A stretch of 64,000 nt of DNA from NCBI GenBank assembly GCA_024304985.1, contig JAMWZC010000004.1, positions 124,001 through 188,000 on the forward strand. Direction: 5' to 3'. The DNA is from Paracoccaceae bacterium. Its GTDB lineage: Bacteria; Pseudomonadota; Alphaproteobacteria; Rhodobacterales; Rhodobacteraceae. The translations under genes and the position numbers were made by a program. The notes under the pieces are model-generated. The model did not search any database. It was not told the origin of the DNA and saw only the letters and a program-made list of their open reading frames with translations. Below are positions 1 to 64,000 of this stretch, piece after piece; position 1 is the stretch's first letter; each line of letters opens with the position of its first letter.

Positions 1-2
1 TA

Positions 3-251
3 GGTCTGGCGCAGTTTCTGGCCGATAAATCCGTCAGGGTGAATTGCGTCGCACCCGGTCCGGTCTGGACTCCGCTGATCCCCGGCAGCTTTTCGGGCGA
101 GGCGGTCTCCCAATTCGGGGCCAACTATCCGATGAAGCGCCCCGCGCAGCCCGTCGAACTGGCCTCCGCCTATGTCATGCTGGCCGAACCGATGTCGAGC
201 TATGTCTCGGGGGCCACGATCTCGGTGACAGGCGGCAGGCCGATGCTCTGA
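3..251 (+). CDS. SDR-family oxidoreductase, C-terminal part (5' end outside the window)
   Basis: The reading frame is open from the left edge, so only the last 82 residues are present. The tail carries the signature VNCVAPGPVWTPLIP after beta-strand F and ends with YVSGATISVTGG, both typical of classical short-chain dehydrogenases of the YdaD/YhxD (general stress protein 39, glucose 1-dehydrogenase-like) type. The catalytic Tyr-x-x-x-Lys lies upstream and cannot be seen. An NAD(P)-dependent oxidoreductase is expected; the substrate cannot be inferred. It is followed by a strong hairpin and a convergent gene. Confidence 0.85.
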   Translation, partial: GLAQFLADKSVRVNCVAPGPVWTPLIPGSFSGEAVSQFGANYPMKRPAQPVELASAYVMLAEPMSSYVSGATISVTGGRPML

Positions 252-256
252 ACCAT

Positions 257-288
257 TGTTGCATCCGCCATCGCAGGCGGATGCAACA
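257..288. terminator. Hairpin terminator between convergent genes
   Basis: A perfect 13-bp stem (left arm 257-269, right arm 276-288, 6-base loop) lies between the SDR stop and the stop of the convergent small membrane protein gene. It has no long T-run, so it may work in both directions or with Rho. Confidence 0.7.
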
Positions 289-289
289 G

Positions 290-724
290 TTACACCGGCG
301 AGAAGATGAACAACAGCACCAGCAATGCCATGGTCAGCAGGACTGCGATGACGATCCCGCCAAACCGACCAGGATGGACGGACGTTTCAGACCCTGCCTC
401 ATCGCTCAACGGATCGTGCCTGCCCGCCCCTGTCACGCTGATGGCTCCCGTCGCACCGGCCACCCGCGACTTGTCTGTCTGCGGGACATCCGCCCTGCGA
501 TCCTCCTGCGCGCGGGCAAGCTGCAACTGCTCCTCGGTGATCGGCGTTCCTGCCGCCTCATCATCAGTGCCAAGCGGGGCCGCCGCGGGATCGGGGTAAG
601 TGACCTTGTCACGCCCCTTCCCCTCGTCAAGGTCGCGCCGCAACGCCGCGCCTGATGCCGCCACCCTGCCCTGCGGCGCGGAGGGGTGACCTTTCCGTTC
701 AGTCTCGTCGCTGCGATCAGCCAT
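290..724 (-). CDS. Small acidic protein with one C-terminal membrane segment
   Basis: Unrecognised protein of 144 residues. The start is the ATG at 724 because an AAAGGGG ribosome site sits just upstream; longer in-frame starts would run over the promoter region. The first about 115 residues are charged and probably disordered, and the last 23 form one hydrophobic helix (GGIVIAVLLTMALLVLLFIF) ending three residues before the stop. This is the layout of a tail-anchored protein. A GGAAC-N17-GTT promoter lies about 30 bases upstream, so membership of the stress regulon is likely. The function is unknown. Confidence 0.7.
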   Translation of the reverse strand: MADRSDETERKGHPSAPQGRVAASGAALRRDLDEGKGRDKVTYPDPAAAPLGTDDEAAGTPITEEQLQLARAQEDRRADVPQTDKSRVAGATGAISVTGAGRHDPLSDEAGSETSVHPGRFGGIVIAVLLTMALLVLLFIFSPV

Positions 725-752
725 GTCATTCCCCTTTGTCATCTTCTGCCCC

Positions 753-777
753 AACCGGCCCGGCGGGTCATTGTTCC
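753..777 (-). promoter_or_regulatory. EcfG-like promoter for the 290-724 gene
   Basis: On the minus strand GGAAC (777-773) is followed after 17 bases by GTT (755-753), about 30 bases before the start codon. It is back-to-back with the plus-strand site at 792-816; the two -35 boxes are 14 bases apart. Confidence 0.75.
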
Positions 778-791
778 ATGCAACGACACAC

Positions 792-816
792 GGAACATCC
801 AGCCGCCCTGCCAGTT
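792..816 (+). promoter_or_regulatory. EcfG-like promoter for the 848-1081 gene
   Basis: GGAAC (792-796), 17 bases, GTT (814-816), ending 31 bases before the start codon at 848. Confidence 0.75.
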
Positions 817-847
817 GATCACCCCGTGACAACCAGAAAAGGCCAGA

Positions 848-1081
848 ATGATGATCAGACCGTTGATGTTGGTGACAGGCGCGGGCGTGGCCCTCTACGC
901 CTTGTCGAGAATGCTTCTGCCGCAGGCTGGGCGCTGCCTTGCCAGCACGCCGCGCATGGCCGCCGGGCCTGTGCGACCGGCAGGCTCCACGATGATCCGC
1001 GACACCCCGGAGCACTGGGACATGGTCGATGAACGCTCGGACGAATCCTTCCCCGCAAGCGATCCGCCGGGCACTTACTGA
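848..1081 (+). CDS. Small protein with SDESFPASDPPGTY C-terminus
   Basis: A 77-residue protein. The N-terminus (MMIRPLMLVTGAGVALYALS) is one hydrophobic helix, membrane anchor or signal. The C-terminus has the motif DERSDESFPASDPPGTY, which recurs in many short alphaproteobacterial proteins of unknown role. A purine-rich site (AAAAGGCCAGA) precedes the start. It is driven by the EcfG-like site at 792-816. No biochemical function is known to me. Confidence 0.75.
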   Translation: MMIRPLMLVTGAGVALYALSRMLLPQAGRCLASTPRMAAGPVRPAGSTMIRDTPEHWDMVDERSDESFPASDPPGTY

Positions 1082-1095
1082 CCGCCCCACCGGCC

Positions 1096-1129
1096 GTTCC
1101 GCCCCGCCTCTGTCAGGGCCGGGCGGAAC
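1096..1129. terminator. Hairpin between convergent genes
   Basis: A 9-bp perfect stem (1096-1104 with 1121-1129) in the gap between the convergent genes ending at 1081 and 1145. A terminator is inferred from position; there is no T-run. Confidence 0.5.
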
Positions 1130-1144
1130 ACCTTCCGACGGGTG

Positions 1145-1645
1145 TCAGTTGAACCGGACATGGTTTCTCACACCCAGTTCCTCCACACTATCCGGGCTCT
1201 GTCGGCTTGGATTATCCCAGTTGAAATGCGACGTGCCTTTGGCCGACGCCCAGATGGCCGCATCCGACAACTGCAACGCGATCATCATCAATGATGGATC
1301 ATCCTTGCCGTCGGCAAACAGTCCTGCAATCGCCGGCGTCCACAACGCATCAAGGATGCTGCGGTCCTCGCTCTCGTCAATCGGACCAGACACGCAGGCA
1401 TGAAAATCCTGCGCCTTCGAGATGATGACGAAATGCGCCTTGCTGTCCGGCGTCACGGCCTGCGCCAGATCGGTGTCACGCTTGGTCACGAACCAAAGCC
1501 TCCGACCTGCCCGGTCAACGTGATAGGCCATCGGTTGCATATGCTGCCCGCTTCCGTCCATCCCCAGCATCCCGGCATGAAGGTTTTCCAACTCCTCCCA
1601 CAGCAGGGCCTCAGGGTTGATGCGTGCGCGTTCCAGATCGGTCAT
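1145..1645 (-). CDS. Pyridoxamine 5'-phosphate oxidase-like general stress protein (FMN-binding split barrel)
   Basis: A 166-residue protein with the general stress protein 26 layout: an N-terminal helix (LLWEELENLHAGMLGM), then split-barrel strands with RRLWFVTKRDTDLAQAV and KAHFVIIS, and a C-terminal LWTPAIAGLFADGKDDPSLMM stretch. Members of this family bind flavin or related cofactors; few are true PNP oxidases. It lies 65 bases downstream of the small membrane gene at 1711-1962 on the same strand and has no GGAAC box of its own, so it is probably co-transcribed from the site at 2006-2030. Confidence 0.85.
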   Translation of the reverse strand: MTDLERARINPEALLWEELENLHAGMLGMDGSGQHMQPMAYHVDRAGRRLWFVTKRDTDLAQAVTPDSKAHFVIISKAQDFHACVSGPIDESEDRSILDALWTPAIAGLFADGKDDPSLMMIALQLSDAAIWASAKGTSHFNWDNPSRQSPDSVEELGVRNHVRFN

Positions 1646-1710
1646 TGTTCACTCCTAGTTGATTGTGGTGGGTCACACGGTGAGAATGGTCAGACACCGT
1701 CGCGCGGCCG

Positions 1711-1962
1711 CTAACGCTCCTCATCGCCAAGCGTCATCACGGCAAAGGCCATATACAGCGTGCCGAACGTCAGCGCGCCCTGTCCAAGGAACAGCGCCGT
1801 TGGCCCGGCAGAGCCATAGCTCTCCAGCACCTGCCCCAAGCCGATGCTGTCAGTCCGGATCAGGACAAGACCAAAGGCACAGCCAAGCGTCGCCCCATCC
1901 ATGAATTGTGTCATCATGAATCGGATCAGGCGCGGAAGGTCTCTCCAGTTGCGTCCCAGCAT
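1711..1962 (-). CDS. Small integral membrane protein
   Basis: An 83-residue protein starting at the ATG at 1962, which has an AGGAG site just upstream; longer in-frame starts lack one and run into the promoter. Two hydrophobic segments (FMDGATLGCAFGLVLI and PTALFLGQGALTFGTLYMAFAV) suggest a two-pass inner-membrane protein with both ends on one side. The family is not recognised. It probably heads a two-gene unit with the split-barrel stress protein. Confidence 0.75.
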   Translation of the reverse strand: MLGRNWRDLPRLIRFMMTQFMDGATLGCAFGLVLIRTDSIGLGQVLESYGSAGPTALFLGQGALTFGTLYMAFAVMTLGDEER

Positions 1963-2005
1963 GTGTTGGCTCCTGTCGGTCTTTGTGAGTTGACCTCCCC
2001 CGCCC

Positions 2006-2030
2006 AACAGCTTGCCCCCCGGAATGTTCC
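2006..2030 (-). promoter_or_regulatory. EcfG-like promoter for 1962-1145 genes
   Basis: Minus strand GGAAC (2030-2026), 17 bases, GTT (2008-2006), 44 bases before the ATG at 1962. Confidence 0.75.
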
Positions 2031-2048
2031 AAGACTTGTCTCCGCATG

Positions 2049-2073
2049 GGAACATTTGGCCGCCCAATCTGTT
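2049..2073 (+). promoter_or_regulatory. EcfG-like site with no plus-strand gene downstream
   Basis: GGAAC (2049-2053), 17 bases, GTT (2071-2073). It is divergent from the 2006-2030 site. Downstream on the plus strand I see no convincing gene before the 3' end of the minus-strand hydrolase at 2240, so a small RNA or antisense transcript is possible. Confidence 0.5.
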
Positions 2074-2239
2074 GCGCATTCGAGCGGAGGGCATGTGTCA
2101 ACCGGACAAGACGGTATGGAACACAGGGTCGGTTTTTCCGGTTTCCCGCTTGGACTGAATGCGTTGCCTGTTGCTTGGCGCATTCCTTGAGTTTCTGTCC
2201 CGTCCATGTTCTTCGCTCGCCCCGTAGCCCGCACCGGCC

Positions 2240-2968
2240 TCACCGCGCGGCAAGCACCATTTCCTTGATCCAGCGGACCAATATTTCATCATAGACACGT
2301 CTGCTCTCAAGCCGGGACAGCGAATGATCCGCCCCCTCGATGATCCGATGCGTGATCGAACAGGCCCGCTTGAACGACGCCAGATAGCTGGCGATCGTCG
2401 GATGGGGAATGCGCTCGTCCTTCTCGGACTCAACGATCAGCACATCGCCCCCGAAATGCTGACAATGCTTCAACGCCCGGTTCGACATCAACGGCACCTC
2501 GGTGCTGCGATAAAGCCGCAGATCCTCGCGGTCGATCGCATCCTTTGGCTGATCCCAGTCATCATCGCTGTAAAGCGCAGGCACCCGCATCGCCAGCCAC
2601 TTGACCGGCCTGACAGCCGTCAGAAACGTGGACAGATAAGCACCATAACTACTCGCCACGACCAGAATACAGGACGCATCGACCGACGGATGGGTGACAA
2701 GTTTGTCATAGGCCGCGCAAATATCCTCAAGATTATCTGTCCGCGTCACTTTCGGCCGCTCGCTCTGCGTCAAACCGTGTCCACGCATGTCAAAGGTCAG
2801 ACAGACGCATCCCAGTCGCGAAATCGCGCGTGACCTTTCCGCATCGCGATCCTGACTGCCGTTCCATCCGTGAATGAACAGCACTCCCGGCAGGCCGGTG
2901 CGAGGCTCATAGAAATGCCCCTCCAGTTCGCGCTTCGCGATCCTTATCGTGGCATCCGTTTTCCTCAA
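2240..2968 (-). CDS. Alpha/beta hydrolase
   Basis: A 242-residue serine hydrolase. The oxyanion region is LFIHGWNG and the nucleophile elbow is ASSYG (Ser in V-A-S-S-Y-G, Ala replacing the first Gly). The acid is probably in SEKDERIPH and the catalytic His in EGADHSL. The start is inferred: a TTG at 2968 overlaps the TGA of the DUF3182 gene, fitting translational coupling; longer starts would overlap that gene heavily. No signal peptide, so cytoplasmic. The pair with DUF3182 suggests a joint pathway; the substrate is unknown. Confidence 0.85.
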   Translation of the reverse strand: MRKTDATIRIAKRELEGHFYEPRTGLPGVLFIHGWNGSQDRDAERSRAISRLGCVCLTFDMRGHGLTQSERPKVTRTDNLEDICAAYDKLVTHPSVDASCILVVASSYGAYLSTFLTAVRPVKWLAMRVPALYSDDDWDQPKDAIDREDLRLYRSTEVPLMSNRALKHCQHFGGDVLIVESEKDERIPHPTIASYLASFKRACSITHRIIEGADHSLSRLESRRVYDEILVRWIKEMVLAAR

Positions 2969-4083
2969 CTGTCTTCTCGCAGAAATGCATATTTCAGGAT
3001 CGGGCCAATGACAGGATCGGTGCCATGGAAATAAACCGTCGCTCCCGGTGGCGGAGTCGCGCCCACGCCATACCTCTCGACCGTGGAGGCCGTGACACGC
3101 TGCAACGCGGGATCGGCAAGAAACGCCTCTACGGCGGCAAGCTCCGCACCTGTTGCGCCGCCCACCCGCCAGGACTGCTCCAGCACGGCGCACTTGCAGC
3201 GCCCGGCCATATCCCTGCCGGTAATCACATCATAGTTGCGCCGCGATGCCCGCAGGCTCAGATGCCTGTCCGCCATCCTGTCAAATCCGACGGCCAGTGC
3301 GATGATGCTCTCCGTCTCGGGTGCCGAGGCCGCCAGAAGCTCCGGGAACCCACCCCGCACAATAGTCAGCGTCGATCCGCCATAGGCCGTCTCTCCGGCA
3401 TTGTCCTGCGTCACCTCCTGTGTGCCGACATAGGTGATCCGGGTCTCGCCAACCGTGACCTGACCCACGCTATAGGTTCGCGCATCGCTCAGGTTCTGCT
3501 CCAGAACGACCCCCTCTTCGACCTTCATGCTCTGCAAGACGCGCCGCAGGTCCGCCTCATCCGCCACGACATGCTGACCCTTGCCACCGCTGCCACTGAT
3601 GGACTTCAGCCTTACAGGCCCGCCGCGCAGCATCTCCTGCGCGCTTGCCACGACACCCGCCACGGTGAAAGCGGTCACACCCGGAAGAACCAGATCGCTG
3701 ATCCCGCAGGTGAAGGGTAACGGCCAATGCGGCGGCGGCACTTCGCCGTCGGCAAGCGGATGCACGATTCCCTTTGTCGCCAGCAGCGGATGTGGCACCC
3801 ACCCACCCAAGAACTGCGCCTCGCTGAAAGGTCCATCGCACCAGTGCGCGGCACCATCCTCGCCATGCAGGGTCTGCCTTGGCACACAATAGATGCCGGC
3901 CTCCCCCTCAGAATCCTCAAGCCGCCCGGCATAGTCACAACGCAAAAGCCGCGCGACGTGCCGCGACAGCGCCACATGCGAGCCGTCCTCATGCGAGAGC
4001 CCCCCGGCGCATCCCCAGGTAAACAGTTTCCGCGCCTCACTGTGGCAAGAGCCCGCCGCCGTCCTATTGAAACATCGCGTCAT
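2965..4083 (-). CDS. DUF3182 family protein (probably ATP-grasp-like)
   Basis: A 372-residue protein of the DUF3182 family. The central part (PVRLKSISGSGGKGQHVV, then EEGVVLEQNL) resembles the glycine-rich loop and hinge of ATP-grasp enzymes; the assignment to that fold is inference. The ATG at 4083 is preceded by AAGGAAG. An EcfG-like promoter ends 31 bases upstream, and the alpha/beta hydrolase overlaps its stop codon, so the two form one operon. A ligase plus hydrolase pair could make or trim a small conjugate, but no substrate can be named. Confidence 0.8.
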   Translation of the reverse strand: MTRCFNRTAAGSCHSEARKLFTWGCAGGLSHEDGSHVALSRHVARLLRCDYAGRLEDSEGEAGIYCVPRQTLHGEDGAAHWCDGPFSEAQFLGGWVPHPLLATKGIVHPLADGEVPPPHWPLPFTCGISDLVLPGVTAFTVAGVVASAQEMLRGGPVRLKSISGSGGKGQHVVADEADLRRVLQSMKVEEGVVLEQNLSDARTYSVGQVTVGETRITYVGTQEVTQDNAGETAYGGSTLTIVRGGFPELLAASAPETESIIALAVGFDRMADRHLSLRASRRNYDVITGRDMAGRCKCAVLEQSWRVGGATGAELAAVEAFLADPALQRVTASTVERYGVGATPPPGATVYFHGTDPVIGPILKYAFLREDS

Positions 4084-4113
4084 GTCGCTTCCTTGTCATC
4101 AACCGGAAACGGC

Positions 4114-4138
4114 AACCACACCTCTGGCGGAATGTTCC
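4114..4138 (-). promoter_or_regulatory. EcfG-like promoter for DUF3182-hydrolase operon
   Basis: Minus strand GGAAC (4138-4134), 17 bases, GTT (4116-4114), 30 bases before the start at 4083. Confidence 0.75.
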
Positions 4139-4176
4139 AGCACTGCGTGCCGCCGGACAACCAAACGCCGACAGCC

Positions 4177-5229
4177 CTAGGTCCGGTCAGCCATCATCCG
4201 CCCAAACCGCTCCAGCCATTGCAAGACAAGGTCTTCATCCGCCTCAAGCCCCTCTCGGATTTGCCGACGGCGCTTGCTGATGTCGTCCATCTGCGCCGCA
4301 AGCCGTCCCTCCTCCCAGGCCGAAACTACCTGCGGATGGATATAGCATTGCCGACAGACACTCCGGGTATGGTGCAACTCGTCCGCCACCGAAGCCACAA
4401 TCATGTTCAACGCTGCGGTCCGCTTGGTCTTGGCTTCCGGAACCTCTGTTCGCGCCAGCGACACAGCCGCTCTGAGAGTTGCCGACCAGGTCCGGAAATC
4501 CTTTGAGGTGAAATGCCCTCCCATGCTGCGGCGCATGTAGTCATTTACATCCTGCGAATGGACATCGCGCAACGCTCCGTCCTCGTCCACATAGCGAAAC
4601 AGACGTTGCCCCGGCAGATCCTGAAGCTGCCGGATCGTGCGCGCCACACGTCGGTCGGTGACCTTCAACATCCATCTGCGCCCGGACTTGCCCGTGAAAG
4701 ACAGCCGCAGCCGCGATCCTGTAAGCGACAGATGCCGCACCTGCAAGGTGGTCAGCCCGAAACTTTTGTTATCCTTGGCATAGCTGTCATTGCCAACCCG
4801 GATCAGCGTCTTGTCCAGCAACCAGATCACTGTCGCCAGCACCCGGTCCTGCGTCAGACGTCTTTGCCGCATGTCATCCTGCACATCGCCGCGCAACTGC
4901 GGCAGGCGTTTCGCAAACGATGGCAGCGACGCGAACTTCTGCTTGCCGCGCTCTGCCTCCCATATGCTGTGATAGCGGTATTGCTTGCGGCCCCGCGCAT
5001 CCCGTCCTGTCGCCTGCAAATGGCCATCCTCATGCGGGCAGATCCACACATCGCTCCAGGCCGGCGGGATCGCCAAAGCCCTGATCCGCGCCAGCGTTGG
5101 CCGGTCCGTGACCTTGTGCCCCTCGACATCGCGATAAAAGAAACCACGTCCCGCACCGATCCGGCGAAGCCCCGGTTCACTGTCCAGAACATAGATCAAG
5201 CCAGTCCCGTCAACATCTTGCTCTGTCAT
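4177..5229 (-). CDS. DNA topoisomerase IB (poxvirus type)
   Basis: A 350-residue type IB topoisomerase, which relaxes supercoils by nicking one strand through a 3'-phosphotyrosine. The N-terminal domain has LRRIGAGRGFFYRD and the conserved IPPAWSDVWICP. The catalytic domain shows the Arg in TLIRVGNDSYA, the Lys in LSFTGKSGR, the Arg in TSKDFRTW and the nucleophile Tyr in VCRQCYIHPQV. Length and motifs are complete. It has its own EcfG-like promoter, divergent from the TIGR02587 gene. Bacterial versions are often stress-regulated; the role is inferred as DNA maintenance under stress. Confidence 0.95.
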   Translation of the reverse strand: MTEQDVDGTGLIYVLDSEPGLRRIGAGRGFFYRDVEGHKVTDRPTLARIRALAIPPAWSDVWICPHEDGHLQATGRDARGRKQYRYHSIWEAERGKQKFASLPSFAKRLPQLRGDVQDDMRQRRLTQDRVLATVIWLLDKTLIRVGNDSYAKDNKSFGLTTLQVRHLSLTGSRLRLSFTGKSGRRWMLKVTDRRVARTIRQLQDLPGQRLFRYVDEDGALRDVHSQDVNDYMRRSMGGHFTSKDFRTWSATLRAAVSLARTEVPEAKTKRTAALNMIVASVADELHHTRSVCRQCYIHPQVVSAWEEGRLAAQMDDISKRRRQIREGLEADEDLVLQWLERFGRMMADRT

Positions 5230-5267
5230 ACATCATATCCTGTTGCCGGCCCGAACGCCGCACGGCC

Positions 5268-5292
5268 AACCCCGCAGGCCCCACCTTGTTCC
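5268..5292 (-). promoter_or_regulatory. EcfG-like promoter for topoisomerase IB
   Basis: Minus strand GGAAC (5292-5288), 17 bases, GTT (5270-5268), 38 bases before the start at 5229. Confidence 0.75.
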
Positions 5293-5315
5293 GCGCCCGT
5301 CGAAGCGCAATCACC

Positions 5316-5340
5316 GGAACAGGACCGTGTTTCGCAGGTT
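5316..5340 (+). promoter_or_regulatory. EcfG-like promoter for TIGR02587-TIGR02588 operon
   Basis: GGAAC (5316-5320), 17 bases, GTT (5338-5340), 43 bases before the ATG at 5384; divergent from the topoisomerase site, -35 boxes 23 bases apart. Confidence 0.75.
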
Positions 5341-5383
5341 GATCATGACGCATGGTTCAAGATGACAGGCAGGTTGCGGCCCC

Positions 5384-6223
5384 ATGACAGCCGACCAAAG
5401 CAAGATTGAAGCGAAATCCGTCAGCAAGGCCCTGACCGGCCTTAGCCGGGGCTTCGGCGGTGCGCTGATCTTTGCACTGCCCCTCTTCATGACGATGGAG
5501 ATGTGGTGGATTGGCGCCTATCTCGACCGCACCCGCCTTGTCCTGCTGTTGGTCCTCAACATCCCCCTTCTGACCCTGCTCTCGCGCCACGCCGGATTCG
5601 AAGAAACGAACCTCTGGCGTGATGATTTGCGCGACGCGGGCATCGCCTACGGGATTGGCCTGATCACTTGCGCGGGAACGCTGGCCGTTCTGGCCCTGAT
5701 CAACCCCGCGATGACCGCGGATGAGATCATCGGAAGGATCGCCGTCCAATCCGTCCCGGCCAGTATCGGCGCGATGCTGGCCTCGACGCAGCTGGGCGTG
5801 CATACCGCCGAAGTTGATGAAAGCAACAGGCCGAATTTCTATCTCACCGCCCTGTTCCTCATGTGCACGGGCGCCCTGTTTCTGGGCCTGAATGTCGCCC
5901 CGACCGAAGAAATGGTTCTCATTTCCTACAAGATGACGCAATGGCACGCCGTCGCCCTGATCGTCCTGTCCATCGCCGTCATGCACGGCTTCACCTTCGC
6001 AATGGAATTCCGGGGCACCGCAAAAACCCCTGAAAGCGGACGGCTTGCCGCCTTCTTTTCCTTCACGATTGTTGGCTATGCCATCGCGGTATTGGTCAGT
6101 TTCTATGTCTTGTGGACCTTCGGACGCATGGACGACACGTCTTTCCCCCAGAACCTGATCGCCGTCTGCGTGCTTGCCTTTCCCGCCTCGGTCGGCGCCG
6201 CCGCAGCACGTCTCATTCTCTGA
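5384..6223 (+). CDS. TIGR02587 family integral membrane protein
   Basis: A 279-residue polytopic membrane protein with about seven hydrophobic segments, the first containing FMTMEMWWIGAYLDR, a signature of the TIGR02587 (DUF2391) family. The acidic loop VAPTEEMVLIS is also conserved in this family as I remember it. It is followed 9 bases later by a TIGR02588 gene; the two families nearly always occur as a pair. No biochemical role is established. The EcfG-like promoter places the pair in the stress regulon. Confidence 0.9.
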   Translation: MTADQSKIEAKSVSKALTGLSRGFGGALIFALPLFMTMEMWWIGAYLDRTRLVLLLVLNIPLLTLLSRHAGFEETNLWRDDLRDAGIAYGIGLITCAGTLAVLALINPAMTADEIIGRIAVQSVPASIGAMLASTQLGVHTAEVDESNRPNFYLTALFLMCTGALFLGLNVAPTEEMVLISYKMTQWHAVALIVLSIAVMHGFTFAMEFRGTAKTPESGRLAAFFSFTIVGYAIAVLVSFYVLWTFGRMDDTSFPQNLIAVCVLAFPASVGAAAARLIL

Positions 6224-6232
6224 GGATCGCAC

Positions 6233-6649
6233 ATGGAAAAACGTGATAAACCACACAGAAAACCTTCCCTTTCCCTGAATGGCAATCACCTCGAATGGGG
6301 TCTGGCGGCCCTCTCCACCATCATCGTGATTGCAATGATTGCCTTCCTTGGTCATCAGGCCATGACCCAGGACAAGGCCCACTCCGACCCCGTGGCCGTG
6401 GTGACAGGGATCTTTGCGACCGCGCAAGGCTACCGCGTGGAGTTTGATGCGAGAAACGCGGGAAAAACCACCGCCGCCGCAGTCACGTTCCGCGCCAACC
6501 TGTTGCGTGACGGTAATGTCATTGAGACGGCAGATATCACATTCGATTACCTGCCCGGACATTCGCACAGGGCGGGCACCGTGATCTTCCGGGCGAAACC
6601 GCGTGAATCCACACTGGTGATCCGCGCGGTATCCTATCGACTGCCATAA
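6233..6649 (+). CDS. TIGR02588 family membrane-anchored protein
   Basis: A 138-residue protein with one membrane helix near the N-terminus (LAALSTIIVIAMIAFLGHQA) and a C-terminal domain of beta-strand character outside the membrane (GYRVEFDARNAGKTTAAAVTF to VIRAVSYRLP), probably facing the periplasm. It is the usual partner of TIGR02587 and shares its operon. Confidence 0.9.
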   Translation: MEKRDKPHRKPSLSLNGNHLEWGLAALSTIIVIAMIAFLGHQAMTQDKAHSDPVAVVTGIFATAQGYRVEFDARNAGKTTAAAVTFRANLLRDGNVIETADITFDYLPGHSHRAGTVIFRAKPRESTLVIRAVSYRLP

Positions 6650-6787
6650 ACCCGGAGAAAAAAGAGAAAGGGCGACGCCACAGAGATGGGTGCGGATCTT
6701 GCGACGCCGCCGCTCTATCCGGTGATGCTGTCAACCCGAACACCACCGTAAAAACCCATCCGCGTTGCGCAGGGTTTCTGGCATCTC

Positions 6788-6812
6788 AACGTCCTTGAGC
6801 CGGAGTTGTTCC
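6788..6812 (-). promoter_or_regulatory. EcfG-like site facing the 3' end of the TIGR02588 gene
   Basis: Minus strand GGAAC (6812-6808), 17 bases, GTT (6790-6788). The only thing downstream on this strand is a possible 17-codon ORF from about 6784 and then the antisense of the TIGR02588 gene. It may drive a small RNA or antisense RNA. Confidence 0.5.
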
Positions 6813-6929
6813 CGCAGAACCCTCAGCTTCCCTTAGGAAAGACGCAAGGTTCACGGGCGCTCTATTCCGCGTCGCAGGGTGCTGTTGCACACTCTCAACA
6901 AAAGCCACCGAACCGGCAGAACAAGATCA

Positions 6930-7082
6930 TCAGCTCTTTTTCGTCGTCCTGTCATCCAGAAGGGTCTGCAACCTTGCCGCCAAAGAACGCATCTCGTCCG
7001 AGATCGGCTCCTGACCGATCTTGACCAGCAATTGCTTCAGCTCGGCCTCCAGTGCGTCATCGGGTCGCTTCTTGTTGTCCAC
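6930..7082 (-). CDS. Small NepR-like protein (paralogue of 23780-23935)
   Basis: A 50-residue protein starting at a GTG at 7082 with a GGGAG site upstream; a 93-residue extension to 7211 lacks any such site. The core LKQLLVKIGQEPISDEMRSL matches in spacing the NepR anti-sigma core (Leu, nine residues, Glu-Pro-Val/Ile-x-Asp, then Leu-rich helix). A paralogue with the same core sits at 23780-23935. NepR binds EcfG and PhyR in the general stress response; whether this protein does so is inference. No GGAAC box was found upstream. Confidence 0.6.
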   Translation of the reverse strand: MDNKKRPDDALEAELKQLLVKIGQEPISDEMRSLAARLQTLLDDRTTKKS

Positions 7083-7433
7083 CTTCGGCGCTCCCTCTCT
7101 TCGTATTCCTGTTTTACGCCGTCCTGCCTCAGTCGGATCAACTGAAACGGCGCAGTTGCACCTGACGGCGACGTGCGGGGCTGAAACCGGCCCAAATGTG
7201 CCTGCTTTCACAGCCTTGTTGGGGCAAATAGCATGTCATATCAAACGTCAACACTTGCATAACGATCTTCCCGCCAAGATCCGTCCATCGGAATGAACAA
7301 TAAAAAGTGATCGACACCGCTGAATAAAAAAGACCGACCCACCTCACAGGGGTCAGTCTCCAGTCAATCAAACTCTCTCGCTCAGCGCGGCAAGGGTCAT
7401 GGCCTCCCGTCAGGGACGCCAGCAGTCACCACC
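7083..7433. other. Intergenic region with a minus-strand terminator
   Basis: About 350 bases without a supported gene. It holds the ribosome site and presumed promoter of the small NepR-like gene and, at 7325-7359, a terminator for the BON gene transcript. No GGAAC-N17-GTT site was found here. Confidence 0.6.
7325..7359 (-). terminator. Rho-independent terminator downstream of the BON gene
   Basis: Read on the minus strand, an imperfect 10-bp stem (7349-7359 with 7331-7340) is followed directly by a run of T (7330-7325). It lies about 75 bases after the BON stop codon. Confidence 0.75.
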
Positions 7434-7784
7434 TCACCGGACAAGCAGCAGGTTGCGCACGTTCAGAACGCCCGGAACAGTGTTCACCTTCGCCGTCACC
7501 AGGGACCGCTGAAACTCGGTGGACGTCACGCCTTCTACCGTCACCACACCCTCGTGCACCGTGACAGCGATATTGGCTCGCGCCAACCGCCCGTCCAGCG
7601 CCAGACAGCGCCGGATCTCTTCGCCAAGATCAGCGTCAGACACCCTCACACCGGGCGGCGGCACCGGGTTGACCGGCGCGATGGGTTGCAGCACGTCCTT
7701 CGTATCCGCCGGCCGATACGGTCCGGCCAGATCGGATCTGACGTGCGTCGTGCCGGGAACGGGGTCTCGATCATCGTCTGCCAT
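7434..7784 (-). CDS. BON-domain protein
   Basis: A 116-residue protein. The ATG at 7784 has a GGAG site upstream. The N-terminal 50 residues are polar and Pro-rich; the rest is one BON domain (LGEEIRRCLALDGRLARANI, then VTVHEGVVTVEGVTS and VPGVLNVRNLLLV). BON domains are thought to bind lipids or envelope components and occur in osmotic-stress proteins such as OsmY. There is no signal peptide with this start. A perfect EcfG-like promoter ends 36 bases upstream. Confidence 0.9.
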   Translation of the reverse strand: MADDDRDPVPGTTHVRSDLAGPYRPADTKDVLQPIAPVNPVPPPGVRVSDADLGEEIRRCLALDGRLARANIAVTVHEGVVTVEGVTSTEFQRSLVTAKVNTVPGVLNVRNLLLVR

Positions 7785-7820
7785 GATAATACTCCACTTG
7801 CTTGTTCGACTCCTGCCGCA

Positions 7821-7845
7821 AACACGCCGCGCCGCGCTTTGTTCC
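7821..7845 (-). promoter_or_regulatory. EcfG-like promoter for the BON gene
   Basis: Minus strand GGAAC (7845-7841), 17 bases, GTT (7823-7821), 36 bases before the start at 7784. Confidence 0.75.
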
Positions 7846-7936
7846 GCGCCCCTCGCAGGTTTCAGCCCGCGCAAGAGGTTTCAGACCCTCGCCCCCCCCG
7901 GCAGGCCGCAGCGCCACGAAACGATGCGGCACAGCG

Positions 7937-7961
7937 GGAACAAATGATCGCGCAGCAGGTT
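7937..7961 (+). promoter_or_regulatory. EcfG-like site without a clear plus-strand gene
   Basis: GGAAC (7937-7941), 17 bases, GTT (7959-7961). The next 230 bases on the plus strand hold no convincing ORF, only the 3' end of the convergent DUF3618 operon. A stress-induced small RNA is possible. Confidence 0.5.
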
Positions 7962-8140
7962 GCCCCCTGACACCTTGCAACAGTCAAGGCGTCCGCGATG
8001 ATGTTCTCCTCCTCCCGCATCATCGCAGTCAGCGGCGGCGTCACCCGATCCGTTCCCGTCATAGTGGCGCCGCCGATTTTTCGCCAGAAACAATAACACC
8101 TCAATCACAGCACAGACCGAAACATCGGACGCGGACAACG

Positions 8141-8166
8141 AAAAGGCGCACCCAAGTGGGCGCGCC
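8141..8166 (-). terminator. Rho-independent terminator of the DUF3618 operon
   Basis: Read on the minus strand, a 10-bp stem with one mismatch (8157-8166 with 8145-8154 approximately) is followed by TTTT. It lies 30 bases beyond the stop at 8196. Confidence 0.75.
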
Positions 8167-8195
8167 TCTTGATCGTGGTCATCTCGGCCTGTGGA

Positions 8196-9164
8196 TCAGG
8201 ACGGAATATCTCCCACCGCACCTGCACGATCCGTATCCTGCGCCGACCCGCGCGATGTTCCGCCTGCGGCACCAAACCCGCGCTCCCCGGATGCCTTGGT
8301 CACAGCCTCACCCAGCTTCGCGCGCTCCTCTGCAAGGATACGCTCGGCCTCATGGATCAGTTCGTCACTGGTCTGCCCGAAATGCTCATCCTCAAAGCGC
8401 GTGTGCGGCAAGGCTGCACCGACAGCCGCGCCGATGGCCATGGCCAGGGCACCCGCAATCATCGGCTGCTCCTCGAACAGATCAGCGGCCTTCTCACGTC
8501 CATGCCGCATCTGCGCCATCGCCGCCTCACGCGCCTCATGCGCTTTCTCGCGGGCGGCGATCACACGCGCGCGCCCCTCTTCCGTCAGGTGCTCCGTCCC
8601 TTCGGCCAGCCGCTCGCGCAGCGCCGCAGCCCGTTCCTTGACGGAATCGGCGGTCTCATGCAGCCTGTCGCGCGCCGCACCCGAGGCGCGCGCCATCCTC
8701 TGCGCGGCGCTCTCGCCCTCATCCTCCTGCGATTCTGCGTCCTGCGTTACATCAACGCCGCGCACCCAGGCCGGAACATCCGCGTCCCGTGTCACACCCC
8801 GGTTGCCCGAGGCCCAGGACCGCGGCGCGCCATACTGGGACCGGGCATAGAACTCCCGGTAATCGCGACGATCACCATGATCGCGGTCATCATCCCGCTG
8901 CACAGCACCACGACCCGACCTGTCCCCAAAGATCAGCCAGGCCAGACCAACTCCGGTCACGGCAATCGCCAGCGGGTTCTCCTTGACCGCGCGCGACACA
9001 GACGCGCCGATGTCGCCGCTATGCGCGCGCAACTGTCCCGCCGCCTCACGCACCAGCGTATCGACCGAGAACTTGGTCCTCAAGTCATGCAGATCCTCGG
9101 ACAGCCCCGCACGTTCCCGCTCAAGCTGGCGTTCGATCTCTTCCGGTGAACGATGATCAGTCAT
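8196..9164 (-). CDS. DUF3618 domain-containing envelope stress protein
   Basis: A 322-residue protein. Residues 1-40 hold the DUF3618 motif (SPEEIERQLERERAGLSEDL), followed by a short membrane helix (NPLAIAVTGVGLAWLIFG) around residues 63-80. The middle is an alanine/arginine/glutamate-rich coiled coil, and a second hydrophobic stretch (IAGALAMAIGAAVGAALP) lies near residue 245. Its start overlaps the stop of the holin-like gene by 8 bases. Function is unknown; family members cluster with holin-like proteins, as here. It is the last gene of a four-gene operon. Confidence 0.85.
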   Translation of the reverse strand: MTDHRSPEEIERQLERERAGLSEDLHDLRTKFSVDTLVREAAGQLRAHSGDIGASVSRAVKENPLAIAVTGVGLAWLIFGDRSGRGAVQRDDDRDHGDRRDYREFYARSQYGAPRSWASGNRGVTRDADVPAWVRGVDVTQDAESQEDEGESAAQRMARASGAARDRLHETADSVKERAAALRERLAEGTEHLTEEGRARVIAAREKAHEAREAAMAQMRHGREKAADLFEEQPMIAGALAMAIGAAVGAALPHTRFEDEHFGQTSDELIHEAERILAEERAKLGEAVTKASGERGFGAAGGTSRGSAQDTDRAGAVGDIPS

Positions 9165-9546
9165 TGTAACTATCCTTTACGATTTGCGCGTCTCGCTTGA
9201 CGTTTTCTGCGGTGCGGGTCGGTGCCAGCGAAGTCAGCTTCAGCTCGGATTTCCCTTTCTGGAGCATCATGTAAGCGACGATGGCAAAGCCAAGGCCCAC
9301 GATCAGCGCGGACCAACCGCCCGGAATCCCCAACTCGGTCAGGGCCGCGACCAAGGCCGCCGTCAGCACATTCAACGCGGTCAGGGCAATGACCAGGGCC
9401 GCGACGATCATGCCGACGGCGAGGGCGGCCTTGTGCAGGTTCTCATTCACTTCGGCGCGGGCCAGATCGACTTCGCCACGCACAAGGCTGCTGATCCGGG
9501 CAAGCGCGTCGTTCAAAATCTCGCTGGTGGATTTATCCGTGTTCAT
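9157..9546 (-). CDS. Holin-superfamily (DUF1469-like) membrane protein
   Basis: A 129-residue protein with an amphipathic N-terminal helix (ARISSLVRGEVDLARAEVNE) and two membrane helices forming a hairpin (about residues 40-75 and 80-98). This is the layout of the Actinobacteriophage holin 3/DUF1469 family, whose bacterial members are not lysis proteins. The ATG at 9546 was chosen over the GTG at 9552 because it has the better distance to the G-rich site. Third gene of the operon. Confidence 0.85.
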   Translation of the reverse strand: MNTDKSTSEILNDALARISSLVRGEVDLARAEVNENLHKAALAVGMIVAALVIALTALNVLTAALVAALTELGIPGGWSALIVGLGFAIVAYMMLQKGKSELKLTSLAPTRTAENVKRDAQIVKDSYND

Positions 9547-9548
9547 TC

Positions 9549-10070
9549 TCACATCCCCCCGCTTTCCGTAGTCAGCTCCGGCACCGAAGCGCCGCCCATG
9601 CCGGCTGTCACCGACGCGTCCTTCATCGACGCTGTCGCAGGCGCAGTCTCTGACCGCCCCCTCGCCGAAGCGGTCGCCAGTCGCGTTGCCGCAAACCCGG
9701 CCAGGGCCGCGCCCCCCAGGAACAGCATCGGGTTTCGCCGTGCCAGATCGTTCAGATCGTTCAGCATCTCGCCCATGTCGCGGTCGGTCACGGCCTTCGC
9801 CACATGGTCAACATTGCTGGCCAGTCGATCAAACATCCGCCGCTGCGAGGTTCCCTCATCCAGCTCGCGCGCCGCCGTTTGCAGCGCGTCGGCAATCTGC
9901 CTGATCTCCTGCGCGGCGCCGCCGCGCATCTTGTCCGCAACCCCCGTCACGTCCGAGGACACCTTGCCGGCGGCCTCATGCACCGTCTCGCGCAGGCTGT
10001 CGGCCGTCGCGGTGCTTGCCGCCTTTGCCCGCTGAGACGAGGAACCCGTCTTGGGATCTGGATTGTTCAT
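9549..10070 (-). CDS. Stress-associated protein with coiled coil and one membrane helix
   Basis: A 173-residue protein starting at the ATG at 10070 after an AAGGAGA site. Residues about 35-100 form amphipathic helices (EIRQIADALQTAARELDEG) reminiscent of DUF883/ElaB-like membrane-anchored ribosome- or envelope-associated proteins. One hydrophobic helix (NPMLFLGGAALAGFAATRLA) follows at about 125-145. The family is not firmly recognised. It stops two bases before the holin-like gene region, in the same operon. Confidence 0.75.
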   Translation of the reverse strand: MNNPDPKTGSSSQRAKAASTATADSLRETVHEAAGKVSSDVTGVADKMRGGAAQEIRQIADALQTAARELDEGTSQRRMFDRLASNVDHVAKAVTDRDMGEMLNDLNDLARRNPMLFLGGAALAGFAATRLATASARGRSETAPATASMKDASVTAGMGGASVPELTTESGGM

Positions 10071-10086
10071 GTCATTCTCCTTCTGG

Positions 10087-10155
10087 TCAGGCCACGAGGG
10101 TGAGGACGGCAAGGACGACGACGACCAGGCCGATGAGATAGATGATGCTGTGCAT
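10087..10155 (-). CDS. 22-residue single-helix membrane peptide
   Basis: A tiny gene encoding MHSIIYLIGLVVVVLAVLTL plus two residues, essentially one membrane helix. Very similar 22-26 residue peptides (starting with a few polar residues then IIYLIGLVVVVLA) are widespread in proteobacteria but usually unannotated. A GGGAGAA site lies upstream, and an EcfG-like promoter ends 41 bases before the start. It is the first gene of the operon leading to the 173-residue, holin-like and DUF3618 proteins. Confidence 0.7.
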   Translation of the reverse strand: MHSIIYLIGLVVVVLAVLTLVA

Positions 10156-10195
10156 AAGGCGTGTTCTCCCGTTTTGAGTGTGTCTCTGGGCGGTG

Positions 10196-10220
10196 AACCT
10201 GCACCCGTCCAACTTGTTCC
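10196..10220 (-). promoter_or_regulatory. EcfG-like promoter for the 22-residue peptide to DUF3618 operon
   Basis: Minus strand GGAAC (10220-10216), 17 bases, GTT (10198-10196). Confidence 0.75.
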
Positions 10221-10277
10221 GAAGAATCCACAGCGCAGCGCCCCCCCGCCCGACGCCGGGTCGGCGACGGATAGCGG

Positions 10278-10302
10278 GGAACATCACGCGGCCGCGACGG
10301 TT
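10278..10302 (+). promoter_or_regulatory. EcfG-like promoter for the ferritin-like gene
   Basis: GGAAC (10278-10282), 17 bases, GTT (10300-10302), 76 bases before the start at 10379. Confidence 0.75.
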
Positions 10303-10378
10303 CCGGGTCTGTGGCGTCGCGCGACGCCTCGCAACTGCGCTGCGACAAAGCGCAATCCATCGCAACCCGGAGGTTCCC

Positions 10379-10834
10379 ATGGCGACCCTTGTTGGAAACG
10401 AAGAGAATTTTGCAGACATGATCAGGAACCTGATCCTGTTGGAACATGACGCGATCGCAGCCTATGACGATGTCATAGAAGGCCTGTCAGACGCCGCCGC
10501 AGCACATCGGATCAAGGAGTTCAGACAAGACCATCATAGCCATCTCGATGTTCTCCGGGCGATGGCCGCGCAACTGGGGATCGACCCGCCAGAGCAGGGG
10601 GACATGAAACAGGTGCTGACCCGGGGCAAGATAATGCTTGCCGAAATCATCGGTGACAGCGCGATCCTGAAGGCAATGAAAACGAACGAAGACGATACGG
10701 TGACCGCCTATCAGCGCGCGGCAAGACATCCCGACGCGATTGACGCATCCAGACTCTTCTTCGAAAAGGCGCTGGAAGATGAACGCCGCCACCGGGACTG
10801 GATGATTTCTCTGGCCGAAGCCGTCCGGTCCTGA
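10379..10834 (+). CDS. DUF2383/PA2169-type four-helix (ferritin-like) protein
   Basis: A 151-residue helical protein. Helix 1 has LILLEHDAIAAYDDVIEGL, helix 2 FRQDHHSHLDVL and the last helix FFEKALEDERRHRDWM. The paired Glu-x-x-His pattern (LEHD, DERRHRDW) is that of ferritin-like carboxylate-bridged diiron bundles. Metal binding is inferred from pattern only. The ATG follows an upstream GGAGG. It is in the stress regulon by its promoter, and a DUF892 cousin lies at 48749. Confidence 0.85.
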   Translation: MATLVGNEENFADMIRNLILLEHDAIAAYDDVIEGLSDAAAAHRIKEFRQDHHSHLDVLRAMAAQLGIDPPEQGDMKQVLTRGKIMLAEIIGDSAILKAMKTNEDDTVTAYQRAARHPDAIDASRLFFEKALEDERRHRDWMISLAEAVRS

Positions 10835-10863
10835 TCCGCCGGGGCCTTGGCCTTGCAAGGTTT

Positions 10864-10896
10864 TCCGGGGACACCGCCTCGCGCAGCGTCCCCGGA
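10864..10896. terminator. Hairpin between convergent ferritin-like gene and ectD
   Basis: A perfect 9-bp stem (10864-10872 with 10888-10896) in the 73-base gap between the two stop codons. Confidence 0.6.
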
Positions 10897-10907
10897 CAAG
10901 CGCGGGG

Positions 10908-11864
10908 TCAATCTGTCAACAGGTTTGATGCCCGCGGCCGGATCGCCCCGAACCTGCCTCTGTTGGCCAGATATTCCGGGCGCGGATGGGCCGCCGCAAA
11001 AGGTGCCTTGGGCCGGTTGGACAGCGCATTGTAGACGAAAAACGCGTTTGACCGGGGAAAGGGCGTCACATTGCCATTCGAGGCATGAAGTGTATTGCAC
11101 TCGAAAAAGATCACCGTCCCCGCCGGCCCGGTGGCCGCATCGAGCCCGGCTTCCGCCGCCAGCTTTTCAAGAATTGCCTGCGACGGAACGCCCACCTCCT
11201 GTTTTTTCAGACTGGATGCGTGGTTCGCCTCGGGCGTCTCACCGTGACAGGCCACAAACTGCCGATGCGATCCGGGGATCAGCATCAACGGCCCGTTCAG
11301 CGCGGAATTGTCGGTCAGCAGAACCGACGCCGACACCGCCCGCATCCGCGGCATCCCGTCCTCGGCGTGCCAGGTCTCGAAGTCCGAATGCCAGTAGAAT
11401 TCCTTGCCGGTAAAGCCGGGCTTATAATTCAGGCGGCTCTGATGCAGATAGACCTCATCCCCCAGCAGAAACCGCGCCACATCCGCCAGCCGCGCATCGG
11501 CAGCCAGACGCGCAAAGACATCGCTATGCTCATCCAGCCGAAAGATCGTCCGCACGGCCTCCGAACCGGGTTCGGTCACCAGATCCTCGGCGCGAATATC
11601 CTGCCCGTTGCGGCGCAGCTCTGCCGATGTCCGGATCAGCAGCGCAATCTCCTGCGCGCTGAACACATCTTTTCGGATCAGATAGCCTTTGTTTTCATAG
11701 TGATCGGCCTCATCGCGCGTCACGGGCGCATCCTCGCGCCATGGCGTCCAGAGCACGGGGTCACGCCGCGCCATCACCCGTTCAGCCCCTCTCAGCCGTG
11801 TGGGATAGGCGTCCGCGTCGGTATTCTGATGGGTCGGTGCTGCAATAGTCTCTGCAATATTCAT
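10908..11864 (-). CDS. ectD: Ectoine hydroxylase
   Basis: A 318-residue non-haem iron, 2-oxoglutarate-dependent dioxygenase that converts ectoine to 5-hydroxyectoine. The EctD signature FYWHSDFETWHAEDGMP carries the iron ligands His and Asp, and the second His is in CNTLHASNGN. The RSNAFFVYN stretch binds 2-oxoglutarate in the family. Length fits EctD (about 300). A GGAG site precedes the ATG at 11864. ectABC are not in this window, so substrate must come from elsewhere in the genome or by uptake. A perfect EcfG-like promoter lies upstream. Confidence 0.92.
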   Translation of the reverse strand: MNIAETIAAPTHQNTDADAYPTRLRGAERVMARRDPVLWTPWREDAPVTRDEADHYENKGYLIRKDVFSAQEIALLIRTSAELRRNGQDIRAEDLVTEPGSEAVRTIFRLDEHSDVFARLAADARLADVARFLLGDEVYLHQSRLNYKPGFTGKEFYWHSDFETWHAEDGMPRMRAVSASVLLTDNSALNGPLMLIPGSHRQFVACHGETPEANHASSLKKQEVGVPSQAILEKLAAEAGLDAATGPAGTVIFFECNTLHASNGNVTPFPRSNAFFVYNALSNRPKAPFAAAHPRPEYLANRGRFGAIRPRASNLLTD

Positions 11865-11930
11865 GGTATTCTCCTTGAACTGATACAGAAGTGTCAAAAA
11901 CGCAGCGGATCTCTCCACCGCGCCCTTGCC

Positions 11931-11955
11931 AACCCGAGAGCCGGGCCAAAGTTCC
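11931..11955 (-). promoter_or_regulatory. EcfG-like promoter for ectD
   Basis: Minus strand GGAAC (11955-11951), 17 bases, GTT (11933-11931), 66 bases before the start. Confidence 0.75.
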
Positions 11956-11985
11956 ACATTCCCCGCCCCTTCTTCCCTCAGCGCG

Positions 11986-12011
11986 GGAACCAACGCGCTG
12001 AGCGCTGCGTT
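11986..12011 (+). promoter_or_regulatory. EcfG-like promoter (18-base variant) for the flippase-like gene
   Basis: GGAAC (11986-11990), 18 bases, GTT (12009-12011); the base before GTT is C, giving the consensus CGTT after 17 bases. Confidence 0.65.
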
Positions 12012-12016
12012 GCAAC

Positions 12017-13144
12017 ATGTCTGCAAACAACCTGTGTTTCCCCCCGACGACTGTTGAGAGTCGAGACCTGCATGTGACCTCCCCCGGATCTGCCCCCCCC
12101 GAAATGCAGCAAAGCCCCGGCCGTCGTCCGCTGGCATGGGCCATCCCCGCGTTCCTGTTCCTCACCCTCAGCGCAATGGGCTTGTGGCTCGCCGCGCATG
12201 TCACGGGCGCGCAGCGCCTGACACTTGATCCGCGCCTGCTCGACCCGGCGGCGCTTGCCTCCATCACGGCCCTGTTGATCGTCTATTACCTGTCCGACGG
12301 CCTGCGCCTCTACTATGTGCTGCGCGCCCTCGATGTCCCGGTCCGGCTGCGCAAACTCCTGCCTCTGGTGTTCATCAATATCCTCTTCTCGAATATCACG
12401 CCTCTGGCCTCGGGCGGCGGTTTCGCGCAGGTCTGGTATCTGAAAGGTCAGGGCGTCTCGGTCGGCACATCGGCTGCGGCCACGACCATCCGCACTATCC
12501 TCGCCATGGCGGCGATTTTCCTCTCCGCCCCTGCGTTGCAATTCCTGCACCCGACACAGGCGATCAACGGCGGTCTGGGACGCGCGATGTCGCAATCCCT
12601 CTCGGTTCTGATGCTGGTCTTGCTGGCCGGGTTCATCATCCTGTTGGCCCGCCCGACATGGCTGCAACGCGCAAGCAACGGCCTGCTCCGTGCCCTGCGC
12701 TCCATCCGCCTCATCAGCACCGCACGGCAGATGCGTTGGTCCGACGCGCTCGGACGTGAAACAACAGCCTTCGCCCAAGGGTTCCACCAATTCCTCAAGG
12801 CACCATGTCGCCATTCCCTCGGCGCAATTCTCTGGACCCTGATCTTCCTGCTGGTGCTTTTCTCCTTCCCCGGCCTCCTCATGGTCCTGCTGGACTATCA
12901 GATCGACTGGCTTTCGGTGATCGGCAGTCTGGCGGTCGTCACCTTCCTGATGTATTTCGCGCCCACACCCGGCGGCGCGGGTTTCGCGGAACTCGCCTTC
13001 GCGGGTCTGATGGCCACGCAGATCACCGGCAGCGACCTTGTGCTGGTCATCTTCGTCTGGCGCTGTCTGACAACCTATCTCGGGATGGCGCTCGGCCTTG
13101 TGGTATCTGCCCTCCTGCTGGCCAGATCGGGGCGCGCACCATGA
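12017..13144 (+). CDS. Lysylphosphatidylglycerol synthase-type transmembrane (flippase-like) protein
   Basis: A 375-residue polytopic membrane protein of the UPF0104/AglD2-like family. Conserved family stretches are seen: NILFSNITPLASGGGFAQVW, the RTILAMAAIFL helix and YFAPTPGGAGFAE. Such proteins are the membrane part of MprF or stand-alone putative lipid-linked transporters. The true start is uncertain: the ATG at 12017 would be nearly leaderless from the promoter at 11986-12011; a GTG at 12074 and an ATG at 12104 are in frame. Its stop overlaps the next gene by ATGA, suggesting a shared glycolipid pathway. Confidence 0.85.
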   Translation: MSANNLCFPPTTVESRDLHVTSPGSAPPEMQQSPGRRPLAWAIPAFLFLTLSAMGLWLAAHVTGAQRLTLDPRLLDPAALASITALLIVYYLSDGLRLYYVLRALDVPVRLRKLLPLVFINILFSNITPLASGGGFAQVWYLKGQGVSVGTSAAATTIRTILAMAAIFLSAPALQFLHPTQAINGGLGRAMSQSLSVLMLVLLAGFIILLARPTWLQRASNGLLRALRSIRLISTARQMRWSDALGRETTAFAQGFHQFLKAPCRHSLGAILWTLIFLLVLFSFPGLLMVLLDYQIDWLSVIGSLAVVTFLMYFAPTPGGAGFAELAFAGLMATQITGSDLVLVIFVWRCLTTYLGMALGLVVSALLLARSGRAP

Positions 13145-15339
13145 ACCGCAGGCTTGTATCGGTCTTCTTCTATGTAAACTTCGCCATCGTCGCCGCAATT
13201 GTCGGCTACAAGACCTATCTCTACGCCGCAGCCCCGGACGCAGACGCCCTCCTGCTCGACCAGATCGAGCGTATCGAGGAACGCAGCGCCACAACCGACC
13301 ACGTCTCCTTCGCGGTCATCGGAGAGGCGAACAATTCCATCGGTGTCTTCGAGCGAGAGATCATCCCCCACGTCAACGCCTCCGAGGTGGATTTCCTCGT
13401 CTCCGCCGGCAACATCGTCAGCGGAGGCGGCGAGGACAAGTATCGGGCCCTGCTGGGCACGCTGTCACGCCTGACCAAGCCCTACCTTCTGACTTTTGGC
13501 GAAAAGGAATATTCCGAATTCGGCAGCGGCCGCTTCTATCAGCGGTTCGGGCCGCATTTCTATGACGTCGATCTGCAAAGCGTCCGGTTGATCTTCCTCG
13601 ACTCCACAGGCCGCACCCCGACCGACTGGCAGGAGCGTTGGCTGCGCGACGTGCTGGAAAACGACCGCCCTCACCCGGTGATCCTGTTCATCGGCACGCC
13701 GCTGGTCGATCCGGCGCATGAAACCGCCTTCGCCCCGCAGCAAGGCGCATGGTCCGCGGCCCCTGACCGCAACCGCCTTCTGACCCTGCTCGGGGATCTG
13801 GGTGTCGATGTCGTGATCTCGGCCGGGGCCGCGACATTCTCGGACCGGCAGATCGATGGCATCCGGCATATCCTGACAGGCGGCGCCGGTGGCTTCGTGC
13901 TCAACGATGACTCCAGCTTCTACCACTATCTTGACCTGCATGTCGGACCACAGGGCATCACGGTCGATGTGCAGCCGCTGGACACTGCCCCCACCGCCCT
14001 AGCCCGCCGGATCGAGGGGTTCTGGTTCTTCATCTACTCGCTCTTCTATGTCGGGATCTGGAACTTCCTGCTGATATTCTCAGGATTCATGATTCTCGGG
14101 GTCTATCTCTTCAACAGGCTTTTCCGAACGCCCGATTACTACCCCTCCTACGAGACGCCGTCCCCCGTCGATCTGGGTCGCCCCATGCGGATCGCGATGT
14201 TCACGAATACCTACCTGCCCTTCATCGGCGGCGTGCCCATCTCGATCGAACGGTTGAAACGCGGGCTGGAACAGCAGGGTCATACCGTCCGCATCATCTG
14301 CCCCAGCTCTGGCAAACCAGAGGACGATCCCGCGATCCTGCGGGTGCCTGTCCTTCTGCGCCTAGGCGGAATGTTCACGATGGCCCATCCCTTCCCGCGC
14401 GCCGTCAGCCGTGCCGTGCTGGACTTCGACCCCGATGTGATCCACCTCCACCACCCCTATTGGCTGGGCGGTCTGGGCCTGCGTCTGGCGCGCAGGCTCA
14501 AGGTGCCGACAGTCTTCAGCTATCACACGCGCCTCGATCAATTCGCCTATGCCGTGCCATTTCTCAGCATCCTGTTCCAGAACGTCCTGTCGCACTGGAT
14601 CGTGCGCCGCTTCGCCAACAGATGTGACCAGATCATCGTCCCAACGCCCGTCACCCGCGACTACATACGGTTGATCGGAGTCTCGCGTCCCGTGCATGTC
14701 CTGCCGACCGGCATTGACCTTGAACACTACAACACCGCAAGCAAGGTTAAGCTTGCCACCCTGCGAGAGCGGATCAATCCGGATGGCCGCAACCTGCTGA
14801 TCACGGTGGCCCGCCTCTCGCCAGAAAAGAACCTCGCCTTCATCATCCGCGCAATGGCACAGCTCAAGACCCTGGACGCCCCCCCTTTCCGCCTCCTCAT
14901 CCTGGGCGAGGGTGATGATCGTCCCCGGCTTGAGCAACTGATCACCGATCTGGACCTTGACGACGACGTGACCCTGCTCGGTGGCGTGTCCTATGACGCG
15001 GTGCCGACATATCTCGCACTCGCCCGGATCTTCGTCTACGCCTCGTCATCCGAGACGCAGGGCATGGTCATCCTCGAGGCCATGGCCGCAGGTCTGCCCG
15101 TCGTCGCTGTCAACTCCAGCGGTATCGACGCCTTCGTGGCGCCCGGGCAGACAGGTTTTGCCACGACCGAGAATATGACCCTGTGGACCGAAGCCGTGCA
15201 GCAGCTTCTGCAAGACCCCTCTGCGCAGGTCGCCATGGGCAAAACTGCGCAGAGCGTCGCCCGCCGCCACTCGACCCAGGCCTTTGCCCAAGGCGTCGCA
15301 ACCGCCTACCGCGCCGCTCTCGGATCATCCGGCAACTGA
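13141..15339 (+). CDS. Membrane-bound fusion: degenerate metallophosphatase domain plus GT4 glycosyltransferase
   Basis: A 732-residue protein. One membrane helix (about 6-28) precedes a calcineurin-like phosphatase fold (about 50-280), a second hydrophobic hairpin (about 293-325), then a GT4 glycosyltransferase (about 350-730). In the phosphatase part the fold-defining strings remain (VDFLVSAGN, RLIFLDSTGRT), but the metal-ligand positions look replaced: GDTH by GEAN, GD by GN, GNH by GEK, GHxH by GAAT. The GT4 part is intact: FIGGVPISIERL, TARLSPEKNL-type loop and SETQGMVILEAMA. It probably adds sugar to a lipid or envelope acceptor, with the flippase-like gene as partner. Confidence 0.85.
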   Translation: MNRRLVSVFFYVNFAIVAAIVGYKTYLYAAAPDADALLLDQIERIEERSATTDHVSFAVIGEANNSIGVFEREIIPHVNASEVDFLVSAGNIVSGGGEDKYRALLGTLSRLTKPYLLTFGEKEYSEFGSGRFYQRFGPHFYDVDLQSVRLIFLDSTGRTPTDWQERWLRDVLENDRPHPVILFIGTPLVDPAHETAFAPQQGAWSAAPDRNRLLTLLGDLGVDVVISAGAATFSDRQIDGIRHILTGGAGGFVLNDDSSFYHYLDLHVGPQGITVDVQPLDTAPTALARRIEGFWFFIYSLFYVGIWNFLLIFSGFMILGVYLFNRLFRTPDYYPSYETPSPVDLGRPMRIAMFTNTYLPFIGGVPISIERLKRGLEQQGHTVRIICPSSGKPEDDPAILRVPVLLRLGGMFTMAHPFPRAVSRAVLDFDPDVIHLHHPYWLGGLGLRLARRLKVPTVFSYHTRLDQFAYAVPFLSILFQNVLSHWIVRRFANRCDQIIVPTPVTRDYIRLIGVSRPVHVLPTGIDLEHYNTASKVKLATLRERINPDGRNLLITVARLSPEKNLAFIIRAMAQLKTLDAPPFRLLILGEGDDRPRLEQLITDLDLDDDVTLLGGVSYDAVPTYLALARIFVYASSSETQGMVILEAMAAGLPVVAVNSSGIDAFVAPGQTGFATTENMTLWTEAVQQLLQDPSAQVAMGKTAQSVARRHSTQAFAQGVATAYRAALGSSGN

Positions 15340-15345
15340 ACGGTG

Positions 15346-15597
15346 TCAGTCCTCGTCAGCGCCACCCTCCTCGGTGCCCCCATCGCGCCCGACCAGCGGA
15401 AGGGCTGCACCCGCATCCTTGTTGTCATAGGGTCTGCCGGTATCAGGGTCGATCGAATCAGCGCCCCCTTCGTCATCATCCAGCGCTGTGACAACCAGCG
15501 GATCAGTGGGCTGGATCGCCTCACCCTCCACCTCGTCAATCGGCCTCGCCTCCTCCACCGGATCAGGACGGATGACCTTTAGCGTCTTTGCGCACAT
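15346..15597 (-). CDS. Small acidic hydrophilic protein
   Basis: An 83-residue Asp/Glu-rich protein (net negative, Gly-rich tail DGGTEEGGADED) with no hydrophobic segment, probably disordered. The ATG at 15597 has an AAAGGA site. A perfect EcfG-like promoter lies 50 bases upstream. It ends 6 bases from the convergent glycosyltransferase. The family is not recognised. Confidence 0.75.
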   Translation of the reverse strand: MCAKTLKVIRPDPVEEARPIDEVEGEAIQPTDPLVVTALDDDEGGADSIDPDTGRPYDNKDAGAALPLVGRDGGTEEGGADED

Positions 15598-15646
15598 CTG
15601 CTTTTTCCTTTCTTGAAACGACCGACCTGTCGGCCTTGCCGTGGCC

Positions 15647-15671
15647 AACCCGGCTCTCGCCGGATGGTTCC
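15647..15671 (-). promoter_or_regulatory. EcfG-like promoter for the 15346-15597 gene
   Basis: Minus strand GGAAC (15671-15667), 17 bases, GTT (15649-15647). Confidence 0.75.
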
Positions 15672-15716
15672 CACCCCGCCCCGCCTGCAACCCGCCGCAC
15701 CTCTTCCGCTGCGCAT

Positions 15717-15741
15717 GGAACAATTCCGTCCTCCTCCGGTT
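15717..15741 (+). promoter_or_regulatory. EcfG-like promoter for sodC
   Basis: GGAAC (15717-15721), 17 bases, GTT (15739-15741), 38 bases before the start at 15780. Confidence 0.75.
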
Positions 15742-15779
15742 CACTGGACCGGCGTCACCGAACTGGAAAGGAGACCAGA

Positions 15780-16328
15780 ATGCACAACGTCTTTCTCAGG
15801 ATGGCCATAGCCACCTCAACCGCCCTCATCTCCCTCTCGGCGCAGGTGCAGGCGCAAACGGCGACCGAAAGCACCCCTGCCGACACCGCCGAACATGAGG
15901 TCAGTTTCACGTCGGCTGACGGCACCGACATCGGCAAGGCGCAGCTCATCGGCACCGGATCGGGGCTTCTGATCCGCCTTGACTTGCAAAACCTACCCGC
16001 GGATCAATGGGTTGCGTTTCACATCCACGAAAACGGCGCTTGCGACGCAAGCAACACCTTCGAAAGCGCGGGTGGCCACTGGAATGTCGCAGGCATGTCT
16101 CACGGCCATCTGACCGAGACCGGCCCACATTCCGGCGACATGCCCAATCAGCGTGTCGGCGCGGATGGTCGCCTGCTGGCAGATGTGTTCAACGCCCAGG
16201 CCTTCCTGACCGGCGAGACCGGGAATGTCATGGGCCGCGCACTGGTGATCCATGACGGTGCCGATGACTACCAGACCCAACCCGCAGGTGATGCAGGCGA
16301 CCGGATCGCCTGCGCGGTCATCGAATGA
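15780..16328 (+). CDS. sodC: Periplasmic Cu/Zn superoxide dismutase
   Basis: A 182-residue protein with a Sec signal peptide (about residues 1-26, ending VQAQ). The Cu/Zn ligands are all visible: His-x-His in FHIHENGAC, His in GGHWN, the His/Asp pair in PHSGDMPN, and His in LVIHDGADDY. The disulphide cysteines are in NGAC and IACAVIE. It dismutates superoxide in the periplasm. An AAAGGAG site precedes the ATG. Confidence 0.95.
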   Translation: MHNVFLRMAIATSTALISLSAQVQAQTATESTPADTAEHEVSFTSADGTDIGKAQLIGTGSGLLIRLDLQNLPADQWVAFHIHENGACDASNTFESAGGHWNVAGMSHGHLTETGPHSGDMPNQRVGADGRLLADVFNAQAFLTGETGNVMGRALVIHDGADDYQTQPAGDAGDRIACAVIE

Positions 16329-16398
16329 CCGCGGGTGAAAGAACCTCTGTCCACACAATAAACCATCAGCAACTTGACGCCGACCATCCCGCACCACG

Positions 16399-16423
16399 GG
16401 AACTTCCGACAGGCCGACTGGTT
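16399..16423 (+). promoter_or_regulatory. EcfG-like promoter for the PRC-barrel gene
   Basis: GGAAC (16399-16403), 17 bases, GTT (16421-16423), 51 bases before the start at 16475. Confidence 0.75.
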
Positions 16424-16474
16424 GGTGTCACACGTCAACATGACGAAAATGAAAGACCGAAAAGGAGAAGGAAG

Positions 16475-16879
16475 ATGGCTAACGCGACACAAACCGAGAC
16501 AGACCGCGTCCGCGAAGGGTCCGAGGCAATCGACGAGACCTACCGCCTCATCGCCTCGAACAAGGTCGAAGGCACCTCTGTCTTCAGCCCGGATGGACAG
16601 AACATCGGCTCCATCCACAATTTCATGGTCGATAAACTCAGCGGCAAAGTCTCCTATGCGGTGATGTCCTTTGGCGGCTTTCTGGGCATCGGGGAACAAT
16701 ATCACCCCCTGCCTTGGGATACCCTCAGCTATAGCGAGGATCTGGGCGGCTATATGGTCAACGTCACCCGCGAACAACTTGAGGAAGCGCCCCGCTACGG
16801 CCGCCACGACGACCCCTGGACCGACCCCGAATACGGACGCCGGGTCTATTCCTACTACGGCCTGCCCTTCTACATCTGA
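16475..16879 (+). CDS. PRC-barrel domain protein
   Basis: A 134-residue protein. After a polar N-terminus, a PRC-barrel runs from about residue 25 to 110: LIASNKVEGTSVFSPDGQNI, then DKLSGKVSYAVMSFGGFLGI and the PLPWDTLSYSEDLGGY motif. The tail is rich in Tyr and acidic residues (TDPEYGRRVYSYYG). PRC-barrel proteins bind RNA-processing factors or photosynthetic reaction centres, but many stress-linked copies have no known role. The start is supported by AAAGGAG. Confidence 0.9.
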   Translation: MANATQTETDRVREGSEAIDETYRLIASNKVEGTSVFSPDGQNIGSIHNFMVDKLSGKVSYAVMSFGGFLGIGEQYHPLPWDTLSYSEDLGGYMVNVTREQLEEAPRYGRHDDPWTDPEYGRRVYSYYGLPFYI

Positions 16880-16906
16880 CCCACTCATCTGAACCGGTCA
16901 TATCGG

Positions 16907-16932
16907 TCGGCGGGGGCACCAGCCTCCGCCGA
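16907..16932. terminator. Hairpin between convergent PRC-barrel and methyltransferase genes
   Basis: A 10-bp stem with one mismatch (16907-16916 with 16923-16932) in the gap between the stops at 16879 and 16965. Confidence 0.6.
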
Positions 16933-16964
16933 TCTTCATTGCCCGCAGATCGCCAAAGCCAATT

Positions 16965-17576
16965 TCACGGGATTAATGTCCGCCCGGTCCCCTCACTGGC
17001 CCTGCATTCCAACGTCAGATGAACGTGCCCCTCGCCTGCGGCATGACGCGTCACCGCCAATGGACGCTGCCGCGACAGCGCGTCGATGAAAAGCCGCACC
17101 GCTTCGAGCGCAGACAACCCTTTCCCTTTCGGCCACGCCCTCGTCATGATGACAACCTCCGCCCCTGGCATAAGCGAGCGATCCATGCAACTGGCCAGCC
17201 GTCTCAATTCCTCGCGCGACAGCGCGTGCAGCACCTCGGACAGCAGGACCAAATCTGCCGTCCGTCTTGGCCAGCGGTCAGGAACCCTGACCTGCCGCAA
17301 CGCCATATCGTTGACATGGGCCAGACGACGCCCCGCCAGTGCCAAAGCCCGTTCCGACAGATCAAGTCCCAGAAAGCGGTCACACCGATGCCGCAAATGC
17401 TCGCTCAGAACACCACCCGCGCACCCGACTTCGATCACGCTTGCGTAATGTGGCCGCCGCAGCGCCTCTAGCACCACCGCGCATCTGCGTCGCTCATGGG
17501 CAACGCGGTCATGACCCCACGAGTCACGGCCAAGATGAAACGGCACGTCAAAATGATTCCGGCGATCACTTTTCAT
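16965..17576 (-). CDS. SAM-dependent methyltransferase (NodS-like)
   Basis: A 203-residue class I methyltransferase. Motif I is VIEVGCAGGVLSEHL, followed by the acidic FLGLDLSERAL and motif IV DLVLLSEVLHAL. The arrangement resembles NodS-type methyltransferases, which are often next to GT2 glycosyltransferases. The ATG at 17576 was chosen because the longer frame to 17660 overlaps the glycosyltransferase; no strong ribosome site marks either. Third gene after catalase and glycosyltransferase. The acceptor is unknown. Confidence 0.85.
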   Translation of the reverse strand: MKSDRRNHFDVPFHLGRDSWGHDRVAHERRRCAVVLEALRRPHYASVIEVGCAGGVLSEHLRHRCDRFLGLDLSERALALAGRRLAHVNDMALRQVRVPDRWPRRTADLVLLSEVLHALSREELRRLASCMDRSLMPGAEVVIMTRAWPKGKGLSALEAVRLFIDALSRQRPLAVTRHAAGEGHVHLTLECRASEGTGRTLIP

Positions 17577-17649
17577 GGCAGCTCTCGTGCATAAGATTAT
17601 CAGATGATCGGAATTGGCCCGCGCCCGCTGCGACGCGCGCCCCCATGGA

Positions 17650-18804
17650 TCAGGGCGCATGAAGGCCGCTGTCGATCCTGCCCACTTGCGAAGCCCCGCA
17701 CGGCATGGCCCGCGCCAGATATGTCAGCAACTCAGGAAGCTCACGCTCCGCGTCAGAGATGCGGATACGGTGTCGCACCAAGGCCGGGTGCCCGGCCTCA
17801 AGCCTTTGCCAGAAATCGCCGAAGGTGGCGCATCTGGTGGGGTTGGGCATCGACCCCGCCCCCAGCAAGCTCTGAGCTGTCGTCCATGCCCCCGCCACAC
17901 TGGGCCAGACCGCCCTCAACGCCCCCTTGGCGCGATAGCGCGCGATCATCGCCAGTGCCGGTTCCAGAAAGGCATCGCACCAGGGATCAACCTCGGCGCA
18001 GCGATCCCGCAACGTGCAGGCCATGCCCCCTTTGGTCCGTCCTTTCAACCGACAGGACGTAACCACCCGCGGGCCAGCGGCGTGCCGGATGCGCAGATCC
18101 ATCTCCTCGGCCCGCGCCGCCAGCGCGCGCCCCTCCGACACACCATCCCAGGCAATGCTCCCCAACTGGTTCAACGCCGAAACCCACAGCGCGACACTCG
18201 CCCCCGCAGGCGACAGATGCGCCGGTTCGGGATCATACGGCACCGGGTCCAGCATCGCCACAAGTCGCACGGCCGCCTGCATGTAATCGCGCTCGCCGGT
18301 GCCAAGTCGCGCCAGATGCGGCGCAAGCTGCGACAGTTCCTCCGGGTCGGGAATGACCGTCCCGAACACCAGATCCGCCGCCTCCAGCGCCTCCAGATTG
18401 GCCTTGACCCAGTCCGGCGCTACCCGGCTGTCCGCATCCGTCGTCATTACGACGGCGGGCTGCCCCGCAATCCGCTGCGACAGCTTGCACCCCATGTCGC
18501 GCACCCGCGCAACGCCACCCGTTCCGCCCGGAAACTCCATGTCCAGCACCAGATGCGAGATGCCCCGCATCTGAAGGATGGCGATGCTGCGGCTTGCGGT
18601 GTCGTCCTGCGTATCATTCACGCAGACGATCACGCCCACCGTCTCGGGGACACAGTCAATCGCATCGGCCAGCGCCAGCAGACAGGTCTGGATACGCCGC
18701 GATTCATTCCGCGCCGGAACGATCACCGCCACATCCCACGGGGACTGGGCCCGCGTGCCTGTCACCCCGATCAGCCGGGGCGACGGTGCCCGGTTCTCGT
18801 TCAT
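17650..18804 (-). CDS. GT2-family glycosyltransferase
   Basis: A 384-residue GT-A fold transferase. The N-terminus has [12 protein letters not shown], the nucleotide loop ends in [15 protein letters not shown] with the metal-binding Asp-x-Asp, and acceptor-side residues follow ([11 protein letters not shown]). Its ATG overlaps the catalase stop (ATGA), so it is translated from the catalase transcript. No membrane segments, so cytoplasmic. Together with the methyltransferase it suggests a modified glycoside or surface sugar made under oxidative stress; this is inference. Confidence 0.88.
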
Positions 18805-20918
18805 GACAATCGGTCCCAGAACCGCAGCCCACGACAAGCCGTCAGAAAGGCGTCCACATCATCGCCGGTGGTCAAAGCAAACATGCCCCCATCCGACGAA
18901 GGGTCGGCCGTCAGGAACAGCGAGTCCGCCTCGGGCGTGTAGGCGATGAATTTGGCATGAGCCACGGCATCGGCCACAAAACAATGCGCCGGATGCATCT
19001 CCTCCAGTTGGACCGTGCCCGCGTCATTGCTCAGGATCGCCACCGCGTCGAAAAGCACCGACGGTGCCCCGTCGATTTTGTGATGCGCCAGAATACGCTT
19101 GCCCTGCCCCGTCGTGATCCCGCCCACATGCGGCGCGATCCTCTCGACCATGGCCCCTTCGTTCGTGAAAGCCGTCGTCAGTGCCTCCAGCAGATCGTCA
19201 TCAATCCCCTCGGTCATCAGGATACCCAGCTTGCGCCCTTTGAAACTCGCGGGCCCGTTCTTCAGGATCGACAGCGCATCAGACGGCGGCAACCCGGTAT
19301 CCGGCACGACCGCCGGCTCATGCGCCGCAGGAACAGCATCCAGACCCAGCCCCTCAGCCACGCGCGACGCAAGCGTCTCGTCAATATGCGGCAGATGCCC
19401 GACCAGACGCACCCGGATCTCGGGCGTCTCGACCTTGGACAGCTCGAACACCAGCGCCTGCGCAATATGCCTCTGCTCGATCTCCGTCTGACTGATATAG
19501 AACTGCCGCGCCTGGCTATAGTGATCGGCAAAGCTCTCGGACCGGACCTTGCGCTTCTCTCCCCCGATCTCCTCGGGGAAACTGCGATGCCCTGACGCGG
19601 GATCGGCACGCGGCCCGCCGCTGGCCCAACTGTTCGGCTCGTAATTCGCGCGCCCGCTTGGCCCACGGGTCTGCATCTGTCCGTCCTGCTGGAAATGATG
19701 CATAGGACAGCGCGGCGCATTCACCGGGATATGCGTGAAATTCGGGCTTCCCAGCCGCTTGAGCTGCGTATCCAGATAGGAAAAGTTCCGCCCCTGCAAC
19801 AGCGGGTCATTGGTGAAATCAACCCCCGGCACGATGTTCTGCGTGCAGAACGCCACCTGCTCGGTCTCGGCAAAGAAATTGTCCACATTCCGGTCCAGAA
19901 CCAGCCGCCCCACAACCTGTAGCGGCACTTCCTCCTCGGGGATGATCTTGGTCGGGTCCAGAATGTCGAAAGCAAAGCGATTGGCAAACTCATCATCAAA
20001 CAACTGCACCGCCAGATCCCATTCGGGATAGTCCCCGTTCTCGATCGCGGTCCACATGTCGCGCCGGTGAAAATCCGGGTCCGCCCCGTTGATCTTGACC
20101 GCCTCATCCCACAGAACTGACTGCAACCCCTGCTTCGGCTTCCAGTGGAATTTCACGAAAGTCCCTTTGCCCTCCGCATTCACAAAGCGGAAACTGTGAA
20201 CACCAAACCCCTCCATGAAACGAAAGGACCGCGGGATCGCCCGGTCCGACATCTGCCACATGACCATGTGCATCGCCTCAGGCATCAGCGAGATGAAGTC
20301 CCAGAAGTTGTCATGCGCCGACTGCGCCTGCGGAAAGGCACGGTCTGGCGCCTCCTTCACCGCATGAACCAGATCGGGGAATTTCATGGCATCCTGAATG
20401 AAAAACACCGGGATGTTGTTGCCCACGATGTCCCAGTTCCCCTCCTCGGTATAGAGTTTGACGGCAAAGCCGCGCACATCCCTGGCCAGATCCATCGAAC
20501 CCTTGTTGCCAGCCACGGTCGAAAACCGCACGAAGGCCGGCACACGACGCCCCACCTCCTGGAACAGATGCGCCGCCGTCACATCGGACAGCGCGCTGGT
20601 CGTCTCGAAATACCCGTGCACCCCATAGCCGCGCGCATGGACCACACGCTCGGGAATGCGCTCATGATCAAAATGAAAGATCTTCTCGCGCATCGCGAAA
20701 TCTTCCAGCAGGCTCGGACCCCGCCCCCCCGCACGCAGCGTGTTCTGATTGTCAGACACCGGCGCTCCCTGCGCCGTGGTCATCCACTGCCCGTCCTCGG
20801 ACCGCTGATGGATCTCGCCGCCATTCCCGCGCACACCCTCCCGCGCGACAGTCCTGTTGGAAGATTGGGTTTCCACAACCGGATGAAATCCCGGAGTGTG
20901 AGGCGTGCGATCAGACAT
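18801..20918 (-). CDS. katE: Large-subunit monofunctional catalase (HPII type)
   Basis: A 705-residue haem catalase that destroys hydrogen peroxide. The distal His is in [10 protein letters not shown], the Asn in [12 protein letters not shown] and the proximal haem Tyr in [13 protein letters not shown]. After about residue 560 comes the flavodoxin/GATase1-like C-terminal domain of large-subunit catalases ([19 protein letters not shown]). E. coli KatE has 753 residues. The ATG at 20918 has an AAAGGAAG site. It has a perfect EcfG-like promoter and leads the operon with a glycosyltransferase and methyltransferase. Confidence 0.96.
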
Positions 20919-20986
20919 GGTGACTTCCTTTTGCTGCGGACACGGGCCGATGGGTGATGGCGCGCATCGACGCCAACCCAGAGCAG

Positions 20987-21011
20987 AACCTGGACAGGCC
21001 ACGAATGTTCC
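20987..21011 (-). promoter_or_regulatory. EcfG-like promoter for katE operon
   Basis: Minus strand GGAAC (21011-21007), 17 bases, GTT (20989-20987), 68 bases before the start. Confidence 0.75.
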
Positions 21012-21122
21012 ATCTCGCAAAGCGATCCCTCCTGCCACGCACAGGCCATGTCGTCCGCGCAGGAAACCAGACGGGGGTCTGGCGGGTTAAGACCCTGACA
21101 GATCATTGATCATAGGTGCCTC

Positions 21123-21902
21123 GTGACCGCCCTCCCCCCTCCACCTGCCGCCCTCTCCCCCGAGGAGACCGCTTTCTTCCTCGACGTTGATGGCACACTC
21201 ACCGACATCATCCCCGACCCTGCAAAGGTGCGCCTGACCGCAGATGCCCGTGCGGTTCTGCAACAGCTTTTCCACCGCTCAGAGGGTGCCGTGGCCTTGG
21301 TTTCGGGCCGCTCCATCACGCAACTGGACCTGATCACAGATCCGCTGCGCCTGCCTGTCGTGGGCGTGCACGGTCTTGAAACGCGACTGTCCGACGGCGC
21401 CCTTGTCCGCCGCGTGCCGGACATCGCCACATACACCGCCCTCGTCGCCCTCGTGCGCGACTTCGCCGGTCTTCACGGCCTGCTGGTCGAGACGAAACCA
21501 GGTGCCGTCGCTCTCCATTTCCGCCGTCACCCGGACCTTGCCACCGACTGCCTGCATTTCATGCAACAACAGGCGCAGCGCGATACACGCCTCACCCTGC
21601 TGACCGGCAAGATGGTTCTCGAGCTGGTCTTCGGCCAGACAACAAAGGGCAACGCCATCGCAAAACTGATGCAAAGCCCCCCGTTTCTGGGTCGCACCGC
21701 CTTGTTCGCAGGGGATGATCTCACCGACGAAACCGGCTTTGCCTGCGTCAACCGGCTGGACGGCATTTCCGTCAAGATCGGCGAGGGTGACACCTGCGCC
21801 CGCCACAACCTGCCCCATCCCGCCGCCCTGATCCGCTATCTCTGCTCGTTGGTGAAAACCGCAGAACAAGAGCCGGAACATTTTCCCGACCCGCCGGTTT
21901 AG
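21123..21902 (+). CDS. otsB: Trehalose-6-phosphate phosphatase
   Basis: A 259-residue HAD-superfamily phosphatase that releases trehalose from trehalose 6-phosphate. Motif I is FFLDVDGTLTDI with the nucleophile Asp, motif II VALVSGRSI, then the Lys in TTKGNAI and motif IV FAGDDLTDE. It starts at a GTG at 21123. otsA follows 36 bases later. I did not find an unmodified GGAAC-N17-GTT site; a degenerate GGAAA box with wrong spacing lies near 21060. Confidence 0.93.
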   Translation: MTALPPPPAALSPEETAFFLDVDGTLTDIIPDPAKVRLTADARAVLQQLFHRSEGAVALVSGRSITQLDLITDPLRLPVVGVHGLETRLSDGALVRRVPDIATYTALVALVRDFAGLHGLLVETKPGAVALHFRRHPDLATDCLHFMQQQAQRDTRLTLLTGKMVLELVFGQTTKGNAIAKLMQSPPFLGRTALFAGDDLTDETGFACVNRLDGISVKIGEGDTCARHNLPHPAALIRYLCSLVKTAEQEPEHFPDPPV

Positions 21903-21938
21903 ACGCTACCCATTCAAGAACCAGAACAGGCGTGACCG

Positions 21939-23393
21939 ATGACACTGCAATCTTCCCCTCCCGGCAGTCACCTCCTTGCAAAATCATGGGCCGCCGGCGG
22001 AGCAGAGCCGTCTCTGTCACCCGCGCAACAGCGCCTAGTCGTGGTGTCGAACCGCGTCGCTGATCTGACAGCGCCGGTCCAGTCGGGCGGTCTTGCCACC
22101 GGGCTGGGCGCTGCCATCAACACGCTCGGCGGCGTCTGGTTCGGGTGGGACGGCAACCGCGACGGCAAAACCGGCGGCCCCCTGAAAGTCTGCCAGCATG
22201 GCCCCGTCACCTGTGTCGGCGCGCCCATCTCACCCGAGGATTTCTCGGCCTATTACCTTGGCTTTGCCAACAGCGTGCTCTGGCCACTCTTTCACTATCG
22301 GCCCGATCTCGTGGACATCTCCTCAGGATCTTTCGATGGCTACATGCGCGTGAACGAGGTTCTGGCCCAGCAACTCTTTCCGATCCTGAAACCGGATGAC
22401 CTGATCTGGGTGCATGATTATCATCTGATCCCGCTGCCCTCCATGCTGCGCAAATTGGGGTGCCGGCAACGCATCGGGTATTTCCTCCACATCCCGTTTC
22501 CACCGCCCGAATTGATGTCGGCAACCCCGCACCACGGCTGCCTTGTGGATGCCTTGCTGAACTATGACCTTCTTGGTTTCCAGACGGATGGCGACGCGGA
22601 AAACTTCAAGTCATACCTCAGAAAACACAAGCCAGAGGTGACGATCTCTCAAAAACGGGTGCAGACGGAAACCCGGACAATCCGGATCGACAGATTCCCC
22701 ATCGGAATCGACGTGACTGAATTCTCCGCCCTGTCCCGACAAAGACTGCGCGACACCTCGCTGGCAGAAAAACCCAAGAATGCAACTCCGCGCAAAAGGA
22801 TCATTGGCGTGGACCGGCTGGACTACTCCAAGGGTCTACCCGAAAGGTTTCGCGCCTTTCATGACCTTCTGCAACGCTATCCCGCCCATCTCAGAAAGGT
22901 CAGCTTTCTGCAGATCGCCCCCCTGACCCGTGCGGAAGTGGAAGCCTATAACGATATACGTGTGGAGGTAGAGCAACTGGCAGGCTCGGTGAACGGCCAT
23001 TTTGCCGATCTCGACTGGACCCCGGTGCAGTATATCTGCCGGCCCATCGCGCGCGACATTCTCGCCCCCTTGATGCGCCAAAGCGCGGTTGGCTTCATCA
23101 CCCCTTTGCGCGACGGCATGAACCTCGTCGCCAAGGAATATGTCGCCGCGCAAGACCCCGATGATCCGGGTGTTCTGGTCCTCTCGCAATTCGCAGGCGC
23201 AGCCGAGGAAATGACGGACGCGCTGATCGTCAACCCCTATGACATTGAAAGCGTCGCCGCCCATCTCGACCGAGCGCTGACCATGCCGCTTGGGGAACGG
23301 CGCGAAAGACATGCCGCACTCTTGCGCCATGTGACTGAATTTGATGCGAAAAGATGGGCCGACAGCTTTCTCGAGGCACTTCGCGGTGACTAA
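21939..23393 (+). CDS. otsA: Trehalose-6-phosphate synthase
   Basis: A 484-residue GT20 enzyme making trehalose 6-phosphate from UDP-glucose and glucose 6-phosphate. Family motifs: VVVSNRVADL at residue about 33, the glycine loop GGLATGLG, HDYHLIPLPSML, DRLDYSKGLPERFRAF and the nucleotide-binding RDGMNLVAKEYVAAQ near the C-terminus. Cytoplasmic. With otsB this is one of three trehalose routes in the window. Confidence 0.95.
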   Translation: MTLQSSPPGSHLLAKSWAAGGAEPSLSPAQQRLVVVSNRVADLTAPVQSGGLATGLGAAINTLGGVWFGWDGNRDGKTGGPLKVCQHGPVTCVGAPISPEDFSAYYLGFANSVLWPLFHYRPDLVDISSGSFDGYMRVNEVLAQQLFPILKPDDLIWVHDYHLIPLPSMLRKLGCRQRIGYFLHIPFPPPELMSATPHHGCLVDALLNYDLLGFQTDGDAENFKSYLRKHKPEVTISQKRVQTETRTIRIDRFPIGIDVTEFSALSRQRLRDTSLAEKPKNATPRKRIIGVDRLDYSKGLPERFRAFHDLLQRYPAHLRKVSFLQIAPLTRAEVEAYNDIRVEVEQLAGSVNGHFADLDWTPVQYICRPIARDILAPLMRQSAVGFITPLRDGMNLVAKEYVAAQDPDDPGVLVLSQFAGAAEEMTDALIVNPYDIESVAAHLDRALTMPLGERRERHAALLRHVTEFDAKRWADSFLEALRGD

Positions 23394-23779
23394 ATCTTGG
23401 GGGATCGCGAACGGACCCGCGGAACAAAACCATCCTGCGGCCTGTTGACTGTCCGAGTGGTGTGAGTCCCCGACCAGTTGTCGCAGCAGGCGTCAGTTGC
23501 CCCGCCTCGCTTGCTTGGCTTACAACGATGGCGTATCTCTCCGACCGTCTGTAAGGCTCCTGATAGGGCGGCGCACACTACTCACCTGTTCATCAGCAAG
23601 ACCTTCGATGACCTGCCGTCGCGGGACATGAACTGAAACACGCGCAGATTACTTAATTCAATGTAAGTTTCGGCAAAATTTGGTCTTTATTTCGCGTTAT
23701 GATGAGGTCCTGAGCAGAAACTGTTCCCTGTCGTCCGAGCTTGAGCCGGAGACACAGGACACGTCCAAGGACCAGGCAT
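23394..23779. other. Intergenic region downstream of otsA
   Basis: About 390 bases without a convincing gene. It contains an EcfG-like site at 23421-23446, then about 190 bases of mixed sequence and an AT-rich stretch (23640-23700) that probably holds the promoter of the small NepR-like gene at 23780. Confidence 0.6.
23421..23446 (+). promoter_or_regulatory. EcfG-like site (18-base variant)
   Basis: GGAAC (23421-23425), 18 bases, GTT (23444-23446). The first gene downstream is the small NepR-like protein, more than 330 bases away, so it may drive a leader or small RNA. Confidence 0.45.
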
Positions 23780-23935
23780 GTGACCGACCATACCCGAAGC
23801 GATCAATCATTGGAGCACCAGCTGAGCTATCTCGTGGTCAACATGGAGAAAACGCCACTTTCTCCAGAAATGCGCGCACTCGCAGAAAAACTGCAAACCC
23901 TGCTCGATGAACGACAATACCCGAACAAGAAATAG
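23780..23935 (+). CDS. Small NepR-like protein (paralogue of 6930-7082)
   Basis: A 51-residue protein starting at a GTG at 23780, nine bases after AAGGA; the longer in-frame start at 23741 has no ribosome site. The core LEHQLSYLVVNMEKTPLSPEMRALAEKLQ aligns with the 6930-7082 paralogue without gaps, sharing EMRxLAxKLQTLLDxR, and keeps the spacing of the NepR core, although Glu-Pro is Thr-Pro here. An anti-sigma role is a hypothesis. Confidence 0.6.
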   Translation: MTDHTRSDQSLEHQLSYLVVNMEKTPLSPEMRALAEKLQTLLDERQYPNKK

Positions 23936-23971
23936 CTCACTCGGACATTTCCGCGAAGAATGAGCGTGCTG

Positions 23972-24247
23972 TCAGGCCGAAGAAGAATAATCCGCCTGTG
24001 ATTGATCACCATCAATGGCCAGACAGCGGATGAGAACTTCATGCGACCCGCTCAGAATGAAACTTCTGGCGTCAATCTGATCGACCCTCGCCCCGTTACC
24101 CAGAACGAAACGTCGGCCACGATCGCTCCCGTCTGATTGCTTAAGTGTGCGATTGATCCGGTCTACACGACACTGCTCAATCACTGTCAAAGGCTCTCCC
24201 GTTTGATTGACACATGCGATGATGGCAGTATTTTTCCAGGTCTCCAT
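23972..24247 (-). CDS. Small conserved hypothetical protein
   Basis: A 91-residue protein starting at the ATG at 24247 after a GGAGAGG site. It has the pattern LGNGARVDQIDARSFIL followed by SGSHEVLIR, recalling short alphaproteobacterial proteins of unknown role that carry a 'GxRVxxxDxxxFxV' strand pair. It has no membrane segment and ends 36 bases from the convergent NepR-like gene. Confidence 0.6.
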   Translation of the reverse strand: METWKNTAIIACVNQTGEPLTVIEQCRVDRINRTLKQSDGSDRGRRFVLGNGARVDQIDARSFILSGSHEVLIRCLAIDGDQSQADYSSSA

Positions 24248-24403
24248 AGCGACATCCTCTCCGCTTGATACCTAAAGCTCATCACAAAATGGTGATTCCT
24301 GCAAAAAGGTTAAAGTGAATTGCCGCTCATAAGCAGAAAATGGCCGATGTTGAAATAAACGTATAGCAAATAGTCAGCCTGCAGGGAATCAAATCAAAAA
24401 GGG

Positions 24404-24429
24404 GGAACAAAGTCAGACTCCCGAGTGTT
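24404..24429 (+). promoter_or_regulatory. EcfG-like promoter (18-base variant) for 24466-24939 genes
   Basis: GGAAC (24404-24408), 18 bases, GTT (24427-24429), 36 bases before the start at 24466. Confidence 0.65.
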
Positions 24430-24465
24430 CTCCTTCTGAACATTTCAACACCAGAGGAGGCCAGA

Positions 24466-24693
24466 ATGAAAAAATCGGATAAAGAGCACGCCAAACGGCA
24501 TATAGGAGAGCCAGCCGCCCCCCGGATGCCACAGCGCGAAGATCAACCTTTGAAGCAGATCAACGAAGACCCGGACGCGTTGCCGTCTGACGTCGATGAT
24601 AACGACGGTCTGCCGCCCGACTCCGGCAAGTATGAGGGCCGCGATCCCGTGCTTCGCGAAGACCACCGCAAGTCCACCGAACATGACTCCTGA
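24466..24693 (+). CDS. Small hydrophilic protein
   Basis: A 75-residue, highly charged protein (Lys/His-rich start, then Asp/Pro-rich) with no hydrophobic segment; probably disordered. GAGGAGG lies just upstream of the ATG. It is followed 45 bases later by a proline-rich small protein, probably in one transcript. Function unknown. Confidence 0.7.
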   Translation: MKKSDKEHAKRHIGEPAAPRMPQREDQPLKQINEDPDALPSDVDDNDGLPPDSGKYEGRDPVLREDHRKSTEHDS

Positions 24694-24738
24694 GCACCGT
24701 CACAGCGCTCGGTCATCGCCTCACAGAAGGACAAATCT

Positions 24739-24939
24739 ATGCAAAATCATAAGTCTGATCCGGTGAACATCCCGCTTGACAAGTCTCCACCCATCCCCTC
24801 GCCACCCCCGGAAGAAGTGCCGGACCCCGACATCACGCCGAACCCGGTCACGGACCCGCCGCGACCACCGCATGACCCGATTCCACCGCAACCAGACGAA
24901 ATGCCACCCCCCGTCAGTGGCCGTGTCACTCAGGCGTGA
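24739..24939 (+). CDS. Proline-rich small protein
   Basis: A 66-residue protein in which about a third of residues are Pro, with Pro-Asp/Pro-Pro repeats (PPIPSPPPEEVPDPD). It has no membrane segment and no recognised family. An AGAAGGA site precedes the ATG. It resembles the Pro/Asp-rich tails of the small membrane peptides at 28360 and 52994. Confidence 0.65.
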   Translation: MQNHKSDPVNIPLDKSPPIPSPPPEEVPDPDITPNPVTDPPRPPHDPIPPQPDEMPPPVSGRVTQA

Positions 24940-25331
24940 CCCCAAGGAGCGGCGATGGACATGACCCTCACGTCCACCGCCGCCCCCTGAAGATGCGCTA
25001 CCTCATAAGATCTGCCAGAGAAGCTCTACTCTCCAAGTTTAAGACTACCAAAGTCACGGCATTCATCCAACTGGAATAAAGAGCGAATTAAAACACAAGA
25101 GAATGTGTGTGTTCGCATTCCACGCTAAAGCATCCTTATCCATGCCAAAGCAAATGAAACTGCCTTACCTTATTCTCCAATTGCAGATGCGGCTTCAGAA
25201 TTCCTCCAGCCGCACGGCGCCTCTTCAAGCGGCACCCTTGAGAGTGATATCCATCTCCTCCGGCCAAACCGTGTAAGAACGCGATTGTTCCTGCTCGGCG
25301 CCGATCATACGACACCAGAAACCCGATGCGG
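24940..25331. other. Intergenic region, no supported gene
   Basis: About 390 bases. An 11-codon ORF with AAGGAG follows at about 24955, but it is too short to support. The rest is comparatively AT-rich and holds the 3' flank of the RidA gene. No promoter-like GGAAC site was found. Confidence 0.5.
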
Positions 25332-25835
25332 TCACTTTGACCGCACCGCACTCACCTCGATCTCGACCAGCCAGCCCGGATTGGCCAGCCCCGCCACCTC
25401 GACAACAGACCGGACCGGCAGGTTTGGCTGCGCATCCGCACCATAGAACCGGGTATAGCCCTCCATGAACCCGGCAAAATCCATCGCATCCTGCCCCTTC
25501 GGAGCGACCAGAAACACCTGCATCCGGTAGACATCGCCCATGTCCAGACCCAGCTCGACCAGCGTGCCCTGAATGGCCTCCAGCACCGACACCGTCTGCG
25601 CCTGCGTATCGCCATAGGCCGCAGCAGACCCCTCCGCGGCAGAGCTGTCCACGACCGACGGCACAGCCCCGCTCAGGTGAATGACCGTCGCATCTGCCGG
25701 TATCTCGACCGCGCGAGAGATGGGAAAATCCGATCCCGGTATGGCGTATCGCTTCGCCTCCTGCGCATGGGCAGCAGAGGTGGCAAGACAAGCGCCCAGA
25801 ACCAGCGCGCGACATGTCACGACAACGGGCATCAT
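25332..25835 (-). CDS. Exported RidA-family protein
   Basis: A 167-residue protein with a signal peptide (ends ATSAAHAQ) and a YjgF/YER057c/UK114 fold: VIHLSGAVPS, then DVYRMQVFLVA and NLPVRSVVEVAGLANPGWLVEIEV. The Arg (LPVRS) and Glu (VEIEV) used by RidA to hydrolyse imines and enamines are present. RidA is normally cytoplasmic, so export is unusual. Its ATG overlaps the cytochrome c stop by ATGA. It probably clears the imine products of the upstream amine oxidase. Confidence 0.88.
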   Translation of the reverse strand: MMPVVVTCRALVLGACLATSAAHAQEAKRYAIPGSDFPISRAVEIPADATVIHLSGAVPSVVDSSAAEGSAAAYGDTQAQTVSVLEAIQGTLVELGLDMGDVYRMQVFLVAPKGQDAMDFAGFMEGYTRFYGADAQPNLPVRSVVEVAGLANPGWLVEIEVSAVRSK

Positions 25836-26329
25836 GGTCTCGTCTCCTTGACCTGGGCGGCAGTCGCTTCACCGTATTCCTCGATGAAGGCATTGCCGAA
25901 ATGGGATCGGATGTAATTGACCACATCGGCAATCTGTTGATCGTCCAGAAGATTGCCGAAGGGCGGCATCGCTTTCTGCCCCGCGACAACCAGATAGATC
26001 GGATACGACGGGTCCGCCAGAAGGTCATTCTCCGCCAAGGCCGGATAGGCCCCGGCTCCGACAGCCCCGCCACCCTCGGGCATATGGCAACCGGCACAGA
26101 CCGCATTGTAGACGGCCTCCCCCCCCTCATGCGTGATCTCGCCCGCCGCGCGGAATCTCTCCCATTCCAGCTGCGTCGGCGCGAAGGTGCGAAAATCCGA
26201 CGTTTGCGGGCCGTCATCCGCTGTTTCGACAGCCTGTCCATCCGCCGCAGCAGTGTCCTGCGCGACAGCGGCAAACCCCGTCAGGGCAAGGGCCGCACCC
26301 GTGCAAAGTGATATGACAAACGATTTCAT
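25832..26329 (-). CDS. Periplasmic c-type cytochrome
   Basis: A 165-residue protein with a signal peptide (ends AAVAQ), one haem-binding Cys-x-x-Cys-His (VCAGCHMPEG) at about residue 80 and a probable axial Met in KAMPPFGN. A class I cytochrome. It lies between the amine oxidase (13 bases upstream) and RidA genes, so it probably accepts electrons from the oxidase, meaning the latter may act as a dehydrogenase. AGGAGGA precedes the ATG at 26329. Confidence 0.9.
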   Translation of the reverse strand: MKSFVISLCTGAALALTGFAAVAQDTAAADGQAVETADDGPQTSDFRTFAPTQLEWERFRAAGEITHEGGEAVYNAVCAGCHMPEGGGAVGAGAYPALAENDLLADPSYPIYLVVAGQKAMPPFGNLLDDQQIADVVNYIRSHFGNAFIEEYGEATAAQVKETRP

Positions 26330-26342
26330 GATGTCCTCCTGC

Positions 26343-27917
26343 TCAGCGTGTGGTGGCGTGATCGTGAAGTTGCCGGATGGCATCAAGGGCCGACAGGATC
26401 GCCCCCTCCTGCCATGCCGGCAAATAGGACAGATGCTCCCCGGCCAGAACGATGCGCTCTCCGTCCTCCATTCTGACGGCGGCAGCATAATCACGCTCCT
26501 TATCCTCCCAGATGCCATAGCATCCCAGCACCCAAGGCACCTTGTGCCAACTGACACAAACGCCTTGCGAAAACTCGTCCGGATATTGCGGATGGATACG
26601 CGCGCCATATTCGACAGCCCATCTGATCGCCTCATCCGGCTGCATCGCGTTGAACTGATAGGCATCAGCCCCCCAGACATAACCGCCCAGAAGGACGCCC
26701 TTTTCCCCGCTCAGATAGTCATGGGACGGATAACTGATCAGGGCGATCGGCAGATCGGTATAGCTGATCCCCCCGAAGATCTGCTCGTCCTCCTCCCAGA
26801 AGCGACGGTTGAACTCCAGCCCGAACTTGACCGAGCCTTCGTAATACATCGTATCAATGGCAAAGCTCTTGTCCGACGACAGGTTGTGCTCCATCTGGCC
26901 CAGGATCGAAAACGGGATGGTGCAGACGCACCAATCCGCCGTCACCACAACCGGCTCGCCGCCGGTCTGCGCGTGCTCATATTGCACCGTGACCCCGTCC
27001 TCATCTTGAAGAACGGACAGAACCTTGGCGTGAAAGGTGATGATGTCGCCCAACTCCCGCGCAAAGGCCTGCGCGATCATGTCCATCCCGCCGACTGGCT
27101 GAAAGATGGTGTTCTGATGATGGACGCTTTCCGCATCACCCAACCACCGCCAGAGGTCGGACTGCAAGATCTCGCCCAACTCCAGCGGCGCCGAGGGTGT
27201 GCCCGCAGCATCCTGCCCGCCTCCCGGCTCCTGCGCATAGCCGCGATACTCGCTCGTGGTTTCGCTTTCGACATAAGCGTTCTCGTCATTCAGAACGCCG
27301 AATGTCCCCAACGACTCCACAAGTTTCCGCCGGTCCGTCTCGGTCACCTCGGCATCCAGCGCACCCTTGTTCGTGGCCTTGGCCAGAAGTTCGGCCACAT
27401 GCCCCCGGTAATCCGTCGCAATATGCCGGAACCTCTGCGGTTTGCCACCAAAGGCATCGCTGCGATGCAGATAGGCGTTGTGATTTTTCTGGATGAACGG
27501 CTCCAGCTTGACGCCCAGCCGCTTGCAATAATCAAGAACCGCATGGTGATTATAGGGGATGCGCCAAGGCCCGGGGTTCAGATAGCCGCTCTCGAACCCG
27601 ACAGTCTGTGTCACGCCGTTCAGATCGGTATAGCTGTCACCGCCGCGCAGCGTCCAGCAGCGCCCGCCAGCCTTCTCGCGATATTCCAGAACCTGAACCT
27701 CATAGCCGGCATCGCGCAGTTCCAGTGCCGCCGTCATCCCCGCCAGTCCCGCGCCAAGCACCAGAACCCGTCGCCCGTTCGGCTCGCCCGTCAGAGACAC
27801 GCGCCCCTGATAGGGCGACTCCTGCGCGTGACCCAGCGTGACCATCGCGCGATACATCGCTGCCGAGCCCGCCGTCAGTCCAACTGTCCTCAGCAACTCC
27901 CGTCGCGTCATCGTCAT
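26343..27917 (-). CDS. Tat-exported flavin amine oxidase
   Basis: A 524-residue FAD amine oxidase/dehydrogenase. A Tat signal (TRRELLRTVGLTAG) begins at residue 4. The dinucleotide fold VLVLGAGLAGMTAALEL and the GG doublet AGGRCWTL follow, and the C-terminal FAD contact is IVLAGEHLSYLPAWQEGA. It resembles L-amino-acid or aromatic amine oxidases; the substrate is unknown. The ATG at 27917 has AGGAGG. It heads a three-gene operon with cytochrome c and RidA under an EcfG-like promoter. Confidence 0.92.
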   Translation of the reverse strand: MTMTRRELLRTVGLTAGSAAMYRAMVTLGHAQESPYQGRVSLTGEPNGRRVLVLGAGLAGMTAALELRDAGYEVQVLEYREKAGGRCWTLRGGDSYTDLNGVTQTVGFESGYLNPGPWRIPYNHHAVLDYCKRLGVKLEPFIQKNHNAYLHRSDAFGGKPQRFRHIATDYRGHVAELLAKATNKGALDAEVTETDRRKLVESLGTFGVLNDENAYVESETTSEYRGYAQEPGGGQDAAGTPSAPLELGEILQSDLWRWLGDAESVHHQNTIFQPVGGMDMIAQAFARELGDIITFHAKVLSVLQDEDGVTVQYEHAQTGGEPVVVTADWCVCTIPFSILGQMEHNLSSDKSFAIDTMYYEGSVKFGLEFNRRFWEEDEQIFGGISYTDLPIALISYPSHDYLSGEKGVLLGGYVWGADAYQFNAMQPDEAIRWAVEYGARIHPQYPDEFSQGVCVSWHKVPWVLGCYGIWEDKERDYAAAVRMEDGERIVLAGEHLSYLPAWQEGAILSALDAIRQLHDHATTR

Positions 27918-27961
27918 GGGATCGTCCTCCTCCTCGCATTTGCGCTTTCCATACGGAACCC

Positions 27962-27986
27962 AACGCGAGGAGCGGGTCTTTGTTCC
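27962..27986 (-). promoter_or_regulatory. EcfG-like promoter for the amine oxidase operon
   Basis: Minus strand GGAAC (27986-27982), 17 bases, GTT (27964-27962) preceded by C (full CGTT), 44 bases before the start. Confidence 0.8.
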
Positions 27987-28033
27987 CAACTTTTCCTGAT
28001 CTTCCTTGCGCCCAAGCCAGAACGACGCCCGCC

Positions 28034-28198
28034 TCAACGGTCGGGCGCGTCCTTCGCAAGTGTTGACTTGTTCTCATCGCGATGCGCCGCGGGGTCATTG
28101 CGGCGCGCCTCGGTCCGTCTCTTGCCCACCCATGCAAAGACGACCACGCCAATCAGGGTGAACAGCGCCAGAAACGCCAGCAAGCTACCAGTATCCAT
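28034..28198 (-). CDS. 54-residue membrane peptide
   Basis: One N-terminal membrane helix (LLAFLALFTLIGVVVFAWVG) and a charged tail of about 30 residues (KRRTEARRNDPAAHRDENKS). The ATG at 28198 follows GGAG. It has its own perfect EcfG-like promoter. No known family; it looks like a small stress membrane peptide. Confidence 0.72.
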   Translation of the reverse strand: MDTGSLLAFLALFTLIGVVVFAWVGKRRTEARRNDPAAHRDENKSTLAKDAPDR

Positions 28199-28232
28199 TT
28201 TGATCTCCTGTCCTTGGTGTATCGGCAAACCC

Positions 28233-28257
28233 AACGCCCCGGCGACCGAAATGTTCC
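28233..28257 (-). promoter_or_regulatory. EcfG-like promoter for the 54-residue peptide
   Basis: Minus strand GGAAC (28257-28253), 17 bases, GTT (28235-28233) preceded by C. Confidence 0.8.
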
Positions 28258-28278
28258 AATCCCGGAAATCCCCCAACC

Positions 28279-28303
28279 GGAACAAAGCCGCCGCCGCGCA
28301 GTT
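28279..28303 (+). promoter_or_regulatory. EcfG-like promoter for the 28360-28611 gene
   Basis: GGAAC (28279-28283), 17 bases, GTT (28301-28303), back-to-back with the 28233-28257 site; -35 boxes 21 bases apart. Confidence 0.75.
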
Positions 28304-28359
28304 GGGGACGGACAGGGTGCAAGCGCACCAGCCCCTCCCCCTCACACAGGAGAGCAGTC

Positions 28360-28611
28360 ATGAGCCAATCCGAAAGAGACCTCGACCGTCAGGTCAAACG
28401 CCACAAGGGCCCGCTTCTGGGCTATCTGGCGATCTTCATCTTCGCCGCCATCATTTCCCTGTGGTGGCTTGGCCGGGAGTTCGGGCAAAGCGAAGGCCCA
28501 CGTGGTGCAGAGACGCAGATCGACGGCCGCACCGGCGAAAGCGTCGATGGCCCCGCGCCCGATCCCGTGAACGAGGAGCCGCCCCAACCCACGACCAACT
28601 CCATGGACTGA
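28360..28611 (+). CDS. 83-residue membrane peptide with acidic proline-rich tail
   Basis: Charged N-terminus, one membrane helix (LLGYLAIFIFAAIISLWWLG) at about 19-38, and a Pro/Glu/Asp-rich tail (PAPDPVNEEPPQPTTNSMD). A GGAGAG site precedes the ATG. The same architecture recurs at 52779-52994. Function unknown. Confidence 0.75.
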   Translation: MSQSERDLDRQVKRHKGPLLGYLAIFIFAAIISLWWLGREFGQSEGPRGAETQIDGRTGESVDGPAPDPVNEEPPQPTTNSMD

Positions 28612-28677
28612 CCTCCCACCCGGCGCAATTCACGGAAATTATGAAAGGAGGCGGCCATTCTTACCCTCGGCGATCAT

Positions 28678-29019
28678 TTGGGCGGCATCGCCACCGGCCT
28701 CGAATGGGTGGTGACGGCCACGGAACTGGCCGCCGTAGCCATCCTGCTTCTGGGCCTGCTCCGCTTTGCGCGCCATTTCCTGACCGGCGATGTCTTCCAC
28801 CGCAACGCCCATGCGCGGGGTCATCGGCTCAATCAGGGCAGGCTGGCGCTGGGGCGGCACGTTCTGGCGGGGCTTGAGGTGCTGATCGTTGCTGATCTGA
28901 TCCGCACCGTGCTCCACCTGTCGATCGAGAACACGCTGCATCTGGGCGCACTTGTCCTGATCCGGTCGCTGATCGCCTTCTTTCTGGAATACGAAATCCG
29001 CGCGCTAGATACCAGATGA
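28678..29019 (+). CDS. DUF1622 family membrane protein
   Basis: A 113-residue protein with three hydrophobic segments (TATELAAVAILLLGLLRFAR, LAGLEVLIVADLIRTVL, LVLIRSLIAFFLEYEI), as in the DUF1622 family. The start is odd. The TTG at 28678 is the only standard start, but it has no ribosome site at a useful distance. An AAAGGAGG at 28644-28651 is placed perfectly for an in-frame ATT at 28657, which would add seven residues (start I-L-T-L-G-D-H). Confidence 0.82.
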   Translation: MGGIATGLEWVVTATELAAVAILLLGLLRFARHFLTGDVFHRNAHARGHRLNQGRLALGRHVLAGLEVLIVADLIRTVLHLSIENTLHLGALVLIRSLIAFFLEYEIRALDTR

Positions 29020-29175
29020 TCGACGCATGGGAACATTTCTGCATCCGCCCTGCTTATAGACAGGCAAGCGCCGCAATGCCGATGACGTGATGGTCCGTGT
29101 CCCCCCAAGGGCTTGAGCCGCGCGTCCCGGTCCTGTGAACTGGTCTGGCGCAACACACACCAAAGGAGACGACAA

Positions 29176-29277
29176 ATGGCTTGGACAAAACCAGTGGCAA
29201 AACTGATCGCCTGCGGGATGGAAATCAACATGTATGGCCCGTCAGAGGATGAACGCAATCAGGACGATCTGTTCTGA
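29176..29277 (+). CDS. pqqA: PQQ precursor peptide
   Basis: A 33-residue peptide, the ribosomal precursor of pyrroloquinoline quinone. The Glu and Tyr that are cross-linked to form PQQ are in CGMEINMYGPSEDE with the usual Glu-x-x-x-Tyr spacing. An AAAGGAGA site lies just upstream. It stops 15 bases before pqqB. A weak GGAAC box at 29030-29034 has GCT instead of GTT after 17 bases, so regulation is unclear. Confidence 0.95.
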   Translation: MAWTKPVAKLIACGMEINMYGPSEDERNQDDLF

Positions 29278-29292
29278 TCCAGCGCCTTTCAG

Positions 29293-30189
29293 ATGTATAT
29301 CAAGATCCTCGGGGCAGGCGCCGGTGGCGGCTTGCCCCAATGGAACTGCGGCTGCCGCAACTGCACCGCCGCGCGTCAGGGGCAGATCGCGCCGATGACG
29401 CAATCCTGCGTCGCCGTCTCGCCGGACAAGCGCAACTGGGTGCTGCTCAACGCCTCGCCCGACATCCGCACTCAGTTGCAGGCGACACCCGCCCTGCACC
29501 CCATCGGCCTGCGCGACAGCCCGCTGCGCGCGGTCATCGTGACCAACGGCGATGTGGACCATATCGCCGGCCTGCTGACGTTGCGCGAAAAATCCCCCTT
29601 CACCCTTTTCGCCACATCCGCCACGCACCAGACCATCGCCGCCAACACGGTCTTCGGCGTTCTGGACCCCGCGCTTGTCACCCGGCAACCGATCACGCTC
29701 GACACCGCGTTCGCCCCGCTCCCCGGCCTGAGCGTCACCGCCTATGCCGTGCCCGGCAAAGTCCCGCTCTACGCAGAGGATGCAAGCTACGATCACCCCC
29801 GCCCCCCTCAACTGGGCGAAGAGACGATCGCCCTCAGGATCGCGGGCGAAAAAAGCGTGCTCCACTATATCCCCGGTTGCGCCGCAGTGCCGGACTGGCT
29901 CTGCGACCGCCTGCGCGAGGCGGATCTGCTATTGTTCGATGGCACTGTTTGGGCAGATGACGACATGCAGACATCCCGCACCGGCCAGAAAACAGGCGCG
30001 CGGATGGGTCACATGGCCATGTCCGGTCCGCAGGGCAGCGTTGCTCGCCTTTCGCTCCTGACCTGCCGGCGGGTCTTTACCCATATCAACAACACCAACC
30101 CCGTCCTGATGCCGGGCGCCCCGCAGCGCGCGGAATTGCGCAGCGCCGGCTGGGAACTGGCCCATGACGGGATGGAGATCGCCTTATGA
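29293..30189 (+). CDS. pqqB: PQQ biosynthesis protein B
   Basis: A 298-residue metallo-beta-lactamase-fold protein, starting MYIKILGAGAGGGLPQWNC, a clear PqqB signature, with CRNCTAARQG next. PqqB hydroxylates the Tyr of the cross-linked precursor. It overlaps pqqC by four bases. Confidence 0.96.
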   Translation: MYIKILGAGAGGGLPQWNCGCRNCTAARQGQIAPMTQSCVAVSPDKRNWVLLNASPDIRTQLQATPALHPIGLRDSPLRAVIVTNGDVDHIAGLLTLREKSPFTLFATSATHQTIAANTVFGVLDPALVTRQPITLDTAFAPLPGLSVTAYAVPGKVPLYAEDASYDHPRPPQLGEETIALRIAGEKSVLHYIPGCAAVPDWLCDRLREADLLLFDGTVWADDDMQTSRTGQKTGARMGHMAMSGPQGSVARLSLLTCRRVFTHINNTNPVLMPGAPQRAELRSAGWELAHDGMEIAL

Positions 30190-30932
30190 CCCTGCAACCC
30201 GCCTCTCGTGAAATCTTCCACGCGCGTCTGCGCCAGATCGGCGCGACCCGCTATCACGACAAGCATCCCTTCCATCATCGCCTGCACAAGGGCGACTGCA
30301 CGCTGGATCAGGTGCAGGCATGGGTGATCAATCGCTGGTATTATCAGGCGTCGATCCCGATGAAGGATGCCGCCTTCATGTCGCGCTGCACCGATCCGCA
30401 ACTCCGCCGGATCTGGCGCAGCCGGATTGCGGATCATGACGGCGATCTGGAGGCAGGCGGCGGCATCCGCCGCTGGCTCAAACTGGCGCAAGGGGTGGGG
30501 CTTGACCCTGATTACGTCGCCTCAGGCCAAGGCGTCATGCCCGCCACGCGCTTTGCCGTGGATGCCTATGTCCGCTTCGTGCGCGACGCCCCGCTGATTG
30601 CCGCCATGGCCTCGTCGCTGACCGAAATGTTCGCGCCCGCGATCCACGAACAGCGGATCAGGGGCCTGCTGGAGCATTACGCCTTCGCCACCGACGAAAC
30701 GCTGGCCTATTTCAGCCAGCGCCTGTCCGAAGCGCCCAAGGATGTGACCTTCACCCTCGACTGGGTGCTGGTCCATGCCACGACCGCTGCGGATCAGGAT
30801 GCAGCCGCCGCGGCGCTGACCTTCAAGACCGACGTGCTCTGGGCGCTGCTTGACGCGCTCTGGCATGGATATGTCACAGGCGACGCCCCGCCCGGCGCAT
30901 GGCAGCCCGGTCAGGGGCAGCTGATACGATGA
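30186..30932 (+). CDS. pqqC: Pyrroloquinoline-quinone synthase
   Basis: A 248-residue all-helical oxidase of the TENA/haem-oxygenase fold that performs the final oxidation and ring closure. Conserved stretches are HPFHHRLHKG, WVINRWYYQASIPMKDA and RIADHDG. It overlaps pqqD by ATGA. Confidence 0.96.
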   Translation: MTLQPASREIFHARLRQIGATRYHDKHPFHHRLHKGDCTLDQVQAWVINRWYYQASIPMKDAAFMSRCTDPQLRRIWRSRIADHDGDLEAGGGIRRWLKLAQGVGLDPDYVASGQGVMPATRFAVDAYVRFVRDAPLIAAMASSLTEMFAPAIHEQRIRGLLEHYAFATDETLAYFSQRLSEAPKDVTFTLDWVLVHATTAADQDAAAAALTFKTDVLWALLDALWHGYVTGDAPPGAWQPGQGQLIR

Positions 30933-31219
30933 CGGATGATCCGATCATCCGCCTGCCGCGCGGCGTGCGTCTGCATCATGACCGTGTCCGCAACCTGCCG
31001 GTGCTGCTGGGGCCGGAACGCGCACTGATGCTGGATGACATCGGGCTGGCCATCCTGTCCGAACTTCACGACACCCCGCGCCTCTCTTCCCTGATCACCC
31101 GGCTGGCCGCGCGCTATGACGCCCCGGCCACAGAAATCACAACCGATGTGCGCGCCTTTCTGGATGATCTTCAGGTGCAGCGTCTTGTCGATTACGACAA
31201 GGAATCTTCTGATGCCTGA
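30929..31219 (+). CDS. pqqD: PQQ biosynthesis chaperone D
   Basis: A 96-residue RiPP precursor-recognition protein that presents PqqA to PqqE. It starts at 30929, overlapping pqqC, with IRLPRGVRLHHDRVR and LLGPERALMLDDIGLAIL, matching the winged-helix PqqD fold. It overlaps pqqE by eight bases. Confidence 0.94.
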   Translation: MTDDPIIRLPRGVRLHHDRVRNLPVLLGPERALMLDDIGLAILSELHDTPRLSSLITRLAARYDAPATEITTDVRAFLDDLQVQRLVDYDKESSDA

Positions 31220-32303
31220 CACAGCCCCACCCCCGCCCCCCCTCGCCCTGCTGGCCGAACTGACGCATCGCTGCCCGCTGGCCTGCCCATATTGCTCCAA
31301 TCCACTTGACCTGATCGCCCGCGACAATGAACTGGACACCGCCACCTGGGCGCGCGTCTTCCAGCAAGCCGCCGATCTCGGCGTCCTGCAACTCCACCTC
31401 TCGGGCGGAGAGCCAGCCGCACGCCGCGACCTGCCCGACCTTGTCGCCGCCGCACGGCAGGCCGGGCTTTATGTCAACCTCATCACCTCCGGGATCGGCC
31501 TGACAACAGACCGTCTCGATGCTCTGGACGCGGCTGGGCTGGACCATGTCCAGCTTTCATTGCAGGGGGTGCGCGCCTCGGTGGCCGACATGATCGGCGG
31601 CTACAAAGGCGGCTTTGATCGCAAGATCGAACTGGCCCATGCCATCACAGCGCGCGGCCTTCCCCTCACCCTGAACGCGGTCATGCACCGCCGTAATCTG
31701 GACGATCTTCCCGAAACCATCGCCCTCGCCGACCAACTGGGCGCGCGCCGCATCGAAATCGCCTGTGTGCAATTCTACGGCTGGGCGCAGGCCAACCGCA
31801 CCGCCCTGCTGCCCACCCGCGAACAGGTCGCCACGGCCAAACGGATCGTTGCCGACGCCGTGCCCGCCTATCGTGGCCGTATGGTGATCGACTTCGTGCC
31901 GCCCGATTACTATGCCGACTACCCCAAGCCCTGCATGGGTGGCTGGGGCACCACCGGCCTGAACGTCACCCCCGACGGCACCGTCCTGCCTTGCCACGCG
32001 GCGGCGACGATCCCGCATCTGACCTTTCAGCGCGTCACCGACACCCCACTGGCCGAAATCTGGCAGAGTGGCCCCGCCTTCAACGCCTTCCGCGGCCATG
32101 ACTGGATGCCCGACCCCTGCCGCAGCTGCGCCCGTCGCGACACCGACCACGGCGGCTGCCGCTGTCAGGCAATGGCCCTCGCAGGCGACCCCACCGCAAC
32201 CGATCCGGTCTGCCGCCTCTCGCCCGACCGCCCCGTGGTGGATGCCCTTCTCGCTGATCTTCCGGCCATGGACGACCTGCCCGCCTACCGCTACCGCAGC
32301 TGA
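31212..32303 (+). CDS. pqqE: PqqA peptide cyclase (radical SAM)
   Basis: A 363-residue radical SAM-SPASM enzyme forming the Glu-Tyr carbon-carbon bond in PqqA. The radical SAM cluster motif is CPLACPYC at about residue 23, followed by LSGGEP. The C-terminal SPASM cysteines are seen in PCMGGWG, PCHAA, DPCRSCARRD and GGCRCQ. The cluster ends here; pqqF is not present in the window. Confidence 0.96.
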   Translation: MPDTAPPPPPLALLAELTHRCPLACPYCSNPLDLIARDNELDTATWARVFQQAADLGVLQLHLSGGEPAARRDLPDLVAAARQAGLYVNLITSGIGLTTDRLDALDAAGLDHVQLSLQGVRASVADMIGGYKGGFDRKIELAHAITARGLPLTLNAVMHRRNLDDLPETIALADQLGARRIEIACVQFYGWAQANRTALLPTREQVATAKRIVADAVPAYRGRMVIDFVPPDYYADYPKPCMGGWGTTGLNVTPDGTVLPCHAAATIPHLTFQRVTDTPLAEIWQSGPAFNAFRGHDWMPDPCRSCARRDTDHGGCRCQAMALAGDPTATDPVCRLSPDRPVVDALLADLPAMDDLPAYRYRS

Positions 32304-32335
32304 TAGCCCGGCGCGTCCCTTTGCACTGAAAAGCG

Positions 32336-32360
32336 GGAACAAATCGCCCCCATCCCTGTT
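32336..32360 (+). promoter_or_regulatory. EcfG-like promoter for the glgE operon
   Basis: GGAAC (32336-32340), 17 bases, GTT (32358-32360), 33 bases before the GTG start at 32394. Confidence 0.78.
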
Positions 32361-32393
32361 GACCCCCCAGACCAGATCACAAGGGGGCGTCCG

Positions 32394-34484
32394 GTGGCCA
32401 CGAAAAACACACCAGCAAAACCACGCAAACCAAAGACCAGCCCGCGCCCGCGCGCATCATCCAAAACCCGGCAAAATCCCCTCCCCGCCCCCGCCGAGAG
32501 TGAGGCGCATCTGCTGCATCTGGCCCGGCAACGCCTCGCGATCGAGGGGATCTCGCACCAGATTGACGGCGGCCGCTTCGCCGCCAAGGCCATCGCCACG
32601 CAGCCCGAACAGTTCGCGGCCGACATCTTCTGCGACGGCCATGACCTGATCGACGCCGCCTTCCTCAGCCGCCCCCTCGGCGCGGATAACTTCACCGAAC
32701 AACCGATGATCTGCATCGGCAACGACCGCTGGCAGGTGCAAACCGTCTTCAACACCCCCGGCGACTATGAATTCACGGTCGTCGCATGGCGCGACCTCTA
32801 CGCCACATGGCGCCACGAGATTGCCACCAAACACGCCGCAGGTCAGCCCATTGCGCTGGAACTCGAGGAAGGCCGCCACCTCATCGCCGCCGCCGCAGAC
32901 CCGAATGGCCGCGCCAGTGCCGATGACGCCGCCCTCATCGCCCTGCTGCTGCAAGAGGATGCCGCCGCGGGCGACAACCGCGACGACGCCACCCGCATGG
33001 CCTTTCTGGCCGCCGACAGTGTCGCCGCCCTGATGCGTCGCGCCGCCCCCCGCACCGACCTGACCCGCGCGCCCCTGCTCCGCCTGCAAGTGGACCGCCC
33101 TGCCGCCGCCTTCAGCGCCTGGTATGAGATGTTCCCCCGCTCGCAATCCGGCGACCCCGCGCGCCACGGCACCTTTGACGATGTCATCGCCCGCCTGCCC
33201 TATGTGCGCGACCTTGGCTTTGACGTGCTCTACTTCCCGCCGATCCACCCCATCGGCCGCACCAATCGCAAGGGCCGCAACAACAGCCTCACCCCCGCCC
33301 CCGATGATCCCGGCAGCCCTTATGCCATCGGCGCGAAGGAAGGCGGACATGACGCCCTGCATCCCGAACTGGGAACCTTCGACGACTTCCACCGCCTGAT
33401 CCAAGCCGCCAGGGATCACGGCCTCGAGATCGCCCTCGACTTCGCAATCCAATGCGCCCCGGATCACCCCTGGATCAAGGACCATCCCGAATGGTTCGAC
33501 TGGCGCCCCGATGGCAGCCTCAAACACGCAGAAAACCCGCCCAAAAAATACGAGGACATCGTGAATGTCCATTTCTACCGCGACGCCCTGCCGGACCTCT
33601 GGCTTGCGCTGCGCGATATCGTGCTGTTCTGGATGGATCACGGCATCCGCATCTTCCGCGTCGATAACCCGCACACCAAACCCTTCCCCTTCTGGGAATG
33701 GCTGATCGCCGATCTGCGCCGTCGCAACCCCGGCGTGATCTTTCTGGCCGAGGCGTTTACCCGCCCCAAGGTCATGAAACGGCTGGCGAAAATCGGCTTC
33801 GCGCAATCTTATTCCTATTTCACATGGCGCAACGAAAAGCAGGAGATCACCGATTACCTGACCGAACTGACCGGCCCCGACAGCCGCCATGTCATGCGCC
33901 CCAACTTCTTCGTCAACACCCCCGACATCAACCCGCGCTTTTTACAAACCAGCGGCAGACCGGGCTTTCGCACGCGCCTGATCCTCGCCGCCACGCTGGG
34001 CGGCAATTACGGCATCTACAACGGCTATGAGGTTTGCGAAGCCACACCCATCCCCGGCAAGGAAGAATATCTCGACTCCGAGAAATACCAGCTCCGCGTC
34101 TGGGACATGGATCAGCCGGGTCACATCAAGGACGACATCGCGTTGATCAACCGCCTGCGCCAGCAACATCCGGCCCTGCAACAGTTCACCAACCTCACCT
34201 TCTACCGTGCGGACAGCGATCAGGTGCTCGCCTACGGCAAGCAAAGCGGTGACGATATGATCCTGATCCACGTCAATCTTGATCCGCACAGGACGCAGCA
34301 CTTTTCATTCGATGTGCCCTTGTGGGAATTCGGCCTGCCCGACGACGCCTCGGTCGAGGTGCGCGACCTCCTGCATGGCAACCATTTCACATGGCATGGC
34401 AAAATCCAGTGGCTCACGCTTGATCCCCAGACCCGCCCCTATGCGATCTGGCAGATTTTTGCACCGGGGGTGCCGCGCCCATGA
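32394..34484 (+). CDS. glgE: Alpha-1,4-glucan:maltose-1-phosphate maltosyltransferase
   Basis: A 696-residue GH13_3 enzyme that extends alpha-1,4-glucan with maltose units from maltose 1-phosphate. After a basic Pro/Lys-rich tail (1-40), the N-terminal GlgE domain leads to the barrel: YFPPIHPIGRTNRKGRNN, the nucleophile Asp in IFRVDNPHTKPFPFWEW and the acid Glu in IFLAEAFTRPKVM. It starts at a GTG and is the first of seven overlapping genes. It overlaps the treS/mak gene by four bases. Confidence 0.95.
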   Translation: MATKNTPAKPRKPKTSPRPRASSKTRQNPLPAPAESEAHLLHLARQRLAIEGISHQIDGGRFAAKAIATQPEQFAADIFCDGHDLIDAAFLSRPLGADNFTEQPMICIGNDRWQVQTVFNTPGDYEFTVVAWRDLYATWRHEIATKHAAGQPIALELEEGRHLIAAAADPNGRASADDAALIALLLQEDAAAGDNRDDATRMAFLAADSVAALMRRAAPRTDLTRAPLLRLQVDRPAAAFSAWYEMFPRSQSGDPARHGTFDDVIARLPYVRDLGFDVLYFPPIHPIGRTNRKGRNNSLTPAPDDPGSPYAIGAKEGGHDALHPELGTFDDFHRLIQAARDHGLEIALDFAIQCAPDHPWIKDHPEWFDWRPDGSLKHAENPPKKYEDIVNVHFYRDALPDLWLALRDIVLFWMDHGIRIFRVDNPHTKPFPFWEWLIADLRRRNPGVIFLAEAFTRPKVMKRLAKIGFAQSYSYFTWRNEKQEITDYLTELTGPDSRHVMRPNFFVNTPDINPRFLQTSGRPGFRTRLILAATLGGNYGIYNGYEVCEATPIPGKEEYLDSEKYQLRVWDMDQPGHIKDDIALINRLRQQHPALQQFTNLTFYRADSDQVLAYGKQSGDDMILIHVNLDPHRTQHFSFDVPLWEFGLPDDASVEVRDLLHGNHFTWHGKIQWLTLDPQTRPYAIWQIFAPGVPRP

Positions 34485-37400
34485 CCAGGCAACCGTCAAA
34501 AACCGCCAGCGCGACCCTTGCCATGCGCGGCATCGACCGGGATGTGGCCGATTGGTATAAGGACGCCGTCATCTACCAGCTGCACATCAAGGCGTTTCAG
34601 GATTCCAACGGCGACGGAATAGGTGATTTCGCCGGGCTGATGCAGCGGCTTGATTATGTGCAGGAACTGGGCGTCACTGCGATCTGGCTTTTGCCCTTCT
34701 ACCCCTCGCCGCTGCGCGATGACGGCTATGACATCGCCGATTACCGCGCGATCAACCCCTCCTATGGCACGATGAAGGACTTCAAGGCCTTCGTCGCCGA
34801 GGCGCATAAACGCGGCATCCGCGTCATCACCGAACTGGTGATCAACCACACCTCGGATCAGCACCCATGGTTCCAGAAGGCCCGCCAGGCCAAACCCGGA
34901 TCAGCGGCCCGCGATTGGTATGTCTGGTCCGACACCGATGACAAATGGCCCGAAACCCGGATCATCTTTCTGGATACCGAAAAATCCAACTGGTCATGGG
35001 ACCCCGTTGCCAGTGCCTATTACTGGCACCGCTTCTATTCCCACCAACCCGATCTGAACTTCGACAACCCGCGCGTGCTGCAAGAGGTTTTGAAGGTGAT
35101 GCGGATGTGGCTGGATATGGGCGTCGATGGCCTGCGGCTGGACGCGATCCCCTATCTGGTTGAACGCGACGGCACTAATAACGAGAACCTGCCCGAAACC
35201 CATGACGTTCTGAAAGCCATCCGCGCCGATCTTGATGCGCATTTTCCCGACCGCATGTTGCTGGCCGAGGCAAACCAATGGCCCGAGGATACGCGCCCCT
35301 ATTTCGGTGACGGCGATGAATGTCACATGGGCTTTCACTTCCCGCTGATGCCGCGCATGTATATGGCCCTCGCGCAGGCTGATCGCCACCCGATCACTGA
35401 CATCATCCGCCAAACGCCGGACATCCCCGAAAGCTGCCAATGGGCGATCTTTCTGCGCAACCATGATGAGTTGACGCTGGAAATGGTCACGTCCGAGGAC
35501 CGCGATTATCTGTGGCAGACCTATGCCGCGGACACCCGCGCCCGGATCAATCTCGGCATCCGCCGCAGGCTTGCGCCGCTGATGCAGAATGACCGGCGCA
35601 AGATCCAGTTGCTGAACTCCCTGCTCATGTCGATGCCCGGCACCCCGATCATCTACTATGGCGATGAAATCGGCATGGGCGACAATTACTACCTTGGCGA
35701 CCGCGACGGTGTGCGCACCCCGATGCAATGGACCGGCGACCGCAACGCCGGTTTTTCAGCGGCCAAGCCGCAGCAACTCTATCTGCCCACGATCACCGAT
35801 GCCGTTTACGGCCATCAGGTGATCAACGTCGAGGCGCAGACCGAAGACCCCTCCTCCCTGCTCAACTGGATGCGCCGCATGATCAACGTGCGCAAACAGC
35901 ACCCCGCCTTTGGTCGTGGCACAATGACGCTACTCTACCCCCGAAATCGCAAGATTCTTGCGTATATCCGCGAATGCGACAACAAATCCTACCTCTGCGT
36001 CGCCAATCTCTCCGACAGCGCGCAAGCGGTCGAGCTGGACCTCTCCGCCCATCGCGGATTGGTCCCGGTGGAACTGACAGGCCGCTCCGCCTTTCCGCCC
36101 GTGGGGGATCTGCCTTATATGCTGACCCTGTCGGCCTACGGCTTTTTCTGGTTCGCCCTCTCCGACGATCAAACCGTCCCTTCCTGGCACGAACAACTGC
36201 CCGAGATCCTGCCCGAATTCATGACCCTGACCAGCCGCGACGGTCAGGTCAGCACCGCCCTCGCCGGACGCGAGGGGCAGCAGTTCCAGAACGACCTGAT
36301 GGTGCAATGGCTCCCCCTCCAGCGTTGGTTCGCCGCCAAAGACGTGCCCATAAATGCGGTGAAACTCGTGCCGCTCGGCAGTCTGGGGCAAGGCCAGCAC
36401 GCCCTCGTGCGCGTCGATGTCTCGCTCGGCAACGGCGAAGACCACCGCTACTTCCTGCCCATCTCGGCCCAGTGGGGAAATGAAAACCTCCGCCCCGGCG
36501 CGCCCAAACTCTCGTGGACCATGGCCCGGATTCGCCACACCGCCCGCATGGGCGCGCTTGTGGATGGGGCGTTCAACGACACGCTGCCCCAGCTTCTCCT
36601 CCATGCCATCAAACAGGGCGACAGGTTCGACGGCCTCAGCTTCCACGGCACAGATGCGCTGCGCGACATCACCGATCCCGGCCCGCCCCGCCAGTTGGGC
36701 GTCGAACAGTCCAACCTCTCGATTGCCTTCTCCGACCGGATCATCCTCAAACTCTACCGCCGCCTGCGGAGCGGCGATCAACCCGATGTCGAGGTGCCGC
36801 AATTCCTGACACAGGCAGGCTTTGCCCATACGCCACAGTATCTGGGCCACATCGCCTACCACGACGCCGAAACCGCCGCGCAGGACACCACAACCCTCGC
36901 CGCTGCCTTCGCCTTTGTCCCCAACCGCGGCGACGCCTGGGCCGGGATCATCGACGCCCTCGCTCTTGATGTGAACCAGCATGAAACCTGGACCCCGACC
37001 GACGACACCGATCAGACGGCCTTCGGCTACCCCCTCTCCATCGGCCCGCTGCTGGGCCAGCGCACCGCCGAACTGCACCGCGCGTTGGCGACCGACACCG
37101 ATGATCCGGCCTTCCGTCTGGAACGACTGACGCAAGACCACCTGCACGACTGGTCAACCGACGCCATGGCCGAGGCCGAGACCCTGCTCTCCCACTTTGA
37201 CCCGGCCCGCCTGCCCGAAGATGCAGCCGACCTCGCCCGACAGGTGCTGGCGCGGCGCGATACCCTCATGACACGGCTGCGCGACGTGGGGCAACTCTCA
37301 CCCTCGGGCCATGTCTCGCGCATCCACGGCGACTATCATCTGGGGCAGGTGCTGCTGGCCCAGAACGACATCGCGATCATCGATTTCGAGGGCGAACCCG

Positions 37401-37777
37401 CCCGCACGCTGGCCGAACGGCGCGCCAAATCATCGCCGCTGCGCGATGTCGCGGGGATGCTGCGCTCCATCGACTATGCCGCGCTCACCGTCGCCACGCG
37501 CCAGCGCGCCAACCTTGGCGACAACGACAACCAAGCCTTCGCACGCATCGAAGACTGGCGCCGCAGGACGGCATCAGGCTTCCTGCACGCCTATCACAAG
37601 CACGCCGAAGGCACGGCCAACCTACCCCGTGATGCAGGCGTCACCCGTCAGCTTCTCTATCTCTTCCTGCTGCAAAAGGCGGTCTACGAGACCCGCTACG
37701 AACGCGCCAACCGCCCCGACTGGGTGGCGATCCCGCTCAGGGGTATTCTTGATCTGCTGGACAGGGAACCTTCATGA
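34481..37777 (+). CDS. treS: Trehalose synthase-maltokinase fusion
   Basis: A 1098-residue fusion. Residues 1-550 are GH13 trehalose synthase, interconverting trehalose and maltose: [30 protein letters not shown], nucleophile Asp in [26 protein letters not shown] and [12 protein letters not shown]. Residues about 610-1098 are maltokinase (Mak/Pep2), which phosphorylates maltose: [13 protein letters not shown] with the catalytic Asp and [11 protein letters not shown] for metal. It supplies GlgE. Such fusions are known in several bacteria. Confidence 0.95.
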
Positions 37778-39960
37778 CCGATCCCGTTTTCCATCCCGAA
37801 GCCCTGCCCAAGGGCCTGCTGGCCAGCGACATCGACGCGATCCTGCGCGGTCAGCATCACGACCCTTTCGCCGTGCTCGGCCCGCATGACGGACAGTTGC
37901 GCGTCTTCGCCCCGCAGGCCACCAGCGTCTCGGTCATCGCGGGCAAGACAGCCAAACCACTGACCCGCCTGCACCCTGAAGGGTTCTTCTGCGGCCCCGG
38001 CCCCAAAGGTGCCTACCGCCTGTCGATCCAGTCAGGCGATCACACGACGCAGATCGAAGACCCCTACCGTTTCCCCCCCGTGCTGGGCGAGCTTGACGAA
38101 TACCTGCTGGCCGAAGGCAGCCACCGCCGCCTCTATGAACGGCTGGGCGCGCATCCCCTCACCCACGCAGGCACCGATGGCGTCGCCTTTGCCGTCTGGG
38201 CCCCCAACGCCCGCCGCGTCAGCGTGGTCGGCCATTTCAACGCATGGGACGGACGCCGCCACCCGATGCGCAAACGCCACGGCGCCGGCATATGGGAACT
38301 GTTCATCCCCGGCCTTGCCCGGAACGAGGTCTATAAATACGAAGTCCTCAGCGCCTATGGCGAACGTCTGCCGCTCAAGGCCGATCCGCTGGGCTTCGCC
38401 CATGAACGCAGCCCCGACACCGCATCCGTCGTGCACGGCCTGCCGACGCATGACTGGTCCGACGCCGCATGGATGGCATCGCGCGCGTCAGCACAGGACA
38501 GCCGCGCCCCCATCGCGATCTACGAGATGCATCTGGGCTCATGGCGGCGCGGCGGCAACGGCGAAATCCTCACCTATGACAGCATCGGCGACCACCTCAT
38601 CCCCTATCTGGACCGCATGGGTTTCACCCATGTCGAATTCCTGCCCGTCACCGAACACCCCTTCACCGGCTCATGGGGCTATCAACCGATCGGCCTCTTC
38701 GCACCCACCAGCCGCTTCGGCACCCCAGAGGACTTCGCCCGCCTCGTGGATCGCCTCCATCAGGCGGGTATCGGCGTCATTGTCGATTGGGTGCCCGCGC
38801 ATTTCCCCTCTGATCCGCACGGGCTGGCTAGGTTCGACGGCACCGCCCTTTACGAACACGAAGACCCGCGACAAGGCTTCCATCAGGACTGGAATACCCT
38901 GATTTACAACTTCGGCCGGCGTGAGGTCGCGAATATCCTGCAAGCCAGCGCCCTGTTCTGGCTGGACCGTTTCCACATCGACGCCCTGCGCGTCGATGCC
39001 GTCGCCTCGATGCTCTATCTCGATTATTCGCGTCAGCCCGACCAATGGGTGCCCAACCGCCATGGCGGCAACGAAAACCTCGAGGCCATCAACTTCCTGC
39101 GCGACGTGAACACCCGCGTCACCGCCGATCATCCCGGCGCGATCACGATAGCCGAGGAATCCACCGCCTTTCCAAAAGTCAGCCGCCCTGTCGATCAGGG
39201 CGGTCTAGGCTTCGGCTTCAAATGGAACATGGGCTGGATGCACGATACGCTGACCTATTTCCGGCGCGATCCGATCCACCGCCGCCACCATCAGAACGAA
39301 CTGGTCTTCGGGCTGTCCTATGCCTTTTCGGAACATTACGTCCTGCCCCTCAGCCATGACGAGGTGGTGCATGGCAAAGGATCTCTCATCGGCCAGATGC
39401 CGGGCGACCGCTGGCAAACCTTCGCAAACCTGCGCGCCTATTACGGGTTCATGTGGACCCATCCGGGCAAGAAACTCTTGTTCATGGGCAATGAATTTGC
39501 ACAAAACCGGGAATGGAACCACGATCAGTCTCTGGATTGGCACCTGCTGGATGATCCCATGCACGCCGGGGTTCAGGCGCTGATCGCCGACCTGAACCTG
39601 CTCTACCGTGACCAGCCCGCCTTGCACCGGCGCGACTGTGACCCGGACGGGTTCGAATGGATCGACGCCAGTGATACCGAAAACAGCGTGATCGTCTATC
39701 TGCGCAAATCCGACGATGGCGCACCGCCCGTGGTCGTCATCTGCAACCTCACCCCCATCCTGCACGAGGATTACCGCATCGGCGTGCCGCTGCCCGGCCG
39801 CTGGGCCGAGGCTCTGAATACCGATGCCACGCGCTATGGCGGATCAGGTGCCGCCAATCGCGCCACCCTTCTGGCCGAAACATCGCCATGGCAGGGGCGT
39901 GACCATTCCCTGCGCCTCACCCTCCCACCCTTGGCCACGATTGTGATGATACCCCAATGA
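37774..39960 (+). CDS. glgB: 1,4-alpha-glucan branching enzyme
   Basis: A 728-residue GH13_9 enzyme that introduces alpha-1,6 branches in alpha-glucan. The N-terminal carbohydrate-binding domain is followed by [20 protein letters not shown]. The barrel has the nucleophile in [18 protein letters not shown], the acid in [10 protein letters not shown] and the [14 protein letters not shown] motif. Length matches E. coli GlgB (728). ATGA overlaps with both neighbours. Confidence 0.96.
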
Positions 39961-42038
39961 ATTCAGATGATTACACCGTGATTGAGGGAACCCCCTCGAT
40001 CCTCGGGGCCACATGGGATGGCTCGGGCACCAACTTCGCCCTCTTCTCCGCCCATGCCACCAAGGTGGAACTGTGCCTCTTTGACAAGCGTGGCCGGCGC
40101 GAGATCGCGCGTATTCCCCTGCCGGAATACACGGACGAGATCTGGCACGGCTACCTGCCACAGGTCCGCCCCGGTCAGCTTTACGGCTACCGCGTTCATG
40201 GCCCCTATGATCCGGCCAAGGGACACCGCTTCAATCCCCACAAACTTCTGCTCGATCCCTATGCGCGCGAACTTGACGGCAACCTGCGCTGGCACGACGC
40301 CACCTTTGGCTACAAGGTCGGTCACGCCCGCGCGGATCTGTCCTTCGACCGGCGTGACAGCGCCTTTGTCATGCCCAAATGCGTCGTGGTCGATCCCGCC
40401 GTGACATGGGGCTCGGATCGTCGCCCTACTATCCCATGGGCCGAAACCATAATCTACGAGGCCCATGTGAAAGGCATGACCGCCCTGCATGGCGGCCTGC
40501 CCGATCAACTGCGCGGCACCTTCGGCGGACTGGCCGATCCCGCCGTGATCGACCATCTGGTGAAACTGGGCGTCACCACGCTGGAACTACTGCCGACACA
40601 GGCGTTTTTCGATGACCGGCATCTAGTCGAAAAAGGTCTCAGCAACTATTGGGGCTATAACACCATCGGCTTTTTCGCCCCCGCGATGCGCTATGTCTCC
40701 TCGGGCTCGAACCTGCACGAATTCAAACTGATGGTGCGCCGCCTGCACGAAGCCGGGATCGAGGTGATCCTGGATGTCGTCTACAACCACACCGCCGAAG
40801 GCAATCAGCTTGGCCCAACCCTGTCTTTCCGCGGTATCGACAACGCCAGCTATTACACCCTGGCCGAAGACCCCCGCTACTATTTCGACACGACCGGCTG
40901 CGGCAATTCCCTGAACCTCACCCATCCACGCGTGCTGCAAATGGTGATGGACAGCCTGCGCTACTGGGTTGAGGCGTGCCACGTCGATGGCTTCCGCTTC
41001 GACCTCGCCTCGACCCTGGGCCGCGACCGCGAGACATTCAATCCCGACGCCACCTTTCTGGACGCCGTGCGGCAAGATCCGGTCCTGTCGCAAGTCAAGC
41101 TGATCGCAGAACCCTGGGACACCGGCGAGAACGGCTATCAGCTGGGCCAATTCCCCCCCGGCTGGGCCGAATGGAACGACCAGTATCGCGACACCGTCCG
41201 CTCCTTCTGGAAAGGCGATCCCGCGATGCTGCCCGCCCTCGCCAGCTCTCTGACCGCCTCCGCCGACCGCTTCGACCGCCGCGGCCGCAGACCATGGGCC
41301 AGCGTCAACTTCGTCACCGCCCATGACGGCTTCACCCTGATGGACACGGTCAGCTTCAACGACAAGCACAATGACGCCAATCAGGAAGACAACCGCGACG
41401 GCCATTCCGACAACCGCAGCTGGAACTGCGGCACCGAAGGTGCCACCGACGACACCACCGTGCTGGACCTGCGCGACCGGATGCGCCGCGCCATTATGAC
41501 GACGCTGCTGCTCTCGCAGGGCACCCCGATGATCCTGATGGGCGACGAGATCGGCCGCAGTCAGGGCGGCAACAACAACAGCTATTGCCAGGACGACAGG
41601 ATGAACTGGCTCGACCTCTCCGATCCCGCCCCCCGCAACGCGGCGTTCCAGACCTTTCTGCGCGACCTGATCACCCTGCGTCGCACCCGCCCGCTCTTGT
41701 CGCTGCCCCGTTTCCTGCACGATCAGCGGCTTGACGTGACGGTCGCATGGCTGCGCCCCGACGGCACCGCGATGCAGGACGATGACTGGCACAACCCCGA
41801 CGCCCGCACCCTTGGCATGTGGCTGCACAACGGCACGCAAGGGCTACTGACCTATTTCAACAGCCACCACGAGGATGTCACCTGCACCCTCCCCAATCCG
41901 ATCTTTGCCGATGCATGGACCCACCTTCTCGACAGCGCAGCAGGCACCCTGCGCTTGAAATCCGCGCCGCAGGTCGCACCAAACCAGTTGGCCATCCCCG
42001 CCAGATCCGTGATCCTGCTCGAGGATGCCGCCCCATGA
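39957..42038 (+). CDS. glgX: Glycogen debranching enzyme (isoamylase type)
   Basis: A 693-residue GH13_11 enzyme hydrolysing alpha-1,6 branches. An N-terminal domain ([19 protein letters not shown]) precedes the barrel: [20 protein letters not shown], nucleophile in [14 protein letters not shown] and acid in [10 protein letters not shown]. It supplies linear chains for TreY or MalQ. Overlaps on both sides by ATGA. Confidence 0.95.
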
Positions 42039-43801
42039 AACGCGCCTTCGCCAAAAGCTGGGGTGCCGACTACAGCGCCCATGGCACCCGCTTCCGCCTC
42101 TGGGCCCCGGCGCACCCGCATCTGACCCTGCGCTGCGACGGGGTCGATCACCCGATGGACCGCGCATCCGACGGCTGGTTCACCCTCACGCTCCACGGCG
42201 TTGCCGCAGGGACCAGCTACAGCTTCGTCCTGCCCGACGGCCAACATGTCCCCGACCCCGCCGCACGCGCCCAGACAGGCGACGTGCACGCCCTCTCACG
42301 GCTCATCGACCCGCAGACCTTCGACTGGTCCCCCTGGTCCGCCCGCCCGTGGGAGGAGGCGGTGATCCTCGAACTCCACATCGGCACCTTCACACCCGAG
42401 GGCACCTTCCGCGCCGCCATCGACAAACTGCCGCACCTTGTCCGCACCGGCATCACCGCCATCGAACTCATGCCCATCGCCCAATTTGCAGGCGAACGCG
42501 GCTGGGGCTATGACGGCGTGCTGCCCTATGCCCCGCACCCGGCCTATGGCACACCCGACGACATGAAAGCCCTGATCAACGCCGCCCACCGCGCGGGTCT
42601 GATGGTGCTGCTGGATGTTGTCTACAACCACTTCGGACCCGACGGGAACTATATCGCCTCCTACGCGCCCGATTTCTTCGACCCCGACCGCCATACCCCC
42701 TGGGGCAATGCCATCGCCTATGGTCGCGATCCCGTGCGCCGCTTCTTCATCGAAAACGCCCTCTTCTGGCTTGACGAATACAACCTCGACGGCCTGCGCC
42801 TTGACGCGATCGATCATGTGCTCGACCCGACGCAGCCCGACATCCTGACCGACATCGCGCGCGCCGTCCGCGCCCACCACCCGCAGGCCCATCTCACGAC
42901 CGAGGATAACCGCAACATCACCCACCTGCACCCCTATGACCCGGACGGCCTGCCACAGCTCTACACCGCCGAATGGAACGACGATTTCCACAACGTTGCC
43001 CATGTCATCGCCACCGGCGAAGGCGAAGGCTACTACCGCGATTTTGCAGAAGATCCCTGGCCCAAATTCGCCCGCGCCCTGGCCGAAGGCTTCATCTGGC
43101 AGGGTGAACATTCCCTCTATGCCGATGCCCCGCGCGGCACACCCTCGGCCCATCAACCCCCGACTGCCTTCATCGACTTTCTGCAAAACCACGACCAGAC
43201 CGGCAACCGCGCCTTTGGCGAGCGACTTCTGACCCTTTCCTCGCCTGCCATGGTCAGGGCGCTGATGACGATCCACCTTCTATCCCCGCATATCCCCCTG
43301 ATGTTCATGGGCGAGGAATGGGGCGAAACCCGCCCCTTTGCCTTCTTCACCGACTTCCACGGCGAACTGGCCGATGCCGTCCGCAAAGGCCGCCGCCGCG
43401 AATTCGCAGGCTTCGCCGCCTTCGAACAAAAGGCCGAACGCAACACGATCCCCGACCCCAACGCCCCCGGCACCTTCGAGGCATCCCGCATCGACTGGTC
43501 CCGTCCCGACACCGACGACGGGCGCGAATGGCTCACCTTCACCACCGATCTGCTGACCCTGCGCCAGCACCGCATCGTCCCGCATCTCAAGGGCGCACCG
43601 GGCCATTGCGGCCATGTGTTGATGGCCGATAACGGCCTGATCGCGGTCGATTGGCAGTTGAACGGCGCCCTGCTGCAACTGCGCGCCAACCTGTCCGACA
43701 CCGCAGCCGAACTGCCGCAAACCACAGGTGACTGCATCCACGGACAGCCGGGTCTGCAAGACCCGCATCAGGTCGCCCTCTGGCTCAAGGTATCGGCATG
43801 A
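42035..43801 (+). CDS. treZ: Malto-oligosyltrehalose trehalohydrolase
   Basis: A 588-residue GH13_10 enzyme releasing trehalose from maltooligosyl-trehalose. It starts at 42035, overlapping glgX. Motifs: GTRFRLWAPAHPHLTLRC, GYDGVLPYAPHPAYG, LLDVVYNHFGPDGNY, the nucleophile in [14 protein letters not shown] and the acid in LTTEDNRN. It works with TreY, encoded two genes on. Confidence 0.95.
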   Translation: MKRAFAKSWGADYSAHGTRFRLWAPAHPHLTLRCDGVDHPMDRASDGWFTLTLHGVAAGTSYSFVLPDGQHVPDPAARAQTGDVHALSRLIDPQTFDWSPWSARPWEEAVILELHIGTFTPEGTFRAAIDKLPHLVRTGITAIELMPIAQFAGERGWGYDGVLPYAPHPAYGTPDDMKALINAAHRAGLMVLLDVVYNHFGPDGNYIASYAPDFFDPDRHTPWGNAIAYGRDPVRRFFIENALFWLDEYNLDGLRLDAIDHVLDPTQPDILTDIARAVRAHHPQAHLTTEDNRNITHLHPYDPDGLPQLYTAEWNDDFHNVAHVIATGEGEGYYRDFAEDPWPKFARALAEGFIWQGEHSLYADAPRGTPSAHQPPTAFIDFLQNHDQTGNRAFGERLLTLSSPAMVRALMTIHLLSPHIPLMFMGEEWGETRPFAFFTDFHGELADAVRKGRRREFAGFAAFEQKAERNTIPDPNAPGTFEASRIDWSRPDTDDGREWLTFTTDLLTLRQHRIVPHLKGAPGHCGHVLMADNGLIAVDWQLNGALLQLRANLSDTAAELPQTTGDCIHGQPGLQDPHQVALWLKVSA

Positions 43802-45621
43802 CCCTGACGAAACGCGCCCGCGCCTATGGCCTCCAACCCACCTATACGGTGGTGGACGGCCCCGACCGCACCGCCCCGCCCGACACCCTGACCGCCCTGC
43901 TCAAAGCCTTCGGTGCCGACACCGCCCCACCGCTAGAGGTCGAACCGCGCCTCGCAGCCCCCGAAAACACGGCCTGCTTTCTGCCGCCTGATACGCATCT
44001 GTGGGGGATCGCGCTGCAACTCTATCAGCTGCGCAGCAGCCGCAACTGGGGGATTGGCGACTTTGCCGATCTGGAACATCTGGCGCGGATCGTGGCCCCC
44101 ATGGGCGCGGATTTTCTGGGCCTCAACCCGCTTCATGCCCTGTTTCTGGCCGCACCTACGCAATGCAGCCCTTTCTCGCCCTCCAACCGGCGCTTTCTGA
44201 ACCCGCTCTATCTGGCCGTGGATCGCGTGCCGGGGTTCCTGCCCGATATGGTGGCTGACGCCGAACTGGACAGCCTGCGCCAGTCCGATCTGGTCGATTA
44301 CGCAGGTGTCGCCTCCGTCAAACTGCGCGTGCTGCGCTCCATCTGGGACGGCGGTGCCGCCCTTCCCGACAGCTTCCTGCTTGAAGGCGGCGACGCCCTT
44401 CATCGCCACGCGCTTTTCGATGCGCTCTCGGCCCATATGGTCGCGCAGGGGCACGGCGCGGGCTGGCGCAACTGGCCCGGCGCATGGCACGACCTCAACG
44501 GCAAAGCGGTGCAGGATTTCGCACAGCAGCATCAGGATCAGGTCAGGTTTTTCCAATGGCTTCAGTATCTGTGCAATCATCAACTCCACAGCCTGCGCGC
44601 ACTCTGCGACCAGCTTGGGATGCGGATCGGCCTTTATCTCGATTTCGCCGTGGGTGAAGCGGCGGACGGCTCCGGCAGTTGGGGCAGCCCCGATGTGCTG
44701 GCCGATGTGCGGATCGGATCGCCGCCCGATGCCTATAACGAACAAGGTCAGGACTGGGGCCTCGCCCCGCTGTCGCCGCTGGCCATGGCGCGCAGCCACG
44801 CCGCCCCGTTCCGCGCGCTGATCGCGGATGCCACCCGTCAGGCCGGGGCCCTGCGGATAGATCACGCCATGGGCCTGTGGCAACTCTACCTGATCCCGCC
44901 CGGCGCAACCGCCGCTGCGGGCACCTATGCCCGCTACCCCGTAACCAACATGCTCTTCGCGCTGGCCGATGCATCGCGGGCAAACCGCACCGTGATCATC
45001 GGCGAGGATCTGGGCAATGTCCCCGACGGATTTCAGGATGTGATGGAAGCGTGCAATATCCTGTCCTATCGAATCTATTTTTTCGAACGCGGTGCCAAAG
45101 GGTTCATCCCTCCTGCCGACTATCCGCAATCGGCACTGGCCTGCCTCTCGACCCACGACCTGCCCACCTTTCGCGGCTGGTGGCGTGGCGACGATATCGC
45201 GCTGCGGAAACGCTTTGGCCTGATCGCCGCCAAAGGCGCGCGCAAGCAGGACCGCGACCGCAAGGCCGAACGCGCCGATGTCCTTGTCGATCTGCAAAAG
45301 GCGGGCCTTCTGACCGCAGCGCAGGCGTGCCAGATCACCCCCGACGACGCCACGCCAGACCTGATCACCGCCATCCACGCCCATCTGGCTACCGCGCCCT
45401 CCCACCTCTTCGCCGCCCGGCTCGAGGATCTGGCCGCCGAACTGCACCCCGTCAACATCCCCGCCACGGTCGATGAATATCCCAACTGGCGGCGCAAGCT
45501 GTCGCTGACCTTGGATGAACTGGTGCAAACGCCGCTCTTTCAGACCACGCTCGCCGCCATCGCCGCCGCCCGTCCCGGCTCCCCCTCCCGCTCCCGCACT
45601 CAATCCCGAGGTGGCAGATGA
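43798..45621 (+). CDS. malQ: 4-alpha-glucanotransferase (amylomaltase)
   Basis: A 607-residue GH77 enzyme that shuffles alpha-1,4-glucan segments between chains. Motifs: LYQLRSSRNWGIGDFADLE, the nucleophile in LRIDHAMGLWQLYLIP, the acid in IIGEDLGNVPDGF and CLSTHDLPTFRGWW. The N-terminus is slightly short compared with E. coli MalQ (694). Overlaps with treZ and treY by ATGA. Confidence 0.95.
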   Translation: MTLTKRARAYGLQPTYTVVDGPDRTAPPDTLTALLKAFGADTAPPLEVEPRLAAPENTACFLPPDTHLWGIALQLYQLRSSRNWGIGDFADLEHLARIVAPMGADFLGLNPLHALFLAAPTQCSPFSPSNRRFLNPLYLAVDRVPGFLPDMVADAELDSLRQSDLVDYAGVASVKLRVLRSIWDGGAALPDSFLLEGGDALHRHALFDALSAHMVAQGHGAGWRNWPGAWHDLNGKAVQDFAQQHQDQVRFFQWLQYLCNHQLHSLRALCDQLGMRIGLYLDFAVGEAADGSGSWGSPDVLADVRIGSPPDAYNEQGQDWGLAPLSPLAMARSHAAPFRALIADATRQAGALRIDHAMGLWQLYLIPPGATAAAGTYARYPVTNMLFALADASRANRTVIIGEDLGNVPDGFQDVMEACNILSYRIYFFERGAKGFIPPADYPQSALACLSTHDLPTFRGWWRGDDIALRKRFGLIAAKGARKQDRDRKAERADVLVDLQKAGLLTAAQACQITPDDATPDLITAIHAHLATAPSHLFAARLEDLAAELHPVNIPATVDEYPNWRRKLSLTLDELVQTPLFQTTLAAIAAARPGSPSRSRTQSRGGR

Positions 45622-48230
45622 TCCCCCTGCGCGCCACCTACCGTCTGCAATTCAACCGCGACTTCCGCTTTGCCGACGCCGCCGCCCTCGCGCCCTATCT
45701 TGCCGCCCTTGGGATCAGCCATGTCTATGCCTCGCCCATTTTCGCCGCCCGTTCCGGCAGCACGCATGGCTATGACATCACCGATCCCAACCGCCTCAAC
45801 CCCGATCTGGGCATCCTGTCCGACTTCCGCGACATGGTGAAAACCCTGCGCGATCATGGGCTTGGCTTGATACTCGACATCGTGCCCAACCACATGGGCA
45901 TTGGCGGCGCCGACAATGCCTTCTGGGACAGTGTGCTGGAATGGGGCCCGGACAGCCCCTATGCCCACTGGTTCGACATCGACTGGACCGCGCCCGCCCT
46001 TGCCGGCAAAGTCCTGATGCCCTTCCTCGCCCAACCCTATGCCATCGCGCTCGCCGAAGGCGCGCTGGCCCTTCACCTTGATCCCCAAGGCCGCCTTGCT
46101 GTCTGGGCGCATGATACGCACCGCCTCCCGATCTGCCCGCGCGACTATGGCCACGTGCTCCAAACCGCAGGCTCGGTCCTCGCGCCCGCCTTCCAGCACA
46201 TTACCCACGCCCCGCCCGGCGATCCCCGCTGGCCCGCGCTTTTCCTTCACCTCGGCGCCGAACGCCCTGACCTGTCGGCCTTCACCGATCCCGCCCGCCT
46301 TGACGCGCTGATCCGACGGCAGCACTGGCGCGCCGCCAGACACACCCTCGCCGCCGATGCCATCAACTACCGCCGCTTCTTCACCATCAGCGACCTTGCC
46401 GCCCTGCGCGTGGAATCCCCGCAGGTCTTTGCCCAGACACACGCCCTCGTGCTCTCTCTGGTCGAGGAGGGGCTGGTCGATGGCCTGCGCATCGACCATA
46501 TCGACGGCCTGCGCGACCCCAAGGCCTATTGCCTGCGCCTGCGCGACGCCACCAAGGGGCGCATCCCGATCCATGTCGAAAAAATCCTCGGCCCCGACGA
46601 ACACCTCCCGCCGGACTGGCAGACCCAGGGCACAACCGGCTACGAATTCGCGAACCAAACCGTCACACTGCTGGCCGATCCCGCCGGCACCGATGACCTG
46701 AACCGCCTCTACCGCGACACCACAGGCCAGCGCGACAGCCCGCAACAGGTGGTGCGCGACGCCAAGCGCGCCGTCCTTCGCGGCCCGATGCGCGCCGAAC
46801 GCGAGGCCGTGCTGACCCGCATCGCCGCCCTCGCCGCGCAGATCCCCGCTTGGGCCGATCTCGGCCTTGGTGCCATCCGCGAGGGTATCAACCAGACCAT
46901 AGCCGCACTGGATGTCTACCGCACCTATACCGATGACGACGGTATCGCCCCCGAAGGCCGCGCCCGCCTCTCGACCGCCATCGCGCGCGCAAGCCAGCAC
47001 AGCCCCGACCTTGACCCCGTCATCTGGTCCCTGCTCGCGGCCGTCCTGACCCGCGACCTTGCCGCCCGTCTGCCCGATCACCGTGACGCCGTCACCGACG
47101 CCGCCCTACGCTTTCAGCAACTCTCCGGCCCCGTCATGGCCAAGGGGCTGGAAGATCGCGCCCTCTACCGCTTCAACCGCCTGATCGCGCTGAACGAAGT
47201 CGGCTCCCACCCCGGCCATGTCACCACATCCGTCGCCGCCTTCCATCACGCGCAACGCACCCGACAGCAGCACCACCCGCTCACCATGCTTGCCACCGCC
47301 ACCCATGACACGAAGCGCGGCGAGGATGCGCGGATGCGGATCGTCACCATCGCAAGCCATACCGGCCTCTGGCGTCAGAAAGTGACGGAATGGACCGCCC
47401 TTCTGCACGACCCGCACCATCCCGTTGATCCAAATGAGGGGTATTTCTTCTACCAGTTGCTCACCGGGGCATGGTCCGACAACACCCCCGCCGACCTTGG
47501 CCCCCTCAAGGACCGCGTCACGGCGGCCATGCTGAAATCCCTGCGCGAAGCGGGCGTCAACAGCCGCTGGATCTTCCCGGACCACAGCTATGAAGGGCAT
47601 GTCTCCGCCCTGATCGACCGCGCCTTCGCCTCTGACGCATTCCTCGCCTCCTTCTCCGATTTTCTCCGCCGCATCACACCGCAAGCCGAACAGAACAGCC
47701 TGATCCAGACACTTCTGAAACTGACGGTGCCGGGCGTGCCCGATATCTATCAAGGGGCCGAGATGTGGGACCACAGCCTTGTCGATCCCGACAACCGCCG
47801 CCCGGTTAGCTTTGCCCGGAACGCGGGTGCCATCACGGGCCTCATCGGCGCCCCGGTCCATACCGGAAACCGCCCCGCAGCCACAGTGAAACGCGCGCTC
47901 ATCGCCACGCTGCTGGACCTGCGCGCCAATCATCCCGCGCTTTTCACCCATGGAAGCTACACCCCCCTCACGGCCCATGGCCCCGCCGCCGACAGCCTTC
48001 TGGCCTTCATCCGACAGCACAGGGGCGAACGCCTGCTTGTGGCGGCGCGCCTGCATCCTGCCAGCCACGACCCGGCCGCATGGCAAAGCACCCGGCTTCC
48101 GCTGCCGCAGGATGAAACACCCCACTGGGTCAATCTGATCAACGCGCAACCCTGCGACCCGCGTGATCCGACCCAGATCTTCCGCGACCTGCCACTGGCC
48201 GTCCTGCGCCCGGACGATCATCGCGCCTGA
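45618..48230 (+). CDS. treY: Malto-oligosyltrehalose synthase
   Basis: An 870-residue GH13_26 enzyme that converts the reducing end of maltodextrins to a trehalosyl unit. Motifs: RATYRLQFNRDFRFADA at the N-terminus, GISHVYASPIFAARSGSTHG, the nucleophile in DGLRIDHIDGLRDPKAY, the acid in IHVEKILGPDEHLP and TATHDTKRGEDARMR. It is the last gene of the seven-gene operon. Confidence 0.95.
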   Translation: MIPLRATYRLQFNRDFRFADAAALAPYLAALGISHVYASPIFAARSGSTHGYDITDPNRLNPDLGILSDFRDMVKTLRDHGLGLILDIVPNHMGIGGADNAFWDSVLEWGPDSPYAHWFDIDWTAPALAGKVLMPFLAQPYAIALAEGALALHLDPQGRLAVWAHDTHRLPICPRDYGHVLQTAGSVLAPAFQHITHAPPGDPRWPALFLHLGAERPDLSAFTDPARLDALIRRQHWRAARHTLAADAINYRRFFTISDLAALRVESPQVFAQTHALVLSLVEEGLVDGLRIDHIDGLRDPKAYCLRLRDATKGRIPIHVEKILGPDEHLPPDWQTQGTTGYEFANQTVTLLADPAGTDDLNRLYRDTTGQRDSPQQVVRDAKRAVLRGPMRAEREAVLTRIAALAAQIPAWADLGLGAIREGINQTIAALDVYRTYTDDDGIAPEGRARLSTAIARASQHSPDLDPVIWSLLAAVLTRDLAARLPDHRDAVTDAALRFQQLSGPVMAKGLEDRALYRFNRLIALNEVGSHPGHVTTSVAAFHHAQRTRQQHHPLTMLATATHDTKRGEDARMRIVTIASHTGLWRQKVTEWTALLHDPHHPVDPNEGYFFYQLLTGAWSDNTPADLGPLKDRVTAAMLKSLREAGVNSRWIFPDHSYEGHVSALIDRAFASDAFLASFSDFLRRITPQAEQNSLIQTLLKLTVPGVPDIYQGAEMWDHSLVDPDNRRPVSFARNAGAITGLIGAPVHTGNRPAATVKRALIATLLDLRANHPALFTHGSYTPLTAHGPAADSLLAFIRQHRGERLLVAARLHPASHDPAAWQSTRLPLPQDETPHWVNLINAQPCDPRDPTQIFRDLPLAVLRPDDHRA

Positions 48231-48267
48231 TCAGCACAGGCGATCCGCGCACCTGATCCGCACAGCC

Positions 48268-48293
48268 GGAACAAATGCACCATGCCCCGGGTT
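48268..48293 (+). promoter_or_regulatory. EcfG-like promoter (18-base variant) for the 48333 gene
   Basis: GGAAC (48268-48272), 18 bases, GTT (48291-48293), 39 bases before the start at 48333. Confidence 0.6.
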
Positions 48294-48332
48294 TCGCGCC
48301 AACTGATCAACCTCAAAAGAAAGGACAGACCC

Positions 48333-48506
48333 ATGTTCGATTCGACCCTCATCGCCATCATCGTCTTTGGTGCCATGTTCGCCGTGGCCGTCATCGGCTT
48401 CATCAAATCCACCGCAACGGCGGATCGCTATTCCAGACATACCCATCGTGACACGCACCCCGCTGACACGGTCGCGACACCGCCGCAGACAGCAGGGCGG
48501 CTCTGA
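48333..48506 (+). CDS. 57-residue membrane peptide
   Basis: One N-terminal membrane helix (LIAIIVFGAMFAVAVIGFI) and a His/Thr/Arg-rich polar tail. AAAGAAAGGA precedes the ATG at 48333. It stops directly at the start of the next small ORF. Same general type as the 28034 and 28360 peptides. Confidence 0.7.
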   Translation: MFDSTLIAIIVFGAMFAVAVIGFIKSTATADRYSRHTHRDTHPADTVATPPQTAGRL

Positions 48507-48683
48507 ATGCCCAACGCCCCCCGCAAGGCGCGGGAAAAGCGTGACGAACCACGCAAGCGGCACAACGCGCAGGACGATCACGAAGGCGCGGCCCATAACC
48601 CGCGCGAATTCGATGCCGCAAACCCGGCACGCCAGCCTGACCGTGGCGACGCCCCCAAACCGCGACCTGCCAAAGACAAGTAA
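48507..48683 (+). CDS. Small basic hydrophilic protein
   Basis: A 58-residue ORF beginning with the base after the previous stop (MPNAPRKAREKRDEPRKRHN), rich in Arg, Lys, Asp and Pro and without hydrophobic segments. There is only a weak GGGCGG upstream, so it would depend on translational coupling. It resembles the other disordered small proteins of the island. Moderate support only. Confidence 0.5.
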   Translation: MPNAPRKAREKRDEPRKRHNAQDDHEGAAHNPREFDAANPARQPDRGDAPKPRPAKDK

Positions 48684-48695
48684 ACTGTTTGACCC

Positions 48696-48716
48696 GGTCG
48701 ACTGATCACGTCGACC
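48696..48716. repeat. Perfect inverted repeat upstream of DUF892 gene
   Basis: Seven-base arms (48696-48702 and 48710-48716) flank a 7-base centre, 33 bases before the DUF892 start. No T-run follows. It could be an operator or a weak terminator. Confidence 0.45.
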
Positions 48717-48748
48717 AGGTCTACCGACCTCAACCAAAGGAGAAGATT

Positions 48749-49249
48749 ATGGCTCAATCGACACTCGACACCCTCTTTCACGAGACGCTCAAGGACATCT
48801 ATTACGCCGAGCGCAAGATCGCGACGGCCCTGCGCAAGATGGCCCGTGCCGCCAATAGCGACGACGTGAAAGCCGCATTTGAGACTCATGAGCAGGAAAC
48901 GCAGGCGCAATATGAGCGTTTGTCGGACGTGTTCGACGCCATCGGTAAGCGGCCGCGTGGCAAGACCTGCGACGCCATCGAAGGCATCATTGCCGAAGCC
49001 AGCGAGATCATGGACGAATTCAAGGACAGCCCCGCGCTGGACGCAGGATTGATCGCCGCGGCACAGGCGGTCGAACACTATGAAATCGCGCGCTACGGCA
49101 CGCTCAAGACATGGGCCACCCAACTGGGCCATACCGATGCAGCGGACCTGCTGGAGAAAACCCTGCAAGAGGAAACCGCGACCGACGACATCCTCACCCG
49201 ACTGGCGGAAACGCTCGCCAACCCCAAGGCGCAGAAGAAGTCAGCCTGA
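48749..49249 (+). CDS. YciE/YciF-type ferritin-like protein (DUF892)
   Basis: A 166-residue helical protein of the DUF892 family: TLDTLFHETLKDIYYAERKI, then FETHEQETQAQYERL and AAQAVEHYEIARYGTL, TLQEETATDDIL. These four Glu/His-bearing helices form a diiron bundle in YciF. YciE/YciF proteins are general-stress proteins of unclear enzymatic role. AAAGGAGAAG precedes the ATG. No GGAAC box directly upstream; it may be read from 48268. Confidence 0.9.
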   Translation: MAQSTLDTLFHETLKDIYYAERKIATALRKMARAANSDDVKAAFETHEQETQAQYERLSDVFDAIGKRPRGKTCDAIEGIIAEASEIMDEFKDSPALDAGLIAAAQAVEHYEIARYGTLKTWATQLGHTDAADLLEKTLQEETATDDILTRLAETLANPKAQKKSA

Positions 49250-49268
49250 TCCTGATCCTGCCTAGTCG

Positions 49269-49287
49269 CGGGTGGTCCTCCCACCCG
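49269..49287. terminator. Small hairpin after the DUF892 gene
   Basis: A 7-bp GC-rich stem (49269-49275 with 49281-49287) 20 bases beyond the stop, without a T-run. Confidence 0.4.
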
Positions 49288-49351
49288 TGACCGGCACGGG
49301 TGGCGCGGCGACGGAGAGTATCCGTCCCGCGCCCAGCTCCCCCAGACAAGG

Positions 49352-49813
49352 TTGCGTCGCAGGCCATGGTCTCGGACGCTTGTCCCTCCACACGTTACGC
49401 TCATGATTGGGCTGATGACAGTCAGCCGCCAAGCCATTCTCGCGAAGTGCAAGATCGCAGCCGACAGGTCATCGCATTTTGGCGTGTCTTTCACCTCAGC
49501 CGAAGTGACTTACGATCCCTTTGAAAACGAATACAAACTCTTGCTCATCAGTTCCGCCGGAAGGTTCGAATTGGCCGCTCTGCATCACCAGATTTACCAA
49601 GGCATCCAGACTGCGCAACGCAACGTCGCAATCCCTTACCGTCCCCACATGACGGTCGCGACAAACCCCGACCGCAGGATCATCGAGCAGTTGGATATCT
49701 CCTTCCTTGGAGGGTTCCCTCTCACCGGAACAGTCCGGGCGCTGGAGGTGGTTGAGCTTGAGAACAGCAGGTTACATCACCGCCGAACCATCCCCTTCGG
49801 CGGATTGCGCTAG
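49352..49813 (+). CDS. 2'-5' RNA ligase-like (2H phosphoesterase) protein, probably N-terminally shortened
   Basis: Two His-x-Thr motifs typical of the 2H phosphoesterase fold are present: PPHVTLMIG near the start and YRPHMTVATN near residue 110, and the tail RRTIPFGGLR is family-like. The first motif sits only about 13 residues from a TTG start, while family members have a strand and helix before it (usually 30-45 residues). The N-terminus is therefore missing or disrupted. No good ribosome site was seen. It may be a decaying gene. Confidence 0.55.
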   Translation: MRRRPWSRTLVPPHVTLMIGLMTVSRQAILAKCKIAADRSSHFGVSFTSAEVTYDPFENEYKLLLISSAGRFELAALHHQIYQGIQTAQRNVAIPYRPHMTVATNPDRRIIEQLDISFLGGFPLTGTVRALEVVELENSRLHHRRTIPFGGLR

Positions 49814-50122
49814 ATATCAATGCGTGTCCAGCGCAGGGACTTGCGCATCCGCACCACCAGCAATCAGGTCTGACACATCAACCACGGCTCTGCGTCGTGC
49901 ACCCGCGACCATGAACGTCTTGCCGGGCCGGTTCGGGTCTGTGCGGTTCGGATCGGTTCGGATAAGCCGACGGATGGTGAAGATTGAGAAGGGCAACCAG
50001 CAGCCGTTACGCACAGAGTCTTAAAATTTGGTAAACGGCAGCCCGTAACCTCTTGATGTTGTTGGATGCGAAAAATGTCCCACCGTGGGACAGGCCTCGC
50101 CCCCCCCCGAAAAGGACCGCCG

Positions 50123-50147
50123 GGAACAATTCGCCGCCCCGTCTGTT
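50123..50147 (+). promoter_or_regulatory. EcfG-like promoter for the PQQ dehydrogenase
   Basis: GGAAC (50123-50127), 17 bases, GTT (50145-50147), 24 bases before the ATG at 50172. The rest of the gap 49814-50122 holds no supported gene, only a short GGTTCGG repeat around 49930-49970. Confidence 0.78.
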
Positions 50148-50171
50148 CCCCCCTATTATAAGGAGGGCCTC

Positions 50172-52661
50172 ATGACCGCACGCACCCCATCATCCCCACC
50201 CCATTCCCCCCGTTACCCTGCCTCGACGGCAAGCCTCTGGTGGTCCAGACTGATCGCCGCCATCCTGCTGATCTTCGGCCTCCCCCTCGCCGCAGGCGGC
50301 GCCTGGCTCATCTCTCTGGGCGGGTCATGGTATTACCTGCCCGCAGGCCTCGCCCTGCTCGCGACAGCCATCCTCATCCTGCGCCGCAACCCGCTGGCCG
50401 TCTGGGTCTACCTCGTAACCTATATCGCGACGGTGATCTGGGCCTTGTGGGAAGCAGGCCTCGACCCGTGGGCGCAAGTGCCCAGACTACTCGCCCCCAG
50501 CATCGTGCTGCTGCTCGTGCTGACAACCCTCCCTGCCCTTCGCTCCCCAACACCCCGCCGCTCCACCGCAGTGGCCGGTGTCGGGATACTGGCCAGCAGT
50601 CTCGGCCTTCTCATGCATCCCATCACCCCCGCCATGGCGCAGCAGGCCCCGAACCCGCCCGAGAGCGCAAGGGATGTGACCGGAGCGACCGAAACCGAAA
50701 CTCCATACATCGACCTCGAAACCGGCAGCGACTGGCCCGCCTACGGCGGCACTCATCATTCGATGCGATATTCCCCCCTGACCCAGATCACCAAGGAAAA
50801 CGTCGGACAGCTTGAAAAGCTTTGGGAGTATCGCACCGGCGACCTTCCTCAAGACGATGAGCCCTACGGTAATGAAAACACGCCGGTCAAGATTGGCGAA
50901 CGGCTCTATCTCTGCTCGGCCATGAACAAGATCACCGCGCTGAACGCGGCTAACGGCACGGAATACTGGACTTACGACCCCGAAACTCCGGCCGACGCCA
51001 TCGGATACAACGCCACCTGCCGCGGACTGATATACTTCGAAGATCCGACGGCCGATCAGGATGAAGTCTGCGCCGCCCGCGTCGTGAACCTGACCCATGA
51101 CGCCCGCATGATCGCGCTGGACACGCAGACCGGGCAGCTTTGCCCGGACTTCGGTGACGGTGGCATTGTGAACCTGATGGACGGCATGGGAGACTACCCG
51201 CCCGGCTTCTATGCGCCGACCTCGCCGCCGACACTGGTGAGGGATGTTCTGGTTGTGGGCAGTCAGGTCAGTGACGGGCACACGCTTGAAGCGCCGTCGG
51301 GCGTTATCCGTGGCTACAACGTCCTCACCGGCGCGTTGAACTGGGCTTGGGATATGGGCCGTCCGGGTGAAACGGATCAGCCGCCAGAGGGCGAGATCTA
51401 TACCCAAGGCACGCCGAACATGTGGACCGTCGCCTCAGGCGACAGCGAGCTTGGGCTGGTTTACATGCCAATGGGCAATTCAGCCGTTGACTACTGGGGC
51501 GGCGACCGCAGCGAGGTCGAGAACGCCTATTCCACCGCAATCGTCGCCCTTGATGTCGAGACCGGGGAGGTAGCCTGGCACTATCAAACGGTGCATTATG
51601 ACGTCTGGGACTATGATCTGGGCGGACAGGGCACGCTGGTTGATTTCCCCACCGAGGATGGTCCGGTTCCCGCGATCATTATGCCGTCCAAACAGGCGCA
51701 GTTCTTTATCCTGAACCGTGAGACAGGCGAGCCGCTGGTCAATATCGAAGAGCGTCCTGCCCCTCAGGGTGGGGTCGAGCCGGACCGGCTGTCACCCACA
51801 CAACCCTTTGTCACGGATTTTCCCAATCTCCTGAAGCCAACCGTGACCGAGGCCGACATGTGGGGCGCGACCCCGCTGGACCAGTTGTGGTGCCGCATCC
51901 AGTTCAGACAGGCCGCCTATGACGGCGTCTATACCCCACCGACCGCCGATCGCCCGTGGATTCAATTTCCGGGTTACAACGGCGGTGTTGACTGGGGTGG
52001 CGTGGCTGTCGATCCAGAGACAGGCATCATGATCACCAACTACAACAACATGCCGAACTACAACCGACTGATCGAGCGCGAAACGGTCGAGGAGTCGGGA
52101 GTCAGGTCGATCACGGACCCTGACTATGATCCCGATGCAGGAGGCGGGTCGCACGGGTCGATCAATCCACAGGCGGGCGCGCCCTATGGCATCCGGGTCA
52201 ACGCAGGCTGGAGAGTGCCCTACACGGGTCTGCTGTGCACCGAGCCGCCCTATGGCGGGATCGCCGCCATAGATCTGAACACGCGGGAGGTGCTGTGGGA
52301 CCGCCCCTTTGGCACCGCCCGCAAGAACGGACCGTTTGGAATTCCGTCAATGCTGCCGTTTGATATCGGCACCCCGAACAACGGGGGTGGCGTCATCACC
52401 GCCTCGGGTCTGTTCTTTATCGGTGCCGCGACCGACGACCTGTTCCGCGCCATTGATGTGCAGACGGGCGAACGGCTTTGGGATGTTGAGTTGCCGGCAG
52501 GTGGTCAGGCGGGCCCCATGACCTATGAGGCCGAGGGGCGCCAGATCGTCGTGATCAACGCCGGGGGCCATGACTTCATGGAGACACCCATCGGGGACTA
52601 TTTCATCGCCTACGCTCTGCCCGAAGAGGTCGTTCAGAACCAGGGTTCTAAGGCCGAGTAG
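50172..52661 (+). CDS. gcd: Membrane-bound PQQ-dependent dehydrogenase (glucose/quinate/shikimate family)
   Basis: An 829-residue quinoprotein. Residues about 20-155 form five membrane helices, and the rest is the periplasmic beta-propeller: DWPAYGGTHHSMRYSPLTQI, TYDPETPADAIGYNATCRGL, the HYDVWDYDLGGQGTLVDF motif with the catalytic Asp region, and GGVDWGGVAVDPETG. This is the membrane glucose dehydrogenase layout (E. coli Gcd 796 residues), which passes electrons to ubiquinone. AAGGAGGG precedes the ATG. The pqqABCDE genes at 29-32 kb would supply its cofactor. Confidence 0.93.
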   Translation: MTARTPSSPPHSPRYPASTASLWWSRLIAAILLIFGLPLAAGGAWLISLGGSWYYLPAGLALLATAILILRRNPLAVWVYLVTYIATVIWALWEAGLDPWAQVPRLLAPSIVLLLVLTTLPALRSPTPRRSTAVAGVGILASSLGLLMHPITPAMAQQAPNPPESARDVTGATETETPYIDLETGSDWPAYGGTHHSMRYSPLTQITKENVGQLEKLWEYRTGDLPQDDEPYGNENTPVKIGERLYLCSAMNKITALNAANGTEYWTYDPETPADAIGYNATCRGLIYFEDPTADQDEVCAARVVNLTHDARMIALDTQTGQLCPDFGDGGIVNLMDGMGDYPPGFYAPTSPPTLVRDVLVVGSQVSDGHTLEAPSGVIRGYNVLTGALNWAWDMGRPGETDQPPEGEIYTQGTPNMWTVASGDSELGLVYMPMGNSAVDYWGGDRSEVENAYSTAIVALDVETGEVAWHYQTVHYDVWDYDLGGQGTLVDFPTEDGPVPAIIMPSKQAQFFILNRETGEPLVNIEERPAPQGGVEPDRLSPTQPFVTDFPNLLKPTVTEADMWGATPLDQLWCRIQFRQAAYDGVYTPPTADRPWIQFPGYNGGVDWGGVAVDPETGIMITNYNNMPNYNRLIERETVEESGVRSITDPDYDPDAGGGSHGSINPQAGAPYGIRVNAGWRVPYTGLLCTEPPYGGIAAIDLNTREVLWDRPFGTARKNGPFGIPSMLPFDIGTPNNGGGVITASGLFFIGAATDDLFRAIDVQTGERLWDVELPAGGQAGPMTYEAEGRQIVVINAGGHDFMETPIGDYFIAYALPEEVVQNQGSKAE

Positions 52662-52715
52662 GCGCCCTTCGCGTTACTGCGTCAACGGCGTCTGGCACCG
52701 TCCCATCTGAAAAGC

Positions 52716-52757
52716 GAACGATCCGCAGATAGTATTCAGCGGATCGTTCTTTTTTTA
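52716..52757 (+). terminator. Rho-independent terminator of the PQQ dehydrogenase gene
   Basis: A perfect 11-bp stem (52716-52726 with 52739-52749, 12-base loop) followed by a run of seven T. Confidence 0.92.
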
Positions 52758-52778
52758 TGAGCGAGATGAGCTGGATCG

Positions 52779-52994
52779 TTAGTCAGCGGGCGCAGATGGT
52801 GGCCTGTTAGGGTCAGCAGGCTGCGTCGGCTCCTCGACCCTCCCGGGATCGGGCGCGGTTTCTTCGGTCCAGTTGCCGACCACGACCATGACGAGAACGA
52901 GCAGAATGAAGCCGAGCGGGATCATTGCGTAGATCAGGCTGCGGGGCATCCCGCGGCCAGGCTTGGGGTCGGTCTTTCTGCTGTGCTGTGTCAT
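52779..52994 (-). CDS. 71-residue membrane peptide with acidic proline-rich tail
   Basis: Basic N-terminus, one membrane helix (LIYAMIPLGFILLVLVMVVV) and a Pro/Asp/Glu tail (APDPGRVEEPTQPADPNRPP). AAGGAGGA precedes the ATG at 52994. The layout is as in 28360-28611. It has its own EcfG-like promoter. Function unknown. Confidence 0.75.
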   Translation of the reverse strand: MTQHSRKTDPKPGRGMPRSLIYAMIPLGFILLVLVMVVVGNWTEETAPDPGRVEEPTQPADPNRPPSAPAD

Positions 52995-53023
52995 GTCGTC
53001 CTCCTTGACGGTGTATCGGGATC

Positions 53024-53048
53024 AACAGGATTGGTCGAACAATGTTCC
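53024..53048 (-). promoter_or_regulatory. EcfG-like promoter for the 71-residue peptide
   Basis: Minus strand GGAAC (53048-53044), 17 bases, GTT (53026-53024), 30 bases before the start. Confidence 0.75.
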
Positions 53049-53212
53049 GGTGCCGCGCCGACAGCCCCCCGCATGAAGGCTGTGTTGGCCAGTCCGGCAG
53101 ATCAAGGGGCATGAAAATGGCCTCTGGCCGAAACGATCCGGAACAATATCGCGCTACGAAGACTTGAGCCTCTGACCGGGCGGACGATCCGCCCCCGAGG
53201 AGAGCTTTTGCC

Positions 53213-53923
53213 ATGGACAGGATCTATTGCGGTCCGGCCCCGTTGCCGCAGGCGCTATGGGCGAGCTGGAATCTGGACCCGGCATTGCTGGCGGCGCTGG
53301 CGGGAATGACATGGGTGTTCCGGCGCGAACCGGCAGGATTGACGGGGGTCGGCGTTCTGATTGTGGCCTTTGTATCGCCGCTCTGCGCGCTGTCATCTGC
53401 ACTGTTTTCGGCGCGGGTGGTGCATCATGTGCTGCTTCTGACGGTTGCGGCACCGCTGCTGGCCCGCGCTTGGCCTTCAGGCCGGAGCATGGGTCCGGGC
53501 CTTCCTCTGGCGCTCTCGAGCGTCGTCCTGTGGGGCTGGCATCATCCGGCGGCCTATAATCTGGCGCTGTCTCATGTGGGCGCGTATTGGCTGATGCAGA
53601 TCAGCCTGCTGGCCAGTGCGGTCTGGTTCTGGCGGGCGGTGCATCCTCTTGACTTTGGTTCAGGGCAGGCACCTGTGCTGCATATCACTTATATTGTCGT
53701 CGCTTTCGCGCAGATGGGTATGCTGGGCGCGATCCTGACATTCGCGCCCTCGGCCCTTTATGCGGCGCATGGCGTGGCCCCCTATGACTGGGGCGTGACC
53801 CCGCTTCTGGACCAGCAGCTTGGCGGTTTGATCATGTGGGTTCCGGCAGGGATTCCCTATGCTGTCGAAGCAGGGTTGCTGGCACGGCGGAACTGGAACC
53901 GGCACGAGGGCAGGCCCGCGTGA
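53213..53923 (+). CDS. ctaG: CtaG-like (caa3-type) cytochrome oxidase assembly protein
   Basis: A 236-residue membrane protein with about six helices. VVHHVLLLTVAAPLLA, VVLWGWHHPAAYNLAL and YIVVAFAQMGMLGAIL are the conserved His- and Met-bearing stretches of the caa3_CtaG family, thought to help copper delivery to the oxidase. It overlaps the next gene by GTGA. It starts an operon of oxidase genes, interrupted only by the opposite-strand DUF2231 gene. Confidence 0.88.
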   Translation: MDRIYCGPAPLPQALWASWNLDPALLAALAGMTWVFRREPAGLTGVGVLIVAFVSPLCALSSALFSARVVHHVLLLTVAAPLLARAWPSGRSMGPGLPLALSSVVLWGWHHPAAYNLALSHVGAYWLMQISLLASAVWFWRAVHPLDFGSGQAPVLHITYIVVAFAQMGMLGAILTFAPSALYAAHGVAPYDWGVTPLLDQQLGGLIMWVPAGIPYAVEAGLLARRNWNRHEGRPA

Positions 53924-54432
53924 TCGACTGGTTGATTGCTCTGACGCCGATACTCAAGTCGGCCCATATCGCGGCGCTGCTGGTCTGGTGCGGCGGTCTG
54001 TTGATCCTGCCGGTGATGCTGGCGCGGCACGACCCTTCGGTTCTGCCGGGGGATTACACCCATATCCGGCGGGCGTCGCATTCGGTTTATACCTATTGTG
54101 TCACGCCCGCCGCTGTCATCGCAGTCATTGCCGGCACCTGGCTGGTTTTTCTGCGCGAAGCGTTTGTCCCCTGGTTCTATGCCAAGATCACCTGTGTTGC
54201 CCTTCTGGTCGCGGCACATGTCTGGATCGGTCACGCCCTGACCAAGATCGCCGAGGAACCGGGCACACATATCCCGCCCCGGCCCATCCTGCCGATGGGC
54301 GCGGTGCTGGGGCCGGTTCTGGCGATATTGATCCTTGTTCTAGCCAAGCCGCAGTTCGGCTGGCTTGAGTTTCCCGATTGGTTGCTGTCGCCGCAGAACG
54401 GTCAATTGCTCTTTGACGTTCCCAGTCGATAA
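53920..54432 (+). CDS. CopD/HemJ-like membrane protein
   Basis: A 170-residue protein with four membrane helices, starting at a GTG overlapping the ctaG stop. The first helix has a conserved His (LKSAHIAALLVWCGGLLILP), as in CopD and HemJ families, and HVWIGHALTKI carries another. A copper-resistance or haem-linked role is possible; the family cannot be fixed by eye. Its 3' end overlaps the convergent DUF2231 gene by 31 bases. Confidence 0.75.
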   Translation: MIDWLIALTPILKSAHIAALLVWCGGLLILPVMLARHDPSVLPGDYTHIRRASHSVYTYCVTPAAVIAVIAGTWLVFLREAFVPWFYAKITCVALLVAAHVWIGHALTKIAEEPGTHIPPRPILPMGAVLGPVLAILILVLAKPQFGWLEFPDWLLSPQNGQLLFDVPSR

Positions 54433-54917
54433 TCAAAAACGAGTTTGCCGCCATGCCATCCCGTGAACATCACCATCAGAACCGACAGGCCGGACAGCAG
54501 GATGCCGTAGGGCAGGACCGCTTCCTCATAGCCATAGAGACGGTGACCCCAGTTGATACCAAGTATGCCCAGAAGGGTGACAGCTATGATGAAATGCGTC
54601 CATGCGGGGGCGCGGGCACGGATGCCGGACACCAGCAGCAACTCGGCCGTGCCGGAGACACCGGCGGCCATGCCCAAAAGGAAACCCGTCCCCGCCGCCC
54701 AGACGGCTGCGCGCGCCCAGAAGATGTCACCGGTCCACCAATAGAGACCATCAGCCCCGAAGGTGCAGAAGGTCAATGCGACCGGAAAAGCCACGCTCAT
54801 GGCGTGGATGGGGTGGCCAAAGACGGCGATACGCGATGTGGTTTTACTGAAACCCGGTCGCTCGCTGATCGGATCGACCAGATCGTCCCGTTTGCTTTCA
54901 ATCTTTTCCGTCGCCAT
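54402..54917 (-). CDS. DUF2231 membrane protein
   Basis: A 171-residue protein with four membrane helices. The N-terminal FGHPIHAMSVAFPVALTFCT (His-Pro-x-His) is the DUF2231 hallmark, and a second His-rich helix region is at WTHFIIAVTLLGILGINWGH. The histidines suggest haem or metal binding, not proven. GAGGAA precedes the ATG. It is transcribed against its oxidase-cluster neighbours. Confidence 0.87.
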   Translation of the reverse strand: MATEKIESKRDDLVDPISERPGFSKTTSRIAVFGHPIHAMSVAFPVALTFCTFGADGLYWWTGDIFWARAAVWAAGTGFLLGMAAGVSGTAELLLVSGIRARAPAWTHFIIAVTLLGILGINWGHRLYGYEEAVLPYGILLSGLSVLMVMFTGWHGGKLVFDYRLGTSKSN

Positions 54918-54959
54918 GTTTTCGTTCCTCCGCGTTTTGTGGTCGGGGGACTAACCTTC

Positions 54960-55616
54960 ATGGCGCTGATAAGTTGCGAAGGATCGACATCGACCCTGCA
55001 ATCGGCGGGACCATCGGCCAAGATCATTGCCGACCTGTGGTGGATGATGTTCATCGGGGCTGCGCTGATCTTTGTGCTGATGATGATGTTGCTGGCGCTG
55101 GCCTTTCGAACGCGGCCACAGGAACAGGCAACGGCCGGACATGGCCGCCGCGACATCAGGATCTGGATCTTGTCTTTCGGTCTGGGATTTCCCGTGACCG
55201 TTCTGTTGACGCTTTTGATCTATGCGCTGGTAATTGGCGAGAGGCTGCTGCCGCGCGATGACCCCGACACGGTAAACGTCGGCGCGCTGGCGCAGCGCTG
55301 GACATGGACCTTTTCCTATCGGGACGCGCCTGGTCTGCGCACCAAAGACACGTTGCACATCCCGGCTGGACGCCCCGTCGATGTCGAGATTTCCTCGGCC
55401 GATGTGATCCACAGTTTCTGGGTGCCGCGTCTGGCAGGCAAGCTGGATGCCATCCCGGGTCGCGTCAATGTCCTGCGGATCGAGGCGGACAAACCGGGCA
55501 GTTATCAGGGTCTGAGCGCCGAATTCGCGGGCACCGGCTATGACGATTTCGGCTTCACAGTGACAGCCCATGATCCGGCAGGCTGGGCCGCATTCATCGG
55601 AGGCGACGCGCCATGA
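54960..55616 (+). CDS. Haem-copper oxidase subunit II lacking CuA ligands (quinol-oxidase-like)
   Basis: A 218-residue lipoprotein-like subunit: a short signal with Cys (MALISCEG), two membrane helices (about 25-50 and 65-90) and a cupredoxin domain (VGALAQRWTWTFSY, DVIHSFWVPRLAGKLDAIPG). In the region where CuA subunits read C-x-E-x-C-G-x-x-H-x-x-M, this protein reads GLSAEFAGTGYDDF, so both Cys, the His and the Met are replaced. Quinol oxidases lack CuA in this way. The ATG at 54960 has a GGGGGA site; a GTG at 54939 is possible. Confidence 0.88.
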   Translation: MALISCEGSTSTLQSAGPSAKIIADLWWMMFIGAALIFVLMMMLLALAFRTRPQEQATAGHGRRDIRIWILSFGLGFPVTVLLTLLIYALVIGERLLPRDDPDTVNVGALAQRWTWTFSYRDAPGLRTKDTLHIPAGRPVDVEISSADVIHSFWVPRLAGKLDAIPGRVNVLRIEADKPGSYQGLSAEFAGTGYDDFGFTVTAHDPAGWAAFIGGDAP

Positions 55617-58096
55617 GGGCTTTGACGCGCCACCGGAAACTCTCTGCGATCTGGGCTTCGGAGGAAGGTTTCAAAGGCTGGTTCTCGACCGTGAACCACA
55701 ACGATCTGGGGCGGATGTTCCTGATGACGGCCTTTCTCTTTTTTCTGGTGGGCGGCCTTCTGGCCATGCTGATCCGCGCGCAACTGGCGACACCACATTC
55801 TGCCTTTGCCGGGCCCGATATTTACAACCAGATCTTCACGATGCACGGGACCATCATGATGTTCCTTTTCGCAATCCCCACGTTCGAGGGGCTGGCGATA
55901 TACCTGCTGCCCAAAATGCTGGGCACACGCGATCTCGCGTTTCCGCGACTGACGGCCTACGGCTATTGGTGCTATGTGTTTGGCGGCGCGATGCTACTGG
56001 TGTCGATGCTGCTGGGCATTGCGCCGGATGGCGGCTGGTTCATGTATCCGCCCCTGACCGGCGCGCTTTATTCAAAGGGAATCAATACGGATTTCTGGCT
56101 AATCGGGATTACCTTCGTCGAAATCTCAGCTATCGCCGCCGCGGTCGAGATTACCGTGTCGATCCTGAAGTTCCGCGCGCCGGGAATGACCCTGGCGCGG
56201 ATGCCGATCTTTGGCTGGTATGCCCTGATCACATCCCTGATGATCCTGACAGGATTTCCACCCCTGATCCTTGGGTCCATCCTGCTGGAGGTCGAACGTG
56301 CCTTCGGCTTTCCATTTTTTCAGGCCGAGTTGGGTGGGGACAGCCTGCTGTGGCAGCACCTGTTCTGGCTGTTCGGACATCCCGAGGTCTATATCATCTT
56401 CTTGCCAGCGGCGGGCGTAGTCTCGACCATTCTGCCGGTCATGTGCCGCACGTCATTGCTGGGCTATGGCTGGATCGTCGCCTCTATGGTGGCACTGGCG
56501 TTCCTGTCATTCGGTCTGTGGGTGCATCACATGTTTGCAACCGGCATTCCACATATGGGACTTGCCTTCTTCTCGGCCGCGTCCACGCTGGTGGCGATAC
56601 CAACCAGCGTGCAGGTTTTCGCGTGGATCGGCACGATGTGGAAAGGCCGGCCTGAGCTGCACCTTCCGATGCTGCATATCATTGGTTTTTTTGTCACTTT
56701 CATCATCGGTGGTCTCACCGGGGTGATGGTCGCTGTCGTTCCCTTTGACTGGCAAGCGCATGACACCGCCTTTGTGACAGCCCATCTGCATTATGTGCTG
56801 TTCGGCGGCTTTGTCTTTCCGATGCTGGCCGGCATCTATTACTGGCTGCCGCATGTCTCGGGGCGCAAGCGTTTCTTTCACCTTGGGGAACTGGGCTTCT
56901 GGCTGATTTTCATCGGCTTTCACGTCACCTTTCTGGCGATGCACTGGGTCGGCCTGCTGGGGCAACGGCGCCGCATTTCGACCTATGCGCCCGAGGATGG
57001 CTGGACTCAGATCAACCTCATTTCGTCCGTGGGCAGTTTCGTATTGGCCATCGGCATCGCGATTGTCATGCTAGACATCATCCTGCACGCGCTGGCCCAA
57101 CGGAAAACACGGCGAAACCCGTGGCGCGCCGGCACGTTGGAATGGGCGATGTTGCTCCCTCCTCCCGCCTACAACTTTGCCAGCCTGCCCGAGGTGACAG
57201 GGCGCGCGCCGCTTGGTGACGATCCCAAACTTGCCAACGCTCTGGCCCGCGGAGAGGGGTATCTTGGCACACCCCGCAATGGCTGGCGCGAGACGCTGAT
57301 GGTCGATGTCGCCAGTGGCAGACCCGAGGTTCTGGTTCTCTTTCCGACAAACACGCAGCTGCCGATTGCCATGTCGGCAGTCACCGGGCTGTTCTTTCTG
57401 TCGTTGTTGATCAAAGTCTATTGGGTCACTCCGCTTGCGCTGGCGGGTGTTGCTGCACTGGCGTGGCGCTGGATCTGGCAGGGCGGTCGTAAGAACGATC
57501 TTGCCCCTCAAACGGTCAGGCCAGGTTGCGACTTGCCGCACAGCACAGCTGTGGATCGCGCCCCAGGATGGTGGGGATCGCTGTTCTTGCTCATTGCGAA
57601 CGGGACATTCTTAGGCTCGCTTCTGTTCGGCTTTGCGTTTTTATGGACAATTGCACCCGGCTGGCCACCTCCCGCGTGGGTTGACGCATCGGCCATCGAG
57701 GTGGGGGCGGGGCTTCTGGCCGCAGGGACAAGTGCCACCGCGATACGCGCGGCCACGCGCGCGAATGATGCAGGCCGCCCTGTCCTGCCGGCCTTGTCCA
57801 TCGCACTGACCGCAACGCTGGCGATGACGTTCTGTTGCGCGGCTTTGCTGTGGCGCACGCCCGCGCCAACGGAACATGCCTATGGCGCAACGCTTTTTGT
57901 GCTGGGCAGTTACGGTCTCTTTCATACCCTGCTTGCGGTGCTGATGGTCGTGCATCTGATCACCCGAGTGCTGCTGGGCTACACGTCAGTTGCGCGGCGG
58001 GCCGAGTTTCCGATCATCAGGCTTTGGCTCGATTACATTGCCATGATTGTCGCTTTGATTTTGCTGATCGGGCATATGGCCGGGTGGTTCGCATGA
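55613..58096 (+). CDS. Haem-copper oxidase subunit I-III fusion
   Basis: An 827-residue fusion. Residues 1-540 are subunit I with all haem and CuB ligands: FTMHGTIMMF, WLFGHPEVYI (His-Tyr cross-link), LWVHHMFATG and TAHLHYVLFGG. The remainder carries about seven more helices of a subunit III-like domain. It overlaps subunit II by ATGA. The electron donor is likely quinol, as the partner lacks CuA. Automated annotation may call it cytochrome c oxidase. Confidence 0.92.
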   Translation: MRALTRHRKLSAIWASEEGFKGWFSTVNHNDLGRMFLMTAFLFFLVGGLLAMLIRAQLATPHSAFAGPDIYNQIFTMHGTIMMFLFAIPTFEGLAIYLLPKMLGTRDLAFPRLTAYGYWCYVFGGAMLLVSMLLGIAPDGGWFMYPPLTGALYSKGINTDFWLIGITFVEISAIAAAVEITVSILKFRAPGMTLARMPIFGWYALITSLMILTGFPPLILGSILLEVERAFGFPFFQAELGGDSLLWQHLFWLFGHPEVYIIFLPAAGVVSTILPVMCRTSLLGYGWIVASMVALAFLSFGLWVHHMFATGIPHMGLAFFSAASTLVAIPTSVQVFAWIGTMWKGRPELHLPMLHIIGFFVTFIIGGLTGVMVAVVPFDWQAHDTAFVTAHLHYVLFGGFVFPMLAGIYYWLPHVSGRKRFFHLGELGFWLIFIGFHVTFLAMHWVGLLGQRRRISTYAPEDGWTQINLISSVGSFVLAIGIAIVMLDIILHALAQRKTRRNPWRAGTLEWAMLLPPPAYNFASLPEVTGRAPLGDDPKLANALARGEGYLGTPRNGWRETLMVDVASGRPEVLVLFPTNTQLPIAMSAVTGLFFLSLLIKVYWVTPLALAGVAALAWRWIWQGGRKNDLAPQTVRPGCDLPHSTAVDRAPGWWGSLFLLIANGTFLGSLLFGFAFLWTIAPGWPPPAWVDASAIEVGAGLLAAGTSATAIRAATRANDAGRPVLPALSIALTATLAMTFCCAALLWRTPAPTEHAYGATLFVLGSYGLFHTLLAVLMVVHLITRVLLGYTSVARRAEFPIIRLWLDYIAMIVALILLIGHMAGWFA

Positions 58097-58413
58097 CCGA
58101 TCTGCTACGCATCCTGATCGCTCCGCTGGTGTGGCTAGCCGCGTTTATCTCGGTATACGCTCTGCATGGCTTACTCTGCGCACTTCAGATGCACGGGATG
58201 GTTCTTGGCATTCCACTAGAGCGGCTGTCCTTGGTCACGGCTTACGGACTAGCTATACTCATGCAGATTGTGTTGCTCCTCGCTGTTTATCGCGGGTGGC
58301 CTCTTGCGCCCTCTTCGGAGTTCGTCCGCTTCGTCAGTCGCGTAACAGGCTGGACTGGGCTAATGGCGACTATCTGGTCGCTACTGCCTGTAATGATGAC
58401 CACCTCTTGCTAG
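58093..58413 (+). CDS. Small membrane protein of the oxidase operon
   Basis: A 106-residue protein with three hydrophobic segments, beginning at the ATG overlapping the subunit I-III stop. Position and size suggest a subunit IV-like accessory protein. No motif fixes this. Confidence 0.7.
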   Translation: MTDLLRILIAPLVWLAAFISVYALHGLLCALQMHGMVLGIPLERLSLVTAYGLAILMQIVLLLAVYRGWPLAPSSEFVRFVSRVTGWTGLMATIWSLLPVMMTTSC

Positions 58414-58866
58414 GGTCAGGACTTCAGCAACGGGGGCGTATCGGACAAGCCTTATCATTATACAACGTCTGATCTGATCCCCGCAAACTGAAATGTTTGA
58501 GGTTTGAGTTTTTCGCTACGATTTCCCGGCTGGGAGAGAAGCGGAATCACATGAAGGCATCAAGTTTTCGAACACACAGGAAGCGTTCATCATCAAGCAG
58601 GGCGAGGAAGGCGAGAGACGAACGGGGGCAGGTCAAGCATGTTCTCGTCAAGCTGGGCGAAGAGCGGACTGACGGCGATGAGGCCGATCAGATGCTGCAT
58701 CAAGACACTGCTGGCGCTCAAAGCCCGCGCGACGGCTGCGCGGTCGGATCGACGCGAAGGGCGGAGAGGCGACTGACGACAGTGCGGCATAGCAACTGCA
58801 GAAGAGTTGCGGGACCGGTCACGCGGACCGCCTGCAGCGGATCCCGCAGCCTGACAGATACAGTTG
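58414..58866. other. Junction of oxidase cluster and accessory island, no intact gene
   Basis: About 450 bases. It starts with AGGGTCAGGAC, matching the end of the decayed IS5-type element at 62208. It also holds an IS3-type orfA scrap at 58551-58613. ORFs across it have no recognisable family. Confidence 0.5.
58551..58613 (+). pseudogene. Remnant of IS3-family transposase OrfA
   Basis: ATGAAGGCATCAAGTTTT encodes MKASSF. After removing one base near 58572, the next codons give TQEAFIIKQGEEG, which closely matches the N-terminus of IS3/IS407-group OrfA (MKASxFTxxQKAFILKQGEEG). The homology stops at about 58613. A short decayed piece. Confidence 0.55.
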
Positions 58867-59534
58867 CTAGGTCAGCAATACTCGTAGATTGTTCAGTATA
58901 GTGCTTCTGACCGCCTCGCTATTCATCATCAAGGCCTCTGATAACTGATTGACGGTCCGGTCTACATTTCTTGGTCGCAGTGGTATCCCGGAATCTTCTA
59001 CAAATCGACCGTCTGTCTCGGTGAGAATACGATCTGTCGGGATACTCGCCACCAGTTTTCGATGTCGAACCGAGCGCAGCATGTCCCGCTTCACCGAGAA
59101 GTAGCATCCGAGTTCAACGGCCCGACTCATTTCGGACGTGCTACCGGTGAACCAGTGGAGGACGGCTTTACCATGGTCCGGAACTTGGAATCCTCCACAG
59201 CATTGAGGACTTTTGTGACCGCGCGCACACTGTGAAGTGACAGGATCTTCCCACGCTGTTCTGTGCTGGCCCTCAATATCCTAGCAAGTATTTGCTCCTG
59301 CAGGGGCATGCTCCGGTAGAAGCGGGGGCCTGCATCCAAGCCGATTTCCCCGACATACCTCGCCTCGGGGAGGTATTTCTCGAAGAGCGGATATTCATTA
59401 GCCCGGTCTGCAACCAACTGAGGGTGTAGCCCGAGCGCGACGCGCACGAGCTTGGAGTTGGCGGTTAACTCCCGATTTCTCGACCAAGCCTTAGGCGTGG
59501 TTGTCACCGCGAGGGTAGTCGACTTCCAAGGCAA
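58867..59534 (-). pseudogene. qatD: Broken qatD: TatD-family nuclease of the Qat anti-phage system
   Basis: Two adjacent frames together encode most of a QatD protein: first AVTTTPKAW, VALGLHPQLVADR, ARYVGEIGLDAGPRF and KILSLHSVRA; then, after a one-base shift near 59163-59167, VLHWFTGSTSEMSRAVELG, CYFSVKRDML and RILTETDGRFVE. The first about 33 residues of the family, including the metal-binding His-x-Asp, are missing at the 59534 end. qatA, qatB and qatC are not visible. It is therefore a decayed defence gene. Confidence 0.75.
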
Positions 59535-59679
59535 AATGGCTGGGTGCTGATGCTACCGTCTTCTTTGTTGGATAGGCAGGATGTGATTTGATCACTCGAT
59601 GTTGCGCGGCTTTGAATACTATCTCCGAGGCTACAGTGTATTGCAGTCAAGAAAGTTCACTCTCGATGGTCAAAGGGCT

Positions 59680-59693
59680 TGTGAAAATTTTAC
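59680..59693 (+). repeat. 14-base direct repeat, copy 1
   Basis: TGTGAAAATTTTAC; identical to 59812-59825, start-to-start distance 132 bases. Possibly the remnant end of a mobile element with repeated transposase-binding sites. Confidence 0.6.
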
Positions 59694-59811
59694 GGCACGT
59701 TGCCTTTATTGTCTGCGTGTTGGCGCGCAAACGGTAGATCTGAGCGCGGACAACGGTGCCTGGCTGCCTGTCGGAGCCACGTGCAGTTACAACGTCTGCG
59801 GCGACACCAAC

Positions 59812-59825
59812 TGTGAAAATTTTAC
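59812..59825 (+). repeat. 14-base direct repeat, copy 2
   Basis: TGTGAAAATTTTAC; identical to 59680-59693. Confidence 0.6.
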
Positions 59826-59884
59826 TGATCGGCCGTCCAAACAGCAGTCTGGCAGAGATGCGAAAATATCATCAACAATAACAA

Positions 59885-59902
59885 CAGACTAACTTTAGTC
59901 TG
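59885..59902. repeat. 18-base inverted repeat, operator-like
   Basis: Perfect 8-base arms (CAGACTAA and TTAGTCTG) with a 2-base centre, 15 bases upstream of the TTGACA box. A dimeric repressor site is plausible. Confidence 0.45.
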
Positions 59903-59916
59903 CCATCAGTTTTCCA

Positions 59917-59946
59917 TTGACATAAAGTATGTTTGACCACTACTTT
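59917..59946 (+). promoter_or_regulatory. Candidate housekeeping promoter for the AAA-phosphoesterase genes
   Basis: TTGACA (59917-59922), 18 bases, TACTTT (59941-59946). It is of sigma-70 type, unlike the EcfG-like sites of the main island. Confidence 0.4.
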
Positions 59947-60113
59947 TCAGGCATCATGACACAGAACAACCGGCATACCCAGCGCACCATACGCGCTATT
60001 TGAACCCCTCCTCGGGGGCCGGTCACGTCTGCCAAACTTCCAGCAGCTTTTGACACCATGAGGTCAGGCATTCCGCCTGCGGCTTTCCGGTTCATTCCGC
60101 GAAGGAGTCCATC

Positions 60114-60224
60114 ATGTTCAACAATAACCCCATCCGCCTGACCACCAGTGCTTTTGCGAACGCCCTCGTTCTCCGTTGTGACGTGGTTCTGCGCCCTGAT
60201 CGGGAGCGGCATCGAGATGTCTAG
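60114..60224 (+). CDS. 36-residue leader ORF overlapping the AAA ATPase
   Basis: Starts MFNNNPIRLTTSAFANALVL after a strong AAGGAG site and ends with TAG inside the first codons of the AAA ATPase (8-base overlap). The ATPase has a weaker site, so translation may be coupled. The peptide is not recognised; it may be a leader rather than a functional protein. Confidence 0.45.
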   Translation: MFNNNPIRLTTSAFANALVLRCDVVLRPDRERHRDV

Positions 60225-61272
60225 ATCTGACAGAAACCGGATGGTCTTGATGCCAGGCGCACGGCCCGTGCCGATGATCAAGGAATTGGAAAAGCAGTTC
60301 GTCGACTTCTGGATCAAGATGCGATGCAATCTCTACGACAAAGAGCGCAGGGGCAAACTCGGTCATTCCGAGCTCAGCCGCGCCAAGTGGCTTGCAGAGA
60401 AGGCGCTTGAACGTCGCAAGTGCGAAGCAGGTCTCGGATCACTTTCCAGGAAAGAGTTGCCGGCGCTTCTGGCCTTGATCAAGGATGGGGGCCAACTGTC
60501 AGGCCCGTCAACCGAGGATGAGGTCCATCGGCTGGTTGCTGATCTGCATGCTGAGAGCCCCTGGATGCGCGATGTGTCGACTTGGATCATGACGCAAATG
60601 CTGGGTCACGTTGCATCAGGCGGATATGGTGTCGCCCTGCCACCAATGATCCTGAGCGGACCGCCAGGTATTGGGAAATCTCATTTCGCGCGGACCTTGG
60701 CCAACCTCGCAAGAGTGCCGGTGCGGATGATTGATGTCGGAGGCGGTAGCGCTGGCTTCAGGATCGCCGGGACGGAGAAAGGCTGGGGCTCAGCGCAACC
60801 AGGCATCCCAGTGGAGACCATTCTCGCAAGACGGATCGCTAACCCAATCATGATCGTCGACGAGATCGATAAGGCCGGAACAATTCATAGCCAGACGGGC
60901 ACGGCCAGTAGTCTCACGACGTCACTGCTTCAGATGCTTGAGCCGGGGACGGCACGACACTTCGAGTGCCCATATTATCGGGTGCCATTCGACATGTCGC
61001 GCGTGATCTGGATCATGACCGCGAACGAGATCGAGTGCGTCCCCGCACCGCTGCGAGATCGATCGCGCGTCTTCATCCTATCGAAGCTTTCTGCTGAAGA
61101 CGCGGTGACCTATTTCGAGCGGCTGACTGTCGATTGCGATCGAGACGATGACTGGCACAGATGTTGCGCGTTCATCGCACGCATGAGCGAACGCCCGGTC
61201 GGGATCAGCCTGCGCCAAATCCAGCAGCTTGGGGCAGCCCTGACAACACCCATGGAAAAGGCCATGCACTGA
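60217..61272 (+). CDS. Lon-like AAA+ ATPase without protease domain
   Basis: A 351-residue protein. An N-terminal helical region (1-130) precedes one AAA+ module: Walker A GPPGIGKSHFA, Walker B PIMIVDEIDKAG, sensor 1 in IWIMTANEIE and the arginine finger region PAPLRDRSRVF. The order and the LEPG/FEC strings resemble Lon's ATPase, but no Ser-Lys peptidase follows. The ATG at 60217 was preferred over 60148, which lacks a ribosome site. The downstream metallophosphoesterase is 78 bases away. The role is unknown; a defence or plasmid-type function is possible. Confidence 0.8.
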   Translation: MSRSDRNRMVLMPGARPVPMIKELEKQFVDFWIKMRCNLYDKERRGKLGHSELSRAKWLAEKALERRKCEAGLGSLSRKELPALLALIKDGGQLSGPSTEDEVHRLVADLHAESPWMRDVSTWIMTQMLGHVASGGYGVALPPMILSGPPGIGKSHFARTLANLARVPVRMIDVGGGSAGFRIAGTEKGWGSAQPGIPVETILARRIANPIMIVDEIDKAGTIHSQTGTASSLTTSLLQMLEPGTARHFECPYYRVPFDMSRVIWIMTANEIECVPAPLRDRSRVFILSKLSAEDAVTYFERLTVDCDRDDDWHRCCAFIARMSERPVGISLRQIQQLGAALTTPMEKAMH

Positions 61273-61350
61273 GTGTGCATGGCCGGCAGCCGTCCCTTAC
61301 AAAGATCAAGCCAACACCCTTTCACCATTCTGACCGATCGAGAATTACTG

Positions 61351-62172
61351 ATGAAACTTCTTATTCTTGCCGATCTGCACCTCGATGAGATCACTGATGT
61401 CGAAGTGCTGCGCACCTTGGGCGAGGCAATCGCCCGTGCCGGTCAGGATGCTGACGCTCTGATCATCGCAGGTGATTTGACAGAAGCTGCTCTCCACCGA
61501 TGGCCAAGTGCCATTCGGTGGCTGGGGAAATACTATCCAATGGCACAAACCGTCTTCATTCCCGGGAACCATGACTACTACGGCGGCCGCCTTGACACGC
61601 TGGACGAAGATCTCGAGCGGCTCTGCCACGCCGAGGGTGCATCATTCGGACAATGCCGTCGTATAGATCTTGGTGACACGCGCGTTCTGATGACCACGCT
61701 CTGGACTGACATGCTCTTGTTTGACACGGACGGAGACGCGTTCGACCAGAAGTCATTATGGCACGCAAGGGTTATGATGCCTGACTATGGACATGGAGGT
61801 ATCATGATCGGCGAAGACAATCTGCCCGCCCTACCCGAGCATACTGTTTCAGTTCACATGAGACAGCGGGCATGGCTCTCAGCCGAGTTGGAACGTCCTT
61901 GGGACGGCAAGACGGTTGTGATCACGCACCACGCTCCATCAGCAGCAGTTAGTGGCGCGATTTCATCGCTGTCCCCTTGCTTTGTCAGCAATCTCGATCA
62001 CCTGATCGAACGCCACCGGCCGGAGGCATGGGTTTTCGGTCATACGCATCGGCCTGCGGAACTTCGGACGACCGGTGGCACGCTGTTGCGGAATGTCTCG
62101 CTTGGTTATGCGCACGAGTTTCTTGGCGGCAAGATTGACGAGCGCGTTAAGGCGGGACTGATCCACCTTTGA
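61351..62172 (+). CDS. Calcineurin-like metallophosphoesterase
   Basis: A 273-residue protein with intact metal ligands: ILADLHLD (Asp-x-His), IIAGDLTEA, FIPGNHDYY, VVITHHAPSA and VFGHTHRPAEL. It could cleave nucleotides, RNA or phosphodiesters; substrate unknown. The start MKLLILADLHL is standard for the family; the longer start at 61273 adds unrelated residues. It probably shares a transcript with the AAA ATPase. Confidence 0.88.
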   Translation: MKLLILADLHLDEITDVEVLRTLGEAIARAGQDADALIIAGDLTEAALHRWPSAIRWLGKYYPMAQTVFIPGNHDYYGGRLDTLDEDLERLCHAEGASFGQCRRIDLGDTRVLMTTLWTDMLLFDTDGDAFDQKSLWHARVMMPDYGHGGIMIGEDNLPALPEHTVSVHMRQRAWLSAELERPWDGKTVVITHHAPSAAVSGAISSLSPCFVSNLDHLIERHRPEAWVFGHTHRPAELRTTGGTLLRNVSLGYAHEFLGGKIDERVKAGLIHL

Positions 62173-62207
62173 TCACCATTCAGAGTGTAAAAGTAAGATT
62201 TATCGTT

Positions 62208-63060
62208 AGGGTCAGGACCCATTTATATTCCATTTTCGGCATGTTTCAGCCTCCGCAAGGAGACCGATTAATGAGCAACCTTTTCTGGCTGACGGATGCG
62301 CAGATGGCCCGTCTGGAACCATTCTTTCCCAAGAGCCATGGCAAGCCGCGTGTCGATGACCGGCGAGTGCTGAGCGGCATTATCTTCATCAATCGCAATG
62401 GCTTGCGGTGGTGTGATGCACCGAAGGAGTGTGGTCCACCCAAGACCCTTTACAACTGTTGAAAGCGACGGGGCGACAAGGGTGTCTTTGCCCGGATGAT
62501 GCAGGGGCTGACCTCCAAGGCGGCCATTCCGAAGACGGTGATGATCGAGACGACCTATCTGAAGGCGCACCGCACGGCGACCAGTCTGCGGTCAAAAAAA
62601 GGGGGCCAAGCGATCAGCTGGTCGTTTGATCGGCCGGACCAAGGGCCGCATGAACACCAAACTGCACGCAGTTACCGATGAAGATGGACGTCCGATCCGC
62701 TTCCTCATGACCGCAGGCCAAGTCAGCGGCTACACGGGTGCTGCGGCCCTGCTGGATAGCTTGCCACCTGCAGAATGGCTGCTTGCCGACCGCGGCTATG
62801 ATGCGAACTGGTTCAGAGATGCGTAAAAGACAAGGGGACAAAGCCCTGCATCTCGGGCCGGAAGTCTCGCGGCAAACCTGTCAAATACGATAAGCGCCGC
62901 TACAAACGCCGCAACAGGATCGAGATCATTTTCGGCCGCCGGAAGCACTAGGGCAGGGTTGCCACGCGCTACGGCATCTGCACGAAGGTCTACTTCCCCG
63001 CAGTCGCCCTCGTCGCAACCGTCATGTTCTGCCTATGACTGGAGAATGGGTCCTGCCCCC
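62208..63060 (+). mobile_element. Decayed IS5-family (IS427-like) insertion sequence
   Basis: About 850 bases. The left end (from 62208) and right end (63041-63060, inverted) share GGG-CAGGACCCATT with one mismatch, and the size fits IS427-group elements. Inside is a transposase broken by several lesions. No clear target duplication was identified. Confidence 0.75.
62271..63038 (+). pseudogene. IS5-family transposase, inactivated
   Basis: The frame starts MSNLFWLTDAQMARLEPFFP after AAGGAGA. Lesions seen: a TGA at 62460-62462 where a Trp-Lys stretch is expected, a frameshift near the A-run at 62596-62602, another at about 62822 (TAA) and a TAG replacing a Trp codon near 62950. Recognisable parts include TVMIETTYLKAHRTATSLR, MNTKLHAVTDEDGRPIRF with DDE-type context, LLADRGYDANWF and RRYKRRNRIEIIFGR. 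Confidence 0.85.
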
Positions 63061-63222
63061 AGTCAGGTGACGAACCCTAACTTAGCGGCCCCAAAGCTGA
63101 CTTGCTATGTGACCATAGCTTCGGTGAGATAGGCACAACATCTGTGTTGTTGTTCCTGCTGAACGCACTGTTGAGCGCGTTGGCTGAGAGAAAAGCTGAA
63201 ATTTAAAAAAGACTGACGCCTA

Positions 63223-64000
63223 ATGAACAAGATGCCTGTTTCCAGCCCTGCACCAGCCCCAAGAGAAACTTTACATTCGTATTTGGCGCGTCTTGCGGCT
63301 CATTGGCAGACTGACACCAGGGAACTGTCTTATGACATGGGCGCTCCGTTCATGCGCATGCTACATCAAGATGCAGAGGTTTTCGAGGCCATCGATGATT
63401 GGGCGAAGTTGGCCCCGGGTGTGATGGAGGAACTTCTGTCTTGGACCGGCGTCAAGGCCGGGGATGTTCGCATAGAGTTCCGAGGAGAGGTATTCGTCTC
63501 TCGCGCCCTCAGAAATCCAACGATGAGAGGATGCCCAGTCTGTCTACGAGAGGATGCGCTGCACACGAAAGGTGGCGCCGCTGCTATGATCATGCGCGGC
63601 GATTGGCAGTTTCGCGAAGTCACTATCTGCGTGCGCCATGGCCATCCGCTCGTCCCCCTATGGACAGCCCAAGCCCCTCGGCATCGGTTCGACATCGGGG
63701 TCCGACTGCGCGAAATAGAAAATGACATTACGTCCGGTGCGCTAGATCAGGAATGCAGGCAGCCTTCAGATTACGATCTCTGGCTGGATAAACGTCTTCA
63801 GCACGGTAAAGACAATACATGGTTTCGTGGCTATGCATTATTTGCTGTGGCGACGTTTCTCCACCGCCTTGGCCAATCAATGTCGCGTCTCAACGATAAC
63901 AGAGGTGCGTTTCCCGGTAGTTTCCATGCCGCTGGATTCGACGCGGCAGTTGGCGGCCCCGAAGGATTGCGTCAGACGCTTGATCAGATCGCGGCAACGG
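63223..64000 (+). CDS. TniQ-family transposition protein (3' end outside the window)
   Basis: A frame open to the right edge (at least 259 residues) starts MNKMPVSSPAPAPRETLHSY. The N-terminal RETLHSYLARLA and a zinc-binding segment GCPVCLRED followed by TICVRHGHPLVPLW (Cys-x-x-Cys then Cys-x-x-His) are typical of TniQ/TnsD-like target-selection proteins of Tn7- and Tn5053-type elements. The partner transposase genes would lie beyond the window. Upstream 63061-63222 holds no gene. Confidence 0.82.
   Translation, partial: MNKMPVSSPAPAPRETLHSYLARLAAHWQTDTRELSYDMGAPFMRMLHQDAEVFEAIDDWAKLAPGVMEELLSWTGVKAGDVRIEFRGEVFVSRALRNPTMRGCPVCLREDALHTKGGAAAMIMRGDWQFREVTICVRHGHPLVPLWTAQAPRHRFDIGVRLREIENDITSGALDQECRQPSDYDLWLDKRLQHGKDNTWFRGYALFAVATFLHRLGQSMSRLNDNRGAFPGSFHAAGFDAAVGGPEGLRQTLDQIAAT

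Follow-up and report, generated by a model that had tools for sequence, protein, structure and literature searches.

General stress tolerance is usually regarded as a core chromosomal trait, and the textbook -10 box of EcfG sigma factors is CGTT. The locus described here has promoter geometry and gene functions in common with the canonical PhyR-NepR-EcfG general stress response; it differs in that its sigma factor has no NepR or PhyR neighbour, its presumed regulon lies in one block, and GGTT is commoner than CGTT at -10. Plasmid-borne EcfG2 of Rhizobium etli is already known. Like our sigma factor, EcfG2 (plasmid p42f) is non-canonical and EcfG-like without a NepR or PhyR gene nearby, and it shares with our locus the GGAAC-N16-CGTT promoter family and nearby ferritin-like genes; the available sections of its account hold no description of clustered targets (PMC3892343). 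The same sections report that the two R. etli sigma factors act in parallel, not in series, and the abstract states that the widespread extra EcfG copies lacked a satisfactory explanation (PMC3892343). EcfG2 and our sigma factor are 46% identical, and in a tree that is poorly resolved EcfG2 falls at a different place, at the end of a long branch. Our locus exceeds that of EcfG2 in size and in number of sites and is part of a 476 kb contig that also bears uvrB.

Methylobacterium extorquens has several EcfG proteins per cell, as is the case here, with the consensus GAAC-N16,17-C/GGTT; in the available part of that account no ecfG promoter is stress-induced and no regulon cluster is mentioned (PMC4814048). 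EcfG1 and EcfG2 of Sphingopyxis granuli form a sigma hierarchy in which one gene has and one lacks an EcfG-type promoter, similar to the arrangement proposed below; according to the accessible text both genes lie in the canonical locus and the hierarchy runs from EcfG2 to EcfG1, which differs from our case (PMC7083833).

The window, the whole stretch of 64,000 nt that was analysed, corresponds to C8:124,001-188,000 (contig JAMWZC010000004.1), so that a window coordinate equals the C8 position minus 124,000. We consider it probable that this stretch makes up the greater part of a stress-response island some 66 kb long, likely acquired horizontally, in which a non-canonical sigma factor of EcfG type is encoded side by side with its regulon. 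A regulon gathered around a non-canonical EcfG of this sort and repeated in two orders seems to be new.

GGAAC-N16-18-GTT occurs 39 times on both strands of the window (27 N17, 10 N18, 2 N16), compared to 4.1 in shuffled windows (sd 2.0, largest 11). The original prediction of an EcfG-type regulon laid out over 53 kb with 23 N17 and four N18 copies was right about the clustering and the layout; the copies were undercounted, and the motif-dense block extends over C8:110.7-177.1 kb (66.4 kb), starting 13 kb left of the window, with the island placed at C8:110.8-177.0 kb. A spacer scan of C8:110,700-177,100 gave 39 N17 and 11 N18 sites and 0-5 for each of the other 15 spacers (N10-16, N19-26). 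In a control sample from the same genome (20 stretches of 20 kb, 400 kb) N17 (7) and N18 (10) were inside the range of the other spacers (3-13), and two of these seven N17 sites are at the nepR promoter on C11. The genome comparison set as a test by the prediction thus bears out an unusual density, with 39 N17 sites in 66.4 kb and 7 in 400 kb. A class of N16 promoters was rejected, with N16 at background in the island (2) and in relatives' loci (38).

Genome-wide the motif has 262 matches, 39 of them in the window, which makes up 1.7% of the genome. As the reversed pattern yields 535, the genome-wide total is no excess, and the case rests on spacing and place. The sharper pattern GGAACAW-N14/15-GTT has 42 sites in the genome (reversed: 23), 29 of them in the island, where sites mostly start with GGAACA. 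At the -10 position of the 39 island N17 sites GGTT (20/39) is commoner than CGTT (7/39). As the M. extorquens consensus C/GGTT already covers GGTT, these letters do not establish a private specificity at -10. Two sites of the island can be read on both strands and are therefore counted twice (10278/10280, 50123/50125).

The features of the island are, in window coordinates:

From about -13,000: left arm genes Ku, LigD, Ku, DUF3008, DUF892, DUF305, PRC-barrel (profile searches)
At -6105..-6081: GGAAC-N16-CGTT site, 76 nt upstream of the island sigma gene
At -6005..-5532 (C8:117,995-118,468), plus strand: island EcfG-like sigma gene
1..251, plus strand: 3' end of an SDR oxidoreductase gene (C8:123,169-124,251), where the left arm enters the window
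753..816: divergent N17 pair, 753 (-) and 792 (+), before 290-742 (-) and 848-1081 (+)
2006, minus strand: N17 site, 44 nt before 1711-1962
2049 (+) and 2118 (+), span to 2143: N17 site and N18 site, no gene found behind either
4114..4138, minus strand: N17 site, 31 nt before DUF3182 gene 2965-4083 (-)
5268..5340: divergent N17 pair before topoisomerase IB 4177-5229 (-) and DUF2391 membrane protein 5384-6223 (+)
7821..7845, minus strand: N17 site, 37 nt before BON-domain gene 7434-7784 (-)
10196..10304: N17 sites before 9549-10070, 9157-9546 (holin-like) and 8196-9164 (DUF3618), all (-), and before ferritin-like gene 10379-10834 (+)
10908..11864, minus strand: ectoine hydroxylase EctD (TIGR02408 357 bits, cut-off 336.5)
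11931-11955, minus strand: N17 site, 67 nt upstream of the EctD gene
11986..12011, plus strand: N18 site, 93 nt before 12104-13144 (LPG_synthase_TM) and 13141-15339 (glycosyltransferase)
15647..15741: divergent N17 pair before 15346-15597 (-) and sodC 15780-16328 (+)
16399..16423, plus strand: N17 site, 52 nt before PRC-barrel gene 16475-16879
18801..20834, minus strand: large catalase, katE type (profile search)
20987-21011, minus strand: N17 site, 153 nt before the called catalase start
21123..23393, plus strand: otsB (trehalose-phosphatase) and otsA (GT20), N17 site 21875-21899 before otsA
24404..24429, plus strand: N18 site, 37 nt before small gene 24466-24693
27962, minus strand: N17 site before amine oxidase 26343-27917
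28233, minus strand: N17 site before 28034-28198
28279 (to 28303), plus strand: N17 site before 28360-28611
32336..32360, plus strand: N17 site, 34 nt before the glgE-treS-glgB-glgX-treZ-malQ-treY operon
32394..48230, plus strand: maltosyl/trehalose/glycogen operon (GlgE, TreS-maltokinase, GlgB, GlgX, TreZ, MalQ, TreY)
48268-48293, plus strand: N18 site, 40 nt before two small genes
48749-49249, plus strand: DUF892 ferritin-like gene, counted as a separate unit without its own site
From 50123, plus strand: N17 site, 25 nt upstream of the PQQ-dependent dehydrogenase gene
50172-52661, plus strand: membrane PQQ-dependent (glucose-type) dehydrogenase (TIGR03074 948 bits)
53024..53048, minus strand: last N17 site of the island, 30 nt before small gene 52779-52994 (-)

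Profile searches confirmed the genes named beforehand (katE, sodC, ectD, topoisomerase IB, BON, PRC-barrel, ferritin-like, glgE operon, PQQ dehydrogenase). The functions of the island comprise double-strand break repair (Ku, LigD), topoisomerase IB, catalase, Cu/Zn superoxide dismutase, ferritin-like proteins, trehalose and maltosyl-glucan synthesis, ectoine hydroxylation, and membrane or envelope proteins. Genes were called as script-predicted open reading frames and transcription units were likewise predicted; 36 of the 48 predicted units have an N17 or N18 site at most 250 nt upstream. As had been expected, the N17 sites are almost all intergenic (37/39; random expectation 14.5%) and lie shortly before gene starts: for 31 of 39 a same-strand start follows within 150 nt (random 8.2%), and 25 of these 31 distances are 25-79 nt. 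The claim of correct orientation agrees with this number. As many sites lie between divergently transcribed genes, though, flipping the orientation still leaves 20 of the 39 with a start within 150 nt, which makes orientation by itself moderate evidence. The eight N17 sites without such a start include six in the window (2049, 6788, 7937, 10280, 20987 at 153 nt, 25267). Seven of the 11 N18 sites are intergenic, and four have a start within 150 nt.

The island sigma gene, 6 kb to the left of the window, has neither NepR nor PhyR as a neighbour; a simple pattern gave no NepR within about 2 kb. Its product has the EcfG/PhyR-type sigma2 and sigma4 domains of an EcfG (ECF15) sigma factor (PhyR_sigma2 66 bits, Sigma70_r2 66 bits, Sigma70_r4_2 45 bits), and its best solved-structure match is 5uxx, an RNA polymerase sigma factor (9.8e-33). 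The putative promoters near it are of EcfG type, with a spacer-specific excess of GGAAC-N17/18-GTT and G commoner than C before GTT. The predicted presence of ecfG, phyR and nepR in the genome was verified at C11:174.3-177.9 kb, where all three lie together with a HisKA_2/HWE kinase; the single NepR match of the genome is on C11. This is the canonical locus, in which nepR and phyR adjoin the sigma gene, and the island sigma gene is not of that kind. It corresponds to the non-canonical EcfG2 type as understood in the available sections of PMC3892343, a sigma factor on accessory DNA without local NepR or PhyR, its accessory status resting on the comparison with congeners. Since the block carries its own EcfG-like sigma factor, the supported idea of an EcfG-type regulon is better read as an accessory island bearing a regulon than as the canonical EcfG regulon gathered in one place.

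The island sigma factor belongs to a clade of 28 rows (SH-aLRT 100) in which Paracoccaceae stand together with Pleomorphomonas and Devosia and which also takes in Paracoccus plasmid sigma factors; its 14 best plasmid matches are all Paracoccus. The 80 loci kept around its closest homologues contain 467 N17 and 161 N18 sites and about 36 for each other spacer. A single N17 site is present in 7 of these loci, and 58 have none within 260 nt of the sigma match. P. marcusii pKGP3, P. aminovorans plasmid IV and P. liaowanqingii unnamed3 encode sigma factors 60-66% identical to that of the island, with 9-12 N17 sites in 40 kb each, clusters smaller than the island; between them they carry near the sigma gene DUF892 or other ferritin-like genes, SDR, DUF3008, PRC-barrel, DUF3618, Ku and GlgE/TreS/GlgB/MalQ. 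Plasmids of P. methylovorus and P. alcaliphilus have the sigma gene with just 2 and 1 N17 sites in 40 kb. Five whole genomes were checked for clusters, four chosen for their dense locus: 21 of 35 sites lie within 46 kb in Frigidibacter, 13 of 39 within 37 kb in Nitratireductor, 13 of 34 within 20 kb in P. siganidrum, at least 10 of 41 within 19 kb in Tabrizicola, and 6 of 12 within 4 kb in Devosia.

In 88 foreign loci, 171 of the 309 upstreams of island-gene homologues contain the motif, whereas shifted spacers give 5 (half of the 10 upstreams with N13/14 or N21/22). The 171 of 309 includes double counts, as each of the two DUF892 queries matches 37 loci and each of the two Ku queries 11, apparently through the same genes. 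Without the sigma gene and one DUF892 and one Ku query, 87 of 173 upstreams have the motif, the control of 5 being that of the full 309 set.

It is conceivable, if rather unlikely, that the canonical chromosomal EcfG on C11 reads the island promoters, the island sigma factor being a minor or decaying paralogue and the block a cluster of ordinary EcfG targets. The consensus sequences of the sigma factors overlap, the nepR promoter on C11 has the same GGAAC-type geometry as the island sites, and the EcfG paralogues of R. etli and those of M. extorquens have targets in common, according to the available parts of these accounts (PMC3892343, PMC4814048). Against this, GGAAC-N16/17-CGTT is only mildly in excess outside the island (50 sites compared to 34 with shifted spacer), which suggests few further targets of that form for the canonical EcfG, and clusters accompany the non-canonical sigma factor in many other genomes. 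The loci of its clade moreover favor G (81/136) over C (22/136) before GTT, counted in 79 of the 80 loci (L123 left out). In the relatives' loci CGTT occurs at 16 of 25 sites before sigma genes compared to 102 of the 442 other N17 sites.

The block of promoter sites, stress genes and putative own sigma factor suggests that a stress response can move between bacteria as a block. Five of six congeners, two of them only 72% and 84% complete, lack a sigma factor that exceeds 44% identity (at E 1e-20), and their 10-18 sites are scattered, without a cluster. We regard it as unlikely that the genes were gathered in this lineage by separate events beside a second EcfG, with no travelling unit. Such a history would agree with the gene sets of relatives' loci, which overlap that of the island only in part, and with the position of an integrase with AlpA and Toprim genes (C8:99.3-102.7 kb) and of tRNA-Arg (C8:196,024-196,100) outside the motif core, where TniB-like genes are also found; no exact att direct repeats at both ends were detected in C8:84-208 kb. 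It fits less well with the joint lack of a close sigma factor and a cluster in those five congeners, with the mixture of orders in the sigma clade, with the Paracoccus plasmid matches, and with homology to congener G298 that ends within 5 nt of the tRNA-Arg 3' end. The tRNA-Arg as attachment site was rejected, with no exact tRNA repeat of 13 nt or more in C8:84-208 kb. The five congener stretches compared match on the uvrB side only, save a 186-base G297 match to C8:67.8-68.0 kb, so that the left end of the island is not fixed. In view of this and of the lack of an exact att-like repeat at the tRNA-Arg, the island may, but need not, have been transferred as a unit. The G+C content (61.9%, control sample 63.1%) is not informative as a mark of transfer, and general repeats near both ends are short and unremarkable. 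One 13-mer beside tRNA-Arg recurs inside the glg operon.

That the sites bind a dedicated transcription factor or are mobile-element repeats is very improbable. They are indeed densely packed, some have no gene behind them and two are readable on both strands, but only two short boxes at fixed spacing are kept and not the spacer sequence, the geometry is that of EcfG promoters with an EcfG-like sigma factor encoded inside the island, and the motif precedes homologous genes in other genera.

For the accessory island a mechanism can be proposed. Stress would phosphorylate the host PhyR, which would then draw NepR off the canonical EcfG, a step that is established for the EcfG family. The canonical EcfG could start transcription of the island sigma gene at the GGAAC-N16-CGTT promoter before it, and the resulting sigma factor, possibly together with EcfG, would transcribe the island genes. 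That the island promoters are used, by which sigma factor, and in which order the cascade might run is deduced from promoter sequence and position; the lack of induction in M. extorquens and the parallel sigma factors in R. etli speak against a simple cascade.

A tentative extension, which we hold to be possible rather than probable, is that Alphaproteobacteria swap self-contained "plug-in" stress regulons (genes behind dozens of GGAACA-N16-GGTT promoters, together with a non-canonical EcfG), wired via one GGAAC-N16-CGTT promoter read by the host PhyR-NepR-EcfG, and that the tolerance of hosts would differ mainly by the block carried, the chromosomal EcfG regulon being small. General stress tolerance could then be acquired in few steps. 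A regulon lying with such a sigma factor on exchangeable DNA would be a concrete, testable answer to the extra EcfG copies, and the promoter pattern lets such blocks be found from sequence alone. Over the 49 kb analysed, the R. etli EcfG2 locus has 14 N17 sites, and 11 of these fall within 12.5 kb next to its sigma gene.

The window (C8:124,001-188,000; 64,000 bases, 61.6% G+C; source genome 3.76 Mb in 13 contigs) holds 39 copies of GGAAC-N16-18-GTT (27 with N17, 10 with N18, 2 with N16), compared to 4.1 expected from shuffles. The genome total shows no excess, because the pattern occurs 262 times and its reversal 535 times; the argument therefore stands on the spacing and location of the sites. 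In the motif-rich block of contig C8, here called the island (C8:110,700-177,100; window coordinates are C8 minus 124,000), N17 was counted 39 times and N18 11 times, and each of the 15 remaining spacers 0-5 times. As a control we used twenty 20-kb stretches (400 kb in all, from six contigs), including one that surrounds the canonical ecfG locus on contig C11. Here N17 (7) and N18 (10) stay inside the range of the remaining spacers (3-13), and two of the seven N17 sites are a pair at the nepR promoter. The island thus has 34 times the N17 density of the control. The original prediction thus picked out a strong and genuine feature, and it assigned the sites to the correct promoter class. The sharper pattern GGAACAW-N14/15-GTT occurs 42 times in the genome (reversed 23), with 29 sites within C8:110,789-177,048 (21 in the window, 8 to its left) and 13 dispersed.

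Almost all island N17 sites (37/39) are intergenic, and 31 have a same-strand gene start within 150 nt, compared to 8.2% of random positions; divergent site pairs account for the 20/39 obtained with flipped orientation. With gene starts and transcription units called by our own script, 36 of the 48 island units carry an N17 or N18 site within 250 nt upstream. The 12 units without one include pqqB, DUF1622, a Pyrid_ox_like gene (1145-1645), DUF892 at 48749 and one PRC-barrel gene left of the window. The base after GGAAC is A in 31/39 N17 sites and the next is A or T in 34/39, while GTT is preceded by G (20), T (9), C (7) or A (3). At window 10278-10304 and 50123-50149, and in Rhizobium etli p42f (L196:25241-25267), the site reads GGAAC-N17-GTTCC; nearly the same bases match both strands (offset 2), hence these are possible two-way promoters. 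Small RNAs or proteins are conceivable products of the N17/N18 sites at window 2049, 2118, 6788, 7937 and 25267, behind which our calls place no gene start; a brief search there for short ORFs preceded by ribosome sites yielded little.

By the PF04542 profile the genome has 13 genes with a sigma-70 region 2, and four sigma genes are EcfG-like at E 1e-20. They are given here together with phyR:

C8:117,995-118,468, island sigma, 157 aa, within the motif cluster, roughly 6 kb to the left of the window
C11:175,388-175,978, canonical ecfG, with nepR and a HisKA_2 kinase in the same locus
C11:174,316-175,125, minus strand, canonical phyR
C1:166,734-167,180, minus strand, third EcfG-like sigma, 41% identical to island sigma
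C8:364,925-365,374, fourth EcfG-like sigma, 41% identical to island sigma

The ecfG, phyR and nepR genes, whose presence the original prediction proposed to check, all lie at the C11 locus, which also holds the single NepR found with PF18557. The island sigma (Sigma70_r2, Sigma70_r4_2 and PhyR_sigma2 matches) is 41-42% identical to the canonical EcfG. The sequence GGAACCACATTTCAGCGGGTGCGTT lies 76 nt upstream of its start, and GGAACCAAACGCCTGTTGACGCGTT upstream of nepR.

A quick tree of 107 sequences over 146 columns, in which many forks stay unresolved, places the island sigma in a 28-row clade (SH-aLRT 100) of Paracoccaceae, Paracoccus plasmids, Pleomorphomonas and Devosia, in no member of which our pattern found an adjacent NepR; the canonical EcfG of this genome clusters with two congeners. 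EcfG-like matches at 1e-20 occur in 152 of 295 family genomes (own included), and matches more than 50% identical to the island sigma in 12 others. All six congeners have an EcfG-like match, only that of G299 being near the island sigma (57%); G299 has 36 motif sites, clustered, and the remaining five have 10, 11, 12, 17 and 18, dispersed (G296, G298 and G299 are assemblies less than 90% complete). The best genome-contig matches are from Pleomorphomonas, a Rhodobacteraceae MAG, Tabrizicola and Paracoccus (64-65%). On plasmids 480 records match, and among the best 40 listed the top 14 are all Paracoccus (57-66%).

Profile searches (Pfam or NCBIfam) identified the following cargo:

DNA repair and topology: Ku (two), LigD, topoisomerase IB
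Ferritin-like: DUF892 (two), DUF2383
Oxidative stress: Cu/Zn superoxide dismutase, large catalase
Ectoine hydroxylase, scoring above the NCBI cut-off
Trehalose and glucan: OtsB, OtsA, GlgE, TreS-maltokinase, GlgB, GlgX, TreZ, MalQ, TreY
PQQ: PqqC family, PqqD family, membrane PQQ dehydrogenase; a beta-lactamase-fold gene and a radical-SAM gene, read as PqqB and PqqE respectively
DUFs and domains: DUF3008, DUF305, DUF3182, DUF2391, DUF3618, BON, PRC-barrel (two), holin-like
Further: CinA-like, SDR oxidoreductase, Pyrid_ox_like, amine oxidase, glycosyltransferases

A 33-residue ORF missed by the gene caller (window 29176-29277, immediately before pqqB) is, judged by a motif, presumably pqqA-like, and therefore the PQQ set resembles pqqABCDE. 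Several small island genes gave no profile match, and the site list has no forward site at the cytochrome oxidase genes (53.2-58.1 kb). An exoD-like gene left of the window is seemingly split (L045:13197-13457 and 13566-13784); its first part, the part searched, matches the N-terminal part of ExoD.

We kept 80 genome loci around the closest sigma homologues (1.53 Mb), in which N17 occurs 467 times, N18 161 and N16 38 times, and the remaining spacers 19-54 times each. The densest, in N17 sites per 20 kb, are from Frigidibacter sp. SD6-1 (17) and Tabrizicola (16), then a Rhodobacteraceae MAG and Nitratireductor sp. ZSWI3 (14 each); clustering is not universal, because seven of the 80 loci have a single N17 site. 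Five relatives scanned genome-wide, four of them picked for a dense locus, show clusters over a dispersed background (Tabrizicola figures being among the matches listed). Of ten family members scanned, seven carrying the sigma and three lacking it, those among the matches listed have small clusters at most, such as G135 C12:42-65 kb and G285 C14:186-203 kb. Seven plasmid loci hold 12, 11, 6, 2, 1, 9 and 10 N17 sites. R. etli p42f shows the island layout in miniature: a 49 kb stretch has 14 N17 sites, and 11 of them fall within 12.5 kb (L196:24423-36944) adjoining a sigma gene at 24674.

We searched 88 foreign loci (the 80 genome loci, seven Paracoccus/Roseivivax plasmid loci and p42f) for homologues of island proteins. 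An N17 or N18 site lies within 250 nt upstream of 171 out of 309 homologues, compared to 5 for a shifted-spacer control; the 309 are not all independent, since two DUF892 queries (36/37 with a site each) apparently hit the same genes. The sigma gene contributes 40/88, and if it, one DUF892 and one Ku query are removed, 87/173 remain. No motif precedes the homologues of LigD (0/8) or cytochrome oxidase subunit I (0/9). Among the motif-bearing neighbours in these loci, the ferritin-like DUF892 gene recurs most constantly.

Of the 80 loci, 22 have N17 sites at 0-260 nt ahead of the sigma match, 25 sites in all, and 58 have none. CGTT occurs in 16 of these 25 compared to 102 of the remaining 442 (Fisher p 3e-5), and GGAACA in 6/25 compared to 265/442 (p 6e-4), both uncorrected for relatedness. 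These differences suggest that sigma gene and targets may be read by different sigmas, the former by the canonical EcfG and the latter by the island sigma. In the 22 loci that belong to the island sigma's clade, G precedes GTT in 81/136 sites (shifted-spacer control 65/213) and A follows GGAAC in 96/136 (control 55/213). Genome-wide, GGAAC-N16/17-CGTT occurs 58 times compared to 35 for N20/21 and 125 for the reversed pattern; the island has 8 compared to 1, and the rest of the genome 50 compared to 34. A canonical EcfG regulon of this form may thus be small.

According to the available text of PMC3892343, about half of alphaproteobacterial genomes hold several EcfG genes, two EcfG sigmas work in parallel in R. 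etli, the EcfG2 of R. etli is encoded on a plasmid and has neither a NepR nor a PhyR gene close by, and every member of the EcfG2 subgroup in that paper's tree is plasmid-borne. The corresponding parts of PMC4814048 give the consensus GAAC-N16,17-C/GGTT, and those of PMC7083833 a hierarchy of two EcfG sigmas; in those of PMC11218460 EcfG appears in references only. Targets gathered around a sigma gene are not described in these portions of PMC3892343, PMC4814048 and PMC7083833, and a literature search covering few subscription journals found no report of such an EcfG island. Judged from its sequence, the block can with fair confidence be regarded as an accessory regulon island of EcfG2 type that carries a sigma of its own and was probably acquired horizontally; of such islands it is a rich example. 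We propose more tentatively, and with some doubt, that Alphaproteobacteria might exchange plug-in stress regulon blocks, each with its own non-canonical EcfG and wired via the host EcfG.

Homology of G298 running from uvrB stops within 5 nt of the island-facing 3' end of a tRNA-Arg; no exact att-like repeat was found for the island. Left of it lie AlpA, Toprim/DUF7146 and tyrosine integrase genes (L044:15332-18720, C8:99.3-102.7 kb), a set like a satellite or island module, and a TniB-like AAA protein gene (L045:909-1898, C8:104.9-105.9 kb, minus strand) in an AT-rich stretch of 49% G+C. A piece of an IS4/5-family transposase was seen at window 62,271-62,462, and predicted GTPase-associated conflict genes (metallophosphatase, GASH, DO-GTPase1; L046:1327-7624, C8:189.3-195.6 kb) lie between the island and the tRNA-Arg.
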